Assembly (NCBI RefSeq): GCF_003130405.1
Contig: NZ_QEAS01000005.1
Location: 219,318 to 283,317 of the forward strand
Length of the DNA stretch: 64,000 nucleotides
DNA from: Pararcticibacter amylolyticus
GTDB lineage: Bacteria; Bacteroidota; Bacteroidia; Sphingobacteriales; Sphingobacteriaceae
Direction of reading: 5' to 3'
The notes under the pieces were generated by a model. It searched no databases and was not told the DNA's origin. It saw only the letters and a program-made list of their open reading frames with translations. Numbering within the stretch: position 1 is the stretch's first letter; each line of letters starts with the position of its first letter. Below are positions 1 through 64,000 of this stretch, one piece after another. A program made the translations under genes and the position numbers.

Positions 1-233
1 AGCATAATTTGCGAATTTAGATTAGTTTAAAGTAGCTGAATGTAATGGTATAGTTTTCGGGATAATGGTTCGGAAAGTATCAGGGGCCTTCATTCCACTT
101 TACGTCTGATAACGTTTTTTTGTCCGGATCATCATTCAAGTTATGGTTCTGTTTGACAGTTGTAAATCGGGTAGAATTCATGGTTATGTTGTTTAAGGTG
201 ACTGCACAAAAAGGTATTATATGATTTTAGAGA

Positions 234-272
234 GCGTGGTTGGTTTTTTTGTATAAACAAAGCTAACCACGC
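234..272. other. Hairpin in the gene-free left end
   Basis: A 14-bp stem (234-247 with 259-272, including G-T wobble positions) closes an 11-nt loop. It lies about 55 nt past the stop of the DinB-like gene and could end its transcript. There is no T-tract on either side, so a terminator role is uncertain. The rest of 1-327 shows no gene, repeat or recognisable site to me. Confidence 0.35.
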
Positions 273-327
273 CGGGTGAAGGCACCGGATATAAATGATT
301 AAAAAGGTAGCAAAAATGTTTAGGTGG

Positions 328-1014
328 TTAGCTTCTTACAGTCTTCCTGTTGTTGCTTTTTGCTTCCATTGATTCGTTTATATGAACAAGCTGATGCCGG
401 AGACACGGCATGAGAATAATACCTGCAACATCTTTCTTTCTCCAGAAGTCTATCAGCCAGTTTGCGGATTCTACATTGTCAACGGCGCCTTCATCGAGTA
501 TCCGTTTAAGGTTGTCCTTGTAAATCTTTCTGTGCAGATCTTCCTGCTTCAGGTTCCGAATTATGTTCTCCGAATTTCTTCCTACTTCTGTTCTGTATGC
601 CTTAAGTTCCGTTATATCTATTAATGAAGAGAAATTCATGATTTCAGTGCTGCTTAAAGAATTTCCTGTATGCCGGACCGGTGATTTGATCTTTTCCTCC
701 CATTTGTCTTTTTCAAAAAGCTGATCCCTGCCTGCAACCAGAAGATTCATAGTGATATCCTCAATCCTGGCTGAATGCCATAGGCCGTATACAATCGTTC
801 TTCCTTTTTTATTTACGGCGAAGCGTAGTGTTTCTTCATCCAGTCCATCCCACAATTCGTCTTCGAACGTGGTATGGACTGTTCCTGACATTTCTGAAGT
901 AAAAACCATTGCATGGAGCTTTAAAGCAAGCTGCTTTGCTGCGTCTATGTTCTCTTTACTTTTAAACATCGAACGAAGTTCCCCAAGGGCTGAGTTCCAG
1001 GCTGGTTTATTCAT
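328..1014 (-). CDS. DinB-like four-helix protein
   Basis: A 228-residue soluble protein without signal peptide or membrane segment. The pattern of an all-helical protein with a GLWHSARIED-type helix (H80) and a C-terminal LRHQLVHINES segment (H207, H211) resembles the DinB/YfiT metal-binding superfamily, in which three histidines from a helical bundle bind a divalent metal. Members include thiol transferases and many proteins of unknown role, so the substrate cannot be named. The ATG at 1014 is 39 bases after the stop of the upstream GH43 gene on the same strand, so the two may be cotranscribed, although nothing in the protein suggests a role in glycan use. Family assignment rests on residue pattern only. 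Confidence 0.55.
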   Translation of the reverse strand: MNKPAWNSALGELRSMFKSKENIDAAKQLALKLHAMVFTSEMSGTVHTTFEDELWDGLDEETLRFAVNKKGRTIVYGLWHSARIEDITMNLLVAGRDQLFEKDKWEEKIKSPVRHTGNSLSSTEIMNFSSLIDITELKAYRTEVGRNSENIIRNLKQEDLHRKIYKDNLKRILDEGAVDNVESANWLIDFWRKKDVAGIILMPCLRHQLVHINESMEAKSNNRKTVRS

Positions 1015-1053
1015 TTTACAAAAATAAGGCGAATAAATATATTTGTGTGGAGG

Positions 1054-2454
1054 CTATCGCTTAAAGATCCAGCTGCCGAAATTAAAGAGCTTCCTGCCTG
1101 CGGTAATGTTCTGGCCCTTGAAAACAAAATAGAGATCATGGATTCCCGTTACCTGCTGACTTACCTTCTCGTTAAGTGTTTCCCATGAGTTCCAGCCACC
1201 AGTTCTTGGTATGTTAACAGAAGCTATTTTAAGGCCATTCAAGCTGTCAGTATGCACTTCCAGGATTCCCCCGTCAAGGCCGGCAGCGACAGAAGCGTGA
1301 AAGCTTGCTGGTGCCGTTGTTCCGAAATCGACAGAGCGGACTTTAATAAAACCGCCTGTCCGGATGTCAGACACAAACACGTTGCCCTTTACGTCTTGTT
1401 CTGTTCTGCATTTTTCTGCCCAGGCTATCGTTGCAGCTTTTATGAGTTGGTAAGGATCAAGAGTGCCAAGGGGCTGTACTCCTTCTTTTGTAGCGCTGAT
1501 TAAGGGTATAGTTCCGTCGGTATTATACCTAAACTCTTCTATGGATGTTGCACGTCCATAGCTGCCGCCGCCGGGCAGCAACCCTGTATGGTAGAACAAG
1601 TAGGATTTGCCCTTAAAGTCGATAATGCCTCCATGGTTGGTAAAACTATTTGTGGCTTGTTCTGTCATGATCTTTCCCTGATATTTCCAGGGGCCGGTTG
1701 GATTGTCGCTCATTGAGTACGATAAGCTTTCGCCTCCCTTGCTCATGCCTGCAAACATTTGGTAGTATTTACCACCTCTTTTATAGAACCATGGACCTTC
1801 CACAAATACATCCTTAGGCCTCTCGGCGTCTTTGTTATCAGGGACCCTGGCTGTCCTAACTCCTCCAAAAGATTCAACAGTTTGAGGCACTTCCACGATA
1901 TTTCCAGACCATGAGACCATATCTTTATTTAATTTTACATAGTAGAGACTGCCGTTTCCCCAGTACAAATAAGCCTGACCGTCGTCGTCAATGAAAACTG
2001 TCGGATCTATATTAGACCAGCTTCCCGTGGTGATTAATGGTTTTCCCAGAGCATCTTTAAACGCGCCTGCAGGACTATCGGCAACAGCGACACCTATTGC
2101 CATGTTATTCTGAGTGGTTTGAGCGCAGATATACCAATAAAACTTGCCATTGCGTTCAATGCACTGAGCGGCCCAGGCCCGGTCCCGCGCCCATGAAAAT
2201 GATTCAAGTGAGATGGGTGAGCCATGGTCTATCCAGTTCACCATGTCAGGCGAAGAAAATACCCTCCATTTTGTCATGTAATAAAAATCATAACCGGGGA
2301 TGTCGTCACCTGTATATACATATACTTTATCCTTATAGACCATCGGTGCGGGGTCGGGGGTATAGTGGGTCTGTATTACGGGGTTTTGAGCCTGGACAGT
2401 GCTGTTTATACTTAGTATAGCAAATAGGTATGCGACGATTTTATATGGCTTCAT
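1054..2454 (-). CDS. Secreted GH43-CBM6 arabinofuranosidase/xylosidase
   Basis: A 466-residue exported enzyme: signal peptide 1-22 ending in VQAQ, five-bladed GH43 catalytic domain to about residue 325, then a CBM6-like beta-sandwich (about 335-466, ending in FNFGSWIFKR). The GH43 triad is visible as D34 (TPDPAP, general base), D150 (NIDPTVFIDDDG, pKa modulator) and E219 (VFVEGPW, general acid). The GH43+CBM6 order is that of bacterial arabinoxylan arabinofuranohydrolases, so removal of arabinofuranosyl side chains from xylan is the likely activity; beta-xylosidase is the alternative. There is no lipobox, so a periplasmic location is expected. Its own promoter copy lies at 2558-2622, giving a leader of about 100 nt and tying it to the xylan regulon. 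Confidence 0.88.
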   Translation of the reverse strand: MKPYKIVAYLFAILSINSTVQAQNPVIQTHYTPDPAPMVYKDKVYVYTGDDIPGYDFYYMTKWRVFSSPDMVNWIDHGSPISLESFSWARDRAWAAQCIERNGKFYWYICAQTTQNNMAIGVAVADSPAGAFKDALGKPLITTGSWSNIDPTVFIDDDGQAYLYWGNGSLYYVKLNKDMVSWSGNIVEVPQTVESFGGVRTARVPDNKDAERPKDVFVEGPWFYKRGGKYYQMFAGMSKGGESLSYSMSDNPTGPWKYQGKIMTEQATNSFTNHGGIIDFKGKSYLFYHTGLLPGGGSYGRATSIEEFRYNTDGTIPLISATKEGVQPLGTLDPYQLIKAATIAWAEKCRTEQDVKGNVFVSDIRTGGFIKVRSVDFGTTAPASFHASVAAGLDGGILEVHTDSLNGLKIASVNIPRTGGWNSWETLNEKVSQQVTGIHDLYFVFKGQNITAGRKLFNFGSWIFKR

Positions 2455-2557
2455 CTTTGTTCAATTATATATCGGTGCTTTAAATGCGTATTCGGGTCTG
2501 TCATGTCTTTTAAATCGACAGGCTTTTTTGTAACCATGGTCAATTCAAGGTACAGGG

Positions 2558-2622
2558 TAAAATTATTCAGGCGTATGGTAATGAGATGATCTGTCTGTCA
2601 AAAAGAATAGGATAAATGTCAA
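2558..2622 (-). promoter_or_regulatory. Regulon promoter copy 1 (GH43-CBM6)
   Basis: Read on the minus strand: half-site TTGACA (2622-2617), 15 nt, half-site TTGACA (2601-2596), 30 nt, then TAATTTTA (2565-2558), a one-mismatch TAnnTTTG -7 box. The ATTTATCCTA block after the first half-site matches copy 3 exactly, and the spacing equals that of the copies before both susC operons. Confidence 0.75.
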
Positions 2623-2671
2623 GTGGATTGCTTACAGGCTGTTTTAAAAGAAAGCGATAGTTTCATGAAAT

Positions 2672-2704
2672 AGGCCAGTTAAACTTCGAAAGTTTAACTG
2701 GCCT
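2672..2704 (-). terminator. Hairpin after the small secreted protein gene
   Basis: A perfect 15-bp stem (2672-2686 with 2690-2704) with a 3-nt loop, about 50 nt past the stop at 2754. It separates the foldase/small-protein unit from the GH43 promoter at 2558-2622. The T-tract is poor. Confidence 0.65.
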
Positions 2705-2753
2705 GTATTAAACAAATAGCCGGTGATCAATGAAAATTATTGAATGTCTGAAT

Positions 2754-3167
2754 TTAATACCAATCAACTGTAACGGTACCAATTCCACTTGAAATATTCA
2801 TATATACATCTATCGTACCCCAATATGAATAGTCCGATATGCTATAACTGAAGTTGTTTGAATTGGGAGTGTTAGAGCTTATCAAGTAGAAAAAGATCGC
2901 GGGAGAATACCCAGACCCTGAATTGTTATAACTCCCGAGATCAAAATAAGTATCGTTAGGATTGGAAGTATAAGTTGGATTGAAACTTCCTGAAATATGG
3001 AGTTCATTACAGTAAGAATTAATGTTTACATGCATTTGATCAATTCCCTCTTCTCCTTCATAATACGGTTTGCGCCAGGGAGAGGTATAAGACTGAGAGC
3101 CTGCAAAAGCCAAATTGCTTGAGAATAACGCGAAAAGCATTGCGAGAATTAAAAATGTTTTTTTCAT
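2754..3167 (-). CDS. Small secreted protein, unknown
   Basis: A 137-residue protein with a clear Sec signal peptide (1-22, ending NLAFA) and a mature part rich in Ser, Tyr, Asn and Thr with a single Cys and no domain I recognise. The short alternating pattern suggests a beta-structured secreted protein. It ends in VTVDWY. It shares loose features with the two small secreted proteins at 16772-17107 and 17325-17717: a similar signal peptide, an internal NINSY/ININ segment and an aromatic C-terminus. It starts 75 bases after the PpiC lipoprotein gene on the same strand and is followed by a strong hairpin, so the two may form one unit. No regulon promoter is seen upstream. Confidence 0.7.
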   Translation of the reverse strand: MKKTFLILAMLFALFSSNLAFAGSQSYTSPWRKPYYEGEEGIDQMHVNINSYCNELHISGSFNPTYTSNPNDTYFDLGSYNNSGSGYSPAIFFYLISSNTPNSNNFSYSISDYSYWGTIDVYMNISSGIGTVTVDWY

Positions 3168-3242
3168 GATTTTTAGATTAAATGATTTATAATTGACCGG
3201 CTATTGTTTAATTCTTTGTTGAATAATCTACTGCTGTTCAAG

Positions 3243-4874
3243 CTACTTACTGCTGGTTTGTGATAAGTATCCGTTTATGATGTTTTTTTCTTCAGGGTAC
3301 TTGACTTTAAGCTTCTCTGCTGTTTGAGCGCTTAATTGTTTCTCTTTTTGCGCATACAATACTTGCTTTATTTGCTCTTTGATGTAGCTAAAAGGTATGG
3401 TACTGGTGCCGTTTCTGGCTGAAACAGATATTAACAGATAATCACCATTCACTTCTACTGGAGGAGAGATCTGGCCAGTTTGTAATGCTAAAGCGGCTTC
3501 CACGAGCTTGGGATCATTTCCCGGATCGTTGATCTTTAGTTCCATAACTCTAGCGTCAGGTAACGGTAGATTGTTAGATACAACGTTATTTTTTCCGGTG
3601 GGTGCGAAACCTTGTAATTTGCGGGATAGTAACATCCGTCCCTGAAAGGCTTTTTGAAAGTCTTTAAATTTGTAGATAAGAACCGTTGCTGATTCAAACG
3701 TCCGGAACTCGCCGTTATGTTTACGATAATAATTATGGAGTTCTATTGGATCAATAACAATCTTTGGATAGATATAATTTCGCTTGTAGTATTCGAGAAA
3801 GATTCTTTGTTGATAATCCTTCCTGAATTGTTGGTAGTCCTTATCGTCCTGTATATTCATTTTTTGTGCTTCGGCAAACAGATATTGTTCGTTAATATAG
3901 GAGTGAAGCATTTTTTTAACGTCTTCCGGCTTGCTGAGAGACCCGAAGAACACGGGTTCATTTTTTACAAATTCATCAAAATCTGAGACAGTATAAGACA
4001 GGCGTTTTCCTTCAAGCGTGTATTTCATCACTATGAGTTTGGGATTAACTCCCGGCCAGCTTTTTTCTATGGCGTTAAACTTTGAAGTAAGTTCCCGGAT
4101 GACAGAGTCATTTATTTCGGGATTAGCCTTGCTTAAGATCTGCTTTTCGCTTTCCCACATATACTTCCTTGTTAACATGGAAACCATATCCTTTTCAATG
4201 CTTTCCTTTTCCTGTTCATAGGTATTCTGTATTAGAGGTTTGATGGCTGCCACATGTGCTGCCACATATCCTTCTTCTGTTTCAACAGGCCCCAGCACAT
4301 CGCCTGCTTTTGCATTTTCAATATCCTTTACATAAATACTAAGCGGAGAATAGGGAAACCGGGATTGCATAACCAGAAACCTGAGACTTCCGTTAGATGA
4401 TGCCCGCTGTTTTAGAATATTAAAATCTTTTTCAGATGTAAGGTGGTTGTCGAATAGTTTTTTATCCTGAGTTTGGATTACCTCTATTGTAAGCTCACGG
4501 GTCCTTTTCACATACGCCCTCCTGAGATCTTTTTCTGTGACCTGAAGTTTAGGCTTCTCTTTTTTGTTCCACACAAAACCATCCACCCTTGAGGCACAAG
4601 AGCGTGATGCATATTCCAGCAACTTGTTTAAAGCACCGATAGTATCAAATCGATGGTCCAACGCGAAAGCAAGTATTCTGCCTTCTTCAATCAGTTTATC
4701 CTGGAAATCCTGATCGGTTAGAGATCTGTATTTTTCATTTTTCCTTTTGGCTTCAAGCTCGGGTGCGGTGAGCTTGTATTGACCAATTTTGAGAACTGTT
4801 TCCTGAATGTTCTTTGTATTGCAGCTAAACAGGAGGATAACAGATAAAATGATATTTAGTGGTTTCTTACACAT
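3243..4874 (-). CDS. PpiC/SurA-like peptidyl-prolyl isomerase lipoprotein
   Basis: A 543-residue lipoprotein (lipobox LFSC, C18) with the layout of SurA/PpiC periplasmic foldases: an N-terminal helical chaperone region, a parvulin-like segment at about 125-215 ending in the usual GDVLGPVETEEGY pattern, a second helical region, and a second parvulin-like segment near 400-500 (TGQISPPVEVNGDYLL). Such proteins catalyse prolyl isomerisation and escort outer-membrane or secreted clients. It lies between the terminator of xus cassette 1 and a small secreted protein gene. Clients could be the abundant SusC/SusD proteins or the neighbouring small secreted proteins; that is inference. Key catalytic residues are not well conserved to my eye, so it may act mainly as a chaperone. 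No regulon promoter precedes it. Confidence 0.82.
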   Translation of the reverse strand: MCKKPLNIILSVILLFSCNTKNIQETVLKIGQYKLTAPELEAKRKNEKYRSLTDQDFQDKLIEEGRILAFALDHRFDTIGALNKLLEYASRSCASRVDGFVWNKKEKPKLQVTEKDLRRAYVKRTRELTIEVIQTQDKKLFDNHLTSEKDFNILKQRASSNGSLRFLVMQSRFPYSPLSIYVKDIENAKAGDVLGPVETEEGYVAAHVAAIKPLIQNTYEQEKESIEKDMVSMLTRKYMWESEKQILSKANPEINDSVIRELTSKFNAIEKSWPGVNPKLIVMKYTLEGKRLSYTVSDFDEFVKNEPVFFGSLSKPEDVKKMLHSYINEQYLFAEAQKMNIQDDKDYQQFRKDYQQRIFLEYYKRNYIYPKIVIDPIELHNYYRKHNGEFRTFESATVLIYKFKDFQKAFQGRMLLSRKLQGFAPTGKNNVVSNNLPLPDARVMELKINDPGNDPKLVEAALALQTGQISPPVEVNGDYLLISVSARNGTSTIPFSYIKEQIKQVLYAQKEKQLSAQTAEKLKVKYPEEKNIINGYLSQTSSK

Positions 4875-5055
4875 GTTAAAATAATTATACCATACATCTT
4901 AGATACCTATAATTGTAAGGGTACACGGCCCCCTGGACAGGAGTATTTCAAGGAAAAGGATTCCGTGAAATTAGCGAACGATGATCTGCCCGGTTTACTA
5001 TGTATTATGTTCTTCAGTAGCTTTTGGGAAATTTATTCCATAACCCAGGTTAAAA

Positions 5056-5090
5056 TACAACAGGTCAGTATCTATATCCGACCTGCTGTA
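5056..5090 (-). terminator. Hairpin ending xus operon 1
   Basis: An 11-bp stem (5056-5066 with 5080-5090, one mismatch/wobble) with a 13-nt loop, about 40 nt past the xusE stop at 5128. It implies that cassette 1 ends with xusE and does not run into the foldase gene. Confidence 0.6.
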
Positions 5091-5127
5091 CGGTGATAAT
5101 AATGCATGATTAATCAGCAATTAATTC

Positions 5128-6162
5128 TCACCTTTTTTCAACGTCAAAATACTCAGCCTTTATTCCCCTGTCCCTGACAATCAGGGTGTCTTTAGTTGCG
5201 TATCGTAAATTTAAGTTCTTAAAATTAACGGTGTAATCCAGATAAATCGCACTGCGGTCTGAACCTCCTATACTATTTTTCTCTCCTTTTGAGATAAACT
5301 TTCCGCTTCCTGCTATTTCAAAATTTGCGGAATTGCTCCCTACAGTGCATGTTCCGTCATCGGCAAAATTTAAAACCAGCGTAAATGGAACGTTAGTACC
5401 CGAACTGTTCTTGATCGCTAGTGGCAGATTGGCTGTTTTCAGTGATCCAGTAGAGATACTGACAACCTCATTGTTTTCGACATAGGGTGTATGGCGAACA
5501 ACGGAAGTTACAGACCCATCAGCTTTTGTAATCTGGTCCGCTCCTTTTCTCAAATAATTCCCGTGCCAGGGATTTACGTACTTAACGGCATAAAGGACAT
5601 AATCTTTGGGTCTTGTTATCCAGTTTTGCATGATAAAGCGGGAGGGATTAGCAACGGCTGGGTTACCCTTAAGAATGGAATCTGCGCCGCTTAGCCCGGT
5701 CATCACCAACGGAATTACATAGGTTCTTGAAATGGAGCTGGGGTCGGCAAAGAAAGCATCGGTTAGCTGAACCTGAACCCCTCCCAGAATACTGCCTGAT
5801 GGAATCGTAATCTGATTGGATGCAAGTGTATAATAGTTTGATGGCATAGGAATGATTTTGGCTCCGCCATTATTAAAATATAAACCATCCAGAAGCGATT
5901 CATCAACTTTTATGTCAATTACAACATTTTCCCGGTTCTCGTAAACTCCTCCTATGGTAGCTTTAATGTCTACTTTATGTTGATTGTCGAGAGAGTTGTC
6001 TACTAACAGCTCTTCTCCGAGGACTACAGTTCTCAGAGGATATTGCGTGGCGAAATAGGCGGCTTTATAATTGAAGTCGGGATAAGCAACCTCCTCGTTT
6101 TTACAGGATACAAGCAAAGTGATCGCAACGGTTAAACCCCTGCATATTCTATTAATTTTCAT
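5128..6162 (-). CDS. xusE: XusE-like surface lipoprotein (DUF1735/DUF5627), copy 1
   Basis: The open frame extends to 6294, but the start at 6162 is preferred: it gives a lipoprotein signal (MKINRICRG...LLVSC, C20) and begins 31 bases after the susD stop, whereas the longer form overlaps susD and starts with non-signal sequence. The product has 344 residues: an N-terminal DUF1735-like beta-sandwich (segments IPMPSNYYTLAS and VQLTDAFFADP) and a C-terminal DUF5627-like sandwich. In xylan loci of Bacteroidota this position (xusE) encodes a surface glycan-binding protein. It is colinear with the copy at 26945-27913 but carries about 20 extra residues near the middle (after DSILKG). It is the last gene of cassette 1; no xylanase follows. 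Confidence 0.85.
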   Translation of the reverse strand: MKINRICRGLTVAITLLVSCKNEEVAYPDFNYKAAYFATQYPLRTVVLGEELLVDNSLDNQHKVDIKATIGGVYENRENVVIDIKVDESLLDGLYFNNGGAKIIPMPSNYYTLASNQITIPSGSILGGVQVQLTDAFFADPSSISRTYVIPLVMTGLSGADSILKGNPAVANPSRFIMQNWITRPKDYVLYAVKYVNPWHGNYLRKGADQITKADGSVTSVVRHTPYVENNEVVSISTGSLKTANLPLAIKNSSGTNVPFTLVLNFADDGTCTVGSNSANFEIAGSGKFISKGEKNSIGGSDRSAIYLDYTVNFKNLNLRYATKDTLIVRDRGIKAEYFDVEKR

Positions 6163-6193
6163 GTTTATCAAGCATTTAATTGTCGTTTTATAA

Positions 6194-7993
6194 CTACTTC
6201 CATCCCTGATTTTGCAAAAGCTGGCTATACTTCCGCACTTCTGAATTAGGAATGGGACCGTAATACATGTAATTCTGATAAGAACGTGTTTCAACGTTGA
6301 ATGGGACGAAAACGCCAGCCTTCAGATCAAGTCCCCGGGTGGTTTCATTGAGCTTGGCTATGTCCACTTTCCAGCGGCGAAGGTCCCAGAAGCGAAAACT
6401 CTCAAAGCATAATTCGAGACGACGTTCGTTCCGGATCAACTCCCGCATTTTATCTTTATCTGTTTTAATTTCCTCCAGATATGGATCATTGTTTAGCCCT
6501 AAAGCCCTTTTACGAATAGCTTTAATGATATCATAAGCTGAATAGCCATGACTGCCCTGACCGGTTGGCCCCCACGCTTCGTTGGCTGCTTCTGCATAGT
6601 CAAGGTATATTTCTGTGTATCGGATCCGTGGAGTGTAATGTGTTTTACCGCTTAACGAAATCGGGTTGCGGTTAACATCCATCCTAAGCCGTTTTCTCAT
6701 ATAATACCCTGTACGTGTAGAGGTTGACCTTGCGTTAATTCCGTCATCGGTTCCCGATCCGCTGCCAGTCAGGATTGTTGAATTTGATACACCAGCCGCA
6801 CTTCCATTATAAATAATATACTTTGCGAGTCTGGGGTCTCTTTGAGAAAATGGATTGGATGAATTGTAGGTTGAATTTGGATGATCAATAGGAAAACCAT
6901 TAGCCATTGGAAAGGCCTCTACGAGGTTTTGTGTCGGATTCATCCTGCCGTTACCAAAGAGGGAAGGGGGGAAGTTTTCTGCTTCGATATCTCCGTTGTT
7001 TGTTTGAATATTTTCTCTCCAGATAATTTCGGGCGGGTTAGCACCGTTACTTATTCCGTCAACCTCATTGGAATTGAAATTAGTATAGTACACGAGACCA
7101 CTTGCCGGTAAGGCGTTAGCACCTCCCTTGTAGTCAATTACGGCTGCAGCATAGTTAGCCGCATCTGCCCATGTCACGGTGTTGGAACTGTGCTGGAAAG
7201 CAGGACTTGCTGCTAGTAATGCCAGTCTTGTGCGGAATGATTTCGCAATTAATCCATTGAACAACTGCCTGCCCGGTTCGCCCATCACCCGGTTATATGT
7301 TTCTGCGTTTTGTGTAATTGTCTTGAATCGATCCGGGATCTGAGACGCATTTACGTTATTATATTCTATGGGCAGGTAAGCTTCAGCACTGTCCAGATCC
7401 TTATAAATTTGTTTCACACAGGCGTCGAAATTAGCACGGGGTATATTGAATTCCGACTTGATAGTCTGATATTCAGTGATAATAGGTACTCCCATTAGCT
7501 GCCCATCGGGGGTGAATCCACCGTGATTACGTAACAGAAAATACATATAGAGACCGCGCAGGCCGAAAGCTTCGCCTCTCATTCTCATGTTGAAAAGCTT
7601 TGCAGCTTCCGGATCTTCCGCCCATTTTACTTTTCCCGATTGTTCAAGGAAAAGATTAATATACTGAATCGCTTCGTATGAACGGTTCCATAACGAAGCA
7701 GGATTGTTGGATGCAGTCCAGGAGCCCGTGGTCATTTGCAGCCAGCCGTCACTGAACTGATTAGTTACAGCATCATCTGTCGCGTAATCTGAATTATCAT
7801 AATAGCCCGGAATAGTTCTGTATGCATTGACCACAACGCCCTGTGCATAGTTCACGTCAGTATACATCTGCTCAATGTTCTTCAGATTCTCAGGTTCGGG
7901 ATCCAGGATATCCTTGCAGCCTGTAAAAACGAGAACTGCCAATCCAATAAATATTATATTAAATTTCATATAATTACTCATTACTTTGTTCAT
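6194..7993 (-). CDS. xusD: SusD/RagB-family lipoprotein (XusD-type), copy 1
   Basis: A 599-residue SusD-like surface glycan-binding lipoprotein with lipobox VFTGC (C26 from the first ATG, C18 if ATG 9 is used), TPR-like helices and the C-terminal RNERRLELCFESFRFWDLRRW signature typical of SusD/RagB. The start shares a TAATG with the stop of the upstream SusC-like gene, indicating translational coupling; ATGs at residues 5 and 9 are alternatives. SusD proteins cap the SusC channel and deliver oligosaccharides. This one pairs with the shorter SusC-like protein at 7993-10860 and is paralogous to 27952-29706. Confidence 0.93.
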   Translation of the reverse strand: MNKVMSNYMKFNIIFIGLAVLVFTGCKDILDPEPENLKNIEQMYTDVNYAQGVVVNAYRTIPGYYDNSDYATDDAVTNQFSDGWLQMTTGSWTASNNPASLWNRSYEAIQYINLFLEQSGKVKWAEDPEAAKLFNMRMRGEAFGLRGLYMYFLLRNHGGFTPDGQLMGVPIITEYQTIKSEFNIPRANFDACVKQIYKDLDSAEAYLPIEYNNVNASQIPDRFKTITQNAETYNRVMGEPGRQLFNGLIAKSFRTRLALLAASPAFQHSSNTVTWADAANYAAAVIDYKGGANALPASGLVYYTNFNSNEVDGISNGANPPEIIWRENIQTNNGDIEAENFPPSLFGNGRMNPTQNLVEAFPMANGFPIDHPNSTYNSSNPFSQRDPRLAKYIIYNGSAAGVSNSTILTGSGSGTDDGINARSTSTRTGYYMRKRLRMDVNRNPISLSGKTHYTPRIRYTEIYLDYAEAANEAWGPTGQGSHGYSAYDIIKAIRKRALGLNNDPYLEEIKTDKDKMRELIRNERRLELCFESFRFWDLRRWKVDIAKLNETTRGLDLKAGVFVPFNVETRSYQNYMYYGPIPNSEVRKYSQLLQNQGWK

Positions 7994-10860
7994 TAAAAAG
8001 AAGTCCTTATACCCAGATTAAAGAACCGGGTCTGTGGTTCCAGCCCTATATTCGTTTCCATTAGTTCGCGCTCGCGGGATATAACGAGGAGGTTATCACC
8101 CTGGACGTACAAGCTGAGTCCATGGATAAACGAATTTTTAAAAACATCCTGGTTAAAGTCGTAAGTAAGTTGTACCCTGTTCAGATCAAAGCGGTTTGTT
8201 TTATACATCCAGAAAGTGGAATTCCGGAAGTTGTTGCTGCTGTTTGTTGTCAGGCGCGGATAGGTTGCGTTACTCTTCGTGGATTCCGTCCAGCGGCCCC
8301 ACACTACATCTGAGTATTTTCCGGTGCCACCTACCCAGTAATAAGAACTGTTTTTAAAGCCGATCGCTCCCCTGTTACCCGAACCTAAAGCAAAAAATGT
8401 AAGGTTCTTCCATTTAACAGTAAGGTTTAACCCATAGGTAAATGGCGACGCTGCCCAGCCTGTATGTCCCAGATCTATCTGGTCCCTGCTGTCAATCAAA
8501 CCATCGTTGTTGATATCTTTGTACTTGATATCACCTGGCTTTACCGGACCGAATGTTTGTCTTGCATGATTGTCTATTTCAGCCTGGTTTTCGAAAAGGC
8601 CCTCGCTGATATATCCATAATATGCATCTAATGATCTTCCTGTCCTTGCAAGATAACTCTCCTCCGGAAGCTCATCCCTGCGTAACACCTTAGACGAATA
8701 GATCATTCCAACAAGCCCCAAAGAGTATTGCACTTGAGCAATGTTTTTGTTCAGGTTAACAGAAAAATCGAGACCAGACCGTTTGTCCTTATTGAAGTTA
8801 ATCCATGGCCGGAAATCACCTGAACCGGAAAAATAAGCAGGATATATGCTAACACCCCTGGCTAGTAGTCCGTCTGTAGTCTGAGAAAAGTAATTGACAT
8901 CAAGGCTTACCAGGTTTTTCCAGAGAGCGCCTTCCATGCCAACTCTGAATTCTTTACGCTTGACGAATGTGAGGTCCGGATTCTCTGCTTGTCCGGAGAG
9001 TGTTGTTCTCCCGCCTGCTACGCCGTCACGCCACTGATACCATCCCCCGAAGGTTGCAGTGTTGCTATAATAGCCCTGATATAGATAATGATCCACAGGT
9101 TCGCTGGTATTGTTGGCCCTGTAGCCAGTAATGTCTATGTCCTGATTAATAGATGCATAAGATGCCGTAATTTTCAGGTTGTCGACGAACGAAACGGTGT
9201 TTTTGAAAAATTCTTCGTCACTAACACGCCAGCCCAGTGTCACCGCTGGGGATAATGCGTTCCGCTTTCCTGGAGGAAGTTTAGCAGAGTGTATAAGTGC
9301 AGCAGAAAAATCGGCATAGTATTTTTTTTGATAATTGTAACCAGCCTGGAATCCGAGATTTGTATTTTTGAATGGCTGATAATCACTTCCTCCCTCGTTG
9401 TCGGGATCACTCGAGAATTGTCTCTTGTACCACCAACCCAGTAAAGCAGCCGTCACATTATGCTTTCCCGAAAAGTTGCGTTCATAGTTGAATTGGGATC
9501 TGACAGACATTGTCTGCGTGTAAGTAGACCTTCCTATAAATTCATTGGTTGAGTTCTTGTCCTCTCCAAATGGTTCCAGCGCCGTGATTAAATCCTGACC
9601 ATTGACAGTAGCCCAGGTAGGTCTGTATGTTCTGTAGGGAAGTTGATAGGCTTCTGAAAATACGGAGGTATAATCCATGCTGTTAGCTGTTGTAAATGAT
9701 AATCCTTCCAAAACCGATCTCAAATCAGCGGTTGCGTTCAAATTATACATGAATGTCCGGTTCCTGGTCTTAATATAGCCGGATGCCAGCATATCAGAAA
9801 AAACGTTAGTTGGATTAGTGCTTTGGCCGCCGAGAAGATATTTCCCGTCGATTATATGATTGCTCGTTTTAACAATGGCCTGTAGCTGGCTATTTTCAGG
9901 ATCGAGCATGCTGATAGGGATAAACGGAGAAAAACGGTTGAAATTGGGTGCTATTGTTGCTGCAGATGACCAAAAGCTGCCTCTTCCTGCGTAATTATTA
10001 GAAATAACCGCCACAGCATCTGCGGAGGCTTTCAGCCATTTAGCAATGTCCATATCCACGTTCCCCCGTACATTAAAAGCAAAATCATTGTTTTTCTTTT
10101 GTTCTCCGTACTTCATCAGGCTATTATTGTATGCCAATCCCAGGTTGGTATAATAGCGTGCATTTTTATCTCCGCCGGATATTTCTGTTGTAATGTCAGA
10201 TCTTGAATATGCTTTTTTAAGATACTCGGAACTGAAAAAATCGATATCCGGGTATCTGTAAGGGTTGGTGCCTGACCGCGTATTATCAATCGCCTCCTGA
10301 GTATACCCGGCACCACTTGTTGCTATTCCGTCATTCGTTAATGCTTCGTTATATAAGGTCATATAGTCAGCCGCGTTAAGATAATTGGGGTATGATTTTG
10401 GGACAAAAAGTCCCGTATTAGCCCTTACATCAATCGTCAGAGGTTTTATGCTTCCTCTTTTTGTAGTGATAAGTATGGCTCCCCTGGAAGCGCTGCTTCC
10501 ATACAATATTACCGAACTTGCCCCCTTCAGTACAGTGATGGATTCTACTTCAACCATGCGGATATCAGAGGCCCGGCGTGGTATTCCGTCTACCAGTATT
10601 AAAGGGGCTTGTCCCCAGATATTTCCGGTATAACCGCCTACAAAGCTTTGAAGGTTATCAAGGCTATACGTCCCATAACTCTTCTTTAACAGATCAGGAA
10701 CATTTACAATCGATATAGTACCGGTCAGATCCTCTCTGGCTATAGTACGAAAGGCAACATTTACAAGACTGTCTTGTTCTATCTGTGCGTGTAATCCTGT
10801 AAGTCCTGTAAAGAATGCTGCAATCAGAACAAAGCAGGTTTTTATATTTCTTTTCTTCAT
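7993..10860 (-). CDS. xusC: SusC-like TonB-dependent transporter lacking the carboxypeptidase-like domain, copy 1
   Basis: A 955-residue outer-membrane beta-barrel transporter: signal peptide 1-25, a short about 40-residue lead-in, plug domain (PLILVDGIPR, VEVESITVLKGASS, YGSSASRGAILITTKRG) and the SusC barrel ending in an aromatic strand (LGIRTSF). Unlike usual SusC proteins it has no N-terminal CarboxypepD-regulatory-like sandwich before the plug. The lead-in (VAFRTIAREDLTG...NLQSFVGGYTGNIWG) matches its paralogue at 29737-32667. It is the second SusC of a tandem SusC/D pair, as in the xus (xylan) cluster of Prevotella and Bacteroides. Substrate: xylo- or arabinoxylo-oligosaccharides by context. 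Confidence 0.93.
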   Translation of the reverse strand: MKKRNIKTCFVLIAAFFTGLTGLHAQIEQDSLVNVAFRTIAREDLTGTISIVNVPDLLKKSYGTYSLDNLQSFVGGYTGNIWGQAPLILVDGIPRRASDIRMVEVESITVLKGASSVILYGSSASRGAILITTKRGSIKPLTIDVRANTGLFVPKSYPNYLNAADYMTLYNEALTNDGIATSGAGYTQEAIDNTRSGTNPYRYPDIDFFSSEYLKKAYSRSDITTEISGGDKNARYYTNLGLAYNNSLMKYGEQKKNNDFAFNVRGNVDMDIAKWLKASADAVAVISNNYAGRGSFWSSAATIAPNFNRFSPFIPISMLDPENSQLQAIVKTSNHIIDGKYLLGGQSTNPTNVFSDMLASGYIKTRNRTFMYNLNATADLRSVLEGLSFTTANSMDYTSVFSEAYQLPYRTYRPTWATVNGQDLITALEPFGEDKNSTNEFIGRSTYTQTMSVRSQFNYERNFSGKHNVTAALLGWWYKRQFSSDPDNEGGSDYQPFKNTNLGFQAGYNYQKKYYADFSAALIHSAKLPPGKRNALSPAVTLGWRVSDEEFFKNTVSFVDNLKITASYASINQDIDITGYRANNTSEPVDHYLYQGYYSNTATFGGWYQWRDGVAGGRTTLSGQAENPDLTFVKRKEFRVGMEGALWKNLVSLDVNYFSQTTDGLLARGVSIYPAYFSGSGDFRPWINFNKDKRSGLDFSVNLNKNIAQVQYSLGLVGMIYSSKVLRRDELPEESYLARTGRSLDAYYGYISEGLFENQAEIDNHARQTFGPVKPGDIKYKDINNDGLIDSRDQIDLGHTGWAASPFTYGLNLTVKWKNLTFFALGSGNRGAIGFKNSSYYWVGGTGKYSDVVWGRWTESTKSNATYPRLTTNSSNNFRNSTFWMYKTNRFDLNRVQLTYDFNQDVFKNSFIHGLSLYVQGDNLLVISRERELMETNIGLEPQTRFFNLGIRTSF

Positions 10861-10876
10861 TTTGTTGACATATTGG

Positions 10877-12763
10877 TTACCAGCCCGGGTTTTGCTTAAA
10901 TTCCTTATACATATTCACGTCTTGTGTCCGAAACGGAAACCAGTAGTGCCGGTCTCCCAGCTGCCTTTCGAATAAAACTACTTCTCTAAGATTACGGACC
11001 TTTGCATTTACAGGGTCGGCATATACCTGGGCATTTGGAGTTGCGCGATCGAATTCAATAGCTGTCTTTAGAGTGTAAGGACGCTGAGTCAAAAGCAGCC
11101 ACCGGCGCAGGTCATTAAAACGATGTCCCTCAAAAGAGAGCTCAACCGCCCGTTCGCGACGAAGCTCCTGTAGAAAATCTGCGGTTGAACCGAGGTATTT
11201 TTCCGCAACCCCGGTAACTCCTGCGCGGTTACGGATTTTGTTTACTGCATCTGCTGCTGATAAATTGTAGCCAGGCGCCATACTTTGAGGACTCCCATAT
11301 CCCACTGCTGTGGCTTCAGCATATAATAAATACACGTCAGCCAGCCGCATTAAACTCATTACACAAGTGTTGTTATCTCTGTATCCATCAAACTCATTGG
11401 AAAGTTTGGATATATACTTGGCGAGAAGATACCCTGTCCACACCTTCTTATTGTCATCTGCTGTCCTGAATAGTCCGTTAGTAAAAAGGCTGGCGTATTG
11501 TCTGTACTCATTGTTGCCGACACTCTGAGCACGTACAACAGTTTTTTCTCCGTCGAACAGGATATCATTGTAGAAACGGGGATCGCGGTTTTTCCATGGA
11601 TATTCCGGATCGTAACCCGATTCTGGATCTTTCGTTGCAAGGTCTTTAATCGGAAGGCCGTTAGCCATCCCATAATAATTAACATAATTAGCGGTAGGAT
11701 AGACCTTGATTCCGGTTTGATTAATAGTGTTTGGGCGGTAATCATTTACCTGGTTATAACGCCAGCGACCGCTTGCTTCGGTCAAATTTTCCAAAAGAAT
11801 AGATTCCTTAAGCCCTGGTAGCTTACCCCCTGCATTCCACGTATAGAATACTTCTCTATACTGCGAAAATGATGCTAACTCATAACGTTTGGTTGATTCT
11901 ATTACATTAAGCGCCTCAGCAAAAACATCAGCTGCCTTTTTACAATATCCGGGATTGTAGTCACTGCTCCCTGTAGATTCCCTGTTCATCAAAGGACTTC
12001 CAGCCCATAAGTAATTTTTGCCAAGAAAAGCCAGGGCCATGATCCTATTGATCCGCTGGCTGTTCCTTCCTGTAGTTTGCTTTCCTGCTTGTGTCTGATC
12101 CCAGTCAACAGGAAGAAGTTCTGCAGCCTTTTGTAAGTCTTCTGCAACTTTATCTGCCGTTTGCTGATAGTTTAGCCGTGAAAGCTTAATGACCTGGTCG
12201 GTAGGCAGAACCTGGTCAATATAAGGTAGACCTCCCCAGTATTCCATTAAAACAAAATGGAAATATCCCCTGAAAAAATATAGCTGGCCGGCAATAAGAT
12301 TTTTTTCTTCCTGGGTTGCATCTGTAAGCTTATCGAGATTTGCAAGTCCCACGTTGGCCTTACGAATGCCGTACCATGAGAGCTGCCAAAGCCGGCCTTT
12401 TTTGAAGCGATCTGTATTAGAAGGATCTCCTCCGTCTGCCTTGAAGAAATTATAATAAGCACTCTCCCATGCCCGGTAGTCGCCCTGGTCAATAGCATAA
12501 GCTATTACCCTGGTTTCGCCCACCTGCCAAAATTCTTCCTCTCCCAGATTCCAGCTACTATGGTATTCATTCCCGGAGAGCATTGGAATACAATTATACA
12601 ATTCCTCAGTGAATCCCTGGAAGTTCCTGAAGTTCTTATAAGGATCCGTTTCGGCGATATCAGCTAGTGGAGATCTATCTAAATATTTCTTACATGAACT
12701 AAGTGTCAGGGTCGCCAGTAAAATGGCGAGCGGAACTAATATTTTTTTAAAGAGCTTCTTCAT
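10877..12763 (-). CDS. xusB: SusD/RagB-family lipoprotein (XusB-type), copy 1
   Basis: A 628-residue SusD-like lipoprotein (lipobox LSSC, C24) with SusD helices and a C-terminal LRRERAVELSFEGHRFNDLRRW signature. It follows the first SusC by 10 bases and precedes the second SusC by 16, so it lies in one operon. It binds glycan at the cell surface and acts as the lid of the XusA-type SusC. The conserved early segment NFRNFQGFTEELYNCI is shared with its paralogue at 32696-34594, which also has the same length within four residues. Confidence 0.93.
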   Translation of the reverse strand: MKKLFKKILVPLAILLATLTLSSCKKYLDRSPLADIAETDPYKNFRNFQGFTEELYNCIPMLSGNEYHSSWNLGEEEFWQVGETRVIAYAIDQGDYRAWESAYYNFFKADGGDPSNTDRFKKGRLWQLSWYGIRKANVGLANLDKLTDATQEEKNLIAGQLYFFRGYFHFVLMEYWGGLPYIDQVLPTDQVIKLSRLNYQQTADKVAEDLQKAAELLPVDWDQTQAGKQTTGRNSQRINRIMALAFLGKNYLWAGSPLMNRESTGSSDYNPGYCKKAADVFAEALNVIESTKRYELASFSQYREVFYTWNAGGKLPGLKESILLENLTEASGRWRYNQVNDYRPNTINQTGIKVYPTANYVNYYGMANGLPIKDLATKDPESGYDPEYPWKNRDPRFYNDILFDGEKTVVRAQSVGNNEYRQYASLFTNGLFRTADDNKKVWTGYLLAKYISKLSNEFDGYRDNNTCVMSLMRLADVYLLYAEATAVGYGSPQSMAPGYNLSAADAVNKIRNRAGVTGVAEKYLGSTADFLQELRRERAVELSFEGHRFNDLRRWLLLTQRPYTLKTAIEFDRATPNAQVYADPVNAKVRNLREVVLFERQLGDRHYWFPFRTQDVNMYKEFKQNPGW

Positions 12764-12773
12764 CCTTAGTAAT

Positions 12774-15700
12774 TTATAAGGTTATATCAATACCTAAATT
12801 GTAACGTCTCATAGTAGGGTAGGACCCTCCGGAGCCGAATGGGTCTGATCCAAAATTGGCCTCCCGGTCATCCGGCATCTTCGTCCACAACCACAAATTG
12901 TTCCCGTTTAAATAAACTCTGCAGTTCTTTAAACCAAGTTTATTTATATGTTTAGCTGGTAAATTATAGGCTATTTCTGCATTTTTTAAACGCCAGTAGG
13001 AGCCATCGTACAGGTATCTCGTTCCTGAAGCTCCGTCAGGATCGTTCGTTGTGAACCGTGACAGCGGAACTTCACCGCCCCCGTTTTCTAAATTAAAGAA
13101 AGGCCTTTCTACAAAAACGACATTGCTTTTCGCCTGAAAGTTAGGGAACGAAACCGGACGAGTTACGTTGTTTACTCCATAAAACTGCACAAACAAGCTT
13201 AGCCGCTTCCATTCAAAGCCAAGGCTTGCGTTATAGGTGTTCTGTGGAGTAGGAGTGTAACCGTATGGTGCTGAATCATTGACGTCAATAACCCCGTCTG
13301 CGTTAAAGTCAATAATATTATAATCTCCCGGAAGCTTGTTCTGGTTGTTTGAGGAACGGGTGGTACTTCCGAAAACATCATCCCAGCTTTCAAGGAATCC
13401 ATGATCAACATGAGTTCTTGTTTGGCCGATTGCGTACCCAGCTTGCTTCCGGTATGCAGGAGTGAGCTCAGGATCATCCCTGAAATTTGTGATATTAACA
13501 GCATGAGTTAAACTGGTATTGGCCCAAATGCGAATGTTTTTAAACGAATGGTTTAGTTTGAGCTCGAACTCGTAGCCCTTACTTGTTACTTCTCCAAGGT
13601 TTACTGTCGGAGCAAGACCACCAAAGCCATAAAAAGATGGAATAGCGCGGTCACTTCCGCCGATTATAATATCGGTCCTTTTGTCCTTGAAAATGTCTAC
13701 GGATCCCGAGATCTTTCCCTTCAGAAAACCATAATCAATACCTAAGTTTCGTTTTTCAACATTCTCCCAGGCGAGATTTGGATTCCCCAAAGCGGTTATA
13801 CGATAAAACGTGTATGGTGTATTCGCTGGAATGTCGCCCATTTGAGTGTTGCCCGAATAAGCATAAGCGTCTCTGAAAGGCCAGCGCGGAAGCCACGACG
13901 GGATACCATCATCTCCAATTTTTCCCCAGGAACCGCGAAGCTTCAATATGTCCACTAAGCCCAGGCTTTTTAGAAAATTTTCGTTACTGATCATCCATCC
14001 CGCTGACAGGGAGGGGAAAAATTTGAAGCGCTTTTCTGGCCCGAATTTTTCAGAACCATTATAAGCGCCGTTTGATTCAAAGAAGTACTTTAATTTATAG
14101 TTATAAGTTGCTCTGAATACCCAATCCTCTCTGAATGACGGGAACACGCCGCCTCTGGCCTGCCTCTGTCGTTGAAAAAGCCCCATTGCCGTGAGATCAT
14201 GGTCTCCAAAAGTCCGTGCATAATTTAACTGAAACTGATAATTGGTGTTCCGGTAGGTGAGGTCTTTATTTACCTCACCATTTGCAACTCCCCAGCTAAT
14301 TCTTTCGTTAAAATCGAACTGTGTGCCGGTATCTATTTTCTGCTCATAGGTGACCAGACCTGTTACAGGATTGATATATTTGCGTTGAGCTGGATTATTC
14401 CGGTCGTCAATTCCGCGCCTTCTTTCCTGGAATGTATTGTCCATAGAAAGACTCCCTCTAAAACTGAGACCTTTGGTAAGTACATCCAACTGTTGCTGGA
14501 GTATAAAATCTGTGGTCAACTGTGTGTTTGTTCGTTTCTCTAAACCCGAATAAGCAAGCCAGAATGCTGCGTTAGGCTGATCCTGGGCTGATGTTGCATA
14601 ATATCCATATGTTCCATCAGAATACCTTGCACGGAAGATGTCAGGAGATGTCCGGTAGGCCGAAGACCAGTATGCCACATCATTGTCTCCCATCTCATAA
14701 GGAACTTTCCGGACGCCGTTTGAACCAAACAACTTGGTAGAAAATTTAGTCGTTTTGGTGAGATTGAAATCCAGATTGCTTCTTATGTTAATACGGTTAT
14801 ATCCGAAGCCAGCTTCATAGCCACGGCCGTTTGCCATTGTTTTGAACAAATCACCTTCCTGGGTAAAGTCAAGACCGGCGAAATAATTGACAAATTTAGA
14901 TCCCCCAGATATATTAGCGGCAGTATTGTAAGACATTGCCCTATCTTTAAACAATTCCTTCACCCAATCAACATTGGGATACCTGTCCCAGTCCTCCACA
15001 CTCGTTGGGTTCCGGTATTTGTCTATTCTTTCCTTTGGTGTATACGCCGACCATGCATTAAGATCAGCCAGTGCTTCCCTTTCGAGGACCAGGTTCTTAA
15101 TCATCAGTGCATCATAGGAGTCGTATTTTTCGGGAAGCTTTGATGCTTCTTTTACTGTCATGTTAGAGCGTATCTGAATCTGTGCTTTTCCCGTTACCCC
15201 CCGTTTAGTGGTAACAAGGATAACTCCGTTTGCACCTCTAACACCGTAAACTGCGGTCGCGGAAGCATCTTTCAGTACAGAAACGCTTTCAACAGAAGAA
15301 ATATCGAGAGAGCCGAGTGGCCGTTCTATTCCATCCACCAGGATTAGTGGAGAACTATTATTCCACGAACTCTGACCCCGAATGAGAATCTGCGGGTCTT
15401 CATTGCCTGGCATACCGTTGGTGGATGACGTAACCACTCCCGGAAGGTTTCCGGTTAACGCCATTCCCAGATTGGTAACCCCTCCGGAACGTTCGAGCAC
15501 TTTTCCTGTTGTCTGCGTGATAGATCCAACAACGCTTTCCCTTTTTTGCTGTCCATACCCCACAACAACGACTTCTTTGAGAAGCTTTACATCGTCTTCG
15601 AGAACGATTCGGAGGGTAGTGTTGCCTGCAACTTTTACTTCTTTAGTTACCATACTAATAAAGGAGACGTGCAGGGTCACATTGTTATTCGGAACGATCA

Positions 15701-15908
15701 GGGTGAATTTTCCGGCCTGGTCTGTCATGGTACGCCTCGTATTGTCTCCTTTAACACCTACTGTGGCACCAGCTATTGGCTGGCCGTTTGTGTCTGTAAC
15801 AGTTCCTCTCAGTGTTATTCTGTTCTGTGCGTTAATGGTAAAAACACTGAGAAGCAGGAGCAAAATCAGATACGTAATCTTTTGAAATTGCTTTTTTTCA
15901 TTTTTCAT
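12774..15908 (-). CDS. xusA: SusC-like TonB-dependent transporter (XusA-type), copy 1
   Basis: A 1044-residue classical SusC: signal peptide 1-27, CarboxypepD-regulatory-like sandwich (about 30-112, starting RGTVTDTNGQPIAGATV), a TonB-box-like KEVVVVGYGQQK, plug (PLILVDGIERP, VESVSVLKDASATAVYGVRGANGVILVTTKRG) and a barrel ending in LGIDITL. It is the first gene of xus operon 1. The regulon promoter is at 16388-16452, giving a leader of about 480 nt, the longest here. It is paralogous to 34604-37786. It imports large xylan oligosaccharides using TonB energy; substrate is inferred from the tandem SusC/D-XusE architecture. Confidence 0.95.
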   Translation of the reverse strand: MKNEKKQFQKITYLILLLLLSVFTINAQNRITLRGTVTDTNGQPIAGATVGVKGDNTRRTMTDQAGKFTLIVPNNNVTLHVSFISMVTKEVKVAGNTTLRIVLEDDVKLLKEVVVVGYGQQKRESVVGSITQTTGKVLERSGGVTNLGMALTGNLPGVVTSSTNGMPGNEDPQILIRGQSSWNNSSPLILVDGIERPLGSLDISSVESVSVLKDASATAVYGVRGANGVILVTTKRGVTGKAQIQIRSNMTVKEASKLPEKYDSYDALMIKNLVLEREALADLNAWSAYTPKERIDKYRNPTSVEDWDRYPNVDWVKELFKDRAMSYNTAANISGGSKFVNYFAGLDFTQEGDLFKTMANGRGYEAGFGYNRINIRSNLDFNLTKTTKFSTKLFGSNGVRKVPYEMGDNDVAYWSSAYRTSPDIFRARYSDGTYGYYATSAQDQPNAAFWLAYSGLEKRTNTQLTTDFILQQQLDVLTKGLSFRGSLSMDNTFQERRRGIDDRNNPAQRKYINPVTGLVTYEQKIDTGTQFDFNERISWGVANGEVNKDLTYRNTNYQFQLNYARTFGDHDLTAMGLFQRQRQARGGVFPSFREDWVFRATYNYKLKYFFESNGAYNGSEKFGPEKRFKFFPSLSAGWMISNENFLKSLGLVDILKLRGSWGKIGDDGIPSWLPRWPFRDAYAYSGNTQMGDIPANTPYTFYRITALGNPNLAWENVEKRNLGIDYGFLKGKISGSVDIFKDKRTDIIIGGSDRAIPSFYGFGGLAPTVNLGEVTSKGYEFELKLNHSFKNIRIWANTSLTHAVNITNFRDDPELTPAYRKQAGYAIGQTRTHVDHGFLESWDDVFGSTTRSSNNQNKLPGDYNIIDFNADGVIDVNDSAPYGYTPTPQNTYNASLGFEWKRLSLFVQFYGVNNVTRPVSFPNFQAKSNVVFVERPFFNLENGGGEVPLSRFTTNDPDGASGTRYLYDGSYWRLKNAEIAYNLPAKHINKLGLKNCRVYLNGNNLWLWTKMPDDREANFGSDPFGSGGSYPTMRRYNLGIDITL

Positions 15909-16387
15909 TATTATCAGATTTATGAGAATAAATAAGTAATGCTTTAATAATTTGACGGGCGATGGCGTTCGGATGAAAGACCTGAAAGGTTTCCGTGCCC
16001 TAGCATCGGACTACGCTTCGTTTCTTATTAAGTATCTTTTTTCATGCAAGTAATTCTTGGTTAATTAAAATCAGGTTTATAGGTGCACTATTGCGCCCTT
16101 CTTGTGGTTAGTTAACCGATTATTAGAACAAGCCGTGTTTATGATGGCAGGCTATGACATGTAAGCAAAATGCTGGTTTAGCTATTTGAAAGAGTAATGT
16201 AGTTTTGTTTTCATACACACTAAAGTTTAATTACGCTGGTTTATTCTGGTTGGCAATTTTTATCGAAATGCCGAAAGTTATGTAGGTGCTTTCATTTTAA
16301 TTTTTTGAGGTTAAAGTCAGTTTTATTTAATTCAAAGTTTGACACAGACTCTTTTTCTGATGCTCCTGTTACCATCTTTGAACATCT
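15909..16387 (-). other. Long 5' leader of xus operon 1
   Basis: Roughly 480 nt between the -7 box and the xusA start, with no credible gene. It contains GTTATGTAGG at 16277-16286, repeated at 37987-37996 in the leader of xus operon 2 at a similar distance (about 102 versus 111 nt) from the -7 box. Function unknown; a structured leader or antisense-RNA target is possible. Confidence 0.4.
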
Positions 16388-16452
16388 CAAATTTATCTTT
16401 GGTCTCCTAAATAGAGTGATCTCCATGTCGAAAAAAGTAGTATAAATGTCAA
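16388..16452 (-). promoter_or_regulatory. Regulon promoter copy 2 (xus operon 1)
   Basis: Minus-strand reading: TTGACA (16452-16447), 15 nt, TCGACA (16431-16426), 30 nt, TAAATTTG (16395-16388), a perfect TAnnTTTG -7 box. Sequence between the half-sites is nearly identical to copy 3, as is GATCACTC (16421-16414) downstream of them, so this is the clearest pair in the window. Confidence 0.85.
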
Positions 16453-16771
16453 TTGTACACTATAAGAGATAGCATTCTCTCTGAATAAACGAAGTCGTTG
16501 CATCCCGTTCAGATTCAGTGAGAGCATAAATGATTGTTTTCGGCCGATCAGCAGTGCTTCTGGTGCATGCGGGTCTGGTTAAGTTCCCGAACCCATGCTG
16601 CCACTAATGAATATCCCTCTATAGAATATTTACTGTTAAACGGCACTAAGGGTGGATTTAATGTTTAGTATTTAGGATTAATCAAATTGATACAACGAAT
16701 CAAAGGAGCGACCGGTTATATCAGTATTCGGAATGTAATAGAACCAGATCTTAAAAATTATACGCGAAAGT
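16453..16771. other. Gene-free stretch upstream of xus promoter 1
   Basis: No gene is seen. A weak hairpin with bulges (GCATGC...GGGT with ACCCATGC, 16565-16597) may end the transcript of the 111-residue protein gene. Confidence 0.3.
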
Positions 16772-17107
16772 TTACCAACGCAGGCCGGCGCCTCCAGTAA
16801 CGTTGCCGTAAGCGATATAATGCAATGTCACCGTGTAGAATATTCCGGCATGTACGGAAGAATATTGAGCCTGATTAGTTGTTGTAAAACTATCAATAAG
16901 TTGACTCGTCTGATTGTTTAATATTGTACAGCTTCCCCAACCTTGATACCAGTAGCAGAAAAAAGATATCTCTGCCGCTCCATTAATATTTATCGTTTTT
17001 GTAACATCTGTGGGCCCAGAGGCCGTGACACCGTCAGAATAGTTGTATGCGAAACTGTTTGCAGATGCCGAAAAAATAACAAGGATAATTATTAATAACT
17101 TTTTCAT
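16772..17107 (-). CDS. Small secreted protein, paralogue A
   Basis: A 111-residue exported protein: Sec signal peptide 1-20 (ending SFA), mature part of about 90 residues with two Cys and a C-terminus GGAGLRW. It aligns with the 130-residue protein at 17325-17717: both have SFAY at the cleavage site, an ININ segment followed by EI-F-C, a LIDSF/LIDYF segment, an AG-Y stretch and a final LRW. That makes them a local duplicate pair. No domain I recognise; the pattern suggests a small beta-sandwich. A hairpin at 17233-17260 separates it from its paralogue, so it probably has its own promoter. It is not preceded by the regulon element. Confidence 0.68.
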   Translation of the reverse strand: MKKLLIIILVIFSASANSFAYNYSDGVTASGPTDVTKTININGAAEISFFCYWYQGWGSCTILNNQTSQLIDSFTTTNQAQYSSVHAGIFYTVTLHYIAYGNVTGGAGLRW

Positions 17108-17232
17108 TTTTTAGGAGTTAAAGATTTAAAAATTGATCTGGTTCTAATTTAATGTGCTTTATTGTAGTAAAGTTCGTACTGTGTAGTAAGTCAGCACTCT
17201 ATTTGCACGAGCGCATATTTACTGGTAAATAG

Positions 17233-17260
17233 AGCCGCCTCAGTTTCGATTGAGACGGCT
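17233..17260 (-). terminator. Hairpin between the two small secreted protein genes
   Basis: A 12-bp stem (17233-17244 with 17249-17260) with a TTCG loop and imperfect pairs at two positions. It lies about 65 nt past the stop at 17325. The T-tract (TTTTA) follows on the plus side; on the minus strand it is only TCTATTT. Confidence 0.6.
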
Positions 17261-17324
17261 TTTATACGCAACCGAAAATCATTTTGTTAAAGAGAATAAT
17301 TGGATAACACTATGAACTTTGTTG

Positions 17325-17717
17325 TTACCATCGTAACTCTGCTAGCCCTATTGCATTTGAGGCGCAGGAAATTTTTAGTTCCAGTGAGTACCAATAACCT
17401 GTAAAGGCTGCGTTTTTTCCGGCACTAAAAGGCGCATAAGGTATTCTTTCAAAATTGAAATAGTCTATCAGTGTTCCTCCATGTTTTAAATACGCGTAGG
17501 CACTGGAGGTTGAGGAAACACCGAGGGCGCCGCTGGTAAAATTACAGCGGAATTCAATCTCAGTATAGGAGTTTATGTTGATGATTTCAGTGTCTTCTGT
17601 TGGTGATCCACTGTTTGAGTCAGATGACGCTGCAAAAATTCCGACACCGTTTTCGTAAGCGAAGCTACTTGCGGCCCCACCCAAAAGCATAAAGAGTAAC
17701 AAGACGATTTTTTTCAT
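17325..17717 (-). CDS. Small secreted protein, paralogue B
   Basis: A 130-residue exported protein with signal peptide 1-20 (GGAASSFA) and two Cys in the mature part (EFRCNF, KISCAS). It ends LAELRW, matching GAGLRW of the 111-residue neighbour. Compared with that neighbour it has an extra Ser/Asp-rich segment after the signal peptide. The function is unknown. Position: between the STN-receptor operon and xus operon 1, on the same strand as both, with a 333-base gap upstream. Extracellular or surface-associated location is inferred from the signal peptide only. Confidence 0.68.
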   Translation of the reverse strand: MKKIVLLLFMLLGGAASSFAYENGVGIFAASSDSNSGSPTEDTEIININSYTEIEFRCNFTSGALGVSSTSSAYAYLKHGGTLIDYFNFERIPYAPFSAGKNAAFTGYWYSLELKISCASNAIGLAELRW

Positions 17718-18050
17718 AATACAAAGTTTAATTAATAATGATTGGAGAGATATGATGATTTTTCGGTTGTGCTTGACTGTACGATCAGTATTTTTTCCTG
17801 ATATCTTTTCCGGACATGGATGTCGTTTATATCCGGTTCCATTACTGATTTATGCTTCAGAAACGAATATTTATCAATTAAGAATGATTTGAACACACCT
17901 TTCACGTCCTTTGAATCTTTAAGTGAACCGATGAGAACTGGTTGGCATTGCATCAAAAGAGGATTCATTGGCTTTAAATATTTAATTTCTCATTCCTGTA
18001 GTTAATGATCTGGACTTAGCAGGCGGCTTTTTCGTAGCTCCATTTTATCA
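17718..18050. other. Gap between the MG2-plug gene and small secreted protein B
   Basis: A 78-codon minus-strand frame (17732-17968) is present, but it lacks a signal peptide, a recognisable domain or a ribosome site, and I do not support it as a gene. No clear terminator is seen after the stop at 18051. Confidence 0.3.
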
Positions 18051-20411
18051 TTATTTCGTTATATTTATAGTGAACTTCGCTGAGCCAGCTTTTCCATCAT
18101 CTGAAAGAGCTTGGACATCAACGGTGTACTTTCCGTCCATGTCAGATGTGAAAAAACTCAACTCCGATTTTCCTTGTTCGTCAGTGCGTTGATCCGCACT
18201 CCAGAATAATGTAGTTCTGTAGTCGGGAGTACGAATAAAAGTTGAGCTGTCTCCATTGTACATTGGAGAGTAGAATTCTCTTTTTTGCTGAAAACCACTA
18301 AAGTCCATTACAAATGCTTTTTTCGGCAATTGATAGTTAGCCAGATCTCCATTATATGAAAAGAAGCTGGCGATACCGGAAAAGATATTGCGGCCGTACA
18401 AATAGCTATTGGCCACTATTTCCAGGCGTTGTATTTTCAATGGATCTATCCTTGTAATAGCATTGCCTTCATCAAATAAGGGTATGCCGTCGATCAAAAT
18501 CAGGGGTGTGCTGTCGTGAAAAGTTCCTGCTTCTGTGTTGTAGATCCGCATATGGTAAGCATCCTTCTTTGAAGAGATCAGAACTTCAGGTACATATTCC
18601 CGCAAGACTTCTTCCATGGTGGTGAAACGTACATAATCGTCAAGAATGTAGACCTTATCCGGATTTACGTAAAACGGTGTGTGTCTGTTCTCAGCGGCTG
18701 GTTGTCCGTTGGGGGGCTTCGAATGATAAATGTTACCGATCTGCATGGCAATACTCTGAGCGAGCAGTGCAACCGTATCTTCCCTGAGATTTAATTCCGG
18801 GACGCTTCGGTCTGCGTAGTTTTCTGAATATGGCTGGTAGATTTCGATTTCAGCCAGACTGTCGGTACGGGAGTCTGTTTGTGCTATGAGTTCATGTGTA
18901 CGAAGGAGGTTCTTTGTGAAGAAGCTTACCTCACCGTTTGAGTTTGAGGTAGCTGTATAAAAATGAGGATGCTGGCCAGGGACTGATAAAAAAGCCTTCC
19001 TTTCAGGTAGATATGTATGTGAAACCTGATTGGTGATACGCCCACGGATGATGTGCCCTTCGATCTCCGGGAGGTATACGTGTTCCGGAACGGTCTGTTG
19101 CAATATGTCTTCCCATTTGAATCGGCGCCATCCGTGGGTAAGCATCACCAGATCTGTTTCTGCAGATGTGGCGTGATTGAAGTACCAGTCAGCGTTGTCT
19201 ATTTTCCCTTTGAGTTCAGACGTGAGCCATAGACTTGTTTCTATATTCTCATTTGAAGGCGAGGAGGTGCCGGATTTGTAAATAGATACGGAATAATTCC
19301 CTTTGACCGGCTGATTATTAAGCATCTGACCGATTTTTAATTGGACTTTCTCCCGCGTACGGTAACTGTCCTTATCAGCCGCTACCTCAATATGTAATAG
19401 ATTTTCCGGCTTTTTAAAATATAAGCGTTCACAAAGAGCTTTGCCGTCACTGCTAAATAAGGTAAAGTGAGATATACCATCTCCCAACATCTTCACCGGA
19501 ACATGAAACCCTTTTTGAATATCAGCTGCATCAAGCGAATCGAGAAACACGATGCGTTGCCCTGAGTGGACGAAGAGCACAAATTTTTTAATTACCGGAG
19601 TATTACTTTGTACAGAAAGTGATATGGAGTTTCCATCTTCTTTGGCAAGCATGACCACTCCTTTTTCAAAAACCCGTGGCAGTGAAGTACTGAAAACCGT
19701 TCCTGAAGCTGACTTGGCCCACACCCTATAAGTTTCTCCGCTTTTTGGCCTGAAATTGAAACTGCCCAAACCCGACTCCAGGGAGTGAAATTTTACGATG
19801 GTGTCGTTGGTGCTGTTAATTACTGCTGCCTGGAAATTGAAACCTTTCCCCCTTTGATCAGTTGCTTTGAAAGCAATATTACTGGAAAGGTTTGTAACAA
19901 GGTTTCCGCCTTCAGGAAAGAACTGGATAGCATAAGACTCTTTTTCCTGAGTTGCCGGAGGGGCCTCTTCTCTTAGTGTATTGTAAACAGGTATATCTTT
20001 ATGAAAGTAAAAGTCTGCACTGAAGTTTTTCATCCAATTGGTATAGCTTCTCAGTGTATAATATCCCGATGGCAAATCAGCAGGAATGTATAACGCTCCG
20101 TTCCCCCTGCCATGATTTAGTGCAATGGTTGATTGCATTATTGGCTTTTTGTTGCTGTTTATCAGTTCTATGTAGGCGACGCTGCTTGTTTTCGCCGGAA
20201 GGTTAGTATATGCTTCTGCATAATATATGCTAAACCAGATGGTTTCGCCAGCCAGGTAAGAGTTTCTGTCTGTATGCACGAAAATCTTTTCCTGGAAGCT
20301 ATTCTGCAGGTAAACGCTAAATTTAGTTTTGATCTCTTTGAGATCCTGGGCAAAACACCAGCTTGCTGGTGAGAGGTTCAATAAAAGGATAAAAACAGTA
20401 ATATTTCTCAT
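18051..20411 (-). CDS. MG2-like secreted protein with a barrel-less TonB plug domain
   Basis: A 786-residue exported protein (signal peptide 1-22). The N-terminal part carries the segment EKIFVHTDRNSYLAGETIWF, typical of macroglobulin MG2-like sandwiches in Bacteroidota, followed by further Ig-like sandwiches. Around 600-700 it has a plug-like block (TPLILIDGIPLF, IDPLKIQRLEIVANSYLYG, GIASFFSYNGD), but no outer-membrane barrel follows: the last about 80 residues form another sandwich (SELSFFTSDMDGKYTV...). Such proteins are common next to TonB receptors, with no settled function; binding or scaffolding at the receptor is a guess. It starts 8 bases after the DUF4249 gene stop and is last in the four-gene operon. 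Confidence 0.8.
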   Translation of the reverse strand: MRNITVFILLLNLSPASWCFAQDLKEIKTKFSVYLQNSFQEKIFVHTDRNSYLAGETIWFSIYYAEAYTNLPAKTSSVAYIELINSNKKPIMQSTIALNHGRGNGALYIPADLPSGYYTLRSYTNWMKNFSADFYFHKDIPVYNTLREEAPPATQEKESYAIQFFPEGGNLVTNLSSNIAFKATDQRGKGFNFQAAVINSTNDTIVKFHSLESGLGSFNFRPKSGETYRVWAKSASGTVFSTSLPRVFEKGVVMLAKEDGNSISLSVQSNTPVIKKFVLFVHSGQRIVFLDSLDAADIQKGFHVPVKMLGDGISHFTLFSSDGKALCERLYFKKPENLLHIEVAADKDSYRTREKVQLKIGQMLNNQPVKGNYSVSIYKSGTSSPSNENIETSLWLTSELKGKIDNADWYFNHATSAETDLVMLTHGWRRFKWEDILQQTVPEHVYLPEIEGHIIRGRITNQVSHTYLPERKAFLSVPGQHPHFYTATSNSNGEVSFFTKNLLRTHELIAQTDSRTDSLAEIEIYQPYSENYADRSVPELNLREDTVALLAQSIAMQIGNIYHSKPPNGQPAAENRHTPFYVNPDKVYILDDYVRFTTMEEVLREYVPEVLISSKKDAYHMRIYNTEAGTFHDSTPLILIDGIPLFDEGNAITRIDPLKIQRLEIVANSYLYGRNIFSGIASFFSYNGDLANYQLPKKAFVMDFSGFQQKREFYSPMYNGDSSTFIRTPDYRTTLFWSADQRTDEQGKSELSFFTSDMDGKYTVDVQALSDDGKAGSAKFTINITK

Positions 20412-20419
20412 ATTGAAGT

Positions 20420-21571
20420 TTAATCAGGCCAATAAGCCGGTTTTATGTTCGAACCCCGAAGCCGGCAATCTATACAGTCTTCACGCCCCATGGTGTAATT
20501 GATAAAAATACCTCCATTGTCAACTGGCCGTCTGTTTTCAGAAATGATCAGATTACGTGCATTCAGGTAGTAAATCAGGCTGTCCCTGGAAGAGGTGAAT
20601 GGTTCACATTGCCGACTGTACATCCATTCAATCCCTACGCCGGTTTTGGGTTTATCTTTATAGCTGATAAAGATTCTTTTTTGTGTAGTCGTTCCTGCAC
20701 TAACCCAGCCAATTACCTGCTCTTCCGGATCAGAGATGCAGGTAATGTTTCCGCCGAGTTCAGAGGGCAGCGCGTCAAAAATTGTCCCGATCTGTTCTGT
20801 ATTCTTCTTTATGTTTTCCAGGTACTGATAGGCATCGCGGGTCAGTCCATACTGTCTCACCAGGATACTATACATATAGGCCACTTTGTCTGAATTCCCC
20901 AAAACATGATTGATGGGCACCATTGTCAGTTTGTCCTCTGAGAGACGTTCAGAACTTCCGATAAGAATGGCAGAAGAATTATTTGACGCCCAGCAATACT
21001 CAATATTAATATTCTGATCCCGGGGGACGACCTGTCCGTTTTTGTATTCAAAAGCAGAAGGAAAGGCTGAGTGGATTTCCCATGTTTCGGTGAAGTTCCA
21101 ATTGTAGTACCTGGTTTGATTGCTGTTGTCGTGAGTATTGACATAGATCCGGAATCCATTATTCTCTATCCGGAAATTAATATTGTCAATCTCCGGGCTT
21201 TTTTTGTTCTCAAGATATCCGGTCAAGTAGGTTTTTCCTCCAGTGACGATCTTAAGACGGTACCGTTCAGTCAGACTGAGGTTCTGTGTGGCTAGTTCAC
21301 ATGATCCGTTGACGTCGGATCTTCCGTTTAAAATGGTTCCTTTGTCTCCTTCTATAACTACTTCTGCATTTTTTTCAGGAATAAGGGACTGCCAGTCTTT
21401 CAGATCTCCTGTACGGCTCAATTGGATAGTCGTTATGCCTCCGATCTGAATAAATCCTTCTGTTACCAGCAGATTCTTATATTTAGCTTCAACATTGGGT
21501 ACGAACGGATCCTTGCATGAGCAAACCGCCGCAAAGAAGCCGGATAGAACCAGGATGAGTGTTTTTTTCAT
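20420..21571 (-). CDS. DUF4249 lipoprotein
   Basis: A 383-residue lipoprotein (signal ending AAVCSC, modified Cys 19, then KDPFVPNVEAKYKNLLVTEGFI). The DUF4249 pattern is visible: a beta-rich N-terminal sandwich (LVTEGFIQIGGITTIQLSRT) and a C-terminal Cys-containing tail (EDCIDC, PAYWPD). DUF4249 proteins sit beside STN-type TonB receptors in Bacteroidota and are presumed outer-membrane partners of them. The start codon overlaps the receptor stop by 4 bases (ATGA), so translation is coupled. Ligand unknown. Confidence 0.87.
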   Translation of the reverse strand: MKKTLILVLSGFFAAVCSCKDPFVPNVEAKYKNLLVTEGFIQIGGITTIQLSRTGDLKDWQSLIPEKNAEVVIEGDKGTILNGRSDVNGSCELATQNLSLTERYRLKIVTGGKTYLTGYLENKKSPEIDNINFRIENNGFRIYVNTHDNSNQTRYYNWNFTETWEIHSAFPSAFEYKNGQVVPRDQNINIEYCWASNNSSAILIGSSERLSEDKLTMVPINHVLGNSDKVAYMYSILVRQYGLTRDAYQYLENIKKNTEQIGTIFDALPSELGGNITCISDPEEQVIGWVSAGTTTQKRIFISYKDKPKTGVGIEWMYSRQCEPFTSSRDSLIYYLNARNLIISENRRPVDNGGIFINYTMGREDCIDCRLRGSNIKPAYWPD

Positions 21572-24330
21572 TTGATTCGGATATTATAGTTGACAAATGG
21601 TATAGCTGTACCGAAAATAGATAGCTGATATCCATTGATGATCTTATTTTCACTCGCAAAGAACGTAGAGAAGATATTTTTCCTTCCTGTGACATTGTAT
21701 ATCCCTAAAGTCCAGGAGTTATGGGCGAGTTGCTTTTTTTTATGATTCCCCAGTATATTCAGAGATATATCGGAACGGAAATAATCGGGTATCCTGTACT
21801 GGTTTCGTTCCGAGTACAGTAACCTCTGGCCTCCCTGGTAGAAGTACTTCCCAACCGGAAGAGTAATAGGACGACCCGTATTATATGTCAGGTTAAGGGA
21901 AAAACTTACGCGGTGGGAAAAGCGATAATTTCCTATAAACGTAAAATCGTGCGGTTTATCATAATTTGCGGGGTAATAATTGCCTCCATTTATCGAGTTG
22001 TTCCCGGTCGTATCGTTAGTTTTAAGGAAGGTTCGGGAATAGGTATAGCTTAACCATCCGTTCAGTTTTCCCGAAAGTTTCTTAATCATGAACTCTGCTC
22101 CGTATGCTTTGCCCTGAGTTGGCAATACGTCTTGCTCTATCTTATGATTAAGGATGAGAAGGGCTCCGCTCTTATAGTCCAGAAAATCATCTATCCGTTT
22201 ATAATAACCTTCAACAGAGGCTTCTATGGTATTGGATTTGAAATTTCTGTAAAAACCAAGAGATACCTGACGCCCGCGTTGCGGAGCGATGTTCCAGTCA
22301 CTCAATTTCCATACATCGGTAGGGGAGATGGAGGTAGTGTTTGACAGCATATGAATATATTGTCGTTGTGTGTTGTAACCTGCCTTAACCGAAAAATCAG
22401 GACTCAGCGTAAATCTTGCTCCCAACCTGTATTCCGGTCCATGGTATGTTTTGATGATATCCCCCTTTTTATAGCTATTGGTCGATTCTATACCTGCGTC
22501 ATTTCTGACCAGTCCATCTGCATATTTATTTACAATTGCTGGCCCCAGATAGCTGAAGAGGGAGTAGCGAAGGCCTGCATTGATGGTAATTGCTTCCGTA
22601 AGGTTATACTGTTGTTCCGCATATACGGCGCTCTCGAGAGCTTGTTCTTTCTGTAATATGTCTGGTATAACCAGTGAACGTTCATTATATGGTTCTAAAG
22701 AGCCTGGTTTATTTTTATAATAAATAGTTCCGGCGCCAAAATCAATATTCCACTTTGCACTGGGGAAATAACTGAAGTTTGTTTTTAAGTGAGTTTGTTC
22801 TATACTGAATTTTAAACGGTAATCAACCTCGTCATTGTAATTGCTGTAATTATCGTAGGTGTACTGGTCGTACCCGCCCGACAAAACTCCATATAACTTA
22901 TTGTTAAATGTATGCTTCCAGCTTAAAGCCATGTTTCTGTTATTGTACTGAAAGGTGGTATCTGTTGCCAGATTAGATTTATCACTGCTCAGATAGGCCG
23001 TTGCATAAAAATTGTTTTTCTCATTATGCTGGTGGCTGACCTGAAGATTCACATCATAGAAACTTGCTTTTGCATTGTGATACCCTGCATTATCCGGCAA
23101 AAGCTTCATAATCCAGTTTGAATACGTGGTTCTGCCTCCTAAAATGAAAGAAGTCCGGTCTTTGATCAGAGGGCCTTCTATATTTAGCCGGCTGGTGATC
23201 AAACCTATTCCCGCTGTTCCGGTAAACTGTTTTTTATTCCCTTCCCGGCCTGTGAGTTCAAGTACAGAAGACAGTCTTCCGCCATATTTAGCTGGAATGC
23301 TGCTTTTATATAGTCTGACGTCTCTGATTACTTCTGGATTAAAAGCCGAAAAAAAACCAAAAAAGTGGGATGGATTATAAACGGTAGTATTATCGAAAAG
23401 GATAAGATTTTGATCTGTTGATCCTCCTCTGACATTAAATCCGGTACTGGATTCGCCTACTGATTTTACTCCCGGCAACGTGAGAATGACCCTTAGAATG
23501 TCAGCTTCTCCGAAAACAGTCGGCACCTCTTTGATTGTTTTGATGTCAAGTTTCTCAATACCCATCGCAGTACGTCTGATATTGGAAGTTTTATCTGTCG
23601 TTATAACCACTTCCTTTAAGGAAAAAGGTTCGTCCTGCATAGCAATGTCTAGTTTTCCATCACCATTTAACTGGATTATACGGCGAGTATCTTTTAATCC
23701 AACTGATTTAACACTTAATTCATGCCGTCCCTTAGGCAGGGTGAGTGAATAAAAGCCGAAAGCATCTGTTAATGTGCCAATCCGGGGTTTACCTGTAAAA
23801 ATTGCTACACCGCTTACGGGTTCTCCTGTACCTGCATTCTTGATATATCCTGCTATCGTTGCGCTGGTTTTTGTCTGATTAAAGTTGTTTCCAATAGTAT
23901 ATAGCTTGTGTTCTATTGTTGCCAGGGTCGAAACTGGCTTTGACTGGGGATTTGTTGTAGGCAGTGGGCTGCCGGACATCTTTTCTGGCATACGTTTTCC
24001 TGTGAACTGAGAGGGGAGGAGCGTTTTTACCGGTGTGTCCCTGGTTACGAAAATAACATGCCCTAAAAGAGCATAACGATAGCGCGTTCCAGAGAATACG
24101 CTGTCAAGAATACCTGTTACTGAAGTGTTTTTCAAAGTCACGGAAATGATCAAACTATCCTCAACGAATGCTTCGTAGTAAAAATGGCAGGCAGTCTGGG
24201 ATTCGATCTGTCTTACCAATTCCCGAAACGGTTGATGGCTGAGACTGACATTGATCGTGTTATTTTCCTGTCCTCTTAATCCTGATATAAACAGGATAAG
24301 AATGGTGATTAGAATATAAAATCTCTTCAT
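21568..24330 (-). CDS. TonB-dependent receptor with STN and carboxypeptidase-like domains
   Basis: A 920-residue outer-membrane receptor: signal peptide 1-20, STN domain (about 25-95, VSLSHQPFRELVRQIE...), linker, CarboxypepD-regulatory-like sandwich (about 160-240), plug (about 245-360, with FNVRGGSTDQNLILFD and YGGRLSSVLEL) and a barrel ending in VNYNIRIK. The plug and barrel are of the receptor type, not SusC. STN domains usually talk to FecR-type anti-sigma factors, yet no FecI/FecR gene lies in the window. It overlaps both neighbours by 4 bases. The ligand is unknown; nothing ties it directly to xylan apart from its position between two xus cassettes. Confidence 0.92.
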   Translation of the reverse strand: MKRFYILITILILFISGLRGQENNTINVSLSHQPFRELVRQIESQTACHFYYEAFVEDSLIISVTLKNTSVTGILDSVFSGTRYRYALLGHVIFVTRDTPVKTLLPSQFTGKRMPEKMSGSPLPTTNPQSKPVSTLATIEHKLYTIGNNFNQTKTSATIAGYIKNAGTGEPVSGVAIFTGKPRIGTLTDAFGFYSLTLPKGRHELSVKSVGLKDTRRIIQLNGDGKLDIAMQDEPFSLKEVVITTDKTSNIRRTAMGIEKLDIKTIKEVPTVFGEADILRVILTLPGVKSVGESSTGFNVRGGSTDQNLILFDNTTVYNPSHFFGFFSAFNPEVIRDVRLYKSSIPAKYGGRLSSVLELTGREGNKKQFTGTAGIGLITSRLNIEGPLIKDRTSFILGGRTTYSNWIMKLLPDNAGYHNAKASFYDVNLQVSHQHNEKNNFYATAYLSSDKSNLATDTTFQYNNRNMALSWKHTFNNKLYGVLSGGYDQYTYDNYSNYNDEVDYRLKFSIEQTHLKTNFSYFPSAKWNIDFGAGTIYYKNKPGSLEPYNERSLVIPDILQKEQALESAVYAEQQYNLTEAITINAGLRYSLFSYLGPAIVNKYADGLVRNDAGIESTNSYKKGDIIKTYHGPEYRLGARFTLSPDFSVKAGYNTQRQYIHMLSNTTSISPTDVWKLSDWNIAPQRGRQVSLGFYRNFKSNTIEASVEGYYKRIDDFLDYKSGALLILNHKIEQDVLPTQGKAYGAEFMIKKLSGKLNGWLSYTYSRTFLKTNDTTGNNSINGGNYYPANYDKPHDFTFIGNYRFSHRVSFSLNLTYNTGRPITLPVGKYFYQGGQRLLYSERNQYRIPDYFRSDISLNILGNHKKKQLAHNSWTLGIYNVTGRKNIFSTFFASENKIINGYQLSIFGTAIPFVNYNIRIK

Positions 24331-25073
24331 AGGTTCGGAGGGATAGAGTCATGATGACTCAATAGTCTTACCATTGAATCCTCGAAGTTTTTTTTAAAAT
24401 CCAGATGCTCCTTCTTAATATAGTTCTGATTCTCGTTTTGGGTTCGGTGCAGGAGTTTCAGCAGATCTTTTTTGCTTTTAACCTGGGTATAGGCGGAGTC
24501 TTTTAAAATGTAATATTTGCTTTTCTCGGATATGTTTTTTTTGACCTTATATTCGTCAGCTGTTTCGCTGATTGTTTTCGTTCTTTTTGCCAGTAATCTT
24601 GTTTTTCCATCATAAATTAAATCGTAATAGCCGGGAGGAAAACCGGTATGTGGGGAAGAGTCTGGCTTTATATGAATAAATTTATGCTGATGTATACTGA
24701 AGGAATCTACGTATTGAGGCCAGATTATAATACCACCAACCTTATCGTAATTCAAAAGTACCAGCTGATCCCGGAACAGATCATACATAAGGTTTAAATC
24801 TTTGTAAATGCGTCCTTCATATACGATTGAACCCCTGGAATACTGGTTACTCTGAAATAAGGTATGGCCTCCATTGTCCAGATTTAATAATGGCCTGTAC
24901 ATTTTTCCGTTGTATATGCGGGCTCCGCTGTTCAGTTGTCCAGCGTATATTTCAGAGATATGTTGTTCTGCCCTGGCTACGAATGTACTGTCAGTTAAAG
25001 TCTGTGCGAAAATGTAACTGGCTGAAACCGGAAGAATAAGAACACAACCGAGGATTTGCCTGATGATCTTCAT
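24327..25073 (-). CDS. Secreted protein of unknown function, first gene of the STN-receptor operon
   Basis: A 248-residue exported protein (signal peptide 1-23, ending SYIFAQ). The mature part is mixed alpha/beta with a segment GSIVYEGRIYKDLNLMYDLFRDQLV and a Lys-rich, helical C-terminal third. I do not recognise the family by motif, but proteins of this size often precede STN-type TonB receptors in Bacteroidota. The stop overlaps the receptor start by 4 bases. The promoter should lie in 25074-25180, but no TAnnTTTG box with the regulon element is seen there, so the operon is probably controlled separately from the xylan genes. Confidence 0.72.
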   Translation of the reverse strand: MKIIRQILGCVLILPVSASYIFAQTLTDSTFVARAEQHISEIYAGQLNSGARIYNGKMYRPLLNLDNGGHTLFQSNQYSRGSIVYEGRIYKDLNLMYDLFRDQLVLLNYDKVGGIIIWPQYVDSFSIHQHKFIHIKPDSSPHTGFPPGYYDLIYDGKTRLLAKRTKTISETADEYKVKKNISEKSKYYILKDSAYTQVKSKKDLLKLLHRTQNENQNYIKKEHLDFKKNFEDSMVRLLSHHDSIPPNL

Positions 25074-25181
25074 GACAATGTAGCTTTATAAAATAATGGT
25101 TAGTATAATAGTTAAGCCGCTTCCTGGAGCACACAAAAGGGATAGAGTTAGTTGAAGGAAAATAGTAAGAGATAAGTTAAG

Positions 25182-25216
25182 ATACCGGGAGAAATCCCTG
25201 AAGACACTCCCGGTAT
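25182..25216 (-). terminator. Hairpin ending xus operon 2
   Basis: A perfect 10-bp stem (25182-25191 with 25207-25216) with a 15-nt loop, about 22 nt past the GH10 stop at 25238. It separates the xylanase from the STN-receptor operon. Confidence 0.7.
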
Positions 25217-25237
25217 TACAAACTCAGAACAGTTCTG

Positions 25238-26923
25238 TTACTTACCTTTTAATCCTTCTGCAACACCGGTATATGCCGGTTTGCGTGTAAAGTCCTCTGT
25301 CCATAAACCGACCGGCTGACCTGCACGCCAGCTTGAATTAGCAGGGCTGTCAGTCGGGCTCCAGATTGTGAGCCCATATCGTTTGCTTGCTGGAATGAGC
25401 TCAAAGTATTTGTCGATTACATATTTGTACATATCAGCCTGCGCTTTGTATTGCTCAGCTGTTGCAAGGGCTGCAGTGACGTTTTCACCCAAACCAATAT
25501 CCAGTTCTGATACTTTAATATACTTACCCGTTGCAGCAAGCAAGGTGAACATTTCTGCAATTTTACCTTTGTCACTATTAATTGATATATGCATTTGCGT
25601 ACCTATACCGTCTACTCGTGCACCCTTACTTTCTATGTATTCTACATAAGCAATGAGTCCCCGGCATTTATCCAGACTATATTCCAGGTTATAATCATTT
25701 ATAAATAATTTATCACCGGTATTACAGTGTTCCCGCGCAATTTTGAAGGCTTCTGCAGCATAGTCTTTACCCATGTAATCCTGCCAATAGAATTCATCTG
25801 CAGCCAGGGTCTTTCCTAATCCGGTTTTCAGCTCATTAGGCCGCCCGTCATCCATAGGTTCGTTTACAACATCCCATGCCTTCACATAGGATTTACATGT
25901 ATCAACCATACCGGAAATGAATTGCTGTAAAGCATTCGTGATAATGGTTTTCTTTTCTTCCGCAGTTCTTTCAATCGTTTGAGCGCCTCCGGTTTCATCG
26001 TACTTCTTCAGGGTTATATTATCAAAGTAGTAGTTGGTGGCGTTTTTTCCCAAATTGAAGGCAATGGCTCCGCAGTCTGCCATGTTCGTGGAAACGGTAA
26101 TTGTTTTGGTATATCTTGTCCAGGAACTTGTGAATGGGATGCTTCCAAAAAAATCATAATGTTTATATGAGTAGGGGACGACATGCGCTTGGGTGGGAAT
26201 ACTGACATTTGCATCTGCCCTGACATCCATGCTAAGTTCGTACTGTTCTCCTGTTTTCACAGCAGGGCTAAACTTGATAAAGAACTGGGCGTCCCAATCG
26301 TTTGGACGAACACTCTCATTGGTTATTTTCAAGGCCCTTCCTTGTCCTCCAGCTCCCTGTCCTGCCGCTGTAAAGGATAATATCGCATTAGTGTTCGCTT
26401 CGTAATTTGAACGATCGTCTGACTCAAAATTATTGCTGGTAACCGGAACCCATGCAGGTATACCGTTTCCCGGTATTATAATTGGTGCGATTAATTTTTT
26501 TAAATAGGAGGCATTTTGATTAGCATGCCAGCAGAGCGTGTGTCCATAAACGTCTATTCCTGCATTCTTTGCAGTTTTTAGTAAAGCCTTTATGGTTGTC
26601 AGATCTAATCTGCCGTTATCTCTCACCACTGCGCCATGTTTCATCTCATAACCCAGCACTATTTCGTTAAAATTGGTATTCGCCAGGCGATACTTCACTC
26701 CTTTATTTTCATATTCTGTAAGAGAGAGAGCTACGCCGAATTTGAAACCTGGGTTCGCTTCCGTATTCAGATAGGTTTTTAGGGGCTGATAAGCATCGAT
26801 TATTTCCTGCTGATCAAAACTTGCCGGTTTGTCTACATGATAATCTGCAAATTCATGTTTACTGCAGGAAGCCATCACCGCAGTGAAGGTAACTCCTGCT
26901 GCTATTTTATATAAATATTTCAT
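25238..26923 (-). CDS. xyn10C: Surface GH10 endo-beta-1,4-xylanase with an inserted CBM
   Basis: A 561-residue lipoprotein (C20 in VMASC). The GH10 barrel is split: first part about 40-150 (GHTLCWHANQ at 127-136), then an inserted about 150-residue CBM4/22-like sandwich (about 160-310, WTRYTKTITV, YYFDNITLKK), then the rest of the barrel with the acid/base E355 (WDVVNEP) and nucleophile E473 (KVSELDI). An inserted CBM between early barrel strands is known from Prevotella Xyn10C and Bacteroides GH10 enzymes, which carry two tandem CBMs; here the insert is long enough for one. It starts 21 bases after xusE and closes operon 2. It cuts xylan at the cell surface for XusB/D capture. Confidence 0.95.
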   Translation of the reverse strand: MKYLYKIAAGVTFTAVMASCSKHEFADYHVDKPASFDQQEIIDAYQPLKTYLNTEANPGFKFGVALSLTEYENKGVKYRLANTNFNEIVLGYEMKHGAVVRDNGRLDLTTIKALLKTAKNAGIDVYGHTLCWHANQNASYLKKLIAPIIIPGNGIPAWVPVTSNNFESDDRSNYEANTNAILSFTAAGQGAGGQGRALKITNESVRPNDWDAQFFIKFSPAVKTGEQYELSMDVRADANVSIPTQAHVVPYSYKHYDFFGSIPFTSSWTRYTKTITVSTNMADCGAIAFNLGKNATNYYFDNITLKKYDETGGAQTIERTAEEKKTIITNALQQFISGMVDTCKSYVKAWDVVNEPMDDGRPNELKTGLGKTLAADEFYWQDYMGKDYAAEAFKIAREHCNTGDKLFINDYNLEYSLDKCRGLIAYVEYIESKGARVDGIGTQMHISINSDKGKIAEMFTLLAATGKYIKVSELDIGLGENVTAALATAEQYKAQADMYKYVIDKYFELIPASKRYGLTIWSPTDSPANSSWRAGQPVGLWTEDFTRKPAYTGVAEGLKGK

Positions 26924-26944
26924 TTCGATATCTTTAGTATAAAA

Positions 26945-27913
26945 CTATTGGCTAACGGGGGTGAAAGTTTCCATTTTAACTCCGCGGTCACGCATGACGA
27001 GGGTATCAGCTGAAGATACATGCATGTTTGTCAGGTCAACTTCATATTGGAGGTAAAGTGCGTCTCTGTCCTTCGCTCCCCAGCTGTTTTTTTCCCCTCT
27101 CTTTAAAAATTTTCCGCTCCCGCTGGCCGTGAAGGTATTATCTCCGTTTGTAATAGTACAATTGCCCGATCCATCGAAATTCAGGAGGAGCTTACATGTA
27201 ATGTTCTGGTTATTCTGATCTTTAAATATCACAGGAAATTCTGCTATTGCAAGCGACCGTGTTTTGAGGGCGGAGACTTCATCATCTTCCACATATTTCT
27301 GGTGTCTTGTGATTGTCTTATTTAATGCATTGTTGCCGTTTTTCCCGGTTACCACATCTTTGCCTCTACGAAGATAGTTCCCATGCCACGAATTAATATA
27401 TTTTAATGCATACAGCACATAGTTCTTACCTGCCAGCATCGAATCCGCATTTGTTACATTCATCATTTTTAAAGGAATAACATACGTGTTCTTTAACGAA
27501 AGCGGGTCGGCAAAAAAGGCATCTGTTAACTGTACCTGTATGCCACCTGTTATTTCCCCTTTGGGAATTACAATCTTGTCGGAAGCTAAAGTATAGTAGT
27601 TTGACGGCATGGGAATGATGTTTCCGCCACTGTTAAAGGCCATATTTGCAGCAATAGAATTATCTACACTTACTCCGATAGTTACGTCCTTTTTGTTTTC
27701 GTATACCCCTCCTAAGGTTGCCATGATGTCACACTTATGTTCATTATCGAGTGAGGTATCAAAAACATCCTCACCCAGTGTGATTGTTCTCACTGGTCCC
27801 TGGTACGCAAAATATACCGACTGAAACTCATAATCGTCAAACTCCCAGTTACTGTTTTTGCAGGAGCTCAAAGAAACTGAGGCTGCCAGCATCATCCATA
27901 ATATCTTTCTCAT
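26945..27913 (-). CDS. xusE: XusE-like surface lipoprotein (DUF1735/DUF5627), copy 2
   Basis: A 322-residue lipoprotein (lipobox LSSC, C18), colinear with the protein at 5128-6162: shared IIPMPSNYYTLAS, VQLTDAFFADP, SWHGNYLR and DTLVMRDRG segments. It has an N-terminal DUF1735-like and C-terminal DUF5627-like sandwich, and lacks the about 20-residue insert of copy 1. It is expected to bind xylan at the surface and present it to the GH10 encoded directly downstream and to the XusC/D pair upstream. Confidence 0.88.
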   Translation of the reverse strand: MRKILWMMLAASVSLSSCKNSNWEFDDYEFQSVYFAYQGPVRTITLGEDVFDTSLDNEHKCDIMATLGGVYENKKDVTIGVSVDNSIAANMAFNSGGNIIPMPSNYYTLASDKIVIPKGEITGGIQVQLTDAFFADPLSLKNTYVIPLKMMNVTNADSMLAGKNYVLYALKYINSWHGNYLRRGKDVVTGKNGNNALNKTITRHQKYVEDDEVSALKTRSLAIAEFPVIFKDQNNQNITCKLLLNFDGSGNCTITNGDNTFTASGSGKFLKRGEKNSWGAKDRDALYLQYEVDLTNMHVSSADTLVMRDRGVKMETFTPVSQ

Positions 27914-27951
27914 TATTTCTAAGTTGTAATCTACTCTTGTTTAATTAATGG

Positions 27952-29706
27952 TTATCGCCACCCTGCATTTTGAACCAGGTTATTGTACTTTAGCGTCTCA
28001 CTGTAGGGTATAGGTCCGTAAATCATATAGCTTTGATATGCCCTGTTTTCCACGTTGATGGTGTTGAAGTTGCCTCCGGATATGCTCACACCTTTTACCT
28101 CTTCGTTTAAATTCGCGTTCCATCTCCGCAAATCCCAGAAACGAAAACCCTCAAAACATAGCTCCAGTCGTCTTTCGTTTCGGATCAATTCTCTCATGGC
28201 ATTTTTATCACTTTTAATCGATTCCAGATATGGATCTCCGTTAGAAACTCCTACGCCTGCCCGTCTTCTGATCGCTTTGATCACGTCGTAGGCAGAGTAA
28301 CTATGCCCTCCGGTTGCTAACGGCCCCCATGCTTCATTCGCTGCTTCTGCATAAGCCAGGTAAATCTCCGTATACCGGATATGCGGATTGAAGTGTTTCT
28401 GCGTCGTGGTAGAAGTGGGATTAAGATTAACATCCTGCCTGAGCAACTTCTTCAGGTAATAACCAGTACGCGTAGACGTCTCTACTTTATTTAAACCGTC
28501 ATTGGTCGTTCCGTCTGCAGAAGTATTGATCGGCGTATTGGATGTTCCTGCAGTACCGCCATTTATAAGAATATACAGGTTTAATCTGGGATCACGGCCG
28601 TTATAAGGAGACGAAGCGTTAAAGCCGCTGTTGGTTAAATCTGTAATCGGGTATCCATTTGCCATTGGGAAGGCATTTACCAGGTTTTGAGAAGGGTTAA
28701 CCCGTCCGTTTCCGTTCAGCGTTGGGGGAAAATTATCCCTCTCCAGGTCGTTACTGGTACCGACATTTCCTCTCCACAATATTTCAGTAGGATTAGCGCC
28801 TGCAGCCAGACCGTCTATACCACCGGTGCTGTTGTACCAGACGAGGTCGTTGCTCGTCATATTAGTTATTCCCCCCCTTAAATCAAGGACTTCTGCTGCA
28901 AAATTAGCCGCCTGCTCCCATTTGGTGACGTTTCCGGTATTATAAGCGGGACTTGCAGCCAGCAAGGCGGCTCTAACCCTGATGCCTTTAGCAATGCGGG
29001 CTGTCATACGACCCATGAAACTCGCCCCGAAGACTCGATGATAATCATCGGCGCTCGTTCCGGTGTATTTAGCCGGCACTGGTGAATCGTCTTTGTAATC
29101 CAGGGGAAGCAGTTCTTCCGCCTTGTCAAGATCAGAGTAAAGCTGTTGTAAACATGCATCAAAAGTTGCCCTGGGTTGGTTAAAGTCTGATGCAACGGTT
29201 TCATTCTCCTGCAATAAAGGAACTCCGAGCAATTCACCGCTTTCTGTTTTTCCTCCATGGGATTGAAGAAGATAGAACATAAACAATGCCCTGAGTCCGT
29301 ATGCTTCACCTTTCATCCTGTCGTTGAACATGGTACGGATAATTGGTTCTCTCGCCCAATCTACACTATCGGATACTGCAAAGAACTGGTTTAGATACTG
29401 AATAGCTGACCGGCTGTTTCTCCATTGATCTACCGGGTTATTCATGGCGGTCCATTGTCCTGTTGCCATCTTAAGGAAACCATTGTTCCTATCGTTACTT
29501 ACAGCGTTATCAGTAGCCACGTCATTAAATGACCATGAATTTGTCGGGAGCCTTGTGTACCCGTTAAGCAACAAGCCCTGGGCATAGGCCGCATTATCGT
29601 AGGCGTTTTTCAGCTCAAGATTGTTTTCTATTTCCGGTTCAAACATATCCTTGCAACTGCTGAATACAAACAATGCTGATAAACAGATTAATACTATTTT
29701 TTTCAT
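27952..29706 (-). CDS. xusD: SusD/RagB-family lipoprotein (XusD-type), copy 2
   Basis: A 584-residue SusD-like lipoprotein (lipobox FSSC, C18), with the RNERRLELCFEGFRFWDLRRW C-terminal signature and close colinearity to 6194-7993 (for example YIPGPIP-like endings and GHSYSAYDVIKAIRRR). It follows the short SusC-like gene by 30 bases. Here the start is not fused to the upstream stop, unlike in cassette 1. Role: glycan capture and lid for the paired SusC-like transporter. Confidence 0.93.
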   Translation of the reverse strand: MKKIVLICLSALFVFSSCKDMFEPEIENNLELKNAYDNAAYAQGLLLNGYTRLPTNSWSFNDVATDNAVSNDRNNGFLKMATGQWTAMNNPVDQWRNSRSAIQYLNQFFAVSDSVDWAREPIIRTMFNDRMKGEAYGLRALFMFYLLQSHGGKTESGELLGVPLLQENETVASDFNQPRATFDACLQQLYSDLDKAEELLPLDYKDDSPVPAKYTGTSADDYHRVFGASFMGRMTARIAKGIRVRAALLAASPAYNTGNVTKWEQAANFAAEVLDLRGGITNMTSNDLVWYNSTGGIDGLAAGANPTEILWRGNVGTSNDLERDNFPPTLNGNGRVNPSQNLVNAFPMANGYPITDLTNSGFNASSPYNGRDPRLNLYILINGGTAGTSNTPINTSADGTTNDGLNKVETSTRTGYYLKKLLRQDVNLNPTSTTTQKHFNPHIRYTEIYLAYAEAANEAWGPLATGGHSYSAYDVIKAIRRRAGVGVSNGDPYLESIKSDKNAMRELIRNERRLELCFEGFRFWDLRRWNANLNEEVKGVSISGGNFNTINVENRAYQSYMIYGPIPYSETLKYNNLVQNAGWR

Positions 29707-29736
29707 GTCTTTACATTTTATTATACCGGAACTGAC

Positions 29737-32667
29737 TTAAAATAATGCCTTTATTCCGAGATTGTAAAACCTCACCTGCGGCGCAGAGCCTACATTCATT
29801 TCCATGATGTCTCTCTCCTTTGCTATGGTAAGAAGATTAAACCCATTCACATACGCTCCGAGCTCTCTGATCAGTCCCTTTCCCAGAATGCGGGCAGGGA
29901 ACTGATACGATATCTGTACTTTTGCCAGATCAAACCTGTCGGTACTGTAAATCCAGAAATCCGAACTCCGGTAATTATTATCAGCAGTACCGGTAGTAAG
30001 CCGCGGGAAAGTGGCAGTGCTTTTCGTTTCCTCTGTCCACCGGTTGCGAACAACCGCAGAGTATTTATCCTGGCCATCTACCCAGAAGTAGCTGTTGTTT
30101 TTCATTGCCTTTGCACCGAAGCGCCCTGCACCCAACGCAAATAACGTGAGGTTCTTCCATTTAGCCGTCAGGTTGACGCCAAGCGTTAACGGAGAACCAG
30201 CCCAGCCTCCTCTTCCCAGATAAACCTCATCACGTGTATCAACGATACCATCATTATTCTGGTCTTTATACTTAATGTCTCCGGGTTTAACGCCACCGGA
30301 TGCTAATGTCGACTGATTCGGCGAGTTGGCTATATCATTATAGTCCATGAAGAAACCATCACTTTTCAATCCAAAGATGGCATCAACGGGTTGTCCCACC
30401 CGTCGTTGGTAAGCATCTGCATACTCGGCATCCGATGCCCTGACGCTTGCTTTCGTATGATAATAAGTGCCGTTGAAACCAAGTGTCCATGCTATTTCTC
30501 CAAGCTTTTTGTTAAAGTTGAGGTTGAAATCAAAGCCGTTTCGCCGGTCCCGGTCATAGTTAGCATATGGTACATCTGAATATACAGGCCATCCTGTTGA
30601 AAAATAAACAGGATATAAAGCTGTTAAAGGCACCACGTTTCCTTTGGTCTCACTAAAGAATGCATTTCCACTAAATCCTATTGCATTATTCAATAGCGAT
30701 CCTTCAAGTCCGAAACTTATTTCTCTTCTTTGGGGAAAAGTCATGTCAAAGTTGTTCCCTCTTCTTCTGTCGAAGCTGTGCACTAGCTGGCCATCTTTCC
30801 AGCTATGCCAGGCGGCATCGTTATAGGTATAATATCCCTGGTAAAGGAAATAAGAAGAGATATCCAGATCTGTATTTAGTATACCTGCCGATGCAGTGAC
30901 TTTTAAGTTGTCAAAAACGTGTGAGTTCTTCAGGAAATTCTCTTCACTGATTCGCCATCCCAGGCTTAATGTAGGGGAAAATGCACCCCGGTTACTTGCA
31001 GGAAGCTTAGCTGAATAAATGTATGCGCTACTGAAATCTGCATAATACTTATGATCAAAATTATAAGCTAACTGAAGTCCGAGATTGGCATTGTTTGTTG
31101 CGTGATAAACTTCAGATTCTCCGATGTAAAACCCATAACCCAGTAAGGTGCCGGTAAAATTATGTTTCCTGTTAAAGGTACGATCGTAATCAAATTGCCC
31201 GAAAAACGATATATTTTGCCGGTAACTGCTATTACTGATATTTTCTGCCCCCGTTTTTGAATCATTGCCATATTTTGTCAGTCCGCTGATTTGCTCAAAA
31301 CCAGCATAGGTATTCCACCCAGCTTCGTAAACCGCGTAATTATTATTGTAAGATTGGGTAAATCCGGTCCGGTAATCGATTGCGAGTCCTGATTTAAAGG
31401 AGAATCCCTCCAGTAACCGGCTTAGATCAAAATCCAGTCCGGTATTAAACTGAAACTGACGGGTGATGTTCTTGCTGGACCCCCCTGCATAAACAGAAGC
31501 GAATACATTGGTTTGGTCTAATTGCGTTCCGCCAAGCAGGTATTTTCCATCTATGATATAATTACTGTTATTTACATAAACCATAGAGGGATCATCTCCT
31601 TCTTCCAGCATACTAATTGGAATCAGAGGAGAGAATCTGTTGGGCCTGACAGTTGCAGAGCTGCCCCAGTAGTCAGCATTTACACCTTTCCCTGTATAAA
31701 AACTAGCTGAGGCATCGACGTTTAACTTAATCATCTTATTCAGTTTCACGTTGATATTTCCCCGCAGGTTGAACCTGTTCGATCCATTGTTGTCAACGGC
31801 TTCTCCGAAGTTCAGCAAAGAGCCGTTGGACCAGAATCCCAGGTTAGTATAGTATTGCGCTTTATCATTTCCTCCTGATATTTCCGTTGTCAAATCAAAC
31901 CGGTTATAGCTGTCTTTCAAATATTCTGAAGAGAAAAAGTCGATATTTGGATACCGGAAAGGATTTAAGCCCGCAGAATGATTGTAAATAGCGCTGGTGC
32001 TGTAAAGATCCGTTAAACCATCGTTTCTGCGTGCCTCATTATATAAGGTCATGTATTCGGCAGAACCGAGATATTCCGGATAAGCTTTGGGAACGTTGAT
32101 ACCCGCATTGGCTCTTACATTCACCCGCTGACTGTAGTTGCCCCCTCTCTTGGTAGTGATGTATACAACTCCTTTTGCAGCCCTGCTTCCATAAAGAGCA
32201 ACATTTCCTACACCTTTCATAACTGTGATCTGGTCGATCTCTGTGGGCATAATATTGTCAGCATCCCTGGGGAATCCATCTACAAGCACCAGATAGCCGC
32301 TGTTTCCCCAAATGTTTCCATTGTTTCCAAAGATGTTTCCGTGGACCCCTGGGGTGAGAGCATCAAGATTTTCGAGGCTGAAGGTTGAATAATTTTTCTC
32401 CATTAAGCTGGATAGATTAACTACCGAGACTCCTCCCTGGAGGTCCTTTTTATTCACTTTCCTGAATGCAACCTGAACGAGAGAGTCTTTTCCGTCATTT
32501 GCTGTAGTTATAGAATCCTGCTGCCTGGTTCTAAGGGCAGTTGCATCCGTGGTGATGATCTTGCCTGATTTACTGTTTATATCGAAAGCACCCTTTGCCT
32601 GCGTCAAGCCGGATAAGCCCGTCGCGACCGTGAGGCAGAATGCTATTCTTATTTTTATTTGCTTCAT
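29737..32667 (-). CDS. xusC: SusC-like TonB-dependent transporter lacking the carboxypeptidase-like domain, copy 2
   Basis: A 976-residue outer-membrane transporter, paralogue of 7993-10860. Signal peptide about 1-24, then a lead-in (DSLVQVAFRKVNKKDLQGG) instead of the CarboxypepD-like sandwich, plug (YLVLVDGFPR, IDQITVMKGVGNVALYGSRAAKG) and SusC barrel ending LGIKALF. Compared with copy 1 it carries an extra GNNGNIWG-like repeat before the plug strand. Two paralogous copies with the same missing domain show that the loss predates the duplication of the cassette. Confidence 0.93.
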   Translation of the reverse strand: MKQIKIRIAFCLTVATGLSGLTQAKGAFDINSKSGKIITTDATALRTRQQDSITTANDGKDSLVQVAFRKVNKKDLQGGVSVVNLSSLMEKNYSTFSLENLDALTPGVHGNIFGNNGNIWGNSGYLVLVDGFPRDADNIMPTEIDQITVMKGVGNVALYGSRAAKGVVYITTKRGGNYSQRVNVRANAGINVPKAYPEYLGSAEYMTLYNEARRNDGLTDLYSTSAIYNHSAGLNPFRYPNIDFFSSEYLKDSYNRFDLTTEISGGNDKAQYYTNLGFWSNGSLLNFGEAVDNNGSNRFNLRGNINVKLNKMIKLNVDASASFYTGKGVNADYWGSSATVRPNRFSPLIPISMLEEGDDPSMVYVNNSNYIIDGKYLLGGTQLDQTNVFASVYAGGSSKNITRQFQFNTGLDFDLSRLLEGFSFKSGLAIDYRTGFTQSYNNNYAVYEAGWNTYAGFEQISGLTKYGNDSKTGAENISNSSYRQNISFFGQFDYDRTFNRKHNFTGTLLGYGFYIGESEVYHATNNANLGLQLAYNFDHKYYADFSSAYIYSAKLPASNRGAFSPTLSLGWRISEENFLKNSHVFDNLKVTASAGILNTDLDISSYFLYQGYYTYNDAAWHSWKDGQLVHSFDRRRGNNFDMTFPQRREISFGLEGSLLNNAIGFSGNAFFSETKGNVVPLTALYPVYFSTGWPVYSDVPYANYDRDRRNGFDFNLNFNKKLGEIAWTLGFNGTYYHTKASVRASDAEYADAYQRRVGQPVDAIFGLKSDGFFMDYNDIANSPNQSTLASGGVKPGDIKYKDQNNDGIVDTRDEVYLGRGGWAGSPLTLGVNLTAKWKNLTLFALGAGRFGAKAMKNNSYFWVDGQDKYSAVVRNRWTEETKSTATFPRLTTGTADNNYRSSDFWIYSTDRFDLAKVQISYQFPARILGKGLIRELGAYVNGFNLLTIAKERDIMEMNVGSAPQVRFYNLGIKALF

Positions 32668-32695
32668 TTTCGTCTCCTTTATATTTAGTCAGTGG

Positions 32696-34594
32696 TTACC
32701 AGCCGGGGTTTTGTGAGAATTCCACGTACATGTTTACGTCGACATTTTTAAGTGGCAGCCAGTAATGTTTGTCGGAGAATTTCCTCTCCAGGATTGTCAC
32801 TTCCCGTAGATTTGCTACGCTGTTGAGACTGGCATCTGTTTGGTTAAACGTTCCTGTACGGTCGAATTCTACAGATTTTTTCAGGGTATAAGGTTGTTTG
32901 GTTAATAAAAGCCATCTTCGCAGATCGTTGAAACGATGTCCTTCAAACGAGAGTTCTACAGCTCTTTCCCTTCTTAGCTCGGGCAAGAAGTTATCCGGTG
33001 CACCCAAAAACTTGGAGTTGACCTTTTCTACGCCAGCCCTTTGCCTGATTATATTGACCGCATCTTCTGCCGTTTTACTGTAGTTAGGATCTTTGCCGCT
33101 TGACGATCCATATCCCATTAACGCAGCTTCCGCATACATCAGATAAACGTCAGCCAGCCGCATGTACGGTACGTAAATATGGAGATTATTACCCCAGCTG
33201 TAAGCATTATCATACTTGTTTGCTGTTTTCGGAACGAATTTGATCAGTACATATCCTGTACGGCTACCGGTACCCACATTCCGGTAGCTACCGTTAGTGT
33301 AAAGATTTGCATAGCGATTGGGTTGCTCATCGACATTCGGAATTGCTCCCTGAACAAATTTAACCCCGTCAAAAACGATGTCACTGTAAAAACGTGGGTC
33401 CCGGTTTTTCCATGGGAAGTGCGGGTCATAACCCGATTCTGTATCAGGCTGGGTAATGTCCGGAATAGGAAGTCCGTTTTTCATTCCATAATAGTCTACA
33501 TAGTTGGCCGTTGGAGTGAATTTGAGATCTCCTTCGGAAACCACCAGAGGTGTATATTGCTTACTGGTGCCCCAGTTGGAATTATTTGCCGAATAATACG
33601 GACCTCTGAAAATGGCTTCGGTGCTGCCCGGAAGTGCCCATCCCTCGCCTGTTGTATAGAAGTTTTTATAGTAGTTTGCAAAAGTTACAAGACTGTATGG
33701 CGTGACTCCGCTCTCAGTAAGGCCTAAAAGCTCTCCAAAAGCAGCAGCCGCCTTTTTGCAATATTCAGTATTGTAGGTTTTGCTTCCCGTCGATTCGAAG
33801 TTCATCAAAGGACTTCCTGCCCACAGGTAATTTTTACCGAGATAGGCAAGTGCCATAATTTTGTTGATCCGCAGCTGGTTTTTTCCCAGCGTTCTTTTTC
33901 CCGGAACGGTTTCGTCCCAGTTCACGGGTAGCAGATCTGCTGCTGCTCTGAAATCGGCCGCTGCTTTATCTGCACATTCACTGTACTTAAGACGGGGCAG
34001 ACGGATGTCGCCCGTACTGGGTAATACATAATCAATGTATGGCAGGCCGCCGAAATATTCCATTAAACGATGGTGAAACCATCCTCTGAAAAATAGCAAC
34101 TGTCCTTTTACCAGATTTTTCTCTTCCTGTGTGGCATCTGTCATTAGGTCCATATTGGCCAGGCCGATATTTGCTTTTCGGATCCCATACCATGCCGCGT
34201 TCCAGAGATCTTTGTTGAACCGGTTGTCAGGAGTTGTACTGGTGGTAAAATCAGACTGGTTCATCCAGCCAGATCCCCAGCCATCAAATTCAGATTGCCA
34301 TCCCCAGAAATTTCCGTCATCTATTTTATGAATAAAGTGAAAGTTCCCGGCAGTCGAGGTAATCTCATCTTCTCCCCAGTTCCACGAGTTTGTCCAGTAA
34401 TTGTTGCTGAAGTTGACTATACAATTGTATAGTTCTTCTGTGAAGCCCTGAAAATTAGTAAAGTTCTTAAACGCTTCCTTTTCTGAAATATTAGTCTGAT
34501 CGTCTTTATCCAGATATTTTTCGCAAGACGAAAAGCAAACAGCTGCCCAAACGACAAAGCAGGAGATAATCGTTTTTATATATTTTGTTCTCAT
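32696..34594 (-). CDS. xusB: SusD/RagB-family lipoprotein (XusB-type), copy 2
   Basis: A 632-residue SusD-like lipoprotein (lipobox FSSC, C24). It shares NFTNFQGFTEELYNCI, the LRRERAVELSFEGHRFNDLRRW signature and the ending FSQNPGW with 10877-12763. It lies 9 bases after the first SusC stop and 28 before the second SusC start. It is the surface partner of the XusA-type transporter encoded just upstream. Confidence 0.93.
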   Translation of the reverse strand: MRTKYIKTIISCFVVWAAVCFSSCEKYLDKDDQTNISEKEAFKNFTNFQGFTEELYNCIVNFSNNYWTNSWNWGEDEITSTAGNFHFIHKIDDGNFWGWQSEFDGWGSGWMNQSDFTTSTTPDNRFNKDLWNAAWYGIRKANIGLANMDLMTDATQEEKNLVKGQLLFFRGWFHHRLMEYFGGLPYIDYVLPSTGDIRLPRLKYSECADKAAADFRAAADLLPVNWDETVPGKRTLGKNQLRINKIMALAYLGKNYLWAGSPLMNFESTGSKTYNTEYCKKAAAAFGELLGLTESGVTPYSLVTFANYYKNFYTTGEGWALPGSTEAIFRGPYYSANNSNWGTSKQYTPLVVSEGDLKFTPTANYVDYYGMKNGLPIPDITQPDTESGYDPHFPWKNRDPRFYSDIVFDGVKFVQGAIPNVDEQPNRYANLYTNGSYRNVGTGSRTGYVLIKFVPKTANKYDNAYSWGNNLHIYVPYMRLADVYLMYAEAALMGYGSSSGKDPNYSKTAEDAVNIIRQRAGVEKVNSKFLGAPDNFLPELRRERAVELSFEGHRFNDLRRWLLLTKQPYTLKKSVEFDRTGTFNQTDASLNSVANLREVTILERKFSDKHYWLPLKNVDVNMYVEFSQNPGW

Positions 34595-34603
34595 AAAATA
34601 TCT

Positions 34604-37600
34604 TTAAAAAATAATGTTTGCACCCAGGTTGAAGCGCTTAACAGTTGGATAGGCGCCTTGTGAAGCCCAGCCGGTTCCTGCAAAGTTCGACTCCCTGTCG
34701 TCAGGCATTTTCGTCCACACTGCCAGGTTGTTTCCGTTCAGGAAGACTCTCATACTTGCTATTCCAAGTCTTTTGACGAAACTGTTCTCCCTTTGGAATG
34801 TGTATGCTATTTCCGCATTCTTTAAACGGATATAGGACCCGTCAAACATGTACCTGCTTCCTGCATTATAGCTGCTTGGAGTCGACAACCAGCGGGGTAA
34901 TGGTACGTCGCCGTCGGTGTTGTCTTTAGACCAGTACGATCCTTCATCATATACCAGGTGATTTTGACCTGATAAGCTGCCAAACACTACCTGCCTGGTT
35001 ACATTATTGACACCATAGAACTGTACGAAGGCGCTGAAACCTTTCCAGTCAACACCAAATGTCGCATTGAAAGTATGTTGCGGAACAGAAGGGAATGCAT
35101 AAGGAATGTTATCTTTTGCATCAATTACTCCGTCAGCATTGTAATCAAGGATGTGATAGTTCCCGGGTAGTTTTTGTTCATCACCATTGTCTGCTATGGT
35201 GCTCGCATACAACTGATCCCATGTATTATAGTACCCGGCACTCACGTGGGAGTAAGTCTGGCTGATTTGCTTGCCGGCGCGTTTCTGATAATCCGGAAGC
35301 AATGAAGCATCATCTGCCTCAATCACTTTATCCTTCGCCCGGGTATAGTTCATGTTCGCCCAGATATGCCAGTTCGGATTTAGCTTTTTGTCCATGGCTA
35401 ACTCCAGCTCATATCCCTTATTTTCAACAATACCCAGATTCTGTATAGGAGGCAAGACTCCATAATAGGAGGGGATCGCACGTCTGTCGCCAGTAAGCAG
35501 AATATCAGAGCGCCTGTCTTTGAAGAAATCAAATTTTCCTGAAATAAACCCCTTGAAAAAGCTGAAATCTGCGCCAACATTCATTTTTTTCACTTTTTCC
35601 CATCTTACATCTGGATTTCCCAAAGCGCTTTGCCTGTACCACACATACGGACTTGTTTCAGAGCCTTCACCGGTAACCCCCAGTTTAGTCTGTCCGCCAT
35701 AGGCCCACTGAGTCAGATACAACCAACGTGCCCCACCGCTGTCATCACCTATCTCACCGTATGAACCCCTGATCTTCAGGTTGTCCACAAAGGTTAAAGG
35801 CTTCATGAATTTCTCCTCTGAGATTGTCCATCCCAAACCTCCTGATGAGAAGAAAGCGAAGCGGTTTTCAGGACCGAATTTGGATGAGCCGTTATAAGAC
35901 CCGTTATATTCTAAAATGTATTTGTTGGCATAATTATAAGTAGCACGGAAAACCCAGTCCTCGCGGTTAAAAGGGATTTCGCTGCCGGTTGCGTATTGGT
36001 TACGATTGAATAAGCCCATGGCCGTAACATTGTGCTTGACCCCTAAGGTTCTGGAATAGTTTAACTGAGCCTGGTAGAAGAGACGACGGTATGTTAACCA
36101 GTCTTGAACCGTTCCGCCCACAGTAGCCCAGTTGATGCCGTTTTGAAAGTCAAAACGATTGGTCGCATCGAAGGCCTGCTGATAGGTTGTTTTTCCGGTT
36201 TCCGGGTCAATCCACTTCGCCTGGGTATCATTATATAGATCGTTAACACCCCGGCTGCCCTCGATAAAAGAATTGTCAAGTGCTATTGTCCCCTTGAAAT
36301 TTAGTCCTTTTACAAAACTTGCGAGGTCCTGATCCAGCGTAAAATCTGTAGTGATCCTGTTAGTTGTGGTATATGACACGCCGCTCACAGCCAGTATTCT
36401 GGCAGAGTTAAGTCCGCGTTGTACATTGGGTGCATGATAGCCCCAGGTTCCGTCTGAATATTGGGGCATAAAGACGTCAGGAGCCGTCGAATAGGCTGAT
36501 ATCCAATAGGAATAATCACTGTTCGACGCGCCCCATGGCATTTTCTTTACACCTCTTGAACCAGACAGGTTTGTCTTCAGAATAGTAGATTTTGATAGTT
36601 GAAAGTCAAGGTTGCTCCTCATATTGAGGCGATTAAATCCATACCCTGGTTTATATCCACGGTCATTCTCAAATGTCCTGAATAAATCGCCCTCGTAAAG
36701 ATAATCAGCACTTGCAAAATATTTAACCTTGCTGGTTCCACCGGAGATGTTAAGATTAGCATTATGTGACATGGCATAATCTTTAAAAAGCACTTCATCC
36801 CAGTTTACATTTGGATAACGTTCTGCTTCTGTCTGATCTGCCGGATAACGGTATTTATTGATGATGTCCTGGGGCAGGTAGTCGTTCCAGCTTTCAGGTC
36901 TGAGGGCAAGTTCATATTCAATTACCTCGTTTCTGATCCGGAGTGCGTCATAAGCATCATATTTTCCTGGTAGTTTAGAAGGAACTTTCACGACGTTGTT
37001 GACTGTTCCGCGCACACTGGCCTGGCCTTCACGTCCCCTTTTGGTTGTAATCAGGATGACTCCATTTGCACCCCTGACGCCGAAAACTGCTGTAGCAGAT
37101 GCATCTTTAAGTACAGAGACTGATTCTACCGAGCCAATATCCACACTCGTCATCGGCCGCTCTATACCATCTACTAGAATCAGAGGATCATTGTTGTTCC
37201 ATGTACTTCTTCCTCTAATGACGATACGTGGATCCTCATCGCCAGGCATCCCTGTACTTGCTGTGGTAACAACACCAGGGACGTTTCCGGTAAGCGCCGC
37301 TCCTATACTCGATACACCACCTGCTCTTTCGAGCACTTTTCCGGTAGTTTGTGCAACTGCGGCGACGACACTGGCTTTCTTCTGTGTGCCATAACCCACG
37401 ATTACCACTTCTTCCAGGCTGGCTGCGTCATCCCGCATTGTTACTCTTACTTCTGTTTTGCCTTTCACATCAACTTCCTGCGGGTGCATGCCTACATATG
37501 AAACCACAAGTATCTGCCTGTCTGACGGAACAACAATTGAGAATTTTCCGTTGACATCTGTTAGTGTTCGTGTTGAGGTGCCTTTAACCGTAACGGTGGC

Positions 37601-37786
37601 CCCTATAACTGAATTATGCTGCTGATCTAAAACTGTCCCTTTCACTGTATGCCTTTGTTGGGCCGCTGTATGGAAAACCAGCAGGAGCATAATGAGGTGC
37701 GTAAGATGTAATCTTGTTAATAAGCGCTTCCTTAGCGAAAAATTATGGGTTACGCTCTTACTTTCTTTTAGTATCTCTTTCTTCAT
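34604..37786 (-). CDS. xusA: SusC-like TonB-dependent transporter (XusA-type), copy 2
   Basis: A 1060-residue classical SusC, first gene of xus operon 2. A long cytoplasmic lead precedes the signal hydrophobic stretch (about 25-42), so a later start is possible, but no better internal ATG gives a normal signal peptide except M33. CarboxypepD-like sandwich about 46-130 (KGTVLDQQHNSVIGATV), LEEVVIVGYGTQK, plug with VESVSVLKDASATAVFGVRGANG, and a barrel ending LGANIIF. The promoter at 38107-38171 gives a leader of about 320 nt. It is the paralogue of 12774-15908. Confidence 0.95.
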   Translation of the reverse strand: MKKEILKESKSVTHNFSLRKRLLTRLHLTHLIMLLLVFHTAAQQRHTVKGTVLDQQHNSVIGATVTVKGTSTRTLTDVNGKFSIVVPSDRQILVVSYVGMHPQEVDVKGKTEVRVTMRDDAASLEEVVIVGYGTQKKASVVAAVAQTTGKVLERAGGVSSIGAALTGNVPGVVTTASTGMPGDEDPRIVIRGRSTWNNNDPLILVDGIERPMTSVDIGSVESVSVLKDASATAVFGVRGANGVILITTKRGREGQASVRGTVNNVVKVPSKLPGKYDAYDALRIRNEVIEYELALRPESWNDYLPQDIINKYRYPADQTEAERYPNVNWDEVLFKDYAMSHNANLNISGGTSKVKYFASADYLYEGDLFRTFENDRGYKPGYGFNRLNMRSNLDFQLSKSTILKTNLSGSRGVKKMPWGASNSDYSYWISAYSTAPDVFMPQYSDGTWGYHAPNVQRGLNSARILAVSGVSYTTTNRITTDFTLDQDLASFVKGLNFKGTIALDNSFIEGSRGVNDLYNDTQAKWIDPETGKTTYQQAFDATNRFDFQNGINWATVGGTVQDWLTYRRLFYQAQLNYSRTLGVKHNVTAMGLFNRNQYATGSEIPFNREDWVFRATYNYANKYILEYNGSYNGSSKFGPENRFAFFSSGGLGWTISEEKFMKPLTFVDNLKIRGSYGEIGDDSGGARWLYLTQWAYGGQTKLGVTGEGSETSPYVWYRQSALGNPDVRWEKVKKMNVGADFSFFKGFISGKFDFFKDRRSDILLTGDRRAIPSYYGVLPPIQNLGIVENKGYELELAMDKKLNPNWHIWANMNYTRAKDKVIEADDASLLPDYQKRAGKQISQTYSHVSAGYYNTWDQLYASTIADNGDEQKLPGNYHILDYNADGVIDAKDNIPYAFPSVPQHTFNATFGVDWKGFSAFVQFYGVNNVTRQVVFGSLSGQNHLVYDEGSYWSKDNTDGDVPLPRWLSTPSSYNAGSRYMFDGSYIRLKNAEIAYTFQRENSFVKRLGIASMRVFLNGNNLAVWTKMPDDRESNFAGTGWASQGAYPTVKRFNLGANIIF

Positions 37787-38106
37787 TCTTGAAATATTAT
37801 TAAACGGGAGTAGGTTGATTAAAAAACGGTGTGTTCCTGATGATCCCTGTATCCTGATTTAAGAATTTAAGGAGGGAGGAGTGAAATTGGATTGGTGAGT
37901 TTCATTTTGTTTTCGTTGAGTTCATTGTGATTTGTTTATTCCGCGTTGATGTAAATAGCGCGGATGTTCCATTACCGGCATCGGGTGTTATGTAGGATGT
38001 CTCATAACTGATTGGCTTTACTGGTTAATTTTATTAGTTAGTTTATTCGTTCCCTTGCGTATTGAATGCAATAGCAGGGGGTATATCTGTATTTTTCAGA
38101 CTCTTC
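37787..38106 (-). other. Long 5' leader of xus operon 2
   Basis: About 320 nt between the -7 box and the xusA start with no credible gene. It holds GTTATGTAGG at 37987-37996, matching the leader of xus operon 1. Confidence 0.4.
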
Positions 38107-38171
38107 AAAGTTATTTCCGGCTTTGTATGCTGAGTGATCCTCCTGTCAAAAAAAGTAGGATAAATGTCAAT
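38107..38171 (-). promoter_or_regulatory. Regulon promoter copy 3 (xus operon 2)
   Basis: Minus-strand reading: TTGACA (38171-38166), 15 nt, TTGACA (38150-38145), 30 nt, TAACTTTG (38114-38107), a perfect -7 box. GATCACTC (38140-38133) and the T-rich spacer match copy 2. Confidence 0.87.
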
Positions 38172-38261
38172 TGTACATTATAAGCGTATTCTGAAATTAA
38201 AAAAAATACAGCCTGAATGTATTAAAAAAGCTTTTTCCTTTGAACTATGGGGGAGCTGGCT

Positions 38262-38327
38262 AGACAATTTTGCTATCTTTTTAGTGATTCTTATCCTTAC
38301 TGCGGCCAATGACTATCTTAGTTTTGA
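38262..38327 (+). promoter_or_regulatory. Regulon promoter copy 4 (GH95-esterase operon)
   Basis: Plus-strand reading: TAGACA (38262-38267), a TTTTGCTATCTTTTT spacer resembling the other copies, a degenerate second half-site TAGTGA (38283-38288), then a perfect TAGTTTTG -7 box (38320-38327). The spacing is one base longer than in copies 1-3. Divergent from copy 3. Confidence 0.68.
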
Positions 38328-38477
38328 ATATTCCCTTTTTTACAGCAGGGACGTTTTTTTGATCACCGTTATAAACAATGAATGGCTTACCCCCGTGCCT
38401 GAGTGACCGTGGCTTGTAGACAAAAAATCATGGGAGCAGGAGAGGGGGAACCCGCTTACACAAACAATATTGAAAAA

Positions 38478-40973
38478 ATGAAAAACCGATACAATGCCAT
38501 AATCTTTAAAATTGGAATACTTATCCTGCCGGTTCTTTTCTTTCCGGAAACCGAAGCCTGGTCGCAAAGCAATACAAATTTGAAATTATGGTATAACAAG
38601 CCTGCAGGCAGCACCTGGACAGATGCATTGCCACTTGGTAACGGCTTCCTCGGAGCAATGGTTTACGGGAATCCGGATAAGGAAATCATTCCGATTAATG
38701 AGGGGACCGTCTGGTCGGGCAGCCCGAACCGGAATGACAATCCAGATGCGTTAAAAGCTCTTCCCGAAATAAGAAAACTGCTTTTCGAGGGAAAATATGC
38801 GGAAGCCCAGAAGCTTGCCGGTAATACGATGATATCTAAGACCAGCCACGGAATGAAATTTCAGCCCGTCGGCAATTTAAATCTCGATTTTAAACAGCAG
38901 GGGCACCCAAACCAGTACTACCGCGAATTAAACATGGAGGACGCCGTTGCCAGAGTGATTTATGAGGCAGACGGCGTCCGGTTCGCGAGGGAAATATTCA
39001 CTTCCTTTACCGACAAAGCCGTTGTCATCCGCTTAACAGCAGATAAACCCGGGAGACTTTCTTTTTCTGCGTCCTTTTCCTCGCTTCATAAGTCTGTCAG
39101 GAAGATCGACCCGCAGGGGCGGATTGTTCTCTCCGGTACAACATCAGATCACGAAGGGGTAAAGGGGAAGGTAAACTTCAGTGCGTTGGTCAAAGTATTT
39201 ACAGAGGGCGGATCAAAGTCTGTAAATGATTCTTCTATTAACGTAAATGCTGCAAACAGCGCCACAATCTATGTTTCTGTCGGAACAAATTTTAATTCAT
39301 ATAAAAATCTCGAAGGCAATGCGGCGGCACGAGCTGAAGATATGCTCAGATCTGCCTCGTCAAAGCCCTATCAGCAGTTGTTGAAACAGCATATCGAACA
39401 CTATCAGAAGTATTTTAAACGTGTATCGCTCGATCTTGGCACCAGTCCTTCCGCGAGTGAGGCAACAGATGTGAGATTACGTGGTTTTGCCGCAAGAAAT
39501 GATCCGCAATTAGTCAGCCTGTACTTTCAGTTCGGACGTTATCTTTTAATATCCAGTTCTGCCCCCGGCGGCCAGGCCGCCAATCTTCAGGGAATCTGGA
39601 ATGGTTCCATGAATCCCCCCTGGGACAGTAAGTACACCATTAACATTAACACGGAGATGAACTACTGGCCGGCTGAGAATACAAACCTGAGTGAAATGCA
39701 CGAACCGCTGGTCAGTCTTATCAGAGACCTTTCTGAAACCGGAAAGGAAACCGCACGGGTAATGTATGGAGCAGGTGGATGGGTAGCCCATCATAATACG
39801 GATATCTGGCGGATCACGGGTCCGGTGGATGGCGTTTACTGGGGGATGTGGCCAATGGGAGGAGCATGGCTCTCTGACCATTTATGGGAGAAGTATTTAT
39901 ATACAGGAGATAGCAAATTCCTTTTAACGGCATTTCCAGTCATGAGAGGAGCAGCAGAATTCTTTCTTGATCACTTAGTTGCAGAACCTAAGCATGGTTG
40001 GCTGGTCGTTGCTCCGGGCATTTCCCCTGAAAATGAACCTAAAAGGCCCGGTTTCAATGGGATATCCCTGACATATGGTGCTACAATGGACAATCAGATT
40101 GTTTTTGGTCTCTTTTCTGATGTACTTCGGGCAGCGGAGGTTCTTAAGGTTAAGGATCCCGCTTTTATAAAAAGAGTAAGAGATGCCAGGGGAAAGCTTC
40201 CTCCTATGCAAATTGGCAAATACAGCCAGCTGCAGGAGTGGCTGGAAGACTGGGATGATCCCAATGACAAACATCGTCATATTTCTCATCTGTATGGCTT
40301 GTTTCCAGGGAAGCAGATTATCTCCGGCCGGTCGCCTCAGTTGTTCGAGGCTGCCAGGAATTCACTGGTTTACCGCGGGGATGTATCTACCGGCTGGAGT
40401 ATGGGCTGGAAAGTCAACATGTGGGCGAGATTCCTCGATGGAGACAGGGCTTATCAACTGATAAAAAGCCAGCTTACTCCGCTTGGAGTTAATAAAGACG
40501 GCGGCGGGACGTATAATAATTTGTTTGATGCCCATCCTCCTTTCCAGATTGACGGAAATTTTGGGTGCACAGCCGGAATAGCTGAAATGCTGATGCAAAG
40601 CCACACAGGCTCACTTCATCTCCTCCCGGCTTTACCAGGTGATTGGAAGAATGGAAATGTGAAAGGTTTGAAAGCACGCGGAGGATTTGAGATTGTGGAA
40701 ATGGTTTGGCAGCTTTCCAGGATCAGAAAGCTTGTGATTAAATCAAATCTGGGAGGTAATCTGCGTTTGAAAGTCCCGAATTCATTAAAGGGAGCGCCTG
40801 GTACAATCCTTAAAAATGCTGCAGGAAACAACGATAATCCCTTCTACTATATTGATGAGATCGAAAAACCACTGGTATCTCCGGAAGCTAAGTTCAGGGG
40901 GCTGGCTCAGACTGAATATACCGTATACGATGTCCCTACAATCAAGGGGCGGGTGTACAGTTTTACCAATTAA
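38478..40973 (+). CDS. GH95 alpha-L-fucosidase / alpha-L-galactosidase
   Basis: The frame opens at 38403, but 38478 is preferred: it starts a clean signal peptide (MKNRYNAIIFKIG...SQ) where the longer form begins with polar residues. The product has 831 residues, a normal GH95 length. GH95 catalytic residues are recognisable: N389 and N391 (NINTEMNYW), general acid E518 (GISPEN) and D692 (QIDGNFG). GH95 hydrolyses alpha-1,2-L-fucosides; members in xylan loci of Bacteroides release alpha-L-galactose from corn-type glucuronoarabinoxylan, which fits this context better. It is the first gene of a two-gene operon with the double esterase. Confidence 0.93.
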   Translation: MKNRYNAIIFKIGILILPVLFFPETEAWSQSNTNLKLWYNKPAGSTWTDALPLGNGFLGAMVYGNPDKEIIPINEGTVWSGSPNRNDNPDALKALPEIRKLLFEGKYAEAQKLAGNTMISKTSHGMKFQPVGNLNLDFKQQGHPNQYYRELNMEDAVARVIYEADGVRFAREIFTSFTDKAVVIRLTADKPGRLSFSASFSSLHKSVRKIDPQGRIVLSGTTSDHEGVKGKVNFSALVKVFTEGGSKSVNDSSINVNAANSATIYVSVGTNFNSYKNLEGNAAARAEDMLRSASSKPYQQLLKQHIEHYQKYFKRVSLDLGTSPSASEATDVRLRGFAARNDPQLVSLYFQFGRYLLISSSAPGGQAANLQGIWNGSMNPPWDSKYTININTEMNYWPAENTNLSEMHEPLVSLIRDLSETGKETARVMYGAGGWVAHHNTDIWRITGPVDGVYWGMWPMGGAWLSDHLWEKYLYTGDSKFLLTAFPVMRGAAEFFLDHLVAEPKHGWLVVAPGISPENEPKRPGFNGISLTYGATMDNQIVFGLFSDVLRAAEVLKVKDPAFIKRVRDARGKLPPMQIGKYSQLQEWLEDWDDPNDKHRHISHLYGLFPGKQIISGRSPQLFEAARNSLVYRGDVSTGWSMGWKVNMWARFLDGDRAYQLIKSQLTPLGVNKDGGGTYNNLFDAHPPFQIDGNFGCTAGIAEMLMQSHTGSLHLLPALPGDWKNGNVKGLKARGGFEIVEMVWQLSRIRKLVIKSNLGGNLRLKVPNSLKGAPGTILKNAAGNNDNPFYYIDEIEKPLVSPEAKFRGLAQTEYTVYDVPTIKGRVYSFTN

Positions 40974-40984
40974 CAGCCATTTAA

Positions 40985-42925
<1,941 letters not shown>

Positions 42926-43025
42926 GATATGAGTTCATACATGCAGATCTGCTTAAGCAAACCGGGGTGTATGATATAATTTAGCTTTTGTAAAGCTCAG
43001 GGTCTTTTGGGTTAAATTAAGTTGT

Positions 43026-43062
43026 CAGTCCGCCGGTTAAGTCCGGCGAACTGATTTTTTTT
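43026..43062 (+). terminator. Terminator between convergent esterase and GH43 genes
   Basis: An 11-bp stem (43026-43036 with 43043-43053, one mismatch) with a 6-nt loop, followed on the plus strand by ATTTTTTTTA. It ends the GH95-esterase operon and may also serve the GH43 gene from the other side, whose stop codon begins in the T-tract. Confidence 0.85.
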
Positions 43063-44638
43063 ATTTCCCCGCGCTTAGCTTATCCCCAATCCTGAAGAAG
43101 TCGAAATCCACATGGCCTCCGGTTGATTTGGTTGCATAGTTGAACAGCCCGAAACGATAACCTATAAATTGAGGGATAGTGTAGGCCATCTTCAAAGGGG
43201 AGCCTGCTGCAGTCCATGTTTTTCCATCAAGGCTATAGTAAAAATAACCTTTGTCGGCACGGTCTTTAAAGTTGCATTCTGCCTTAAGATAAACTGTTTT
43301 CTGTTTCAGCGGGATACGCTGTTCTTCAACAGGTTTACCGGAATCTGCGTTTATCATTACAATACTCCGCTCTCCGTCTGCGCCTGCTTTTACACCAATC
43401 CATGCATACTTTGCCTGCAGAAGCACGAGGCCTGCGCAATCGCCGTCTTTCATCCCCGATACGTCGATCGCTGTGATTCCTGAACATTCAGGTCCGAAAG
43501 TTCGTTGCGTCAGCGTATTACGCGCATACAGGAGAGAGGTATCTGTTCTTCCTGTGGTAATACGGAAAAAACCGGGACGCTGCGTTAACGACCAAAACCT
43601 GTTATCCGGATTGTGATTCCATTGCCATACAAGGGGAAACGATTTCTCATTCTGTTTACGGGTAAAGTTGTCAGATGCGACGATACCAGGGATGTAGCCA
43701 CGGCTCGGGGGAAGGTTAAGTTTATCAGGCGCCTTATTTCCGACTCCAAGAATGGGCCAGCCATCCTGCCAGGTAACGGGCACCAAATAAGGGATACGGC
43801 CTGCTGCGCCAAAGTCGCGGAACAGGTAAGAGTACCATTGACCCTGCGGAGTACTGATAAGTCCCCCCTGGGCAATACCTTTGTCCTGGAGCGCCACGCG
43901 TCCTTCATAGGGGCCGGTAATCTTATCCGCCCGGTGTACGATCACTGTGCGCATTCCTCCGCGAGGCCAGTTTATATTGAACAGATAATATTTCCCGTCA
44001 ATTTTAAAAAGTTGTGAACCCTCCGCTGGCAGGCCTGTATTAGGTCCGGTTGGGGCTCCGGCATCATCGATGATTACTTGTTGCGTGGTCCCCGCTTTGA
44101 TCCCAGAAAGGTCTTCACTCAGCTCAGCCATCATTATCTTTCCACTGCCGTAAACCATATAGATTTTTCCGTCATCATCGAAAAAGAGCGAATGATCATG
44201 TAAGGATGGTTTAAACGAATGTGCCTTCCATGGCCCTTTTTCAATGTTTTTCGTTGTATAGATGTATGTTTTGCCTGTGTTGCCCGCAAATGTGGAGACA
44301 TAAAAGACCCCTTTGTGATAACGCAGGCTGCTGGCCCACGATCCCCGTCCATATGCATTTTTTCCATTGGAAAGGTTAAGATCATCAGCATCTTCCAGCT
44401 TATCGTATGCATAACTGATGAGCTTCCAGTTCACAAGGTCTTTTGAACTCATTATCGGCACCCCCGGGTTCATGTGCATAGTAGTACTGCTCATGTAATA
44501 GGTGTCACCTACTCGTATCATAGCCATGTCCGGTACATCGGCAAAGATCACAGGGTTGGAAGCGCTCTGTGCAAAGAGGCTTAGTGGGAGTAAGAGTTTT
44601 GCCAGCACCAGGCAAAAGAAATTGACTGTTTTTTTCAT
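43061..44638 (-). CDS. Secreted GH43 enzyme with a C-terminal beta-sandwich
   Basis: A 525-residue secreted protein (signal peptide 1-24) with an N-terminal GH43 propeller (about 28-310) and a C-terminal DUF1349/GH43_C2-like sandwich (about 320-520, VASDNFTRKQN... to YATKSTGGHVDFDFFRIG). Likely catalytic residues: D37 or D34 (ADVPDMAM), D148 (HDHSLFFDDDG) and E206 (LPAEGSQ). The first motif deviates from the usual DPS. The domain order is that of beta-xylosidase/arabinofuranosidases that act on decorated xylan oligosaccharides. It is second in an operon with the CE6-like gene (25-base gap). Confidence 0.9.
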   Translation of the reverse strand: MKKTVNFFCLVLAKLLLPLSLFAQSASNPVIFADVPDMAMIRVGDTYYMSSTTMHMNPGVPIMSSKDLVNWKLISYAYDKLEDADDLNLSNGKNAYGRGSWASSLRYHKGVFYVSTFAGNTGKTYIYTTKNIEKGPWKAHSFKPSLHDHSLFFDDDGKIYMVYGSGKIMMAELSEDLSGIKAGTTQQVIIDDAGAPTGPNTGLPAEGSQLFKIDGKYYLFNINWPRGGMRTVIVHRADKITGPYEGRVALQDKGIAQGGLISTPQGQWYSYLFRDFGAAGRIPYLVPVTWQDGWPILGVGNKAPDKLNLPPSRGYIPGIVASDNFTRKQNEKSFPLVWQWNHNPDNRFWSLTQRPGFFRITTGRTDTSLLYARNTLTQRTFGPECSGITAIDVSGMKDGDCAGLVLLQAKYAWIGVKAGADGERSIVMINADSGKPVEEQRIPLKQKTVYLKAECNFKDRADKGYFYYSLDGKTWTAAGSPLKMAYTIPQFIGYRFGLFNYATKSTGGHVDFDFFRIGDKLSAGK

Positions 44639-44663
44639 GTATCCAAAGAATGTATAACTGCCT

Positions 44664-45563
<900 letters not shown>

Positions 45564-45649
45564 TTATGCTGCCTAAGCCTCTGATCTCTGACGCTACCAG
45601 TTCGGATGTCTATTCATTTTCTGGTTTGAGATTTCGGACTTATGGAAGT

Positions 45650-45714
45650 CAAAGCTAATCTATAAGCGCTGAAGCGAAATGCCAATCTGTAAAAAAAGAT
45701 AGTATAAATGTTCA
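45650..45714 (-). promoter_or_regulatory. Regulon promoter copy 5 (CE6-GH43 operon)
   Basis: Minus-strand reading: TGAACA (45714-45709), 15 nt, TTTACA (45693-45688), 30 nt, TAGCTTTG (45657-45650), a perfect -7 box. The ATTTATACTATC block matches copies 1-3. Confidence 0.83.
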
Positions 45715-45770
45715 ATCTGTAGCCCGCGAAAACGACCTCAACAGATATTTGGAGCAGAAGAATAATTCTT

Positions 45771-45835
45771 TAAACATTGGTGCTATTAATTTGGACGTTT
45801 TAACCATCCTGTCAGTGTCCATGCTCTTAGTTTTG
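45771..45835 (+). promoter_or_regulatory. Regulon promoter copy 6 (transketolase-GH43-GH127 operon)
   Basis: Plus-strand reading: TAAACA (45771-45776), 15 nt, TGGACG (45792-45797), 30 nt, TAGTTTTG (45828-45835), a perfect -7 box. The half-sites are more degenerate, but all spacings equal those of copies 1-3. Confidence 0.72.
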
Positions 45836-45896
45836 GCGATGCATACAGGTCTGTCAGCCTGCCGTGTGATAAAACTAACATAATCCTTTTTAAAAA

Positions 45897-46745
45897 ATGA
45901 ATAATAGTAATGTAGAACTGCTTAAGAGCCTTGCATCTCAGGTAAGGCGCGATATTGTACGGATGGTTCATTCCTGTCAGTCTGGACATCCCGGCGGTTC
46001 CCTTGGCTGTACGGATTACCTGGTCGCCCTCTATTTTTCTGAAATGTATCATAATCCTGAGTTCAATATGAACGGGAAGGAAGAAGATCTTTTTTTCCTC
46101 TCTAACGGACATATTTCACCTGTGTTCTATTCGATACTGGCGCGGTCGGGGTATTTCGAAATTTCAGAACTCAGTACATTCCGAAAATTGGGCTCAAGGC
46201 TTCAGGGGCATCCTACTACCCATGAAGGGTTACCCGGGATCCGGGTGGCATCGGGCTCCCTGGGACAGGGACTTTCTGTCGCAATCGGCGCCGCTCTTAC
46301 TAAGAAGCTGAATGGAGATGACCGCTGGGTATTTTCTCTTCACGGCGACGGCGAACTGCAGGAAGGACAGATATGGGAAGCCGCAATGTTCGCAGCCCAT
46401 AACAAAGTGGATAACCTGATTGCTGCAGTTGATGTTAATGGCCAGCAGATAGATGGGCCTACCGAAAAAGTACTTTCTCTGGGCTCCCTTCGCGAAAAAT
46501 GGCTCGCCTTTGGCTGGGATGTGCTGGAAACAGAAGGGAACGATATGGAGCAGGTTGTAGGTGCGATCAGGGAAGCGAAAAACCGGAGTAATAAAGGAAA
46601 GCCGGTCATGATCCTGCTGCGTACCAGTATGGGATACGGTGTTGATTTCATGGCAGGAAGCCATAAATGGCATGGAGTAGCTCCCAATGACGAACAGTTG
46701 AATGCTGCGCTGGTACAGCTTGAAGAAACCTTAGGCGATTACTGA
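45897..46745 (+). CDS. Transketolase, N-terminal (TPP-binding) subunit
   Basis: A 282-residue cytoplasmic protein matching the N-terminal half of transketolase: GHPGGSLG near residue 30, LSNGHISPVFY, GSLGQGLSVAIGAAL, and the thiamine-diphosphate/Mg motif HGDGELQEGQIWEAAMFA...VDVNGQQ. It pairs with the C-terminal subunit encoded 53 bases downstream; together they interconvert pentose, triose and heptose phosphates. Two-subunit transketolases are usual in Bacteroidota and archaea. Unusual here is its place at the head of an operon with secreted GH43 and GH127/146 genes under a regulon promoter, so pentose catabolism is induced with the hydrolases. A second housekeeping copy elsewhere is likely. 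Confidence 0.95.
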   Translation: MNNSNVELLKSLASQVRRDIVRMVHSCQSGHPGGSLGCTDYLVALYFSEMYHNPEFNMNGKEEDLFFLSNGHISPVFYSILARSGYFEISELSTFRKLGSRLQGHPTTHEGLPGIRVASGSLGQGLSVAIGAALTKKLNGDDRWVFSLHGDGELQEGQIWEAAMFAAHNKVDNLIAAVDVNGQQIDGPTEKVLSLGSLREKWLAFGWDVLETEGNDMEQVVGAIREAKNRSNKGKPVMILLRTSMGYGVDFMAGSHKWHGVAPNDEQLNAALVQLEETLGDY

Positions 46746-46798
46746 CCGGTACTTTTGCAGACAAACCTGAACAGAACAATTAAACCGTTAAATGACAG

Positions 46799-47776
46799 AT
46801 GAAAAAATACACGTATAGTGAAAAAAAAGATACCCGTTCCGGTTTTGGAGCCGGGCTTTTAGAAGCGGGCAGGAGAAACACCGATGTCGTCGCCCTGTGT
46901 GCCGACCTGATCGGATCTCTTAAGATGCAGGACTTTATAAATGCGTTTCCCGAACGCTTTTTTCAGGTCGGTATCGCGGAAGCCAATATGATTGGAATGG
47001 CTGCCGGACTTACTATTGGAGGCAAAATTCCCTTCACCGGTACTTTTGCCAATTTCTCAACAGGACGGGTGTACGACCAGATCCGGCAAAGTGTTGCTTA
47101 TTCCGGTAAGAATGTGAAGATCTGCGCCTCTCACGCGGGCTTAACCCTTGGTGAAGACGGTGCCACCCACCAGATCCTGGAAGACATAGGTCTTATGAAA
47201 ATGTTACCGGGAATGACCGTTATCAATACCTGTGATTTTAATCAGACGAAAGCAGCAACGATCGCTGTCGCTGAATATGACGGACCTGTTTATCTCCGTT
47301 TCGGCCGTCCGGTTGTTCCGGTTTTTACAGCTCCGGACCAGGAATTTAAGATCGGTAAAGCATGGATGGTGAATGAAGGTATTGATGTGTCGATTTTTGC
47401 CACAGGTCACCTTGTATGGGAAGCAATCCTGGCAGGTGAGAAGCTTGCGGCCGAAGGAATCAATGCCGAGATCATAAATATTCATACGATAAAGCCTCTT
47501 GATGAGGAGGCCGTACTGAGATCTGTTGCCAAAACAGGGTGCGTAGTGACGGCAGAAGAACATAACAGGCTGGGCGGCCTTGGGGATAGTATAGCTCAGG
47601 TACTGGCTTCGAAATTACCATCACCACAGGAATACGTCGCGGTGAATGACTCCTTCGGCGAATCGGGGACACCTGAGCAACTGATGAAGAAATACGGGCT
47701 CGATAGCGAAAATATAGTAAAAGCAGTTAAACGTGTTATGCAGCGGGCGGGCAGCCGTAAAGGAGTGCTGCTCTAA
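46799..47776 (+). CDS. Transketolase, C-terminal (pyrimidine-binding) subunit
   Basis: A 325-residue cytoplasmic protein matching the pyrimidine-binding and C-terminal domains of transketolase: VGIAEANMIGMAAGL with the conserved Glu contacting the cofactor, SHAGLTLGEDGATHQ, and a C-terminal VVTAEEHNRLGGLGDSIAQVL domain. It forms the active enzyme with the 282-residue subunit. The next gene starts 12 bases further on, consistent with one transcript. DXP synthase-like proteins share these motifs but are single chain. Confidence 0.95.
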   Translation: MKKYTYSEKKDTRSGFGAGLLEAGRRNTDVVALCADLIGSLKMQDFINAFPERFFQVGIAEANMIGMAAGLTIGGKIPFTGTFANFSTGRVYDQIRQSVAYSGKNVKICASHAGLTLGEDGATHQILEDIGLMKMLPGMTVINTCDFNQTKAATIAVAEYDGPVYLRFGRPVVPVFTAPDQEFKIGKAWMVNEGIDVSIFATGHLVWEAILAGEKLAAEGINAEIINIHTIKPLDEEAVLRSVAKTGCVVTAEEHNRLGGLGDSIAQVLASKLPSPQEYVAVNDSFGESGTPEQLMKKYGLDSENIVKAVKRVMQRAGSRKGVLL

Positions 47777-47787
47777 AAAAGTACATC

Positions 47788-49536
47788 ATGATGAAACGAA
47801 AAGGATTTAAAATTACTCTCCTTCACAAGAGCCTGACAATGCTCTCAACAGTCGCAATGTGTATGCTCTCTCCAGCATCTGCACAGCAGAATAATAAGGC
47901 AGCTAAGAATGCTCCCCTTTTTTCTCAGTTTGAGTATAAAGGGAATGACCGCGTTTACAATGAAAATCCGCTGAAGGACGATGAGTTCTATACTCCGGTT
48001 CTCCAGGGATGTTACCCCGATCCAAGTATCACCCGGAAGGGGGATGACTATTATCTTGTAAATTCTTCGTTCGCTTTTTTTCCCGGCGTACCGATCTTCC
48101 ATTCCAGGGACCTTGTTAACTGGAGGCAGATAGGACATGTGCTCGATCGCACTTCTCAGTTGAAAGTCTACGATTCTGGCATATCCGCCGGGATATATGC
48201 CCCCGCTATTAAGTATAATCCGAATAATGACACCTTCTACATGATTACGACCCAGTTTTCGGGAGGTATAGGGAACATGGTGGTCAAGACCAAAGATCCG
48301 GAGAAGGGATGGAGTGACCCAATTAAACTTCAGTTCGAAGGGATAGACCCGTCTCTCTTCTTTGATGATAATGGAAAAGCCTATGTGATCCACAACGATG
48401 CTCCTCCTAAAGGAAAAGCTTTGTATGAAGGGCATCGCGTGATCAAGATCTGGGAGTATGATGTTCAGAATGACAAAGTGGTTCCCGGAACAGATAAAAT
48501 TATCGTTGACGGAGGAACAGATCTCTCTCAGAAACCTATCTGGATTGAGGGGCCGCATATTTATAAGAAGAACGGAAAGTATTACCTGATGTGCGCAGAA
48601 GGCGGTACCGGTGGTTGGCATAGCGAAGTGATTTTTGTCAGCGATAAGCCTGACGGACCCTTTATTCCCGCTAATAATAATCCAATTCTTACCCAAAGAT
48701 ACTTCCCGGCTAACCGTGCCAATAAAATTGACTGGACCGGGCATGCCGATTTAGTGGAAGGCCCGGGAGGGAAATACTATGGCGTTTTTCTTGGGATCCG
48801 GCCCAATGAAAAGAACCGGGTGACAACAGGCCGGGAAACTTTTATACTCCCGGTAGACTGGAGCGGCGAATTTCCTGTATTTGAAAACGGCCTCGTTCCT
48901 TTAAAAACAAAGTTGAAAACCCCGGGAGGTGTGAAAAGTCTTGCCGGGCAAAATGGCTTTTTTCCTAATGGAAACTTTACCTTCAGAGATGATTTTGCTA
49001 AAAAACCGCTTGATTACAGGTGGATTGGTGTAAGAGGGCCGCGTGAAGACTTTATTACCTTAACCAAAGAAGGGTTGAAGATCAGTCCCTATAAGCAAAA
49101 CATAAAAGCGGTAGTTTCTACATCCACTCTTTTTTACAGGCAGCAGCATAACACCTTTAATGCAACTGTAACGATAAAGTACGTTCCCGGATCTGAAAAA
49201 GACCTGGCTGGAATAGTGTGTTATCAGAGAGAAACATTTAATTATGTATTCGGGCTAACAAAGAAAGGAAGTGAATCCTACCTGGTACTGGCCAGAACTG
49301 AGAGGGGTAAAACTACTGTGATCGGAAGTGAAAAAGTGGATGCCCGTAAACCGTTACAATTACAGGTTGAAGCTAAGGGAGACAATTATCAGTTCAGCTA
49401 TTCCACGGATAAGCAGCAGTTTAAGAACATAGGGGGAACCGTATCAGGAGACATCTTGTCAACGGATGTTGCAGGTGGTTTCACCGGCTCTTTAATCGGC
49501 TTGTATGCCACTGCTGAAAATGATATCACTCCTTAA
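47788..49536 (+). CDS. Secreted GH43 beta-xylosidase/arabinofuranosidase with C2 domain
   Basis: A 582-residue exported enzyme: hydrophobic signal region about 10-32 (PASAQ), GH43 propeller about 65-375, then a GH43_C2 beta-xylosidase sandwich (about 390-580). Catalytic residues: D78 (GCYPDPSI), D187 (EGIDPSLFFDDNG) and E254 (IWIEGPH). The propeller-plus-C2 design is that of exo-acting xylosidases/arabinofuranosidases; the sandwich supplies part of the active site. It lies 12 bases after the transketolase gene and 79 before the GH127/146 gene, all on one strand. Confidence 0.92.
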   Translation: MMKRKGFKITLLHKSLTMLSTVAMCMLSPASAQQNNKAAKNAPLFSQFEYKGNDRVYNENPLKDDEFYTPVLQGCYPDPSITRKGDDYYLVNSSFAFFPGVPIFHSRDLVNWRQIGHVLDRTSQLKVYDSGISAGIYAPAIKYNPNNDTFYMITTQFSGGIGNMVVKTKDPEKGWSDPIKLQFEGIDPSLFFDDNGKAYVIHNDAPPKGKALYEGHRVIKIWEYDVQNDKVVPGTDKIIVDGGTDLSQKPIWIEGPHIYKKNGKYYLMCAEGGTGGWHSEVIFVSDKPDGPFIPANNNPILTQRYFPANRANKIDWTGHADLVEGPGGKYYGVFLGIRPNEKNRVTTGRETFILPVDWSGEFPVFENGLVPLKTKLKTPGGVKSLAGQNGFFPNGNFTFRDDFAKKPLDYRWIGVRGPREDFITLTKEGLKISPYKQNIKAVVSTSTLFYRQQHNTFNATVTIKYVPGSEKDLAGIVCYQRETFNYVFGLTKKGSESYLVLARTERGKTTVIGSEKVDARKPLQLQVEAKGDNYQFSYSTDKQQFKNIGGTVSGDILSTDVAGGFTGSLIGLYATAENDITP

Positions 49537-49615
49537 ATCTGCAGAAAAATCTAAATACTTAATTGTAATTTCGCGAACAGGCATCTGGTGTCTTTAGCCA
49601 AAAGTATAAATCTTA

Positions 49616-52018
49616 ATGAGCACTTCATATCTTCAGCGACCATTACTGCAGCTTTTCACTACGGCGTTTATCCTGGTCTCAGTTACCAAACTTCAGGCCC
49701 AGGAAAAGTTGTACAGGAACAGTTTTCCCTTAAGGGATGTAACCTTGCTCGACGGGCAATTTAAGCATGCCCGCGATCTGAATACTCAGGTTTTGTTAAA
49801 GTACGATGCCGACAGGCTGCTGGCAGGATACCGGAAAGAGGCAGGCTTACCTGCCAAAGCCAGTATTTACCCAAACTGGGAAGGCCTCGACGGGCATGTT
49901 GGAGGCCATTACTTGTCGGCGCTGGCAATGAGTTACGCATCGGCTAATGACGCTGAATGTGGCAGGCGGCTGGATTATATGCTGTCAGAGTTAAAAGCAT
50001 GCCAGGCTGCTAATGCTAAAAAATATCCTGACTGGGGTGCTGGATATCTGGGAGCGGTACCTGGAGGGGCCGGATTGTGGCCCCAGATAAAATCGGGCAA
50101 CGTCAGCATTGTCTGGAAGTACTGGGTGCCATGGTATAATGTCCATAAGATGTATGCGGGTTTAAGGGACGCCTGGCTGTATGCGGGCAGGGAAGATGCT
50201 AAAAAGATGTTTCTGGACTTTTGCGACTGGGCTCTGGATATTACTTCGGCTTTGTCAGCGGAAAAGATGGACGAAATGCTGGCCAGTGAGCATGGTGGCA
50301 TGAATGAGGTTCTGGCTGATGCATATCAGATAACAGGTGATGAAAAGTATCTGGTTGCAGCTAGACGGTTTTCTCACAAAATGCTTTTGGACGCAATGGC
50401 TGCATCCAGTGATAACCTGGATAACAAACATGCAAATACACAGGTGCCTAAGGCGGTGGGTTTCGAAAGGATCGCCGAGCTGTCGCATGATGAAAAGTAT
50501 GGAAAAGCAGGAAGCTTTTTCTGGGAGACTGTTACCTCTACCCGCACGCTTGCTTTTGGCGGCAACAGCAGAAGGGAGTTTTTCCCTTCCGCGGCGTCCT
50601 GTACTGATTTTGTTAATGAGGTAGAAGGGCCTGAAACCTGTAACACCTATAACATGCTAAAGCTTACCGAGGATCTCTTCAGAGGCACTCCGTCTGCTAA
50701 GTATGCCGACTACTACGAGAAAGCCCTTTACAACCATATTCTATCGTCGCAGCACCCTCAACATGGTGGATATGTCTACTTCACACCTGCGCGTCCCCGG
50801 CATTACCGGGTGTATTCCACTCCTAACCAGGCTATGTGGTGTTGTGTCGGCAGCGGCATGGAAAACCATAGTAAATATGCGCAGTTTATTTATACGAAGG
50901 TTAAAGACTCGCTTTATGTCAATCTGTTTATTCCGTCAGAATTAAACTGGCGTGAAAAAGGCGTCATCATCAGGCAGGAGACGCAGTTCCCTTCATCAGA
51001 ACAAACAAAACTGATCATAAAGAAAGGGGGGGGGCGGTTTAAATTAATGATCCGGTATCCGCAGTGGGTAAAAGAGGGGGCCCTGGGCATCAGGGTCAAC
51101 GGGCATCGGATTCCTTTTGAACAAGCCCCCTCTTCCTACATCTGTGTCGACCGGCTGTGGAAGAAAGGTGATGTCCTGGAAATAGATTTACCGATGCAGA
51201 ATACCTCTGTACCTCTCATTAATGTTCCGCACTATTTTGCATTTATGCACGGACCCCTTCTCCTGGCTGCAAAGACGGGTACCGAAGATTTGAACGGACT
51301 TGTTGCCGGCGATTCGCGCTGGGGCCATATCGCCAGCGGAAGGAAACTTCCTCTCGACAAGGCCCCCGTTCTTATAGAGAATGATATGGCTTCGCTTGCC
51401 GGAAAAATACGTCCCGTACCAGGTAAGCCTCTTTCATTTGCCTTCTCAGATCTAAAAATAGAAAACGCCGCAGATGTGGTTTTAGAGCCATTCTACAAGA
51501 TCCACGACAGCCGGTATGAAATGTACTGGATGGCATTATCACCAGGAGCCTATAAGTCGTATATCGATTCTTTATCGGTACTTGAAAAACAAAACCAGGA
51601 ACTGGAGAAACGTACAGTTGATTTTGTAGCGCCCGGTGAACAGCAGCCCGAAGCAGATCATGCGATGGAAAAAGAGAACTCGTCGTCCGGAAATATGATG
51701 GATGCTTTCTGGCGGGATGCAAAAAATGGCGGATACTTCAGTTATAAGCTGAATACGCAAAATGAAACAGGACTGAGTCTCATGGTCAGCTATTGGAATG
51801 AGCCTGATGATCAAAAAGCATTCGATATTTATATAGACGGGAAGAAGCTTGACGCCGGCAGTGCTGATAAAAAGACCGCTAAACCAGGTCTTTCGAACGT
51901 AGAGTATATCATCCCCGACCCTCTGTTGAAGGGAAATGCCGTGATCAGGGTCAAATTCCAGGCTGGTCAAAGCACTGAGACGGGAAGGATCTTTAAAATC
52001 CGCTTACTGCGAAAATAA
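49616..52018 (+). CDS. GH127/GH146-type beta-L-arabinofuranosidase
   Basis: An 800-residue exported protein (signal peptide about 1-29) with the DUF1680 barrel (about 40-545), a following DUF4986-like sandwich (around 630-660, SRYEMYWMAL) and a C-terminal DUF6805-like sandwich (about 690-800). The zinc/thiolate active site of the family is visible: E340 and C342 (PETCNTYN) and C409/C410 (WCCVGSGMENHSKY), where the first of the pair is the likely nucleophile. Length and the two accessory domains favour GH146. It removes beta-L-arabinofuranose. The gene ends 53 bases before a 23-bp perfect terminator. Confidence 0.92.
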   Translation: MSTSYLQRPLLQLFTTAFILVSVTKLQAQEKLYRNSFPLRDVTLLDGQFKHARDLNTQVLLKYDADRLLAGYRKEAGLPAKASIYPNWEGLDGHVGGHYLSALAMSYASANDAECGRRLDYMLSELKACQAANAKKYPDWGAGYLGAVPGGAGLWPQIKSGNVSIVWKYWVPWYNVHKMYAGLRDAWLYAGREDAKKMFLDFCDWALDITSALSAEKMDEMLASEHGGMNEVLADAYQITGDEKYLVAARRFSHKMLLDAMAASSDNLDNKHANTQVPKAVGFERIAELSHDEKYGKAGSFFWETVTSTRTLAFGGNSRREFFPSAASCTDFVNEVEGPETCNTYNMLKLTEDLFRGTPSAKYADYYEKALYNHILSSQHPQHGGYVYFTPARPRHYRVYSTPNQAMWCCVGSGMENHSKYAQFIYTKVKDSLYVNLFIPSELNWREKGVIIRQETQFPSSEQTKLIIKKGGGRFKLMIRYPQWVKEGALGIRVNGHRIPFEQAPSSYICVDRLWKKGDVLEIDLPMQNTSVPLINVPHYFAFMHGPLLLAAKTGTEDLNGLVAGDSRWGHIASGRKLPLDKAPVLIENDMASLAGKIRPVPGKPLSFAFSDLKIENAADVVLEPFYKIHDSRYEMYWMALSPGAYKSYIDSLSVLEKQNQELEKRTVDFVAPGEQQPEADHAMEKENSSSGNMMDAFWRDAKNGGYFSYKLNTQNETGLSLMVSYWNEPDDQKAFDIYIDGKKLDAGSADKKTAKPGLSNVEYIIPDPLLKGNAVIRVKFQAGQSTETGRIFKIRLLRK

Positions 52019-52070
52019 CAAGAACCTTCGGCGTTCCTTGATTGTCTTTCTTATAACCTGTAAGCCGATA

Positions 52071-52125
52071 ATAAAACAAGCGCCCGGATGAGGATATCAA
52101 AACCTCATCCGGGCGCTTGTTTTAT
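52071..52125. terminator. Bidirectional terminator between GH127/146 and GH2
   Basis: A perfect 23-bp stem (52071-52093 with 52103-52125) with a 9-nt loop, flanked by A-rich and T-rich arms (ATAAAAC / GTTTTAT), placed between convergent genes. The strongest hairpin in the window. Confidence 0.93.
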
Positions 52126-52158
52126 GGCAACACGTTGTTTTAGTGTCTTTCGCCTGGC

Positions 52159-55344
<3,186 letters not shown>

Positions 55345-55460
55345 TCAACTTCGTAGTCTTGCGGAGATGTCAGGGTTTGTATAATGTGTGCTGCATATAA
55401 TTGATTCAATGACAAGTGGATTGACTGATCGTCAAATGTAATGTGTAAACTGGTCATTTA

Positions 55461-55525
55461 CAAAGCTAAATGTAGCTTGAAATTCTTATGGATACGAATG
55501 GCTAAAACTCTGTCCGGAATGTTCA
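55461..55525 (-). promoter_or_regulatory. Candidate regulon promoter copy 7 (GH2)
   Basis: Minus-strand reading: TGAACA (55525-55520) then ATT, a poor second half-site TAGCCA (55504-55499), and a perfect TAGCTTTG -7 box (55468-55461) at the standard spacing. The block after the first half-site does not match, so confidence is modest. Confidence 0.45.
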
Positions 55526-55541
55526 TGCCTGAATGTCTTTA

Positions 55542-55605
55542 TCAACATTTGTGCTATCATTTTCTTAAATCATGCCATCATCACACTTCTTTATTGCTGA
55601 TCTTG
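55542..55605 (+). promoter_or_regulatory. Candidate regulon promoter copy 9 (GH43-GH8)
   Basis: Plus-strand reading: TCAACA (55542-55547) followed by TTTGTGCTATCATTTTC, a close match to the upstream box of copies 4 and 5. The second half-site is not recognisable, and the -7 box is poor (TGATCTTG, 55598-55605, two mismatches, 46 instead of 47-48 nt). Its position supports a start at 55642 for the fusion gene. Confidence 0.5.
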
Positions 55606-55641
55606 CAATCATTGAAAACCAATTACCAGGCCGCTTACATC

Positions 55642-58194
55642 ATGATACAAGCCAATATGTTTAGACTAAGTTTCTTCCTGATTTTATCGTTTCTGTTGAC
55701 TGGTGGTTCCTGTGCGCTCTTTGCTCAGAACCCTCTGATCTCAGGTCAGTATACAGCAGATCCGTCTGTCAGGGTTTTTGGCGATAAGGTCTACCTGTAT
55801 CCTTCGCACGACATTCCGGTACGTCCGGGCAAGGGACGGCCCGGCTGGTTCTGTATGGAAGATTATCATGTGTTTTCGTCGGCAAACCTCACCGACTGGA
55901 CAGATCACGGAGTGATTGTATCTCAGAATAAAGTCCCCTGGGTGAAGTCTGACACTTACAGCATGTGGGCACCTGATTGTATCTTCAGGAACGGGAAGTA
56001 TTACTTTTATTTTCCGGCACCACCAGCTGATACCACTCTGGGCCGGGGATTTGCAATAGGGGTGGCAGTATCAGATAATCCTGCAGGGCCGTTTGTTCCT
56101 GAGCCCTCTCCCATAAAGAACGTTAAAGGTATAGATCCTAATGTGTTTATTGACAAAGACGGGCAAGCTTATTTGTACTGGTCTCAAGGCCATATCTATG
56201 GTGCAAAGTTGAAAGAGAATATGCTTGACCTTGCTTCAGAGCCGGTGATTCTCCAGAAACTTCCCGAAAAGGGTTTAAAAGAAGGCCCTTATCTGTTTGA
56301 GCGTAACGGCATTTATTATATGACATATCCGCATGTAGAGAACAAGATAGAAAGGCTTGAATATGCGACAGGTGACAATCCACTCGGACCCTTTAAAATG
56401 GCGGGCGTCATAATGGACGAATCTCCCGACGGATGCTGGACCAACCATCATTCGGTCATAAATTTCAAGGGGCAGTGGTATTTGTTTTACCACCACAACG
56501 ATTATTCTCCAAGCTTTGATAAGAACAGATCGGTTAGGCTCGACAGCCTGTTTTTTAACGCAGACGGAACGATCAGGAAAGTCGTGCCTTCCCTTAGAGG
56601 GGTTGGTCTCACTTCTGCAACGCAAAAGATCCAGGTTGATCGTTATAGTAAAATAGGTGAAAAGGGAGTATCTGTCAGCTTTGTTGATACTGCCGACAGG
56701 TTCAGGGGATGGAAAACGCAGTTTACTTTACCTGGCTCGTGGCTGCAATACAACCGCGTGGATTTTGCGAAACAAGCTCATCGTACCGTGACGCTGCTGG
56801 CGTCCTCTGAGACTTCCGGTATACTGCAGATCAGGACGAATTCCTTGTCCGGCCCCGTGATCGCCGAGGTGAAGATTCCCAAAAGTTCTTCATGGAAAAT
56901 AGTCAAAGCCAATTTAACCAGGTCTGTTACCGGGATACAAAACCTGGTTTTAGTGATGAAGGGGCCGGGCAACATCACGCTGGACTGGCTGAGCTTCGGC
57001 GAGAATCCTGAAGCCGGTGCGGCATTTTATTCAGGTAACTATCCCAATTTGTTCCGGAAAGCCGGATATACGCAGGAAGATATTGACCGGAAGCTGAACA
57101 AGGCGTATCACGATATTTTCGAGGGGCCCGGCCGCATCTATTATACGGTTGGTGATTCCATGGCATATGTATCGGATCTGAAGAACCATGATGCAAGAAC
57201 TGAGGGCTTGTCATACGGCATGATGGTAGCTGTTCAATTGGACAAGAAAGATGTTTTTGATCGTATCTGGAGGTGGTCAAAAAAATACCTTCAGCACCAG
57301 GAAGGCCCCAGGAAAGGTTATTTTGCCTGGAGCATCAATCCTGAAACCATGAAGCGAAATGCAGAGGGATCTGCTTCTGACGGCGAGCTGTATTATGTGA
57401 CCAGCCTTCTGTTTGCAGCAAACCGCTGGGGCAATAACACGGGGATCGATTATTACCGCGAAGCCCGCACGATCCTCGACGCCATGTGGGAAAAGGATGG
57501 CACCGGGAGGATCTTTAATCTTTTCAACACCACCAGTAAACAAATAACTTTTGTACCGGAAGGCGACGGTTACAACTGGACAGACCCTTCTTATCATTTG
57601 CCTGCTTTTCTGGAAGTTTGGGCTCTTTACGCCAGGGATGGTCATGAACAGTTTTACAGAGACTGTGCCGATACGGCAAGGGCCTTTCTGCACCGTACCT
57701 GCCACCCCGAAACTGGCCTGAATCCTGATTATGCCGACTTTAGCGGCGCTCCTCATAATACCCGGTGGATGCCTGCTGCATTTCGCTTTGATTCCTGGCG
57801 GGTACCGATGAATATCGCCATGGATTACGTCTGGTTTGGAAAAGACAGGGTCTGGCAGGAGAGCTACGCGCAGCGGTTTCAGAATTTTCTTCGCTCAAAA
57901 GGGATAGACACCTTTGAAGATCAGTTTAACATGGACGGTTCCCGGCCTGACTTTATCCTTCCCGCTGGTAATGTGAAGAAACTAAGGCATTCTCTCGGTT
58001 TGATATCTACCGCTGCTTCTGTCTCCCTGGCAAACACGAACGGCAAGAACTATGATTTTGTTCATGCTTTATGGAAAGCGAAACTGGAACCTTACGACGA
58101 CGGCTACTTTGATCCTTATTATGATGGTTTGCTTTATTTGTTCAGCCTGATGCATTTAAGCGGTAAATATCAGATTATAAAGCCCCTGAGGTGA
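55642..58194 (+). CDS. GH43-CBM6-GH8 fusion: xylosidase/arabinofuranosidase plus reducing-end xylanase
   Basis: The open frame starts at 55441, but only the ATG at 55642 (or 55657) gives a signal peptide (ending ALFAQ). From 55642 the product has 850 residues: GH43 (about 30-320; D40, D165, E214), CBM6-like sandwich (about 330-455) and GH8 (about 465-850). GH8 marks are E521 (DARTEGLSYGMM, general acid), D580 (SASDGELYY) and D648 (YNWTDPSYHLPAFLEVWA). This GH8 type resembles reducing-end xylose-releasing exo-oligoxylanase (Rex). With GH43 attacking side chains or non-reducing ends, one protein could trim oligosaccharides from both directions. It is a single-gene unit between divergent GH2 and the HTCS. 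Confidence 0.93.
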   Translation: MIQANMFRLSFFLILSFLLTGGSCALFAQNPLISGQYTADPSVRVFGDKVYLYPSHDIPVRPGKGRPGWFCMEDYHVFSSANLTDWTDHGVIVSQNKVPWVKSDTYSMWAPDCIFRNGKYYFYFPAPPADTTLGRGFAIGVAVSDNPAGPFVPEPSPIKNVKGIDPNVFIDKDGQAYLYWSQGHIYGAKLKENMLDLASEPVILQKLPEKGLKEGPYLFERNGIYYMTYPHVENKIERLEYATGDNPLGPFKMAGVIMDESPDGCWTNHHSVINFKGQWYLFYHHNDYSPSFDKNRSVRLDSLFFNADGTIRKVVPSLRGVGLTSATQKIQVDRYSKIGEKGVSVSFVDTADRFRGWKTQFTLPGSWLQYNRVDFAKQAHRTVTLLASSETSGILQIRTNSLSGPVIAEVKIPKSSSWKIVKANLTRSVTGIQNLVLVMKGPGNITLDWLSFGENPEAGAAFYSGNYPNLFRKAGYTQEDIDRKLNKAYHDIFEGPGRIYYTVGDSMAYVSDLKNHDARTEGLSYGMMVAVQLDKKDVFDRIWRWSKKYLQHQEGPRKGYFAWSINPETMKRNAEGSASDGELYYVTSLLFAANRWGNNTGIDYYREARTILDAMWEKDGTGRIFNLFNTTSKQITFVPEGDGYNWTDPSYHLPAFLEVWALYARDGHEQFYRDCADTARAFLHRTCHPETGLNPDYADFSGAPHNTRWMPAAFRFDSWRVPMNIAMDYVWFGKDRVWQESYAQRFQNFLRSKGIDTFEDQFNMDGSRPDFILPAGNVKKLRHSLGLISTAASVSLANTNGKNYDFVHALWKAKLEPYDDGYFDPYYDGLLYLFSLMHLSGKYQIIKPLR

Positions 58195-58242
58195 TATAGT
58201 AGTTTTTTTAGGAGGATATAAGGCTCTCATAGCCGGGTAGTT

Positions 58243-58308
58243 TGAACATTTGTTCCATTATCATGAACATCAGACCTGCTGTCTGGCGCTGGGTCTGTAA
58301 TATCTTTA
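58243..58308 (+). promoter_or_regulatory. Regulon promoter copy 8 (HTCS gene)
   Basis: Plus-strand reading: TGAACA (58243-58248), 15 nt, TGAACA (58264-58269), then TATCTTTA (58301-58308), a one-mismatch -7 box, one base longer than the standard spacing. The two half-sites are identical, and the first is followed by TTTGTTC as part of an inverted repeat GAACATTTGTTC. Suggests autoregulation. Confidence 0.72.
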
Positions 58309-58434
58309 CATAAGAGAAGCCAATTATAAAACAGGCATTCCAGCTTCGTAGAAAGGATCATATCGCCGCATAGTCTGATAAAACTGTGCGATAAACGGTT
58401 TATATTCGGAGCGGAAGTAAATACTGGTCATCTT

Positions 58435-61400
58435 ATGGAAATTCGATACCCTTTAAAAACTTTTTCAGTTCGCTGTAAAGTGTTTTTTGCTATTCTTTGT
58501 ATCCTGCTGTTAAAAAACGTATACGCACAGGAGGAACCGGTCAACTTTATCAATATTGGCAGTAAAGAGGGACTTTCTTCAAATATTGTAAATTCCATCC
58601 TGAAAGACCGTTATGGTTATATGTGGTTTGCCACCGACGACGGCCTGAACAAATATGATGGCAGCCACTTTACCGTTTACAGACATGATCCGGATATAGC
58701 CGGGAGCATTATCTCCAACGATGTCTCTGAAATTTATGAGGATGGTGAAGGGAATCTGTGGATCGGTACAGCCATCGGGCTTACATTCTACAACAGGCGT
58801 ATGGATTCTTTTATAAGTTACACCTCCATTGTGAATTATTCCGTGACTTCCATCTGCAGCGATATGTCCGGGAAAATATGGGTGGCGGGCTACGACGGAC
58901 TTAAGATCATTGATCCGAAAACCGGAAAAGAAGTGGTTCGAGGAACAGAACTAAAAAATCCTGAAGCCAGGAGAGGGATGCCGGGCAAAGGCATCCTCCG
59001 TCTGTTTCGCGACCAGAGGGGACGCATATGGTTGGGAACAAGCAACGGTTTATACCTCTACCGGCGTGAGAGTGGCCTGTTTAAACGTTTCGTACATCTG
59101 GATAGTGACCCGTTTAGTATAGCCGACAATACGGTCAGATCGGTATGTGAAGACAACCATGGGAATATCTGGTTTGGAACAAACAACGGCTTAAGCATGT
59201 TCAGCCCTTCGCAAAACGGCTTTATCAATTACTATCACAATGATAGTAGCCCCGCTACGCTGAACGACAACATGATCTATGCGGTTGCATCAGACAACAG
59301 GGGCAAGCTCTGGGTGGGTACCGAGCAGGGTTTGAATATTTTCGACAGTAAGACCAAAAAGAACCTCCGGCTGGAAGGGAATAGCAGGAACAGGTATGGC
59401 CTGATAGGAAAGGCGGTTAAAAACATCTTCATTGACAAGCAGGGGATATATTGGATTGCCGCTTTCCGGGCGGGAGTGAATAAGTATGATAAAAATCTGC
59501 CGTTTTTTAACTTCAGGCAGGTAAATGCTTCGGATCCATCGGGACTTAGTGCCTCTGTTGTCACATCTTTTGCAGAAGGCATGGGAGACGACCTGTACAT
59601 TGGTACCGACGGAAGAGGATTGTCATTGTTCAATACAAGTACCGGTGTATCCGGCCGTCTCACCCTCCCCGGCGTACCGGCAAGCTCGGCCCTGTCAATC
59701 ATGGTACTTGAGAGAGCTTCTTCCGAAGTCTGGATCGGAACTTTCCTCCGGGGTTTGCTGATAATGGATTTAAAAACCGGACAATGCCGGCAGATCACAA
59801 AAGGCAGAGGTGCACAAAATATCAGCGGCAACGATATCTTTAGTATCAGGAAAGACAGCCGGGGAAATGTGTGGGTGGGAACCAACGGACAGGGAGTGGA
59901 TCTTTTTGATGCGAAGACTAAATCCTTTTATCATCTGAATAATACGTCAACAGGTAAGTTCAGGCTGATGCTGAACGGATATATCAGGGCGATCGAAGAA
60001 GACAGGAACGGAAATATGTGGATAGGATCGAGCGGATCGGGAGTAGCTGTTTACAACCCGCTTAACGGAAGGTCCAGGATATTCAACCGGCTCAACAGCA
60101 GGCTTCCAAATGATAATGTGACCGCAGTTTGTGTAGCCCGGAATGGGGTGGTCTGGGTCGGACTGCGTGGTGGCCTCGCTTTTTATAACGCAGGGAAAGA
60201 TCAGTTTGTGTGTTATACAGAGAAGAACGGCCTTGCTAATGCTGTGATCTATAAGATCCTGGAAGACAATGCCGGGAAGCTGTGGGTCAGCACCAACAAG
60301 GGGATCAGCAGTTTTGACCCCGCATCGGGAAAGTTTAAAAACTATTCTTATCATAACGGATTACAGAGAAACCCTTTTGTGCAGGGTGCAGGCCTGAAGC
60401 TGCCCGATGGCAGGATGTTCTTCGGGGGTATAGATGGGTTCAATTACTTTGATCCCGAGCAGCTGCATGCCACCATCAGGATTCCGAAGGTGGTGCTCAC
60501 AGATCTGAAGATCTCAAACAGGAGTGTTGTCCCCGGGGAGGATTCTGAAATTACAGAGCATATTTCGGTAGCAAAGGACATTTCTCTCGACTATAAACAG
60601 AATTTTACCCTGGGTTTTTCAGCCCTCAATTATACCTCGCCTGAAGAAAACAGGTATCTGTATAAGCTTGATAATTTCGATAAGGAATGGAACCAGGTGG
60701 GGAAGTCTACCACCGCCTCCTACACCAATTTAGGTCCGGGAGAGTATACGTTTAAGGTAAAGGCCCGGAGTGATGCCGGCGAATGGACTACTCCCGAAAC
60801 CTCCATTACTATTCATGTGCGGCCTCCTGTCTGGATGACCTGGTACGCTTTTATTTTCTATGTATTGCTGATCGCATCTTTCTTATGGTTCCTTCGTTAC
60901 CGGGGTATACAAAGGATTAAAGCCCGTTTTGAACTGGAGCAGGAACGTTTGTATGCCAGGCAGCAGATTGACCAGGAAAGGCATAAGGCTGATCAGCTTC
61001 GTCAGTTCGACCAGCTAAGGATCAAATTTCTTACCAATGTCAGCCACGAGTTCAGAACTCCTGTATCTCTCATTGTCGGACCCCTGGATCAACTGCTTCA
61101 GCAGGAAACCAACCCCGCCAAAGTGAGGCGCCTGGATATGATCAGGAGGAACGCCCGCAGATTGCTGAACCTGGTTAATGAGTTGCTGGATTTCAGAAAC
61201 CTGGAGGAGAAAGAATCAAAGCTGAATATGACGGAAGGTGATTTTATCGCCTTCGCCCGTGATGTCGCCGAATCATTCAGGGACCTTTCCGAGCGCAAGC
61301 AGATCAGTTTCGGATTCAGGAGCTCCTTTAAATATTATTTTACAAATTTTGATAAGGATAAGATTGAACGCATTCTGTTCAACCTTCTCTCTAATGCGTT

Positions 61401-62568
61401 TAAATTCACGATGCAGGGGGGAGAGGTGGTCTTGTCCATACAGGGCACTGAGAACCGGGATGGGATTAAGGTAATTCTCACCGATACTGGTATCGGAATA
61501 GAAAACAGGAAGCAGGAGCAGATTTTCGAGCCTTTTTTCCAGGGAGAAGCCAATCCTGCAATTCTGAATCAGGGCAGTGGCATCGGTCTTTCTATTGTAA
61601 AGGAATTTGTTAAAATGCACGGAGGAAGAGTAGAAGTGGAAAGCATTGAGGGCAAAGGCTCTGTTTTTTCTATTTATTTTCCATTTGTGCAGGTGGATGG
61701 TGACGGAGCTGCTGAAGATGTGTCATTGTCAGCTGAAGAACCAGGAGGAGATCCGGCCGGCAGCCCGCACCCGGAAGCTGTCTCCTCCAGCCATCTTCCG
61801 GTAGTGCTCCTGGTAGAAGATAATGAAGAATTTCGCTTTTATCTGAAGGACAGCCTCAGAGGATTCTATCGTATTGAAGAAGCTTCAAACGGAAAGGAGG
61901 GCTGGCAGAAAGTCCTGTCTGTGCATCCTCAGGTAGTGGTAAGTGATATTAGCATGCCCTATGTCAGCGGGGTGGAGCTTTGCTGCAAGATCAAAAGTGA
62001 TAAAAGGACCAGCCATATTCCCGTTATGCTGCTGACGGCCCTGACCAACGAAGATGATCAGTTGCAGGCACTGGAGACTGGTGCTGATGACTATGTAACC
62101 AAGCCCTGTAACTTTGAGATTCTGAATGTGAAAATTCGTAATCTCCTCGCTTTGAATGAACGGCTCAGGAATACCTACAGCAAGCAGATAAAAGTGGCTG
62201 CACCTGAAGTGCAGATAGAATCTGACCAGGAAAAGTTCCTGAACAAAGTCATACAGTATATCGATTCCAACCTGACTAACCCTCAGTTATCGGTAGAAGA
62301 CCTGAGCCGCCGGATGGGAATGAGCCGGGGTTCTTTATACTCGAAGATACTGGAGGTAACCGGAGAGACCCCGGTTGAATTTATCCGGTCTATCAAACTC
62401 GACAGGGCTGCTGTACTGCTCGAAAAGAGCGATATGAATGTGGCGCAGGTGAGTTATTCTGTAGGCTTCTCCACGCCTAATTATTTCTCCAGGGCCTTCA
62501 GAATCAGGTTTAATATGCTGCCATCGGAATATATCAGCCTGAAGCGTGAGGGTACGGGGAAAATCTGA
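58435..62568 (+). CDS. Hybrid two-component system regulator (HTCS)
   Basis: A 1377-residue membrane-bound one-protein regulator. In order: signal peptide 1-32; periplasmic double propeller of Reg_prop repeats (about 40-700, repeated WIGT/WVGT motifs); Y_Y_Y domain (about 725-797); one membrane segment (about 803-822); HisKA with H871 (NVSHEFRTP); HATPase with N-box near 983-987 and GTGIGI-type boxes; receiver domain (about 1122-1230) with D1171 and K1223; AraC-type DNA-binding domain (about 1270-1375). It senses imported xylan oligosaccharides in the periplasm and activates the locus. It is the only regulator in the window, so it is the obvious candidate to bind the nine promoter copies. A hairpin overlaps its stop. 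Confidence 0.96.
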   Translation: MEIRYPLKTFSVRCKVFFAILCILLLKNVYAQEEPVNFINIGSKEGLSSNIVNSILKDRYGYMWFATDDGLNKYDGSHFTVYRHDPDIAGSIISNDVSEIYEDGEGNLWIGTAIGLTFYNRRMDSFISYTSIVNYSVTSICSDMSGKIWVAGYDGLKIIDPKTGKEVVRGTELKNPEARRGMPGKGILRLFRDQRGRIWLGTSNGLYLYRRESGLFKRFVHLDSDPFSIADNTVRSVCEDNHGNIWFGTNNGLSMFSPSQNGFINYYHNDSSPATLNDNMIYAVASDNRGKLWVGTEQGLNIFDSKTKKNLRLEGNSRNRYGLIGKAVKNIFIDKQGIYWIAAFRAGVNKYDKNLPFFNFRQVNASDPSGLSASVVTSFAEGMGDDLYIGTDGRGLSLFNTSTGVSGRLTLPGVPASSALSIMVLERASSEVWIGTFLRGLLIMDLKTGQCRQITKGRGAQNISGNDIFSIRKDSRGNVWVGTNGQGVDLFDAKTKSFYHLNNTSTGKFRLMLNGYIRAIEEDRNGNMWIGSSGSGVAVYNPLNGRSRIFNRLNSRLPNDNVTAVCVARNGVVWVGLRGGLAFYNAGKDQFVCYTEKNGLANAVIYKILEDNAGKLWVSTNKGISSFDPASGKFKNYSYHNGLQRNPFVQGAGLKLPDGRMFFGGIDGFNYFDPEQLHATIRIPKVVLTDLKISNRSVVPGEDSEITEHISVAKDISLDYKQNFTLGFSALNYTSPEENRYLYKLDNFDKEWNQVGKSTTASYTNLGPGEYTFKVKARSDAGEWTTPETSITIHVRPPVWMTWYAFIFYVLLIASFLWFLRYRGIQRIKARFELEQERLYARQQIDQERHKADQLRQFDQLRIKFLTNVSHEFRTPVSLIVGPLDQLLQQETNPAKVRRLDMIRRNARRLLNLVNELLDFRNLEEKESKLNMTEGDFIAFARDVAESFRDLSERKQISFGFRSSFKYYFTNFDKDKIERILFNLLSNAFKFTMQGGEVVLSIQGTENRDGIKVILTDTGIGIENRKQEQIFEPFFQGEANPAILNQGSGIGLSIVKEFVKMHGGRVEVESIEGKGSVFSIYFPFVQVDGDGAAEDVSLSAEEPGGDPAGSPHPEAVSSSHLPVVLLVEDNEEFRFYLKDSLRGFYRIEEASNGKEGWQKVLSVHPQVVVSDISMPYVSGVELCCKIKSDKRTSHIPVMLLTALTNEDDQLQALETGADDYVTKPCNFEILNVKIRNLLALNERLRNTYSKQIKVAAPEVQIESDQEKFLNKVIQYIDSNLTNPQLSVEDLSRRMGMSRGSLYSKILEVTGETPVEFIRSIKLDRAAVLLEKSDMNVAQVSYSVGFSTPNYFSRAFRIRFNMLPSEYISLKREGTGKI

Positions 62569-62603
62569 TTTACCGGGTGATATAACACCGCCCGGTAAAT
62601 CAG
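62565..62603 (+). terminator. Hairpin at the HTCS stop
   Basis: A perfect 13-bp stem (62565-62577 with 62591-62603) with a 13-nt loop; it begins within the stop codon region. No T-tract. Placed between convergent HTCS and GH43 genes. Confidence 0.65.
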
Positions 62604-62633
62604 AAATGGAGAAGCCTTTGTTTGATAAATGTA

Positions 62634-63668
62634 TCAGACAGAGGCGTGTTTCGCCGAATAAGGAATGATCTCTTCAATCGTTCCGTCACTGAGGTGCTTA
62701 AGCGGCGCCACCTTAACAGAGCGCAGGTGTGTAACGCCCCGGGATAATGACGAATCGTGATAGAACAGGTACCAGGAACCTTCGAACTCGGCTATTGAAT
62801 GATGGTTGGTCCAGCCTACCACGGGATGAAGCACGATCCCTTTGTAAGTGAAAGGTCCGTAAGGATTGTCTCCCACTGCATAACAGATAAAATGAGTGTC
62901 GCCGGTAGAATATGAAAAGTAATATTTGCCTTCATATTTATGCATCCAGGAGGCCTCAAAAAATCTCCGGTCGTGATCGCCCGCTAACAGAGGCTCGCCG
63001 TTTTCGTCGACAATCAGGAGCTCACGAACCGGTTCTGCAAACTCTTTCATATCGTCTGAAAGCAATGCTGCTCTCGGGCCAAGGGCTTTTTCATGGGGCA
63101 GCGGTTCCAAATTCTCTTCACTGTATTTATGGTCCCGGTAATGTTGTAGCTGTCCGCCCCAGATTCCTCCGAAATACATATAATGCTTACCGTCGTCGTC
63201 ACAGAAAACGGCGGGATCAATAGAGTAACTGCATTTAATAGCTTCCGGTTCGGCAGTAAAGGGGCCGCTTGGCGAATTGCTGCTTGCTACGCCGATCTGG
63301 AAGATACCGTCGGCCCTTTTAGCAGGAAAATAAAGATAATAGGTGCCTTCTTTAAAGGCTGCATCGGGCGCCCACATCTGTTGTTTGGCCCAGGGAACGT
63401 CTTTTACATGAAGGGCGACACCATGATCTGTTACCTCTGCCCCCGGCGAATCCATGGATAATACGTGATAATCTTCCATGGCAAAATGACTGCCCAGGTC
63501 ATCAAAGGGGATATCTGTTTCGATATCGTGCGAAGGATAAATGTAGATCCTTCCGTCAAAAACATGTGCCGAGGGATCGGCTGTGTAAATGTGCTTAACG
63601 AGAGGCTGCGATATAGCCCTCCTGTTTAAGTCATCAAAATCAATATGATCTATCGGATCTTCCGGCAT
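62634..63668 (-). CDS. Cytoplasmic GH43 beta-xylosidase
   Basis: A 344-residue protein without signal peptide or accessory domain, so a cytoplasmic, single-domain GH43. Catalytic residues: D31 (YTADPSAHV), D151 (YSIDPAVFCDDDG) and E238 (RRFFEASWMHKYEGKYYFSYS). The N-terminal lead has 20 polar residues. It is the type of GH43 subfamily 1 xylosidase/arabinosidase that acts on imported short oligosaccharides. It is encoded 37 bases after a sugar symporter on the same strand, so uptake over the inner membrane and intracellular cleavage are coupled. Confidence 0.92.
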   Translation of the reverse strand: MPEDPIDHIDFDDLNRRAISQPLVKHIYTADPSAHVFDGRIYIYPSHDIETDIPFDDLGSHFAMEDYHVLSMDSPGAEVTDHGVALHVKDVPWAKQQMWAPDAAFKEGTYYLYFPAKRADGIFQIGVASSNSPSGPFTAEPEAIKCSYSIDPAVFCDDDGKHYMYFGGIWGGQLQHYRDHKYSEENLEPLPHEKALGPRAALLSDDMKEFAEPVRELLIVDENGEPLLAGDHDRRFFEASWMHKYEGKYYFSYSTGDTHFICYAVGDNPYGPFTYKGIVLHPVVGWTNHHSIAEFEGSWYLFYHDSSLSRGVTHLRSVKVAPLKHLSDGTIEEIIPYSAKHASV

Positions 63669-63705
63669 AAATTGAAAATTTTATAATGTAACGATACAAA
63701 TACTT

Positions 63706-64000
63706 TTATTCCACTATCTCTGTTCTGATCTCCGAACCAGATTCTCTTCTTTCCCTCAGATCCTTTTCTATTTGCAGTTCTGTTTCCTTACTGATAGGAT
63801 ACCAGAACAAAAGGATGGCTCCCGCAATAAATATGAGGCCCGGAATGGTACTGATAAGCATCCTTATGCCATTCGTTGCCGATTCAGCCTGTACAGCCAC
63901 ATCGGGAACATATCCAAATATACCCAATAACCATGCTGACAAAGCTCCTCCCACGCTGAGCCCGACTTTCAGTCCGAAGATCATAGCAGAGAAAACGATG
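63706..64000 (-). CDS. GPH-type (MelB/XynB-like) sugar:cation symporter, C-terminal part
   Basis: Only the last about 98 codons are in the window; the gene continues past the right edge, so the ATG at 63984 is internal. The sequence shows two membrane helices (GLKVGLSVGGALSAWLLGIFGY and GLIFIAGAILLFWYPI) joined by a loop, then a charged tail (KETELQIEKDLRERRES), the end of the GPH family of major facilitator transporters. Relatives take up xylosides and short oligosaccharides with H+ or Na+. It precedes the cytoplasmic GH43 by 37 bases. Confidence 0.87.
   Translation of the reverse strand, partial: IVFSAMIFGLKVGLSVGGALSAWLLGIFGYVPDVAVQAESATNGIRMLISTIPGLIFIAGAILLFWYPISKETELQIEKDLRERRESGSEIRTEIVE

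Follow-up and report, generated by a model that had tools for sequence, protein, structure and literature searches.

Two old lineages of xus importer joined in one Pararcticibacter amylolyticus locus, probably for differently built xylans

Results

Gene content of the two cassettes

The window analysed here, a stretch of 64,000 nucleotides from Pararcticibacter amylolyticus, contains two cassettes, c1 (5128-15908) and c2 (26945-37786), each with the gene set xusABCDE. In both, the order is susC-susD-susC-susD-xusE on a single strand, and the Pfam domains are alike, with SusD in XusB and XusD and a TonB plug in XusA and XusC. The interval also contains a 7-kb DUF4249/TonB island and a 2.1-kb low-GC spacer that separate c1 and c2.

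1054..2454, minus strand: GH43-CBM6 beyond the c1 end (Pfam)
3243..4874, minus strand: PPIC-type peptidyl-prolyl isomerase, 543 aa, between c1 and GH43-CBM6 (Pfam)
5055..5091, minus strand: terminator-like hairpin 3' of c1 xusE (fold z -3.65)
5128..6162, minus strand: c1 xusE, lipoprotein with BT_3987-like_N and DUF5627, 344 aa (Pfam; clade with 3N91/BACOVA_03430)
6194..7993, minus strand: c1 xusD, SusD-like, 599 aa (Pfam; tree)
7993..10860, minus strand: c1 xusC, SusC-like, 955 aa, without CarbopepD_reg_2 (Pfam; tree)
10877..12763, minus strand: c1 xusB, SusD-like, 628 aa, lipobox Cys (Pfam; tree)
12774..15908, minus strand: c1 xusA, SusC-like, 1044 aa, CarbopepD_reg_2 present (Pfam; type I by tree)
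18051..25073, minus strand: island of unk248, TonB receptor, DUF4249 and MG2-Plug (Pfam; conserved after GH10 in G005, G107 and G102)
25238..26923, minus strand: GH10 xylanase after c2, CBM4_9 insert, lipobox Cys; acid/base (WDVVNE) and nucleophile (SELD) intact (Pfam; catalytic residues)
26945..27913, minus strand: c2 xusE, BT_3987-like_N and DUF5627, 322 aa (Pfam; tree)
27952..29706, minus strand: c2 xusD, SusD-like, 584 aa (Pfam; tree)
29737..32667, minus strand: c2 xusC, SusC-like, 976 aa, without CarbopepD_reg_2 (Pfam; tree)
32696..34594, minus strand: c2 xusB, SusD-like, 632 aa (Pfam; tree)
34604..37786, minus strand: c2 xusA, SusC-like, 1060 aa, CarbopepD_reg_2 present (Pfam; type II by tree)

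The c1 xusE gene starts at the ATG at 6162; a longer ORF, beginning with TTG, overlaps xusD. Downstream, the hairpin has a 14-bp stem followed by AUUUUAA (MFE -23.9). Counterparts of the GH43-CBM6 gene, 70% identical, lie immediately 3' of xusE in genomes G203 and G150. The two xusE genes are the only DUF5627 genes in the genome.

A preliminary description of this DNA had reported two xus cassettes of matching gene lengths, the same domain missing from the second SusC of each, and a xylanase at the end of only one. These observations were borne out: all five pairs were found at the sizes it gave, XusC of both cassettes lacks CarbopepD_reg_2, and c2 ends with a GH10 that has both catalytic Glu residues while c1 ends with the hairpin after xusE. 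We rejected the missing XusC domain as a mark of duplication because CarbopepD_reg_2 is present in none of 15 sampled XusC proteins, and a loss that is universal in the sample is no sign of recency.

The cassettes belong to two phylum-wide clades

The preliminary description had proposed a duplication followed by divergence, and had named the grouping of c1 and c2 with different distant relatives, in trees, as a result that would contradict it. That is the result we obtained. The two cassettes are 52, 52, 48, 54 and 50% identical in XusA, B, C, D and E, respectively; c1 genes are 67-79% identical to those of the G227 and G224 cassettes, and c2 genes 80-88% to those of G005. A tree of 119 concatenated cassettes and individual trees for A to E divided xus cassettes into two phylum-wide clades, type I (with c1) and type II (with c2), each covering Bacteroidales, Sphingobacteriaceae and other groups. 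The AU test rejected c1 and c2 as sisters in all five genes (p = 2e-49 for E, 4e-43 for D, 3e-33 for A, 2e-44 for C and 0.003 for B), and the proposal is not upheld as a local event. In the family sample, all seven genomes with exactly two cassettes have one of type I and one of type II.

Judged from these trees, the paralogy of c1 and c2 goes back solely to a split that predates the families sampled. They represent two lineages, which we read as old sister lineages of the xus importer joined in one locus. A tandem duplication in this lineage, after which the copies diverged rapidly and copy 1 lost its xylanase, would account for the identical gene order, the matching lengths and a block common to both upstream regions (described below). 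It is nevertheless very improbable: beyond the AU rejection, cassettes from other genera and families resemble c1 more closely than c2 does, c1 is absent from the locus of a congener, and the missing XusC domain and the lack of a GH10 are traits of lineages.

The GH10 slot after xusE

No intact GH10 was found in the 32 type I cassettes: 16 carry a GH10 without the nucleophile and 16, including c1, carry none. The nucleophile Glu is missing from each of the 16 distinct type I GH10s, and in 13 of them the acid/base Glu is gone as well; among type II GH10 rows, 90 of 93 keep both. The subclade of c1, made up of the window and 14 loci from Sphingobacteriaceae and Chitinophagaceae, has no GH10 immediately after XusE. 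In Pinibacter, a GH98 protein occupies this slot. From this distribution, the missing xylanase of c1 is a trait of its lineage. The canonical xus-xyn10C unit is defined by a CBM-interrupted, intact GH10 directly after xusE, which c2 has and c1 does not; because its slot holds no GH10, c1 was filed as a type I variant.

The dead type I GH10s form three clades, each beside the type II GH10s of taxonomically neighbouring organisms. Their origins were counted as three changes (3-3 over 200 bootstrap trees), and the AU test gave p = 0.013 for a single clade. This three-origin tree was built from the catalytic domain without its catalytic motifs, whereas full-length proteins gave two origins, and the dead GH10s sit on long branches in the GH10 trees; on this evidence, there appear to have been two or more origins, probably three. 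We give even weight for and against the broader proposal that type I is a phylum-wide importer class that selectively excludes surface GH10 catalysis, any GH10 in its slot having either lost its activity, on two or three separate occasions, while persisting as a binding protein, or been removed.

Presence and absence of c1 at the locus

One segment distinguishes the window from the locus of a congener, G005.

2455..18050, no strand: segment of the window that G005 lacks at its otherwise syntenic locus, with c1, the PPIC gene and small ORFs (synteny; end spacers GC 0.37-0.38)

In G005, synteny extends over both flanks of c1 but c1 itself is missing, and G107 and G102 have a type II cassette with the DUF4249 island and likewise no c1. 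Because synteny holds on both sides of the gap, c1 is probably an addition to a locus of type II; its absence from the congener is seen directly, and the direction of the event is our reading of it. Its point of entry into the pre-existing type II locus would have been the MG2-Plug/GH43-CBM6 junction. Loss of c1 from G005, G107 and G102, rather than insertion here, is less parsimonious but possible. No direct or inverted repeats of at least 24 bp were found at the ends of the c1 segment in window positions 1-24000. In GC content c1 matches the DNA around it, with only the spacers at both ends low, and GC was therefore set aside as a mark of recent transfer.

Vertical descent from an ancestor with a type I plus type II locus, followed by loss of type I from G005, G107, G102 and most relatives and with no recent acquisition, would be in keeping with that GC content and with the linked type I and type II pairs that four further members of the family carry (G035, G056, G121 and G189). 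We consider it unlikely. Besides the three syntenic type II loci without c1, each of five congeners searched has one DUF5627 gene or none, and the three that were read are type II. Moreover, in the other linked pairs the type I member falls in another subclade, one with a pseudo-GH10, so those pairs seem to have arisen separately.

A shared upstream block and a candidate regulator

The preliminary description had called the promoters of the two cassettes near-identical. This holds for a 45-bp block located about 560 bp (c1) and 400 bp (c2) upstream of the xusA start, but not for the upstream DNA beyond it, where we saw no similarity by eye.

16424..16468, minus strand: 45-bp promoter/operator block of c1, 40/45 identical to the c2 block
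38142..38186, minus strand: 45-bp promoter/operator block of c2, 40/45 identical to the c1 block
58435..62568, plus strand: HTCS regulator with Reg_prop/Y_Y_Y sensor, HisKA, receiver and AraC HTH, candidate activator of c1 and c2 (Pfam)

With up to three mismatches allowed, the core of the block occurs at two sites only in the 6.3-Mb genome (control matches, 0), and across 401 genomes of the order the operator core was found upstream of xus cassettes only, of types I and II. Both blocks contain two GACA-type half-sites spaced 21 bp, and HTCS operators are direct repeats with a period of about 21 bp (PMC3878776). Under a wider consensus, related direct repeats of 21-bp period lie upstream of most sampled xusA genes of both types, and because such repeats precede both cassette types, the close match of the two promoters is consistent with a common HTCS operator. 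Among linked cassette pairs elsewhere the wider motif is common, but only in the window pair does the mutual similarity of the operators stand out. Operator similarity in linked pairs was discarded as evidence of concerted change, since the pairs of other genomes show no special mutual similarity.

The DNA-binding domain of the HTCS at 58435-62568 has its best matches in HTCS genes of relatives, several of which adjoin xus cassettes. A second related HTCS, 61% identical in the DNA-binding end, ends near G000:C95:203124. A nearly identical direct-repeat operator on both cassettes suggests that a single HTCS switches both, and one AraC-type hybrid two-component system (HTCS), most likely that at 58435-62568, would then turn on c1 and c2 together. 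The block might instead be an ancestral leftover, or a recently copied promoter or other regulatory element, as could be argued from TGTACAATT, which reaches past both half-sites and is absent from the wider consensus, and from the operators of linked pairs in other genomes, which show no special likeness to each other. We think this doubtful, as the flanking upstream DNA seems unrelated and the block lies on the 21-bp-period repeat that is common to both types and matches HTCS motifs (PMC3878776).

Discussion

We consider it quite likely that the locus is co-regulated, with c2 as an importer of simple xylan and c1 as an importer of decorated xylan, the two being old lineages and not products of local duplication; the regulator, the substrates and the insertion are the inferred parts of this account. 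Cassette c2 is of the ordinary form, type II, which combines two SusCD pairs with XusE and a cell-surface GH10 that would cut xylan into the oligosaccharides to be imported; c2 may take in the simple fragments released by its own GH10. Cassette c1 would bind and import more heavily decorated fragments, of the corn-type glucuronoarabinoxylan kind, which nearby GH43, GH31, GH97, GH27, GH95 and CE enzymes may then debranch. Inactivation or deletion of the xylanase in the c1 lineage across the phylum suggests that the two sets take up different xylans, and c1 and c2 probably import differently built plant xylans.

An earlier suggestion that the cassettes serve xylans of different decoration or oligosaccharide size is thus supported indirectly, by the lack of a functional slot GH10 in the sampled c1 lineage and by the position of c1 XusE in the PUL-XylL group. 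In the tree, c1 XusE lies inside a 14-row clade with 3N91, which is BACOVA_03430 of PUL-XylL (support 100/99), and c2 XusE lies outside it. XusE has a partly different history, with the Chitinophagaceae XusE placed elsewhere in the tree. Because BACOVA_03430 bound none of the tested xylans (PMC4491172), kinship in XusE is no proof of ligand. The enzyme neighbourhood was discarded as a clean separator of the types, since GH31, GH97 and GH95 genes occur next to several type II cassettes of related genera as well.

Alternatively, c1 could be redundant and import the same xylo-oligosaccharides as c2, for dosage or kinetic range, with the c2 GH10 serving both. The common operator suggests co-expression, and the locus has another GH10 and many xylan enzymes. 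This seems improbable to us given that genomes with only type I and no slot GH10 exist (G227, G063, G199 and G203), that two-cassette genomes never have one type twice, and that the type I slot GH10 is dead or gone across the phylum.

Xylan importers with a CBM-interrupted GH10 have so far been regarded as a single, unvarying unit and have served to mark xylan degradation. If they comprise two ancient lineages, one without a working xylanase, annotation overestimates the xylanase capacity of genomes, and the cassette type together with the two catalytic residues might predict whether the imported xylan is simple or complex. Such recurrent loss of activity, in one enzyme at one genomic position, offers a clean natural experiment on why a binder can outvalue an enzyme, and with both types behind a common operator the division of labour is testable in one strain. 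Should type I exclude GH10 catalysis, an importer of decorated xylan would depend on substrate that is present mostly uncut at the cell surface, and pseudo-xylanases, of which a single case has been described, would be a class of protein that arises repeatedly.

Comparison with known systems

The xusABCDE-xyn10C xylan utilization system is known from rumen and gut Bacteroidetes (PMC7848910), and its core cluster consists of a double susCD, a DUF1735/DUF5627 gene and a GH10 (PMC4855328, PMC11216935). Cassette c2 resembles it in the full gene order, the DUF5627 XusE and an intact, CBM4-inserted GH10 in the same slot; the difference is that two unlike cassettes stand in one locus here.

PUL-XylL of Bacteroides ovatus is a corn xylan system (PMC4491172) whose GH10, BACOVA_03431, is inactive and binds xylan. 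It shares with c1 and its locus two SusD-like proteins, a XusE of the same clade, a cassette without active GH10, an HTCS, and GH31, GH95, GH97 and GH43 genes; a GH98 is present there, as in the slot after XusE in Pinibacter. B. ovatus, however, retains the inactive BACOVA_03431, whereas the c1 subclade has lost the gene, and PUL-XylL was placed in the trees only through its XusE. PUL-XylS of the same species handles simple xylans (PMC4491172) and resembles c2 in having an importer and a surface GH10 under an HTCS. It differs in its single SusD-like protein and other binding protein (BACOVA_04391, 3ORJ), in place of the two SusCD pairs and DUF5627 XusE of c2.

In B. xylanisolvens, PUL 43 and rPUL 70 (PMC4855328) are two xylan clusters under one HTCS, as proposed for c1 and c2. 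There, the second cluster lies elsewhere in the genome and lacks SusC/D genes of its own, whereas here two complete importers share one locus, with the same block before each.

Gene content of the two cassettes

The susC-susD-susC-susD-xusE (xusABCDE) arrangement occurs twice in the window:

5128-15908, minus strand, cassette c1, without a xylanase
26945-37786, minus strand, cassette c2, ending with a GH10

Every member of both cassettes was confirmed by Pfam, and the gene lengths in the preliminary description agree with the sequence. The domain it reported as missing from the second SusC is CarbopepD_reg_2, which Pfam finds in XusA and not in XusC of either cassette. Both XusE proteins carry BT_3987-like_N and DUF5627 domains, and their genes are the only two DUF5627 genes in the Pararcticibacter amylolyticus genome. 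The endings were also described correctly: the GH10 of c2 has a CBM4_9 insert and both catalytic Glu (nucleophile and acid/base), and a hairpin of 14 bp (z -3.65), with a short stretch of U, lies 3' of c1 xusE, followed by genes for a PPIC protein and then a GH43-CBM6 protein (Pfam). The initial observation on the two cassettes was therefore right.

The cassettes belong to two xus lineages

Duplication followed by divergence had been proposed as the origin of the pair. The five gene pairs share 48-54% identity, too large a divergence for a recent duplication. Relatives were sampled from named genomes, from 301 members of the family and from 395 members of the class, and the loci around them were examined. 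Among 128 loci, the genes nearest to c1 are in cassettes of G227, G224, G063 and G199 (67-79% identity), and those nearest to c2 are in the congener G005 (80-88%). Concatenating the genes of 119 complete cassettes gives a tree with two large clades, each spanning Bacteroidales, Sphingobacteriaceae and other groups; we refer to the lineage holding c1 as type I and that holding c2 as type II. The gene trees of the five pairs had been suggested beforehand as a check, with separation of c1 and c2 named as the outcome refuting duplication, and the two do separate in single-gene trees. Their sisterhood was rejected by AU tests for all five genes (XusA, 3e-33; XusB, 0.003; XusC, 2e-44; XusD, 4e-43; XusE, 2e-49), which contradicts the proposal. 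Local duplication of one cassette is thus ruled out, and the asymmetry between c1 and c2 is one local instance of a contrast between two xus lineages that extends across the phylum.

The cassette of G153 (L096, Sphingobacteriaceae) is at zero distance from a Pedobacter cassette (L028). Chitinophagaceae type I cassettes (L009-L013, L043) share 60-73% identity with c1 in XusA-D and ~52% in XusE, which may have been exchanged there. A Bacteroidota-like type I cassette in a record titled Paenibacillus MAG (L016) is probably on a wrongly binned contig.

A competent GH10 is a type II feature

In the c1 subclade (the window and 14 loci of Sphingobacteriaceae and Chitinophagaceae), no GH10 directly follows xusE. 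The occupant of this slot varies: GH43-CBM6 in G203, G150, Filimonas and Longitalea, and a different GH43 in G063 and UBA1931. Niastella has GH97 there, and Pinibacter encodes a GH98-CBM3 protein of 2428 aa bearing a secretion tail. Other type I cassettes encode 16 distinct GH10 proteins in long, intact reading frames. None of the 16 has the nucleophile Glu, which is deleted or replaced by Ala, Asp, Gly or Asn, and in 13 the acid/base Glu is missing too (SWSVVYQP in Sphingobacteriaceae). One more type I cassette (L081) is without a GH10, bringing those without a competent GH10 by sequence to 32. Both catalytic Glu are kept in 90 of 93 type II rows, the exceptions being one genome counted twice (L035, L116) and one fragment. 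The dead GH10 of that genome (G051) groups with dead type I GH10s, and its type II cassette is possibly a hybrid.

In a catalytic-domain tree built without the catalytic motifs, the dead GH10s of type I fall into three clades, each placed beside GH10s of type II cassettes from the same part of the taxonomy. Three changes account for the dead form (range 3-3 in 200 bootstrap trees), with an AU value of 0.013 for one clade; a tree of full-length proteins gives two origins. Long-branch attraction would draw dead genes together, and the separate clades run against it. Because there are several such clades, the type I slot seems to have lost a functional GH10 more than once.

c1 may have been added to a type II locus

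The G005 locus matches the window on either side of c1, up to 2407 and again from 18063; between them lies one GH31-family gene, versus c1, the PPIC gene and small ORFs in the window. G107 and G102, which belong to a different genus, combine a type II cassette and its GH10 with the DUF4249 island, and c1 is absent. These gene orders are most simply explained by addition of c1 to a pre-existing type II locus. Possibly c1 was instead lost from G005, G107 and G102. At the c1 segment we found neither repeats marking its ends nor a GC signal apart from low-GC spacers.

The flanks hold further features. Adjacent to c1 (16773-17717) are two small ORFs, ~110 and ~130 aa, that look secreted and resemble each other at their starts; no Pfam match was found for the longer. 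Left of the window (L152), GH31 and GH3 share 94-95% identity with their G005 counterparts (L156), versus 80-88% for cassette genes, which may mark a stretch recently exchanged between the lineages of the two genomes. Between that GH31 and the window (L152:14620-19323) lies a third SusD/SusC pair, which differs in kind and is conserved in G005.

Enzymes and pairing of types

Pfam identified GH95, GH127, several GH43, CE1, CE6, GH2 and GH8 genes within the window; GH31, GH97, GH27, GH3, GH115, GH67 and GH10 lie just beyond it. Other features are:

18051-25073, unk248/TonB receptor/DUF4249/MG2-Plug island, after GH10
45897-47776, transketolase as two genes inside the PUL, with transaldolase nearby (L151)
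55441-58194, GH43-CBM6 and GH8 domains fused in one ORF

The island accompanies type II in G005, G107 and G102 and follows a type I pseudo-GH10 in G035; it may contribute to the function of the xylan locus. The transketolase and transaldolase are pentose metabolism genes carried along with the PUL.

Neighbouring enzymes alone fail to tell type I from type II. In G150 and G224, which have the two types at distant loci, enzymes are abundant around type I, and type II is accompanied by little besides a hybrid two-component system (HTCS) and GH10. All seven genomes with exactly two cassettes in the family sample have one of each type; the types are linked in G000 (P. amylolyticus), G035, G056, G121 and G189, and unlinked in G150 and G224. 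G130 has three cassettes, two of them type I. Such consistent pairing favours complementary over redundant roles, but is only suggestive since several of these genomes are mutually related.

A shared promoter block

The promoters had been called near-identical, and the 45-bp blocks upstream of the two xusA genes indeed match at 40/45 positions. The block core occurs in this genome solely at c1 and c2 and, with ≤2 mismatches among 401 genomes of the order, only in G000, G005 (type II) and G227 (type I), each match ~11 kb upstream of a DUF5627 domain, as expected for a xusA promoter. The c1 block matches that of its type I relative G227 at 35/45 positions; its greater likeness to the c2 block is what one would see if a block tracks its regulator. 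The wider motif is a direct repeat with a 21-bp period, roughly ACATTCTTnnnC...ACATTnnTGCTA, and both blocks have two GACA-type half-sites 21 bp apart. The repeat lies upstream of ~70/106 xusA genes, type I and type II alike, well in excess of shuffles, although this separation is optimistic as the motif was trained on the same regions. HTCS operators are known to have such direct-repeat structure (PMC3878776), and one HTCS governing two xylan clusters has precedent (PMC4855328). For the candidate HTCS at 58435-62568, the best matches to the DNA-binding domain are in HTCS genes that relatives carry, several of them next to xus cassettes.

Comparison with Bacteroides ovatus PUL-XylL

GH10 was termed invariable at the slot in a later paper (PMC7815789) than Rogowski et al. 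(2015), for whom BACOVA_03431 was the single natural inactive GH10 then known (PMC4491172); we found no second one in the literature searched. PUL-XylL targets complex corn xylan with two SusD-like proteins and an inactive but xylan-binding GH10, and PUL-XylS targets simple xylans and has an active GH10 at the cell surface (PMC4491172). The sole solved structure found related to XusE, 3N91, is BACOVA_03430 of PUL-XylL; it scores 393 bits against c1 XusE versus 269 bits against c2 XusE and falls with c1 within the type I XusE clade (support 100/99). Through XusE, this relative links c1 to a CHARACTERISED system. The substrate of c1 itself we infer; the enzyme set around the window matches that of PUL-XylL.

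Follow-up and report, generated by a model that had tools for sequence, protein, structure and literature searches.

What do three short genes with signal-peptide-like starts contribute to a SusC/SusD locus of the xylan type in Pararcticibacter amylolyticus? We have analysed a stretch of 64,000 nucleotides of this genome, here called the window, in which all three genes lie on the minus strand. P0002 (17325-17717; 130 aa, ending ELRW), a small protein of type B, has a signal peptide at about residues 1-20 and a mature part of 110 aa. P0001 (16772-17107; 111 aa, ending GLRW) is a divergent type B paralogue, and P0003 (2754-3167; 137 aa, ending VDWY), of type A, is encoded directly after the gene of a parvulin-like lipoprotein. 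P0001 and P0002 have in common the features listed in a preliminary description of the locus, namely SFAY at the likely cleavage site, an ININ...EI.F.C block, LIDxF and the terminal LRW. Export of the small proteins is predicted from their signal-peptide-like starts. The cleavage site reads ...SFAY or AFAG, with no lipobox cysteine. The view that no known family covers them was confirmed, in that P0001-P0003 gave nothing above the cut-off in Pfam or NCBIfam at E values up to 10, the C-terminal sorting domain of type IX secretion included, and no match to carbohydrate-binding module (CBM) families in Pfam. The sequences of the small family matched no solved structure, and P0002 matched nothing in the plasmid and phage collections. 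Sixteen small proteins, tabulated together, have 0-6 lysines and arginines and 12-23 aromatic residues, one of which forms the C-terminus or lies close to it; prolines are few (1-6). In P0001-P0003 cysteines occur only at 51 and 60, at 58 and 118, and at 53.

Each gene had been credited with its own hairpin. This holds for P0002 (minus strand, about 17233-17260; z -3.97 for the stretch 17215-17324) and for P0003, which is followed by a perfect 15-bp hairpin (minus strand, 2672-2704; z -4.37 for the stretch 2640-2753), but not for P0001 (z -0.54). Between 15800 and 18200 no minus-strand terminator was reported by a consensus scan, and scans for sigma-70 and TTTG/TANNTTTG promoters stayed at chance level. 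A perfect 12-nt inverted repeat flanks P0001 (16739-16750 and 17135-17146) and may be due to chance or may mark an invertible or mobile unit. Directly upstream of P0002 lies, as judged by eye, a separate TonB-receptor cassette (18051-24330).

P0001 and P0002 can be aligned over their full length, with 28-33% identity. Considering that signal peptides inflate such matches, the test was redone on the mature parts, whose local score of 77 was reached by none of 5000 shuffles (mean 29.0, sd 5.4). When mature P0002 alone was searched against the six genomes of the genus (E up to 0.1), P0001 was not recovered, and the two are therefore a distant pair. The local scores of P0003 against P0001 and P0002 were not above those of shuffles (3981 and 2051 of 5000 reached them), and thus a third relative was unproven at first; the global alignment of P0003 with P0002 was weakly above shuffles (156 of 5000). 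This lack of a score for P0003 by itself is what speaks for spurious reading frames or chance look-alikes.

A two-row profile of mature P0001 and P0002, searched in 399 genomes of the same family, found four clear homologues (E 3.3e-19 to 3.6e-14), the remaining list starting at 0.0026. Their hosts include Pedobacter sp. MC2016-24 (G339), Sphingobacterium faecium (G174) and S. alkalisoli (G353). Immediately before each of the four lies a second small gene, which is of type A and related to P0003, and the profiles of type A and of the P0002-like type B match each other with a profile-profile probability of 98.8 (E 1e-16, signal peptides included). P0003 is thus linked to the pair, as had been suggested for the 137-residue protein, through intermediate sequences and not by a direct match. 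With a combined profile, 13 genes were found in 7 of the 399 genomes: three in the window, a gene of either type in each of four genomes, and a single gene in G194 and in G248. Matches of the same profile at E up to 0.01 occurred in 64 of the 399 genomes but fell below 1e-20 in just 7, and 14 of 15 weaker loci that were examined look like signal-peptide matches to other proteins. An initial protein search of 60 relatives (E up to 1) returned 27 rows in 21 genomes; among 16 loci examined from it, one of them P0001, none was convincing outside the window, the matches being traced to signal peptides, other large proteins or wrong frames. Among 395 genomes of the class, the mature profile matched convincingly only in the own genome, and two other genomes gave E values of 8.4e-4 and 0.0068 in frames of 738 and 378 residues.

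The small-protein family is under purifying selection. Among Sphingobacterium orthologues dN/dS is 0.09-0.27 at dS up to about 1.6; between S. faecium and the genome G209 it is 0.25 for type A and 0.11 for type B, and for the type B gene of S. alkalisoli it is 0.12 against S. faecium and 0.09 against G209. Cross-genus pairs with dS near 1.5 gave 0.56, many pairs being saturated. P0001-P0003 and their relatives are real genes. The preliminary description had proposed a profile search and had taken a lack of homologues as the sign of spurious frames; homologues exist elsewhere, P0001 and P0002 are homologous on their mature parts, and the duplicated family stands. With 13 genes in seven genomes, a fixed gene order and the dN/dS values of the Sphingobacterium orthologues, the reading as spurious frames is refuted for the family as a whole, and we give it practically no credence.

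Polysaccharide-utilization loci are usually read as sets of transporters, binding lipoproteins and enzymes. On the minus strand, and assigned by Pfam unless stated, the locus in the window runs from SusC-like transporter 1 (12774-15908; open reading frame and SusC-like sequence, by eye) through SusD-like protein 1 (10877-12763), SusC-like TonB-dependent transporter 2 (7993-10860; plug domain), SusD-like protein 2 (6194-7993), a DUF5627/BT_3987-like-N lipoprotein (5128-6162; scanned as 5131-6168, start codon set by eye), a parvulin-like (PPIC-type) lipoprotein of 543 aa (3243-4874; PF13145 Rotamase_2, E 3.1e-17) and P0003 to a GH43 glycoside hydrolase with a CBM6 (1054-2454). P0001 and P0002 share this orientation and form the upstream end of the locus, with a distance of 864 bp between P0001 and SusC-like transporter 1. 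In the relatives, where Pfam was applied to ten proteins and the remaining gene orders were read by eye, the order is SusC, SusD, DUF5627-type lipoprotein, PPIC-type lipoprotein, type A and, where present, type B; the window follows it down to P0003, after which the GH43-CBM6 gene comes. Sphingobacterium has a further lipoprotein between the DUF5627-type and PPIC-type genes (GH10 in S. alkalisoli) and a SASA-type acetylesterase after the small genes (tested in S. alkalisoli), and S. faecium has a GH10 gene further on. The proposed link of the small proteins to xylan-type SusC/SusD loci is seen in the gene orders of both the window and its relatives.

The parvulin neighbour, which also occurs outside polysaccharide loci, was absent from that earlier reading. 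In all seven genomes with the small family a type A gene adjoins the gene of the parvulin-like lipoprotein, at a gap of 76 bp in the case of P0003. A parvulin profile searched in 341 genomes of the family (E up to 1e-15) found 11 genes in 10 genomes. Seven of them belong to the genomes with the small family, the gene of G194 being split into two rows; the other four, in G153, G031, G300 and as a second copy in the own genome, were found blind to small proteins. All four have a small exported reading frame on the same strand at 48-76 bp, downstream in three and upstream in one, whose product of 117-129 aa starts with a signal peptide and ends in an aromatic residue. Across the ten intact pairs the gap is 48-78 bp, and the small gene lies downstream in nine and upstream in G300. 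The second pair of the own genome is located about 25 kb before the window (8131-10247 of locus L117), in another SusC/SusD-type locus with glycoside-hydrolase-like genes as judged by eye. The parvulin gene of G194 is split between two frames (8712-10290 of L094), by a real event or an assembly error; it is intact in the close relative G248, and the small gene is kept in both genomes.

For comparison, PF13145 was searched in seven of these genomes; it found 13 SurA/PpiD-type genes outside the parvulin family, and none of the 13 has a small exported neighbour. A neighbour was counted if it passed a home-made rule for signal peptides, was encoded on the same strand, had 85-165 aa and lay within 400 bp. 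At 13 loci such a neighbour was seen for all ten intact parvulin genes and for 13 of 122 other genes of at least 200 aa; 9 of these 13 adjoin a family small gene or a parvulin partner, 3 adjoin two unrelated reading frames (150 and 92 aa), and 1 adjoins a fragment of the broken G194 parvulin. At L115 a 153-aa frame follows the small gene (8265-8726) and looks by eye like the detached end of an upstream FG-GAP/ASPIC protein of 1125 aa. The counts are not independent, because the seven genomes share recent ancestry, and accordingly the four cases found blind carry most weight. The module of parvulin and small protein is rare: the parvulin was found only in the own genome in a class sample of 355 genomes, 37 Sphingobacterium genomes yielded no new gene of this family, and the plasmid collection gave no match for it.

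This coupling bears on whether the small proteins are accessory xylan-binders of the SusC/SusD locus, with the parvulin as another locus member that helps SusC or other outer-membrane proteins to fold and is adjacent only incidentally. On the one hand, SusC/SusD or glycoside-hydrolase loci contain or adjoin 9 of the 11 parvulin genes (partly by eye), and the predicted fold described below resembles CBMs. On the other hand, the pairs in G153 and G300 stand outside such loci, no SusC/SusD being seen by eye in the stretch fetched, and every parvulin found blind has its small partner. Accordingly, the small protein appears to be tied to the parvulin and not to xylan, and we consider the reading as accessory xylan-binders with an incidental parvulin neighbour unlikely. 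Near-obligate pairing would also be expected if the small protein were a subunit, lid or cofactor that stays with the parvulin lipoprotein in a periplasmic complex as its partner or regulator, instead of a client that departs, and Pfam and NCBIfam recognised no secretion tag beyond the signal peptide. However, the window has further copies of the small gene away from the parvulin gene, and the small proteins diverge faster than expected of a subunit: the G153 parvulin is 47% identical to that of the window, whereas its small protein is unrecognisable by profile. Such a permanent partnership is in our view quite unlikely.

The four extra partners are encoded at 5389-5772 of L114, 7845-8198 of L115, 5151-5525 of L116 and 9858-10247 of L117. 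Against the family, hhalign gave them probabilities of 0.1-1.0, with scores reached by 3 to 38 of 60 shuffles; for the best two of 20 pairwise global alignments, 3 and 4 of 1000 shuffles scored as high, and the best HMM E value, in a 4-sequence search, was 0.0013. They resemble the family in length and in composition, with 0-6 lysines and arginines, 16-21 aromatic residues, 35-41% Gly, Ser, Thr and Asn, and an aromatic end. Membership of these partners in one superfamily with the small proteins is probable but unproven, and they are not recognisable homologues by sequence.

The parvulin-like protein itself has a PPIC-type domain (PF13145, 64 bits against a cut-off of 27), and nine of the ten intact members of its family carry a signal peptide and a lipobox-like cysteine. 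Catalytic parvulins are marked by histidine motifs of the active site. These motifs are absent in nine of the ten members, the tenth having a single match at residue 205, and are present in 11 of the 13 SurA/PpiD-type controls, which fits a holdase more than an isomerase. Among solved SurA-like proteins the parvulin profile matched cell-binding factor 2 (E 2.3e-14), also called PEB4, a SurA-like chaperone, and HP_0175 (E 9.2e-6). A second parvulin-like domain (alignment columns about 412-512) is present in the proteins of the window, G153, G031 and G248 and in the own second copy, and is missing in four of the nine aligned, those of Pedobacter, S. faecium, S. alkalisoli and G300.

The structures predicted by AlphaFold2 from nine rows are all beta for both P0002 (pLDDT 90.2, pTM 0.82) and the type A protein of S. 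faecium (pLDDT 91.1, pTM 0.83). Both models have jelly rolls and beta-sandwiches as structural neighbours. The top match of P0002 was Bd1399 of Bdellovibrio (Z 9.3, rmsd 2.3, 103 aligned; type A: Z 8.2), described as a cryptic secreted protein (PMC10792529). Further matches were the C-terminal part of Tk-SP (Z 9.0 and 8.3 for P0002 and type A), a GOLD domain (Z 8.6 and 7.8), Fbs1 in its sugar-binding domain (P0002: Z 8.5, rmsd 2.5, 101 aligned; type A: Z 7.3) and CBM16 (P0002: Z 7.5, rmsd 3.0, 99 aligned; type A: Z 6.3), with which many unrelated jelly rolls tie. Foldseek with the type A model listed CBM4, CBM6 and CBM36 among its matches. As to Ena-type fibre subunits, Foldseek gave only Ena3A/Ena2A, at TMq 0.20-0.27. 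At similar Z there are matches to jelly rolls with quite different roles, among them TNF, GOLD, capsid and toxin domains. Since rows within 1 Z unit count as tied and Z values of 7 to 8 are common, the assignment of both models to all-beta jelly rolls is credible as a fold class, and no function follows from it. The aromatic C-terminus could also recall an outer-membrane barrel; we set this reading aside, since a protein of about 100 residues is too short for it and the two models resemble jelly rolls. The predicted fold is compatible with the adhesion or binding role that had been put forward, and the ideas of a family and of binding are broadly supported. An exported effector against rival microbes, equipped with its own folding factor, might likewise be small and divergent and might resemble receptor-binding jelly rolls, as these proteins do. 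However, no obvious immunity-like gene is seen by eye beside the pairs, most pairs are embedded in xylan loci, and Pfam and NCBIfam offer no family match, so that we regard an antagonistic role as very improbable.

Where a folding helper and a small exported protein are encoded side by side in several settings, the simplest reading is that of a dedicated chaperone and its client. We propose, with a probability of roughly 0.5, a two-part module of a periplasmic parvulin-like lipoprotein chaperone and one or more adjacent small exported jelly-roll clients, which would probably bind glycans or surfaces. Family, signal-peptide-like starts, gene coupling and selection are the observations behind it; from the coupling we infer the relation of chaperone and client, and the final location and the ligand are putative. 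The small protein would cross the inner membrane via its signal peptide, would be held and folded in the periplasm by the lipoprotein, and would then do its work on the outer membrane or outside it, where it would most likely bind glycans or surfaces as a stand-alone protein. Such a binder is suggested by the predicted jelly roll, rich in aromatic residues and poor in lysine and arginine, and by its occurrence in xylan loci. In P. amylolyticus and related strains this module would be built into xylan-utilization loci, and the small-protein gene has been duplicated, with P0001 and P0002 at the upstream end of the locus and P0003 beside the parvulin gene. Counting against the module, P0001 and P0002 are not adjacent to the parvulin gene in the window, the module is rare, the four extra partners are not recognisable by sequence, the few prolines of the small proteins give no obvious need for prolyl isomerization, and the structural matches point to no one function. 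More tentatively, we envisage that across the Pedobacter/Sphingobacterium family, in and outside polysaccharide-utilization loci, a degenerate parvulin lipoprotein might serve a fast-diverging, locus-specific jelly roll, so that the binder changes with its target while the cassette travels together. The literature searched, with most subscription papers outside its coverage, gave no description of a parvulin paired with a polysaccharide-utilization or xylan locus. If the proposed module is correct, xylan capture in soil Bacteroidota would have a further component, a dedicated folding factor paired with a small exported protein that is not lipidated. The two would offer a tractable chaperone-client pair of one gene each, the client being only about 100 residues long and its structure predicted at high confidence.

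Compared with known systems, the small proteins share their loci with SusE/SusF-like and DUF5627 surface glycan-binding proteins. The surface glycan-binding proteins of SusC/SusD loci are lipoproteins, whereas the small proteins have no lipobox cysteine, and the slot after SusD, where such a surface protein is usually encoded, is in this locus taken by the DUF5627 lipoprotein. They resemble stand-alone CBMs of the CBM4, 6, 16 and 36 kinds and the Fbs1 domain in their predicted beta jelly roll and, through the xylan loci, in context, but differ in having no CBM sequence match and only about 100 residues. With Bd1399 and DUF4360, the best structural match of P0002, they would share the character of a small exported beta-sandwich; however, P0001-P0003 have no Pfam sequence match to them, and the two conserved disulphides described there (PMC10792529) have no counterpart in their cysteine pattern. 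The partner resembles SurA, PrsA and PEB4 in its PPIC-type domain or domains, signal peptide and lipobox-like cysteine (nine of ten), but its histidine motifs are degenerate, its second domain is missing in four of nine, and, unlike these chaperones, it is linked to a small exported protein.
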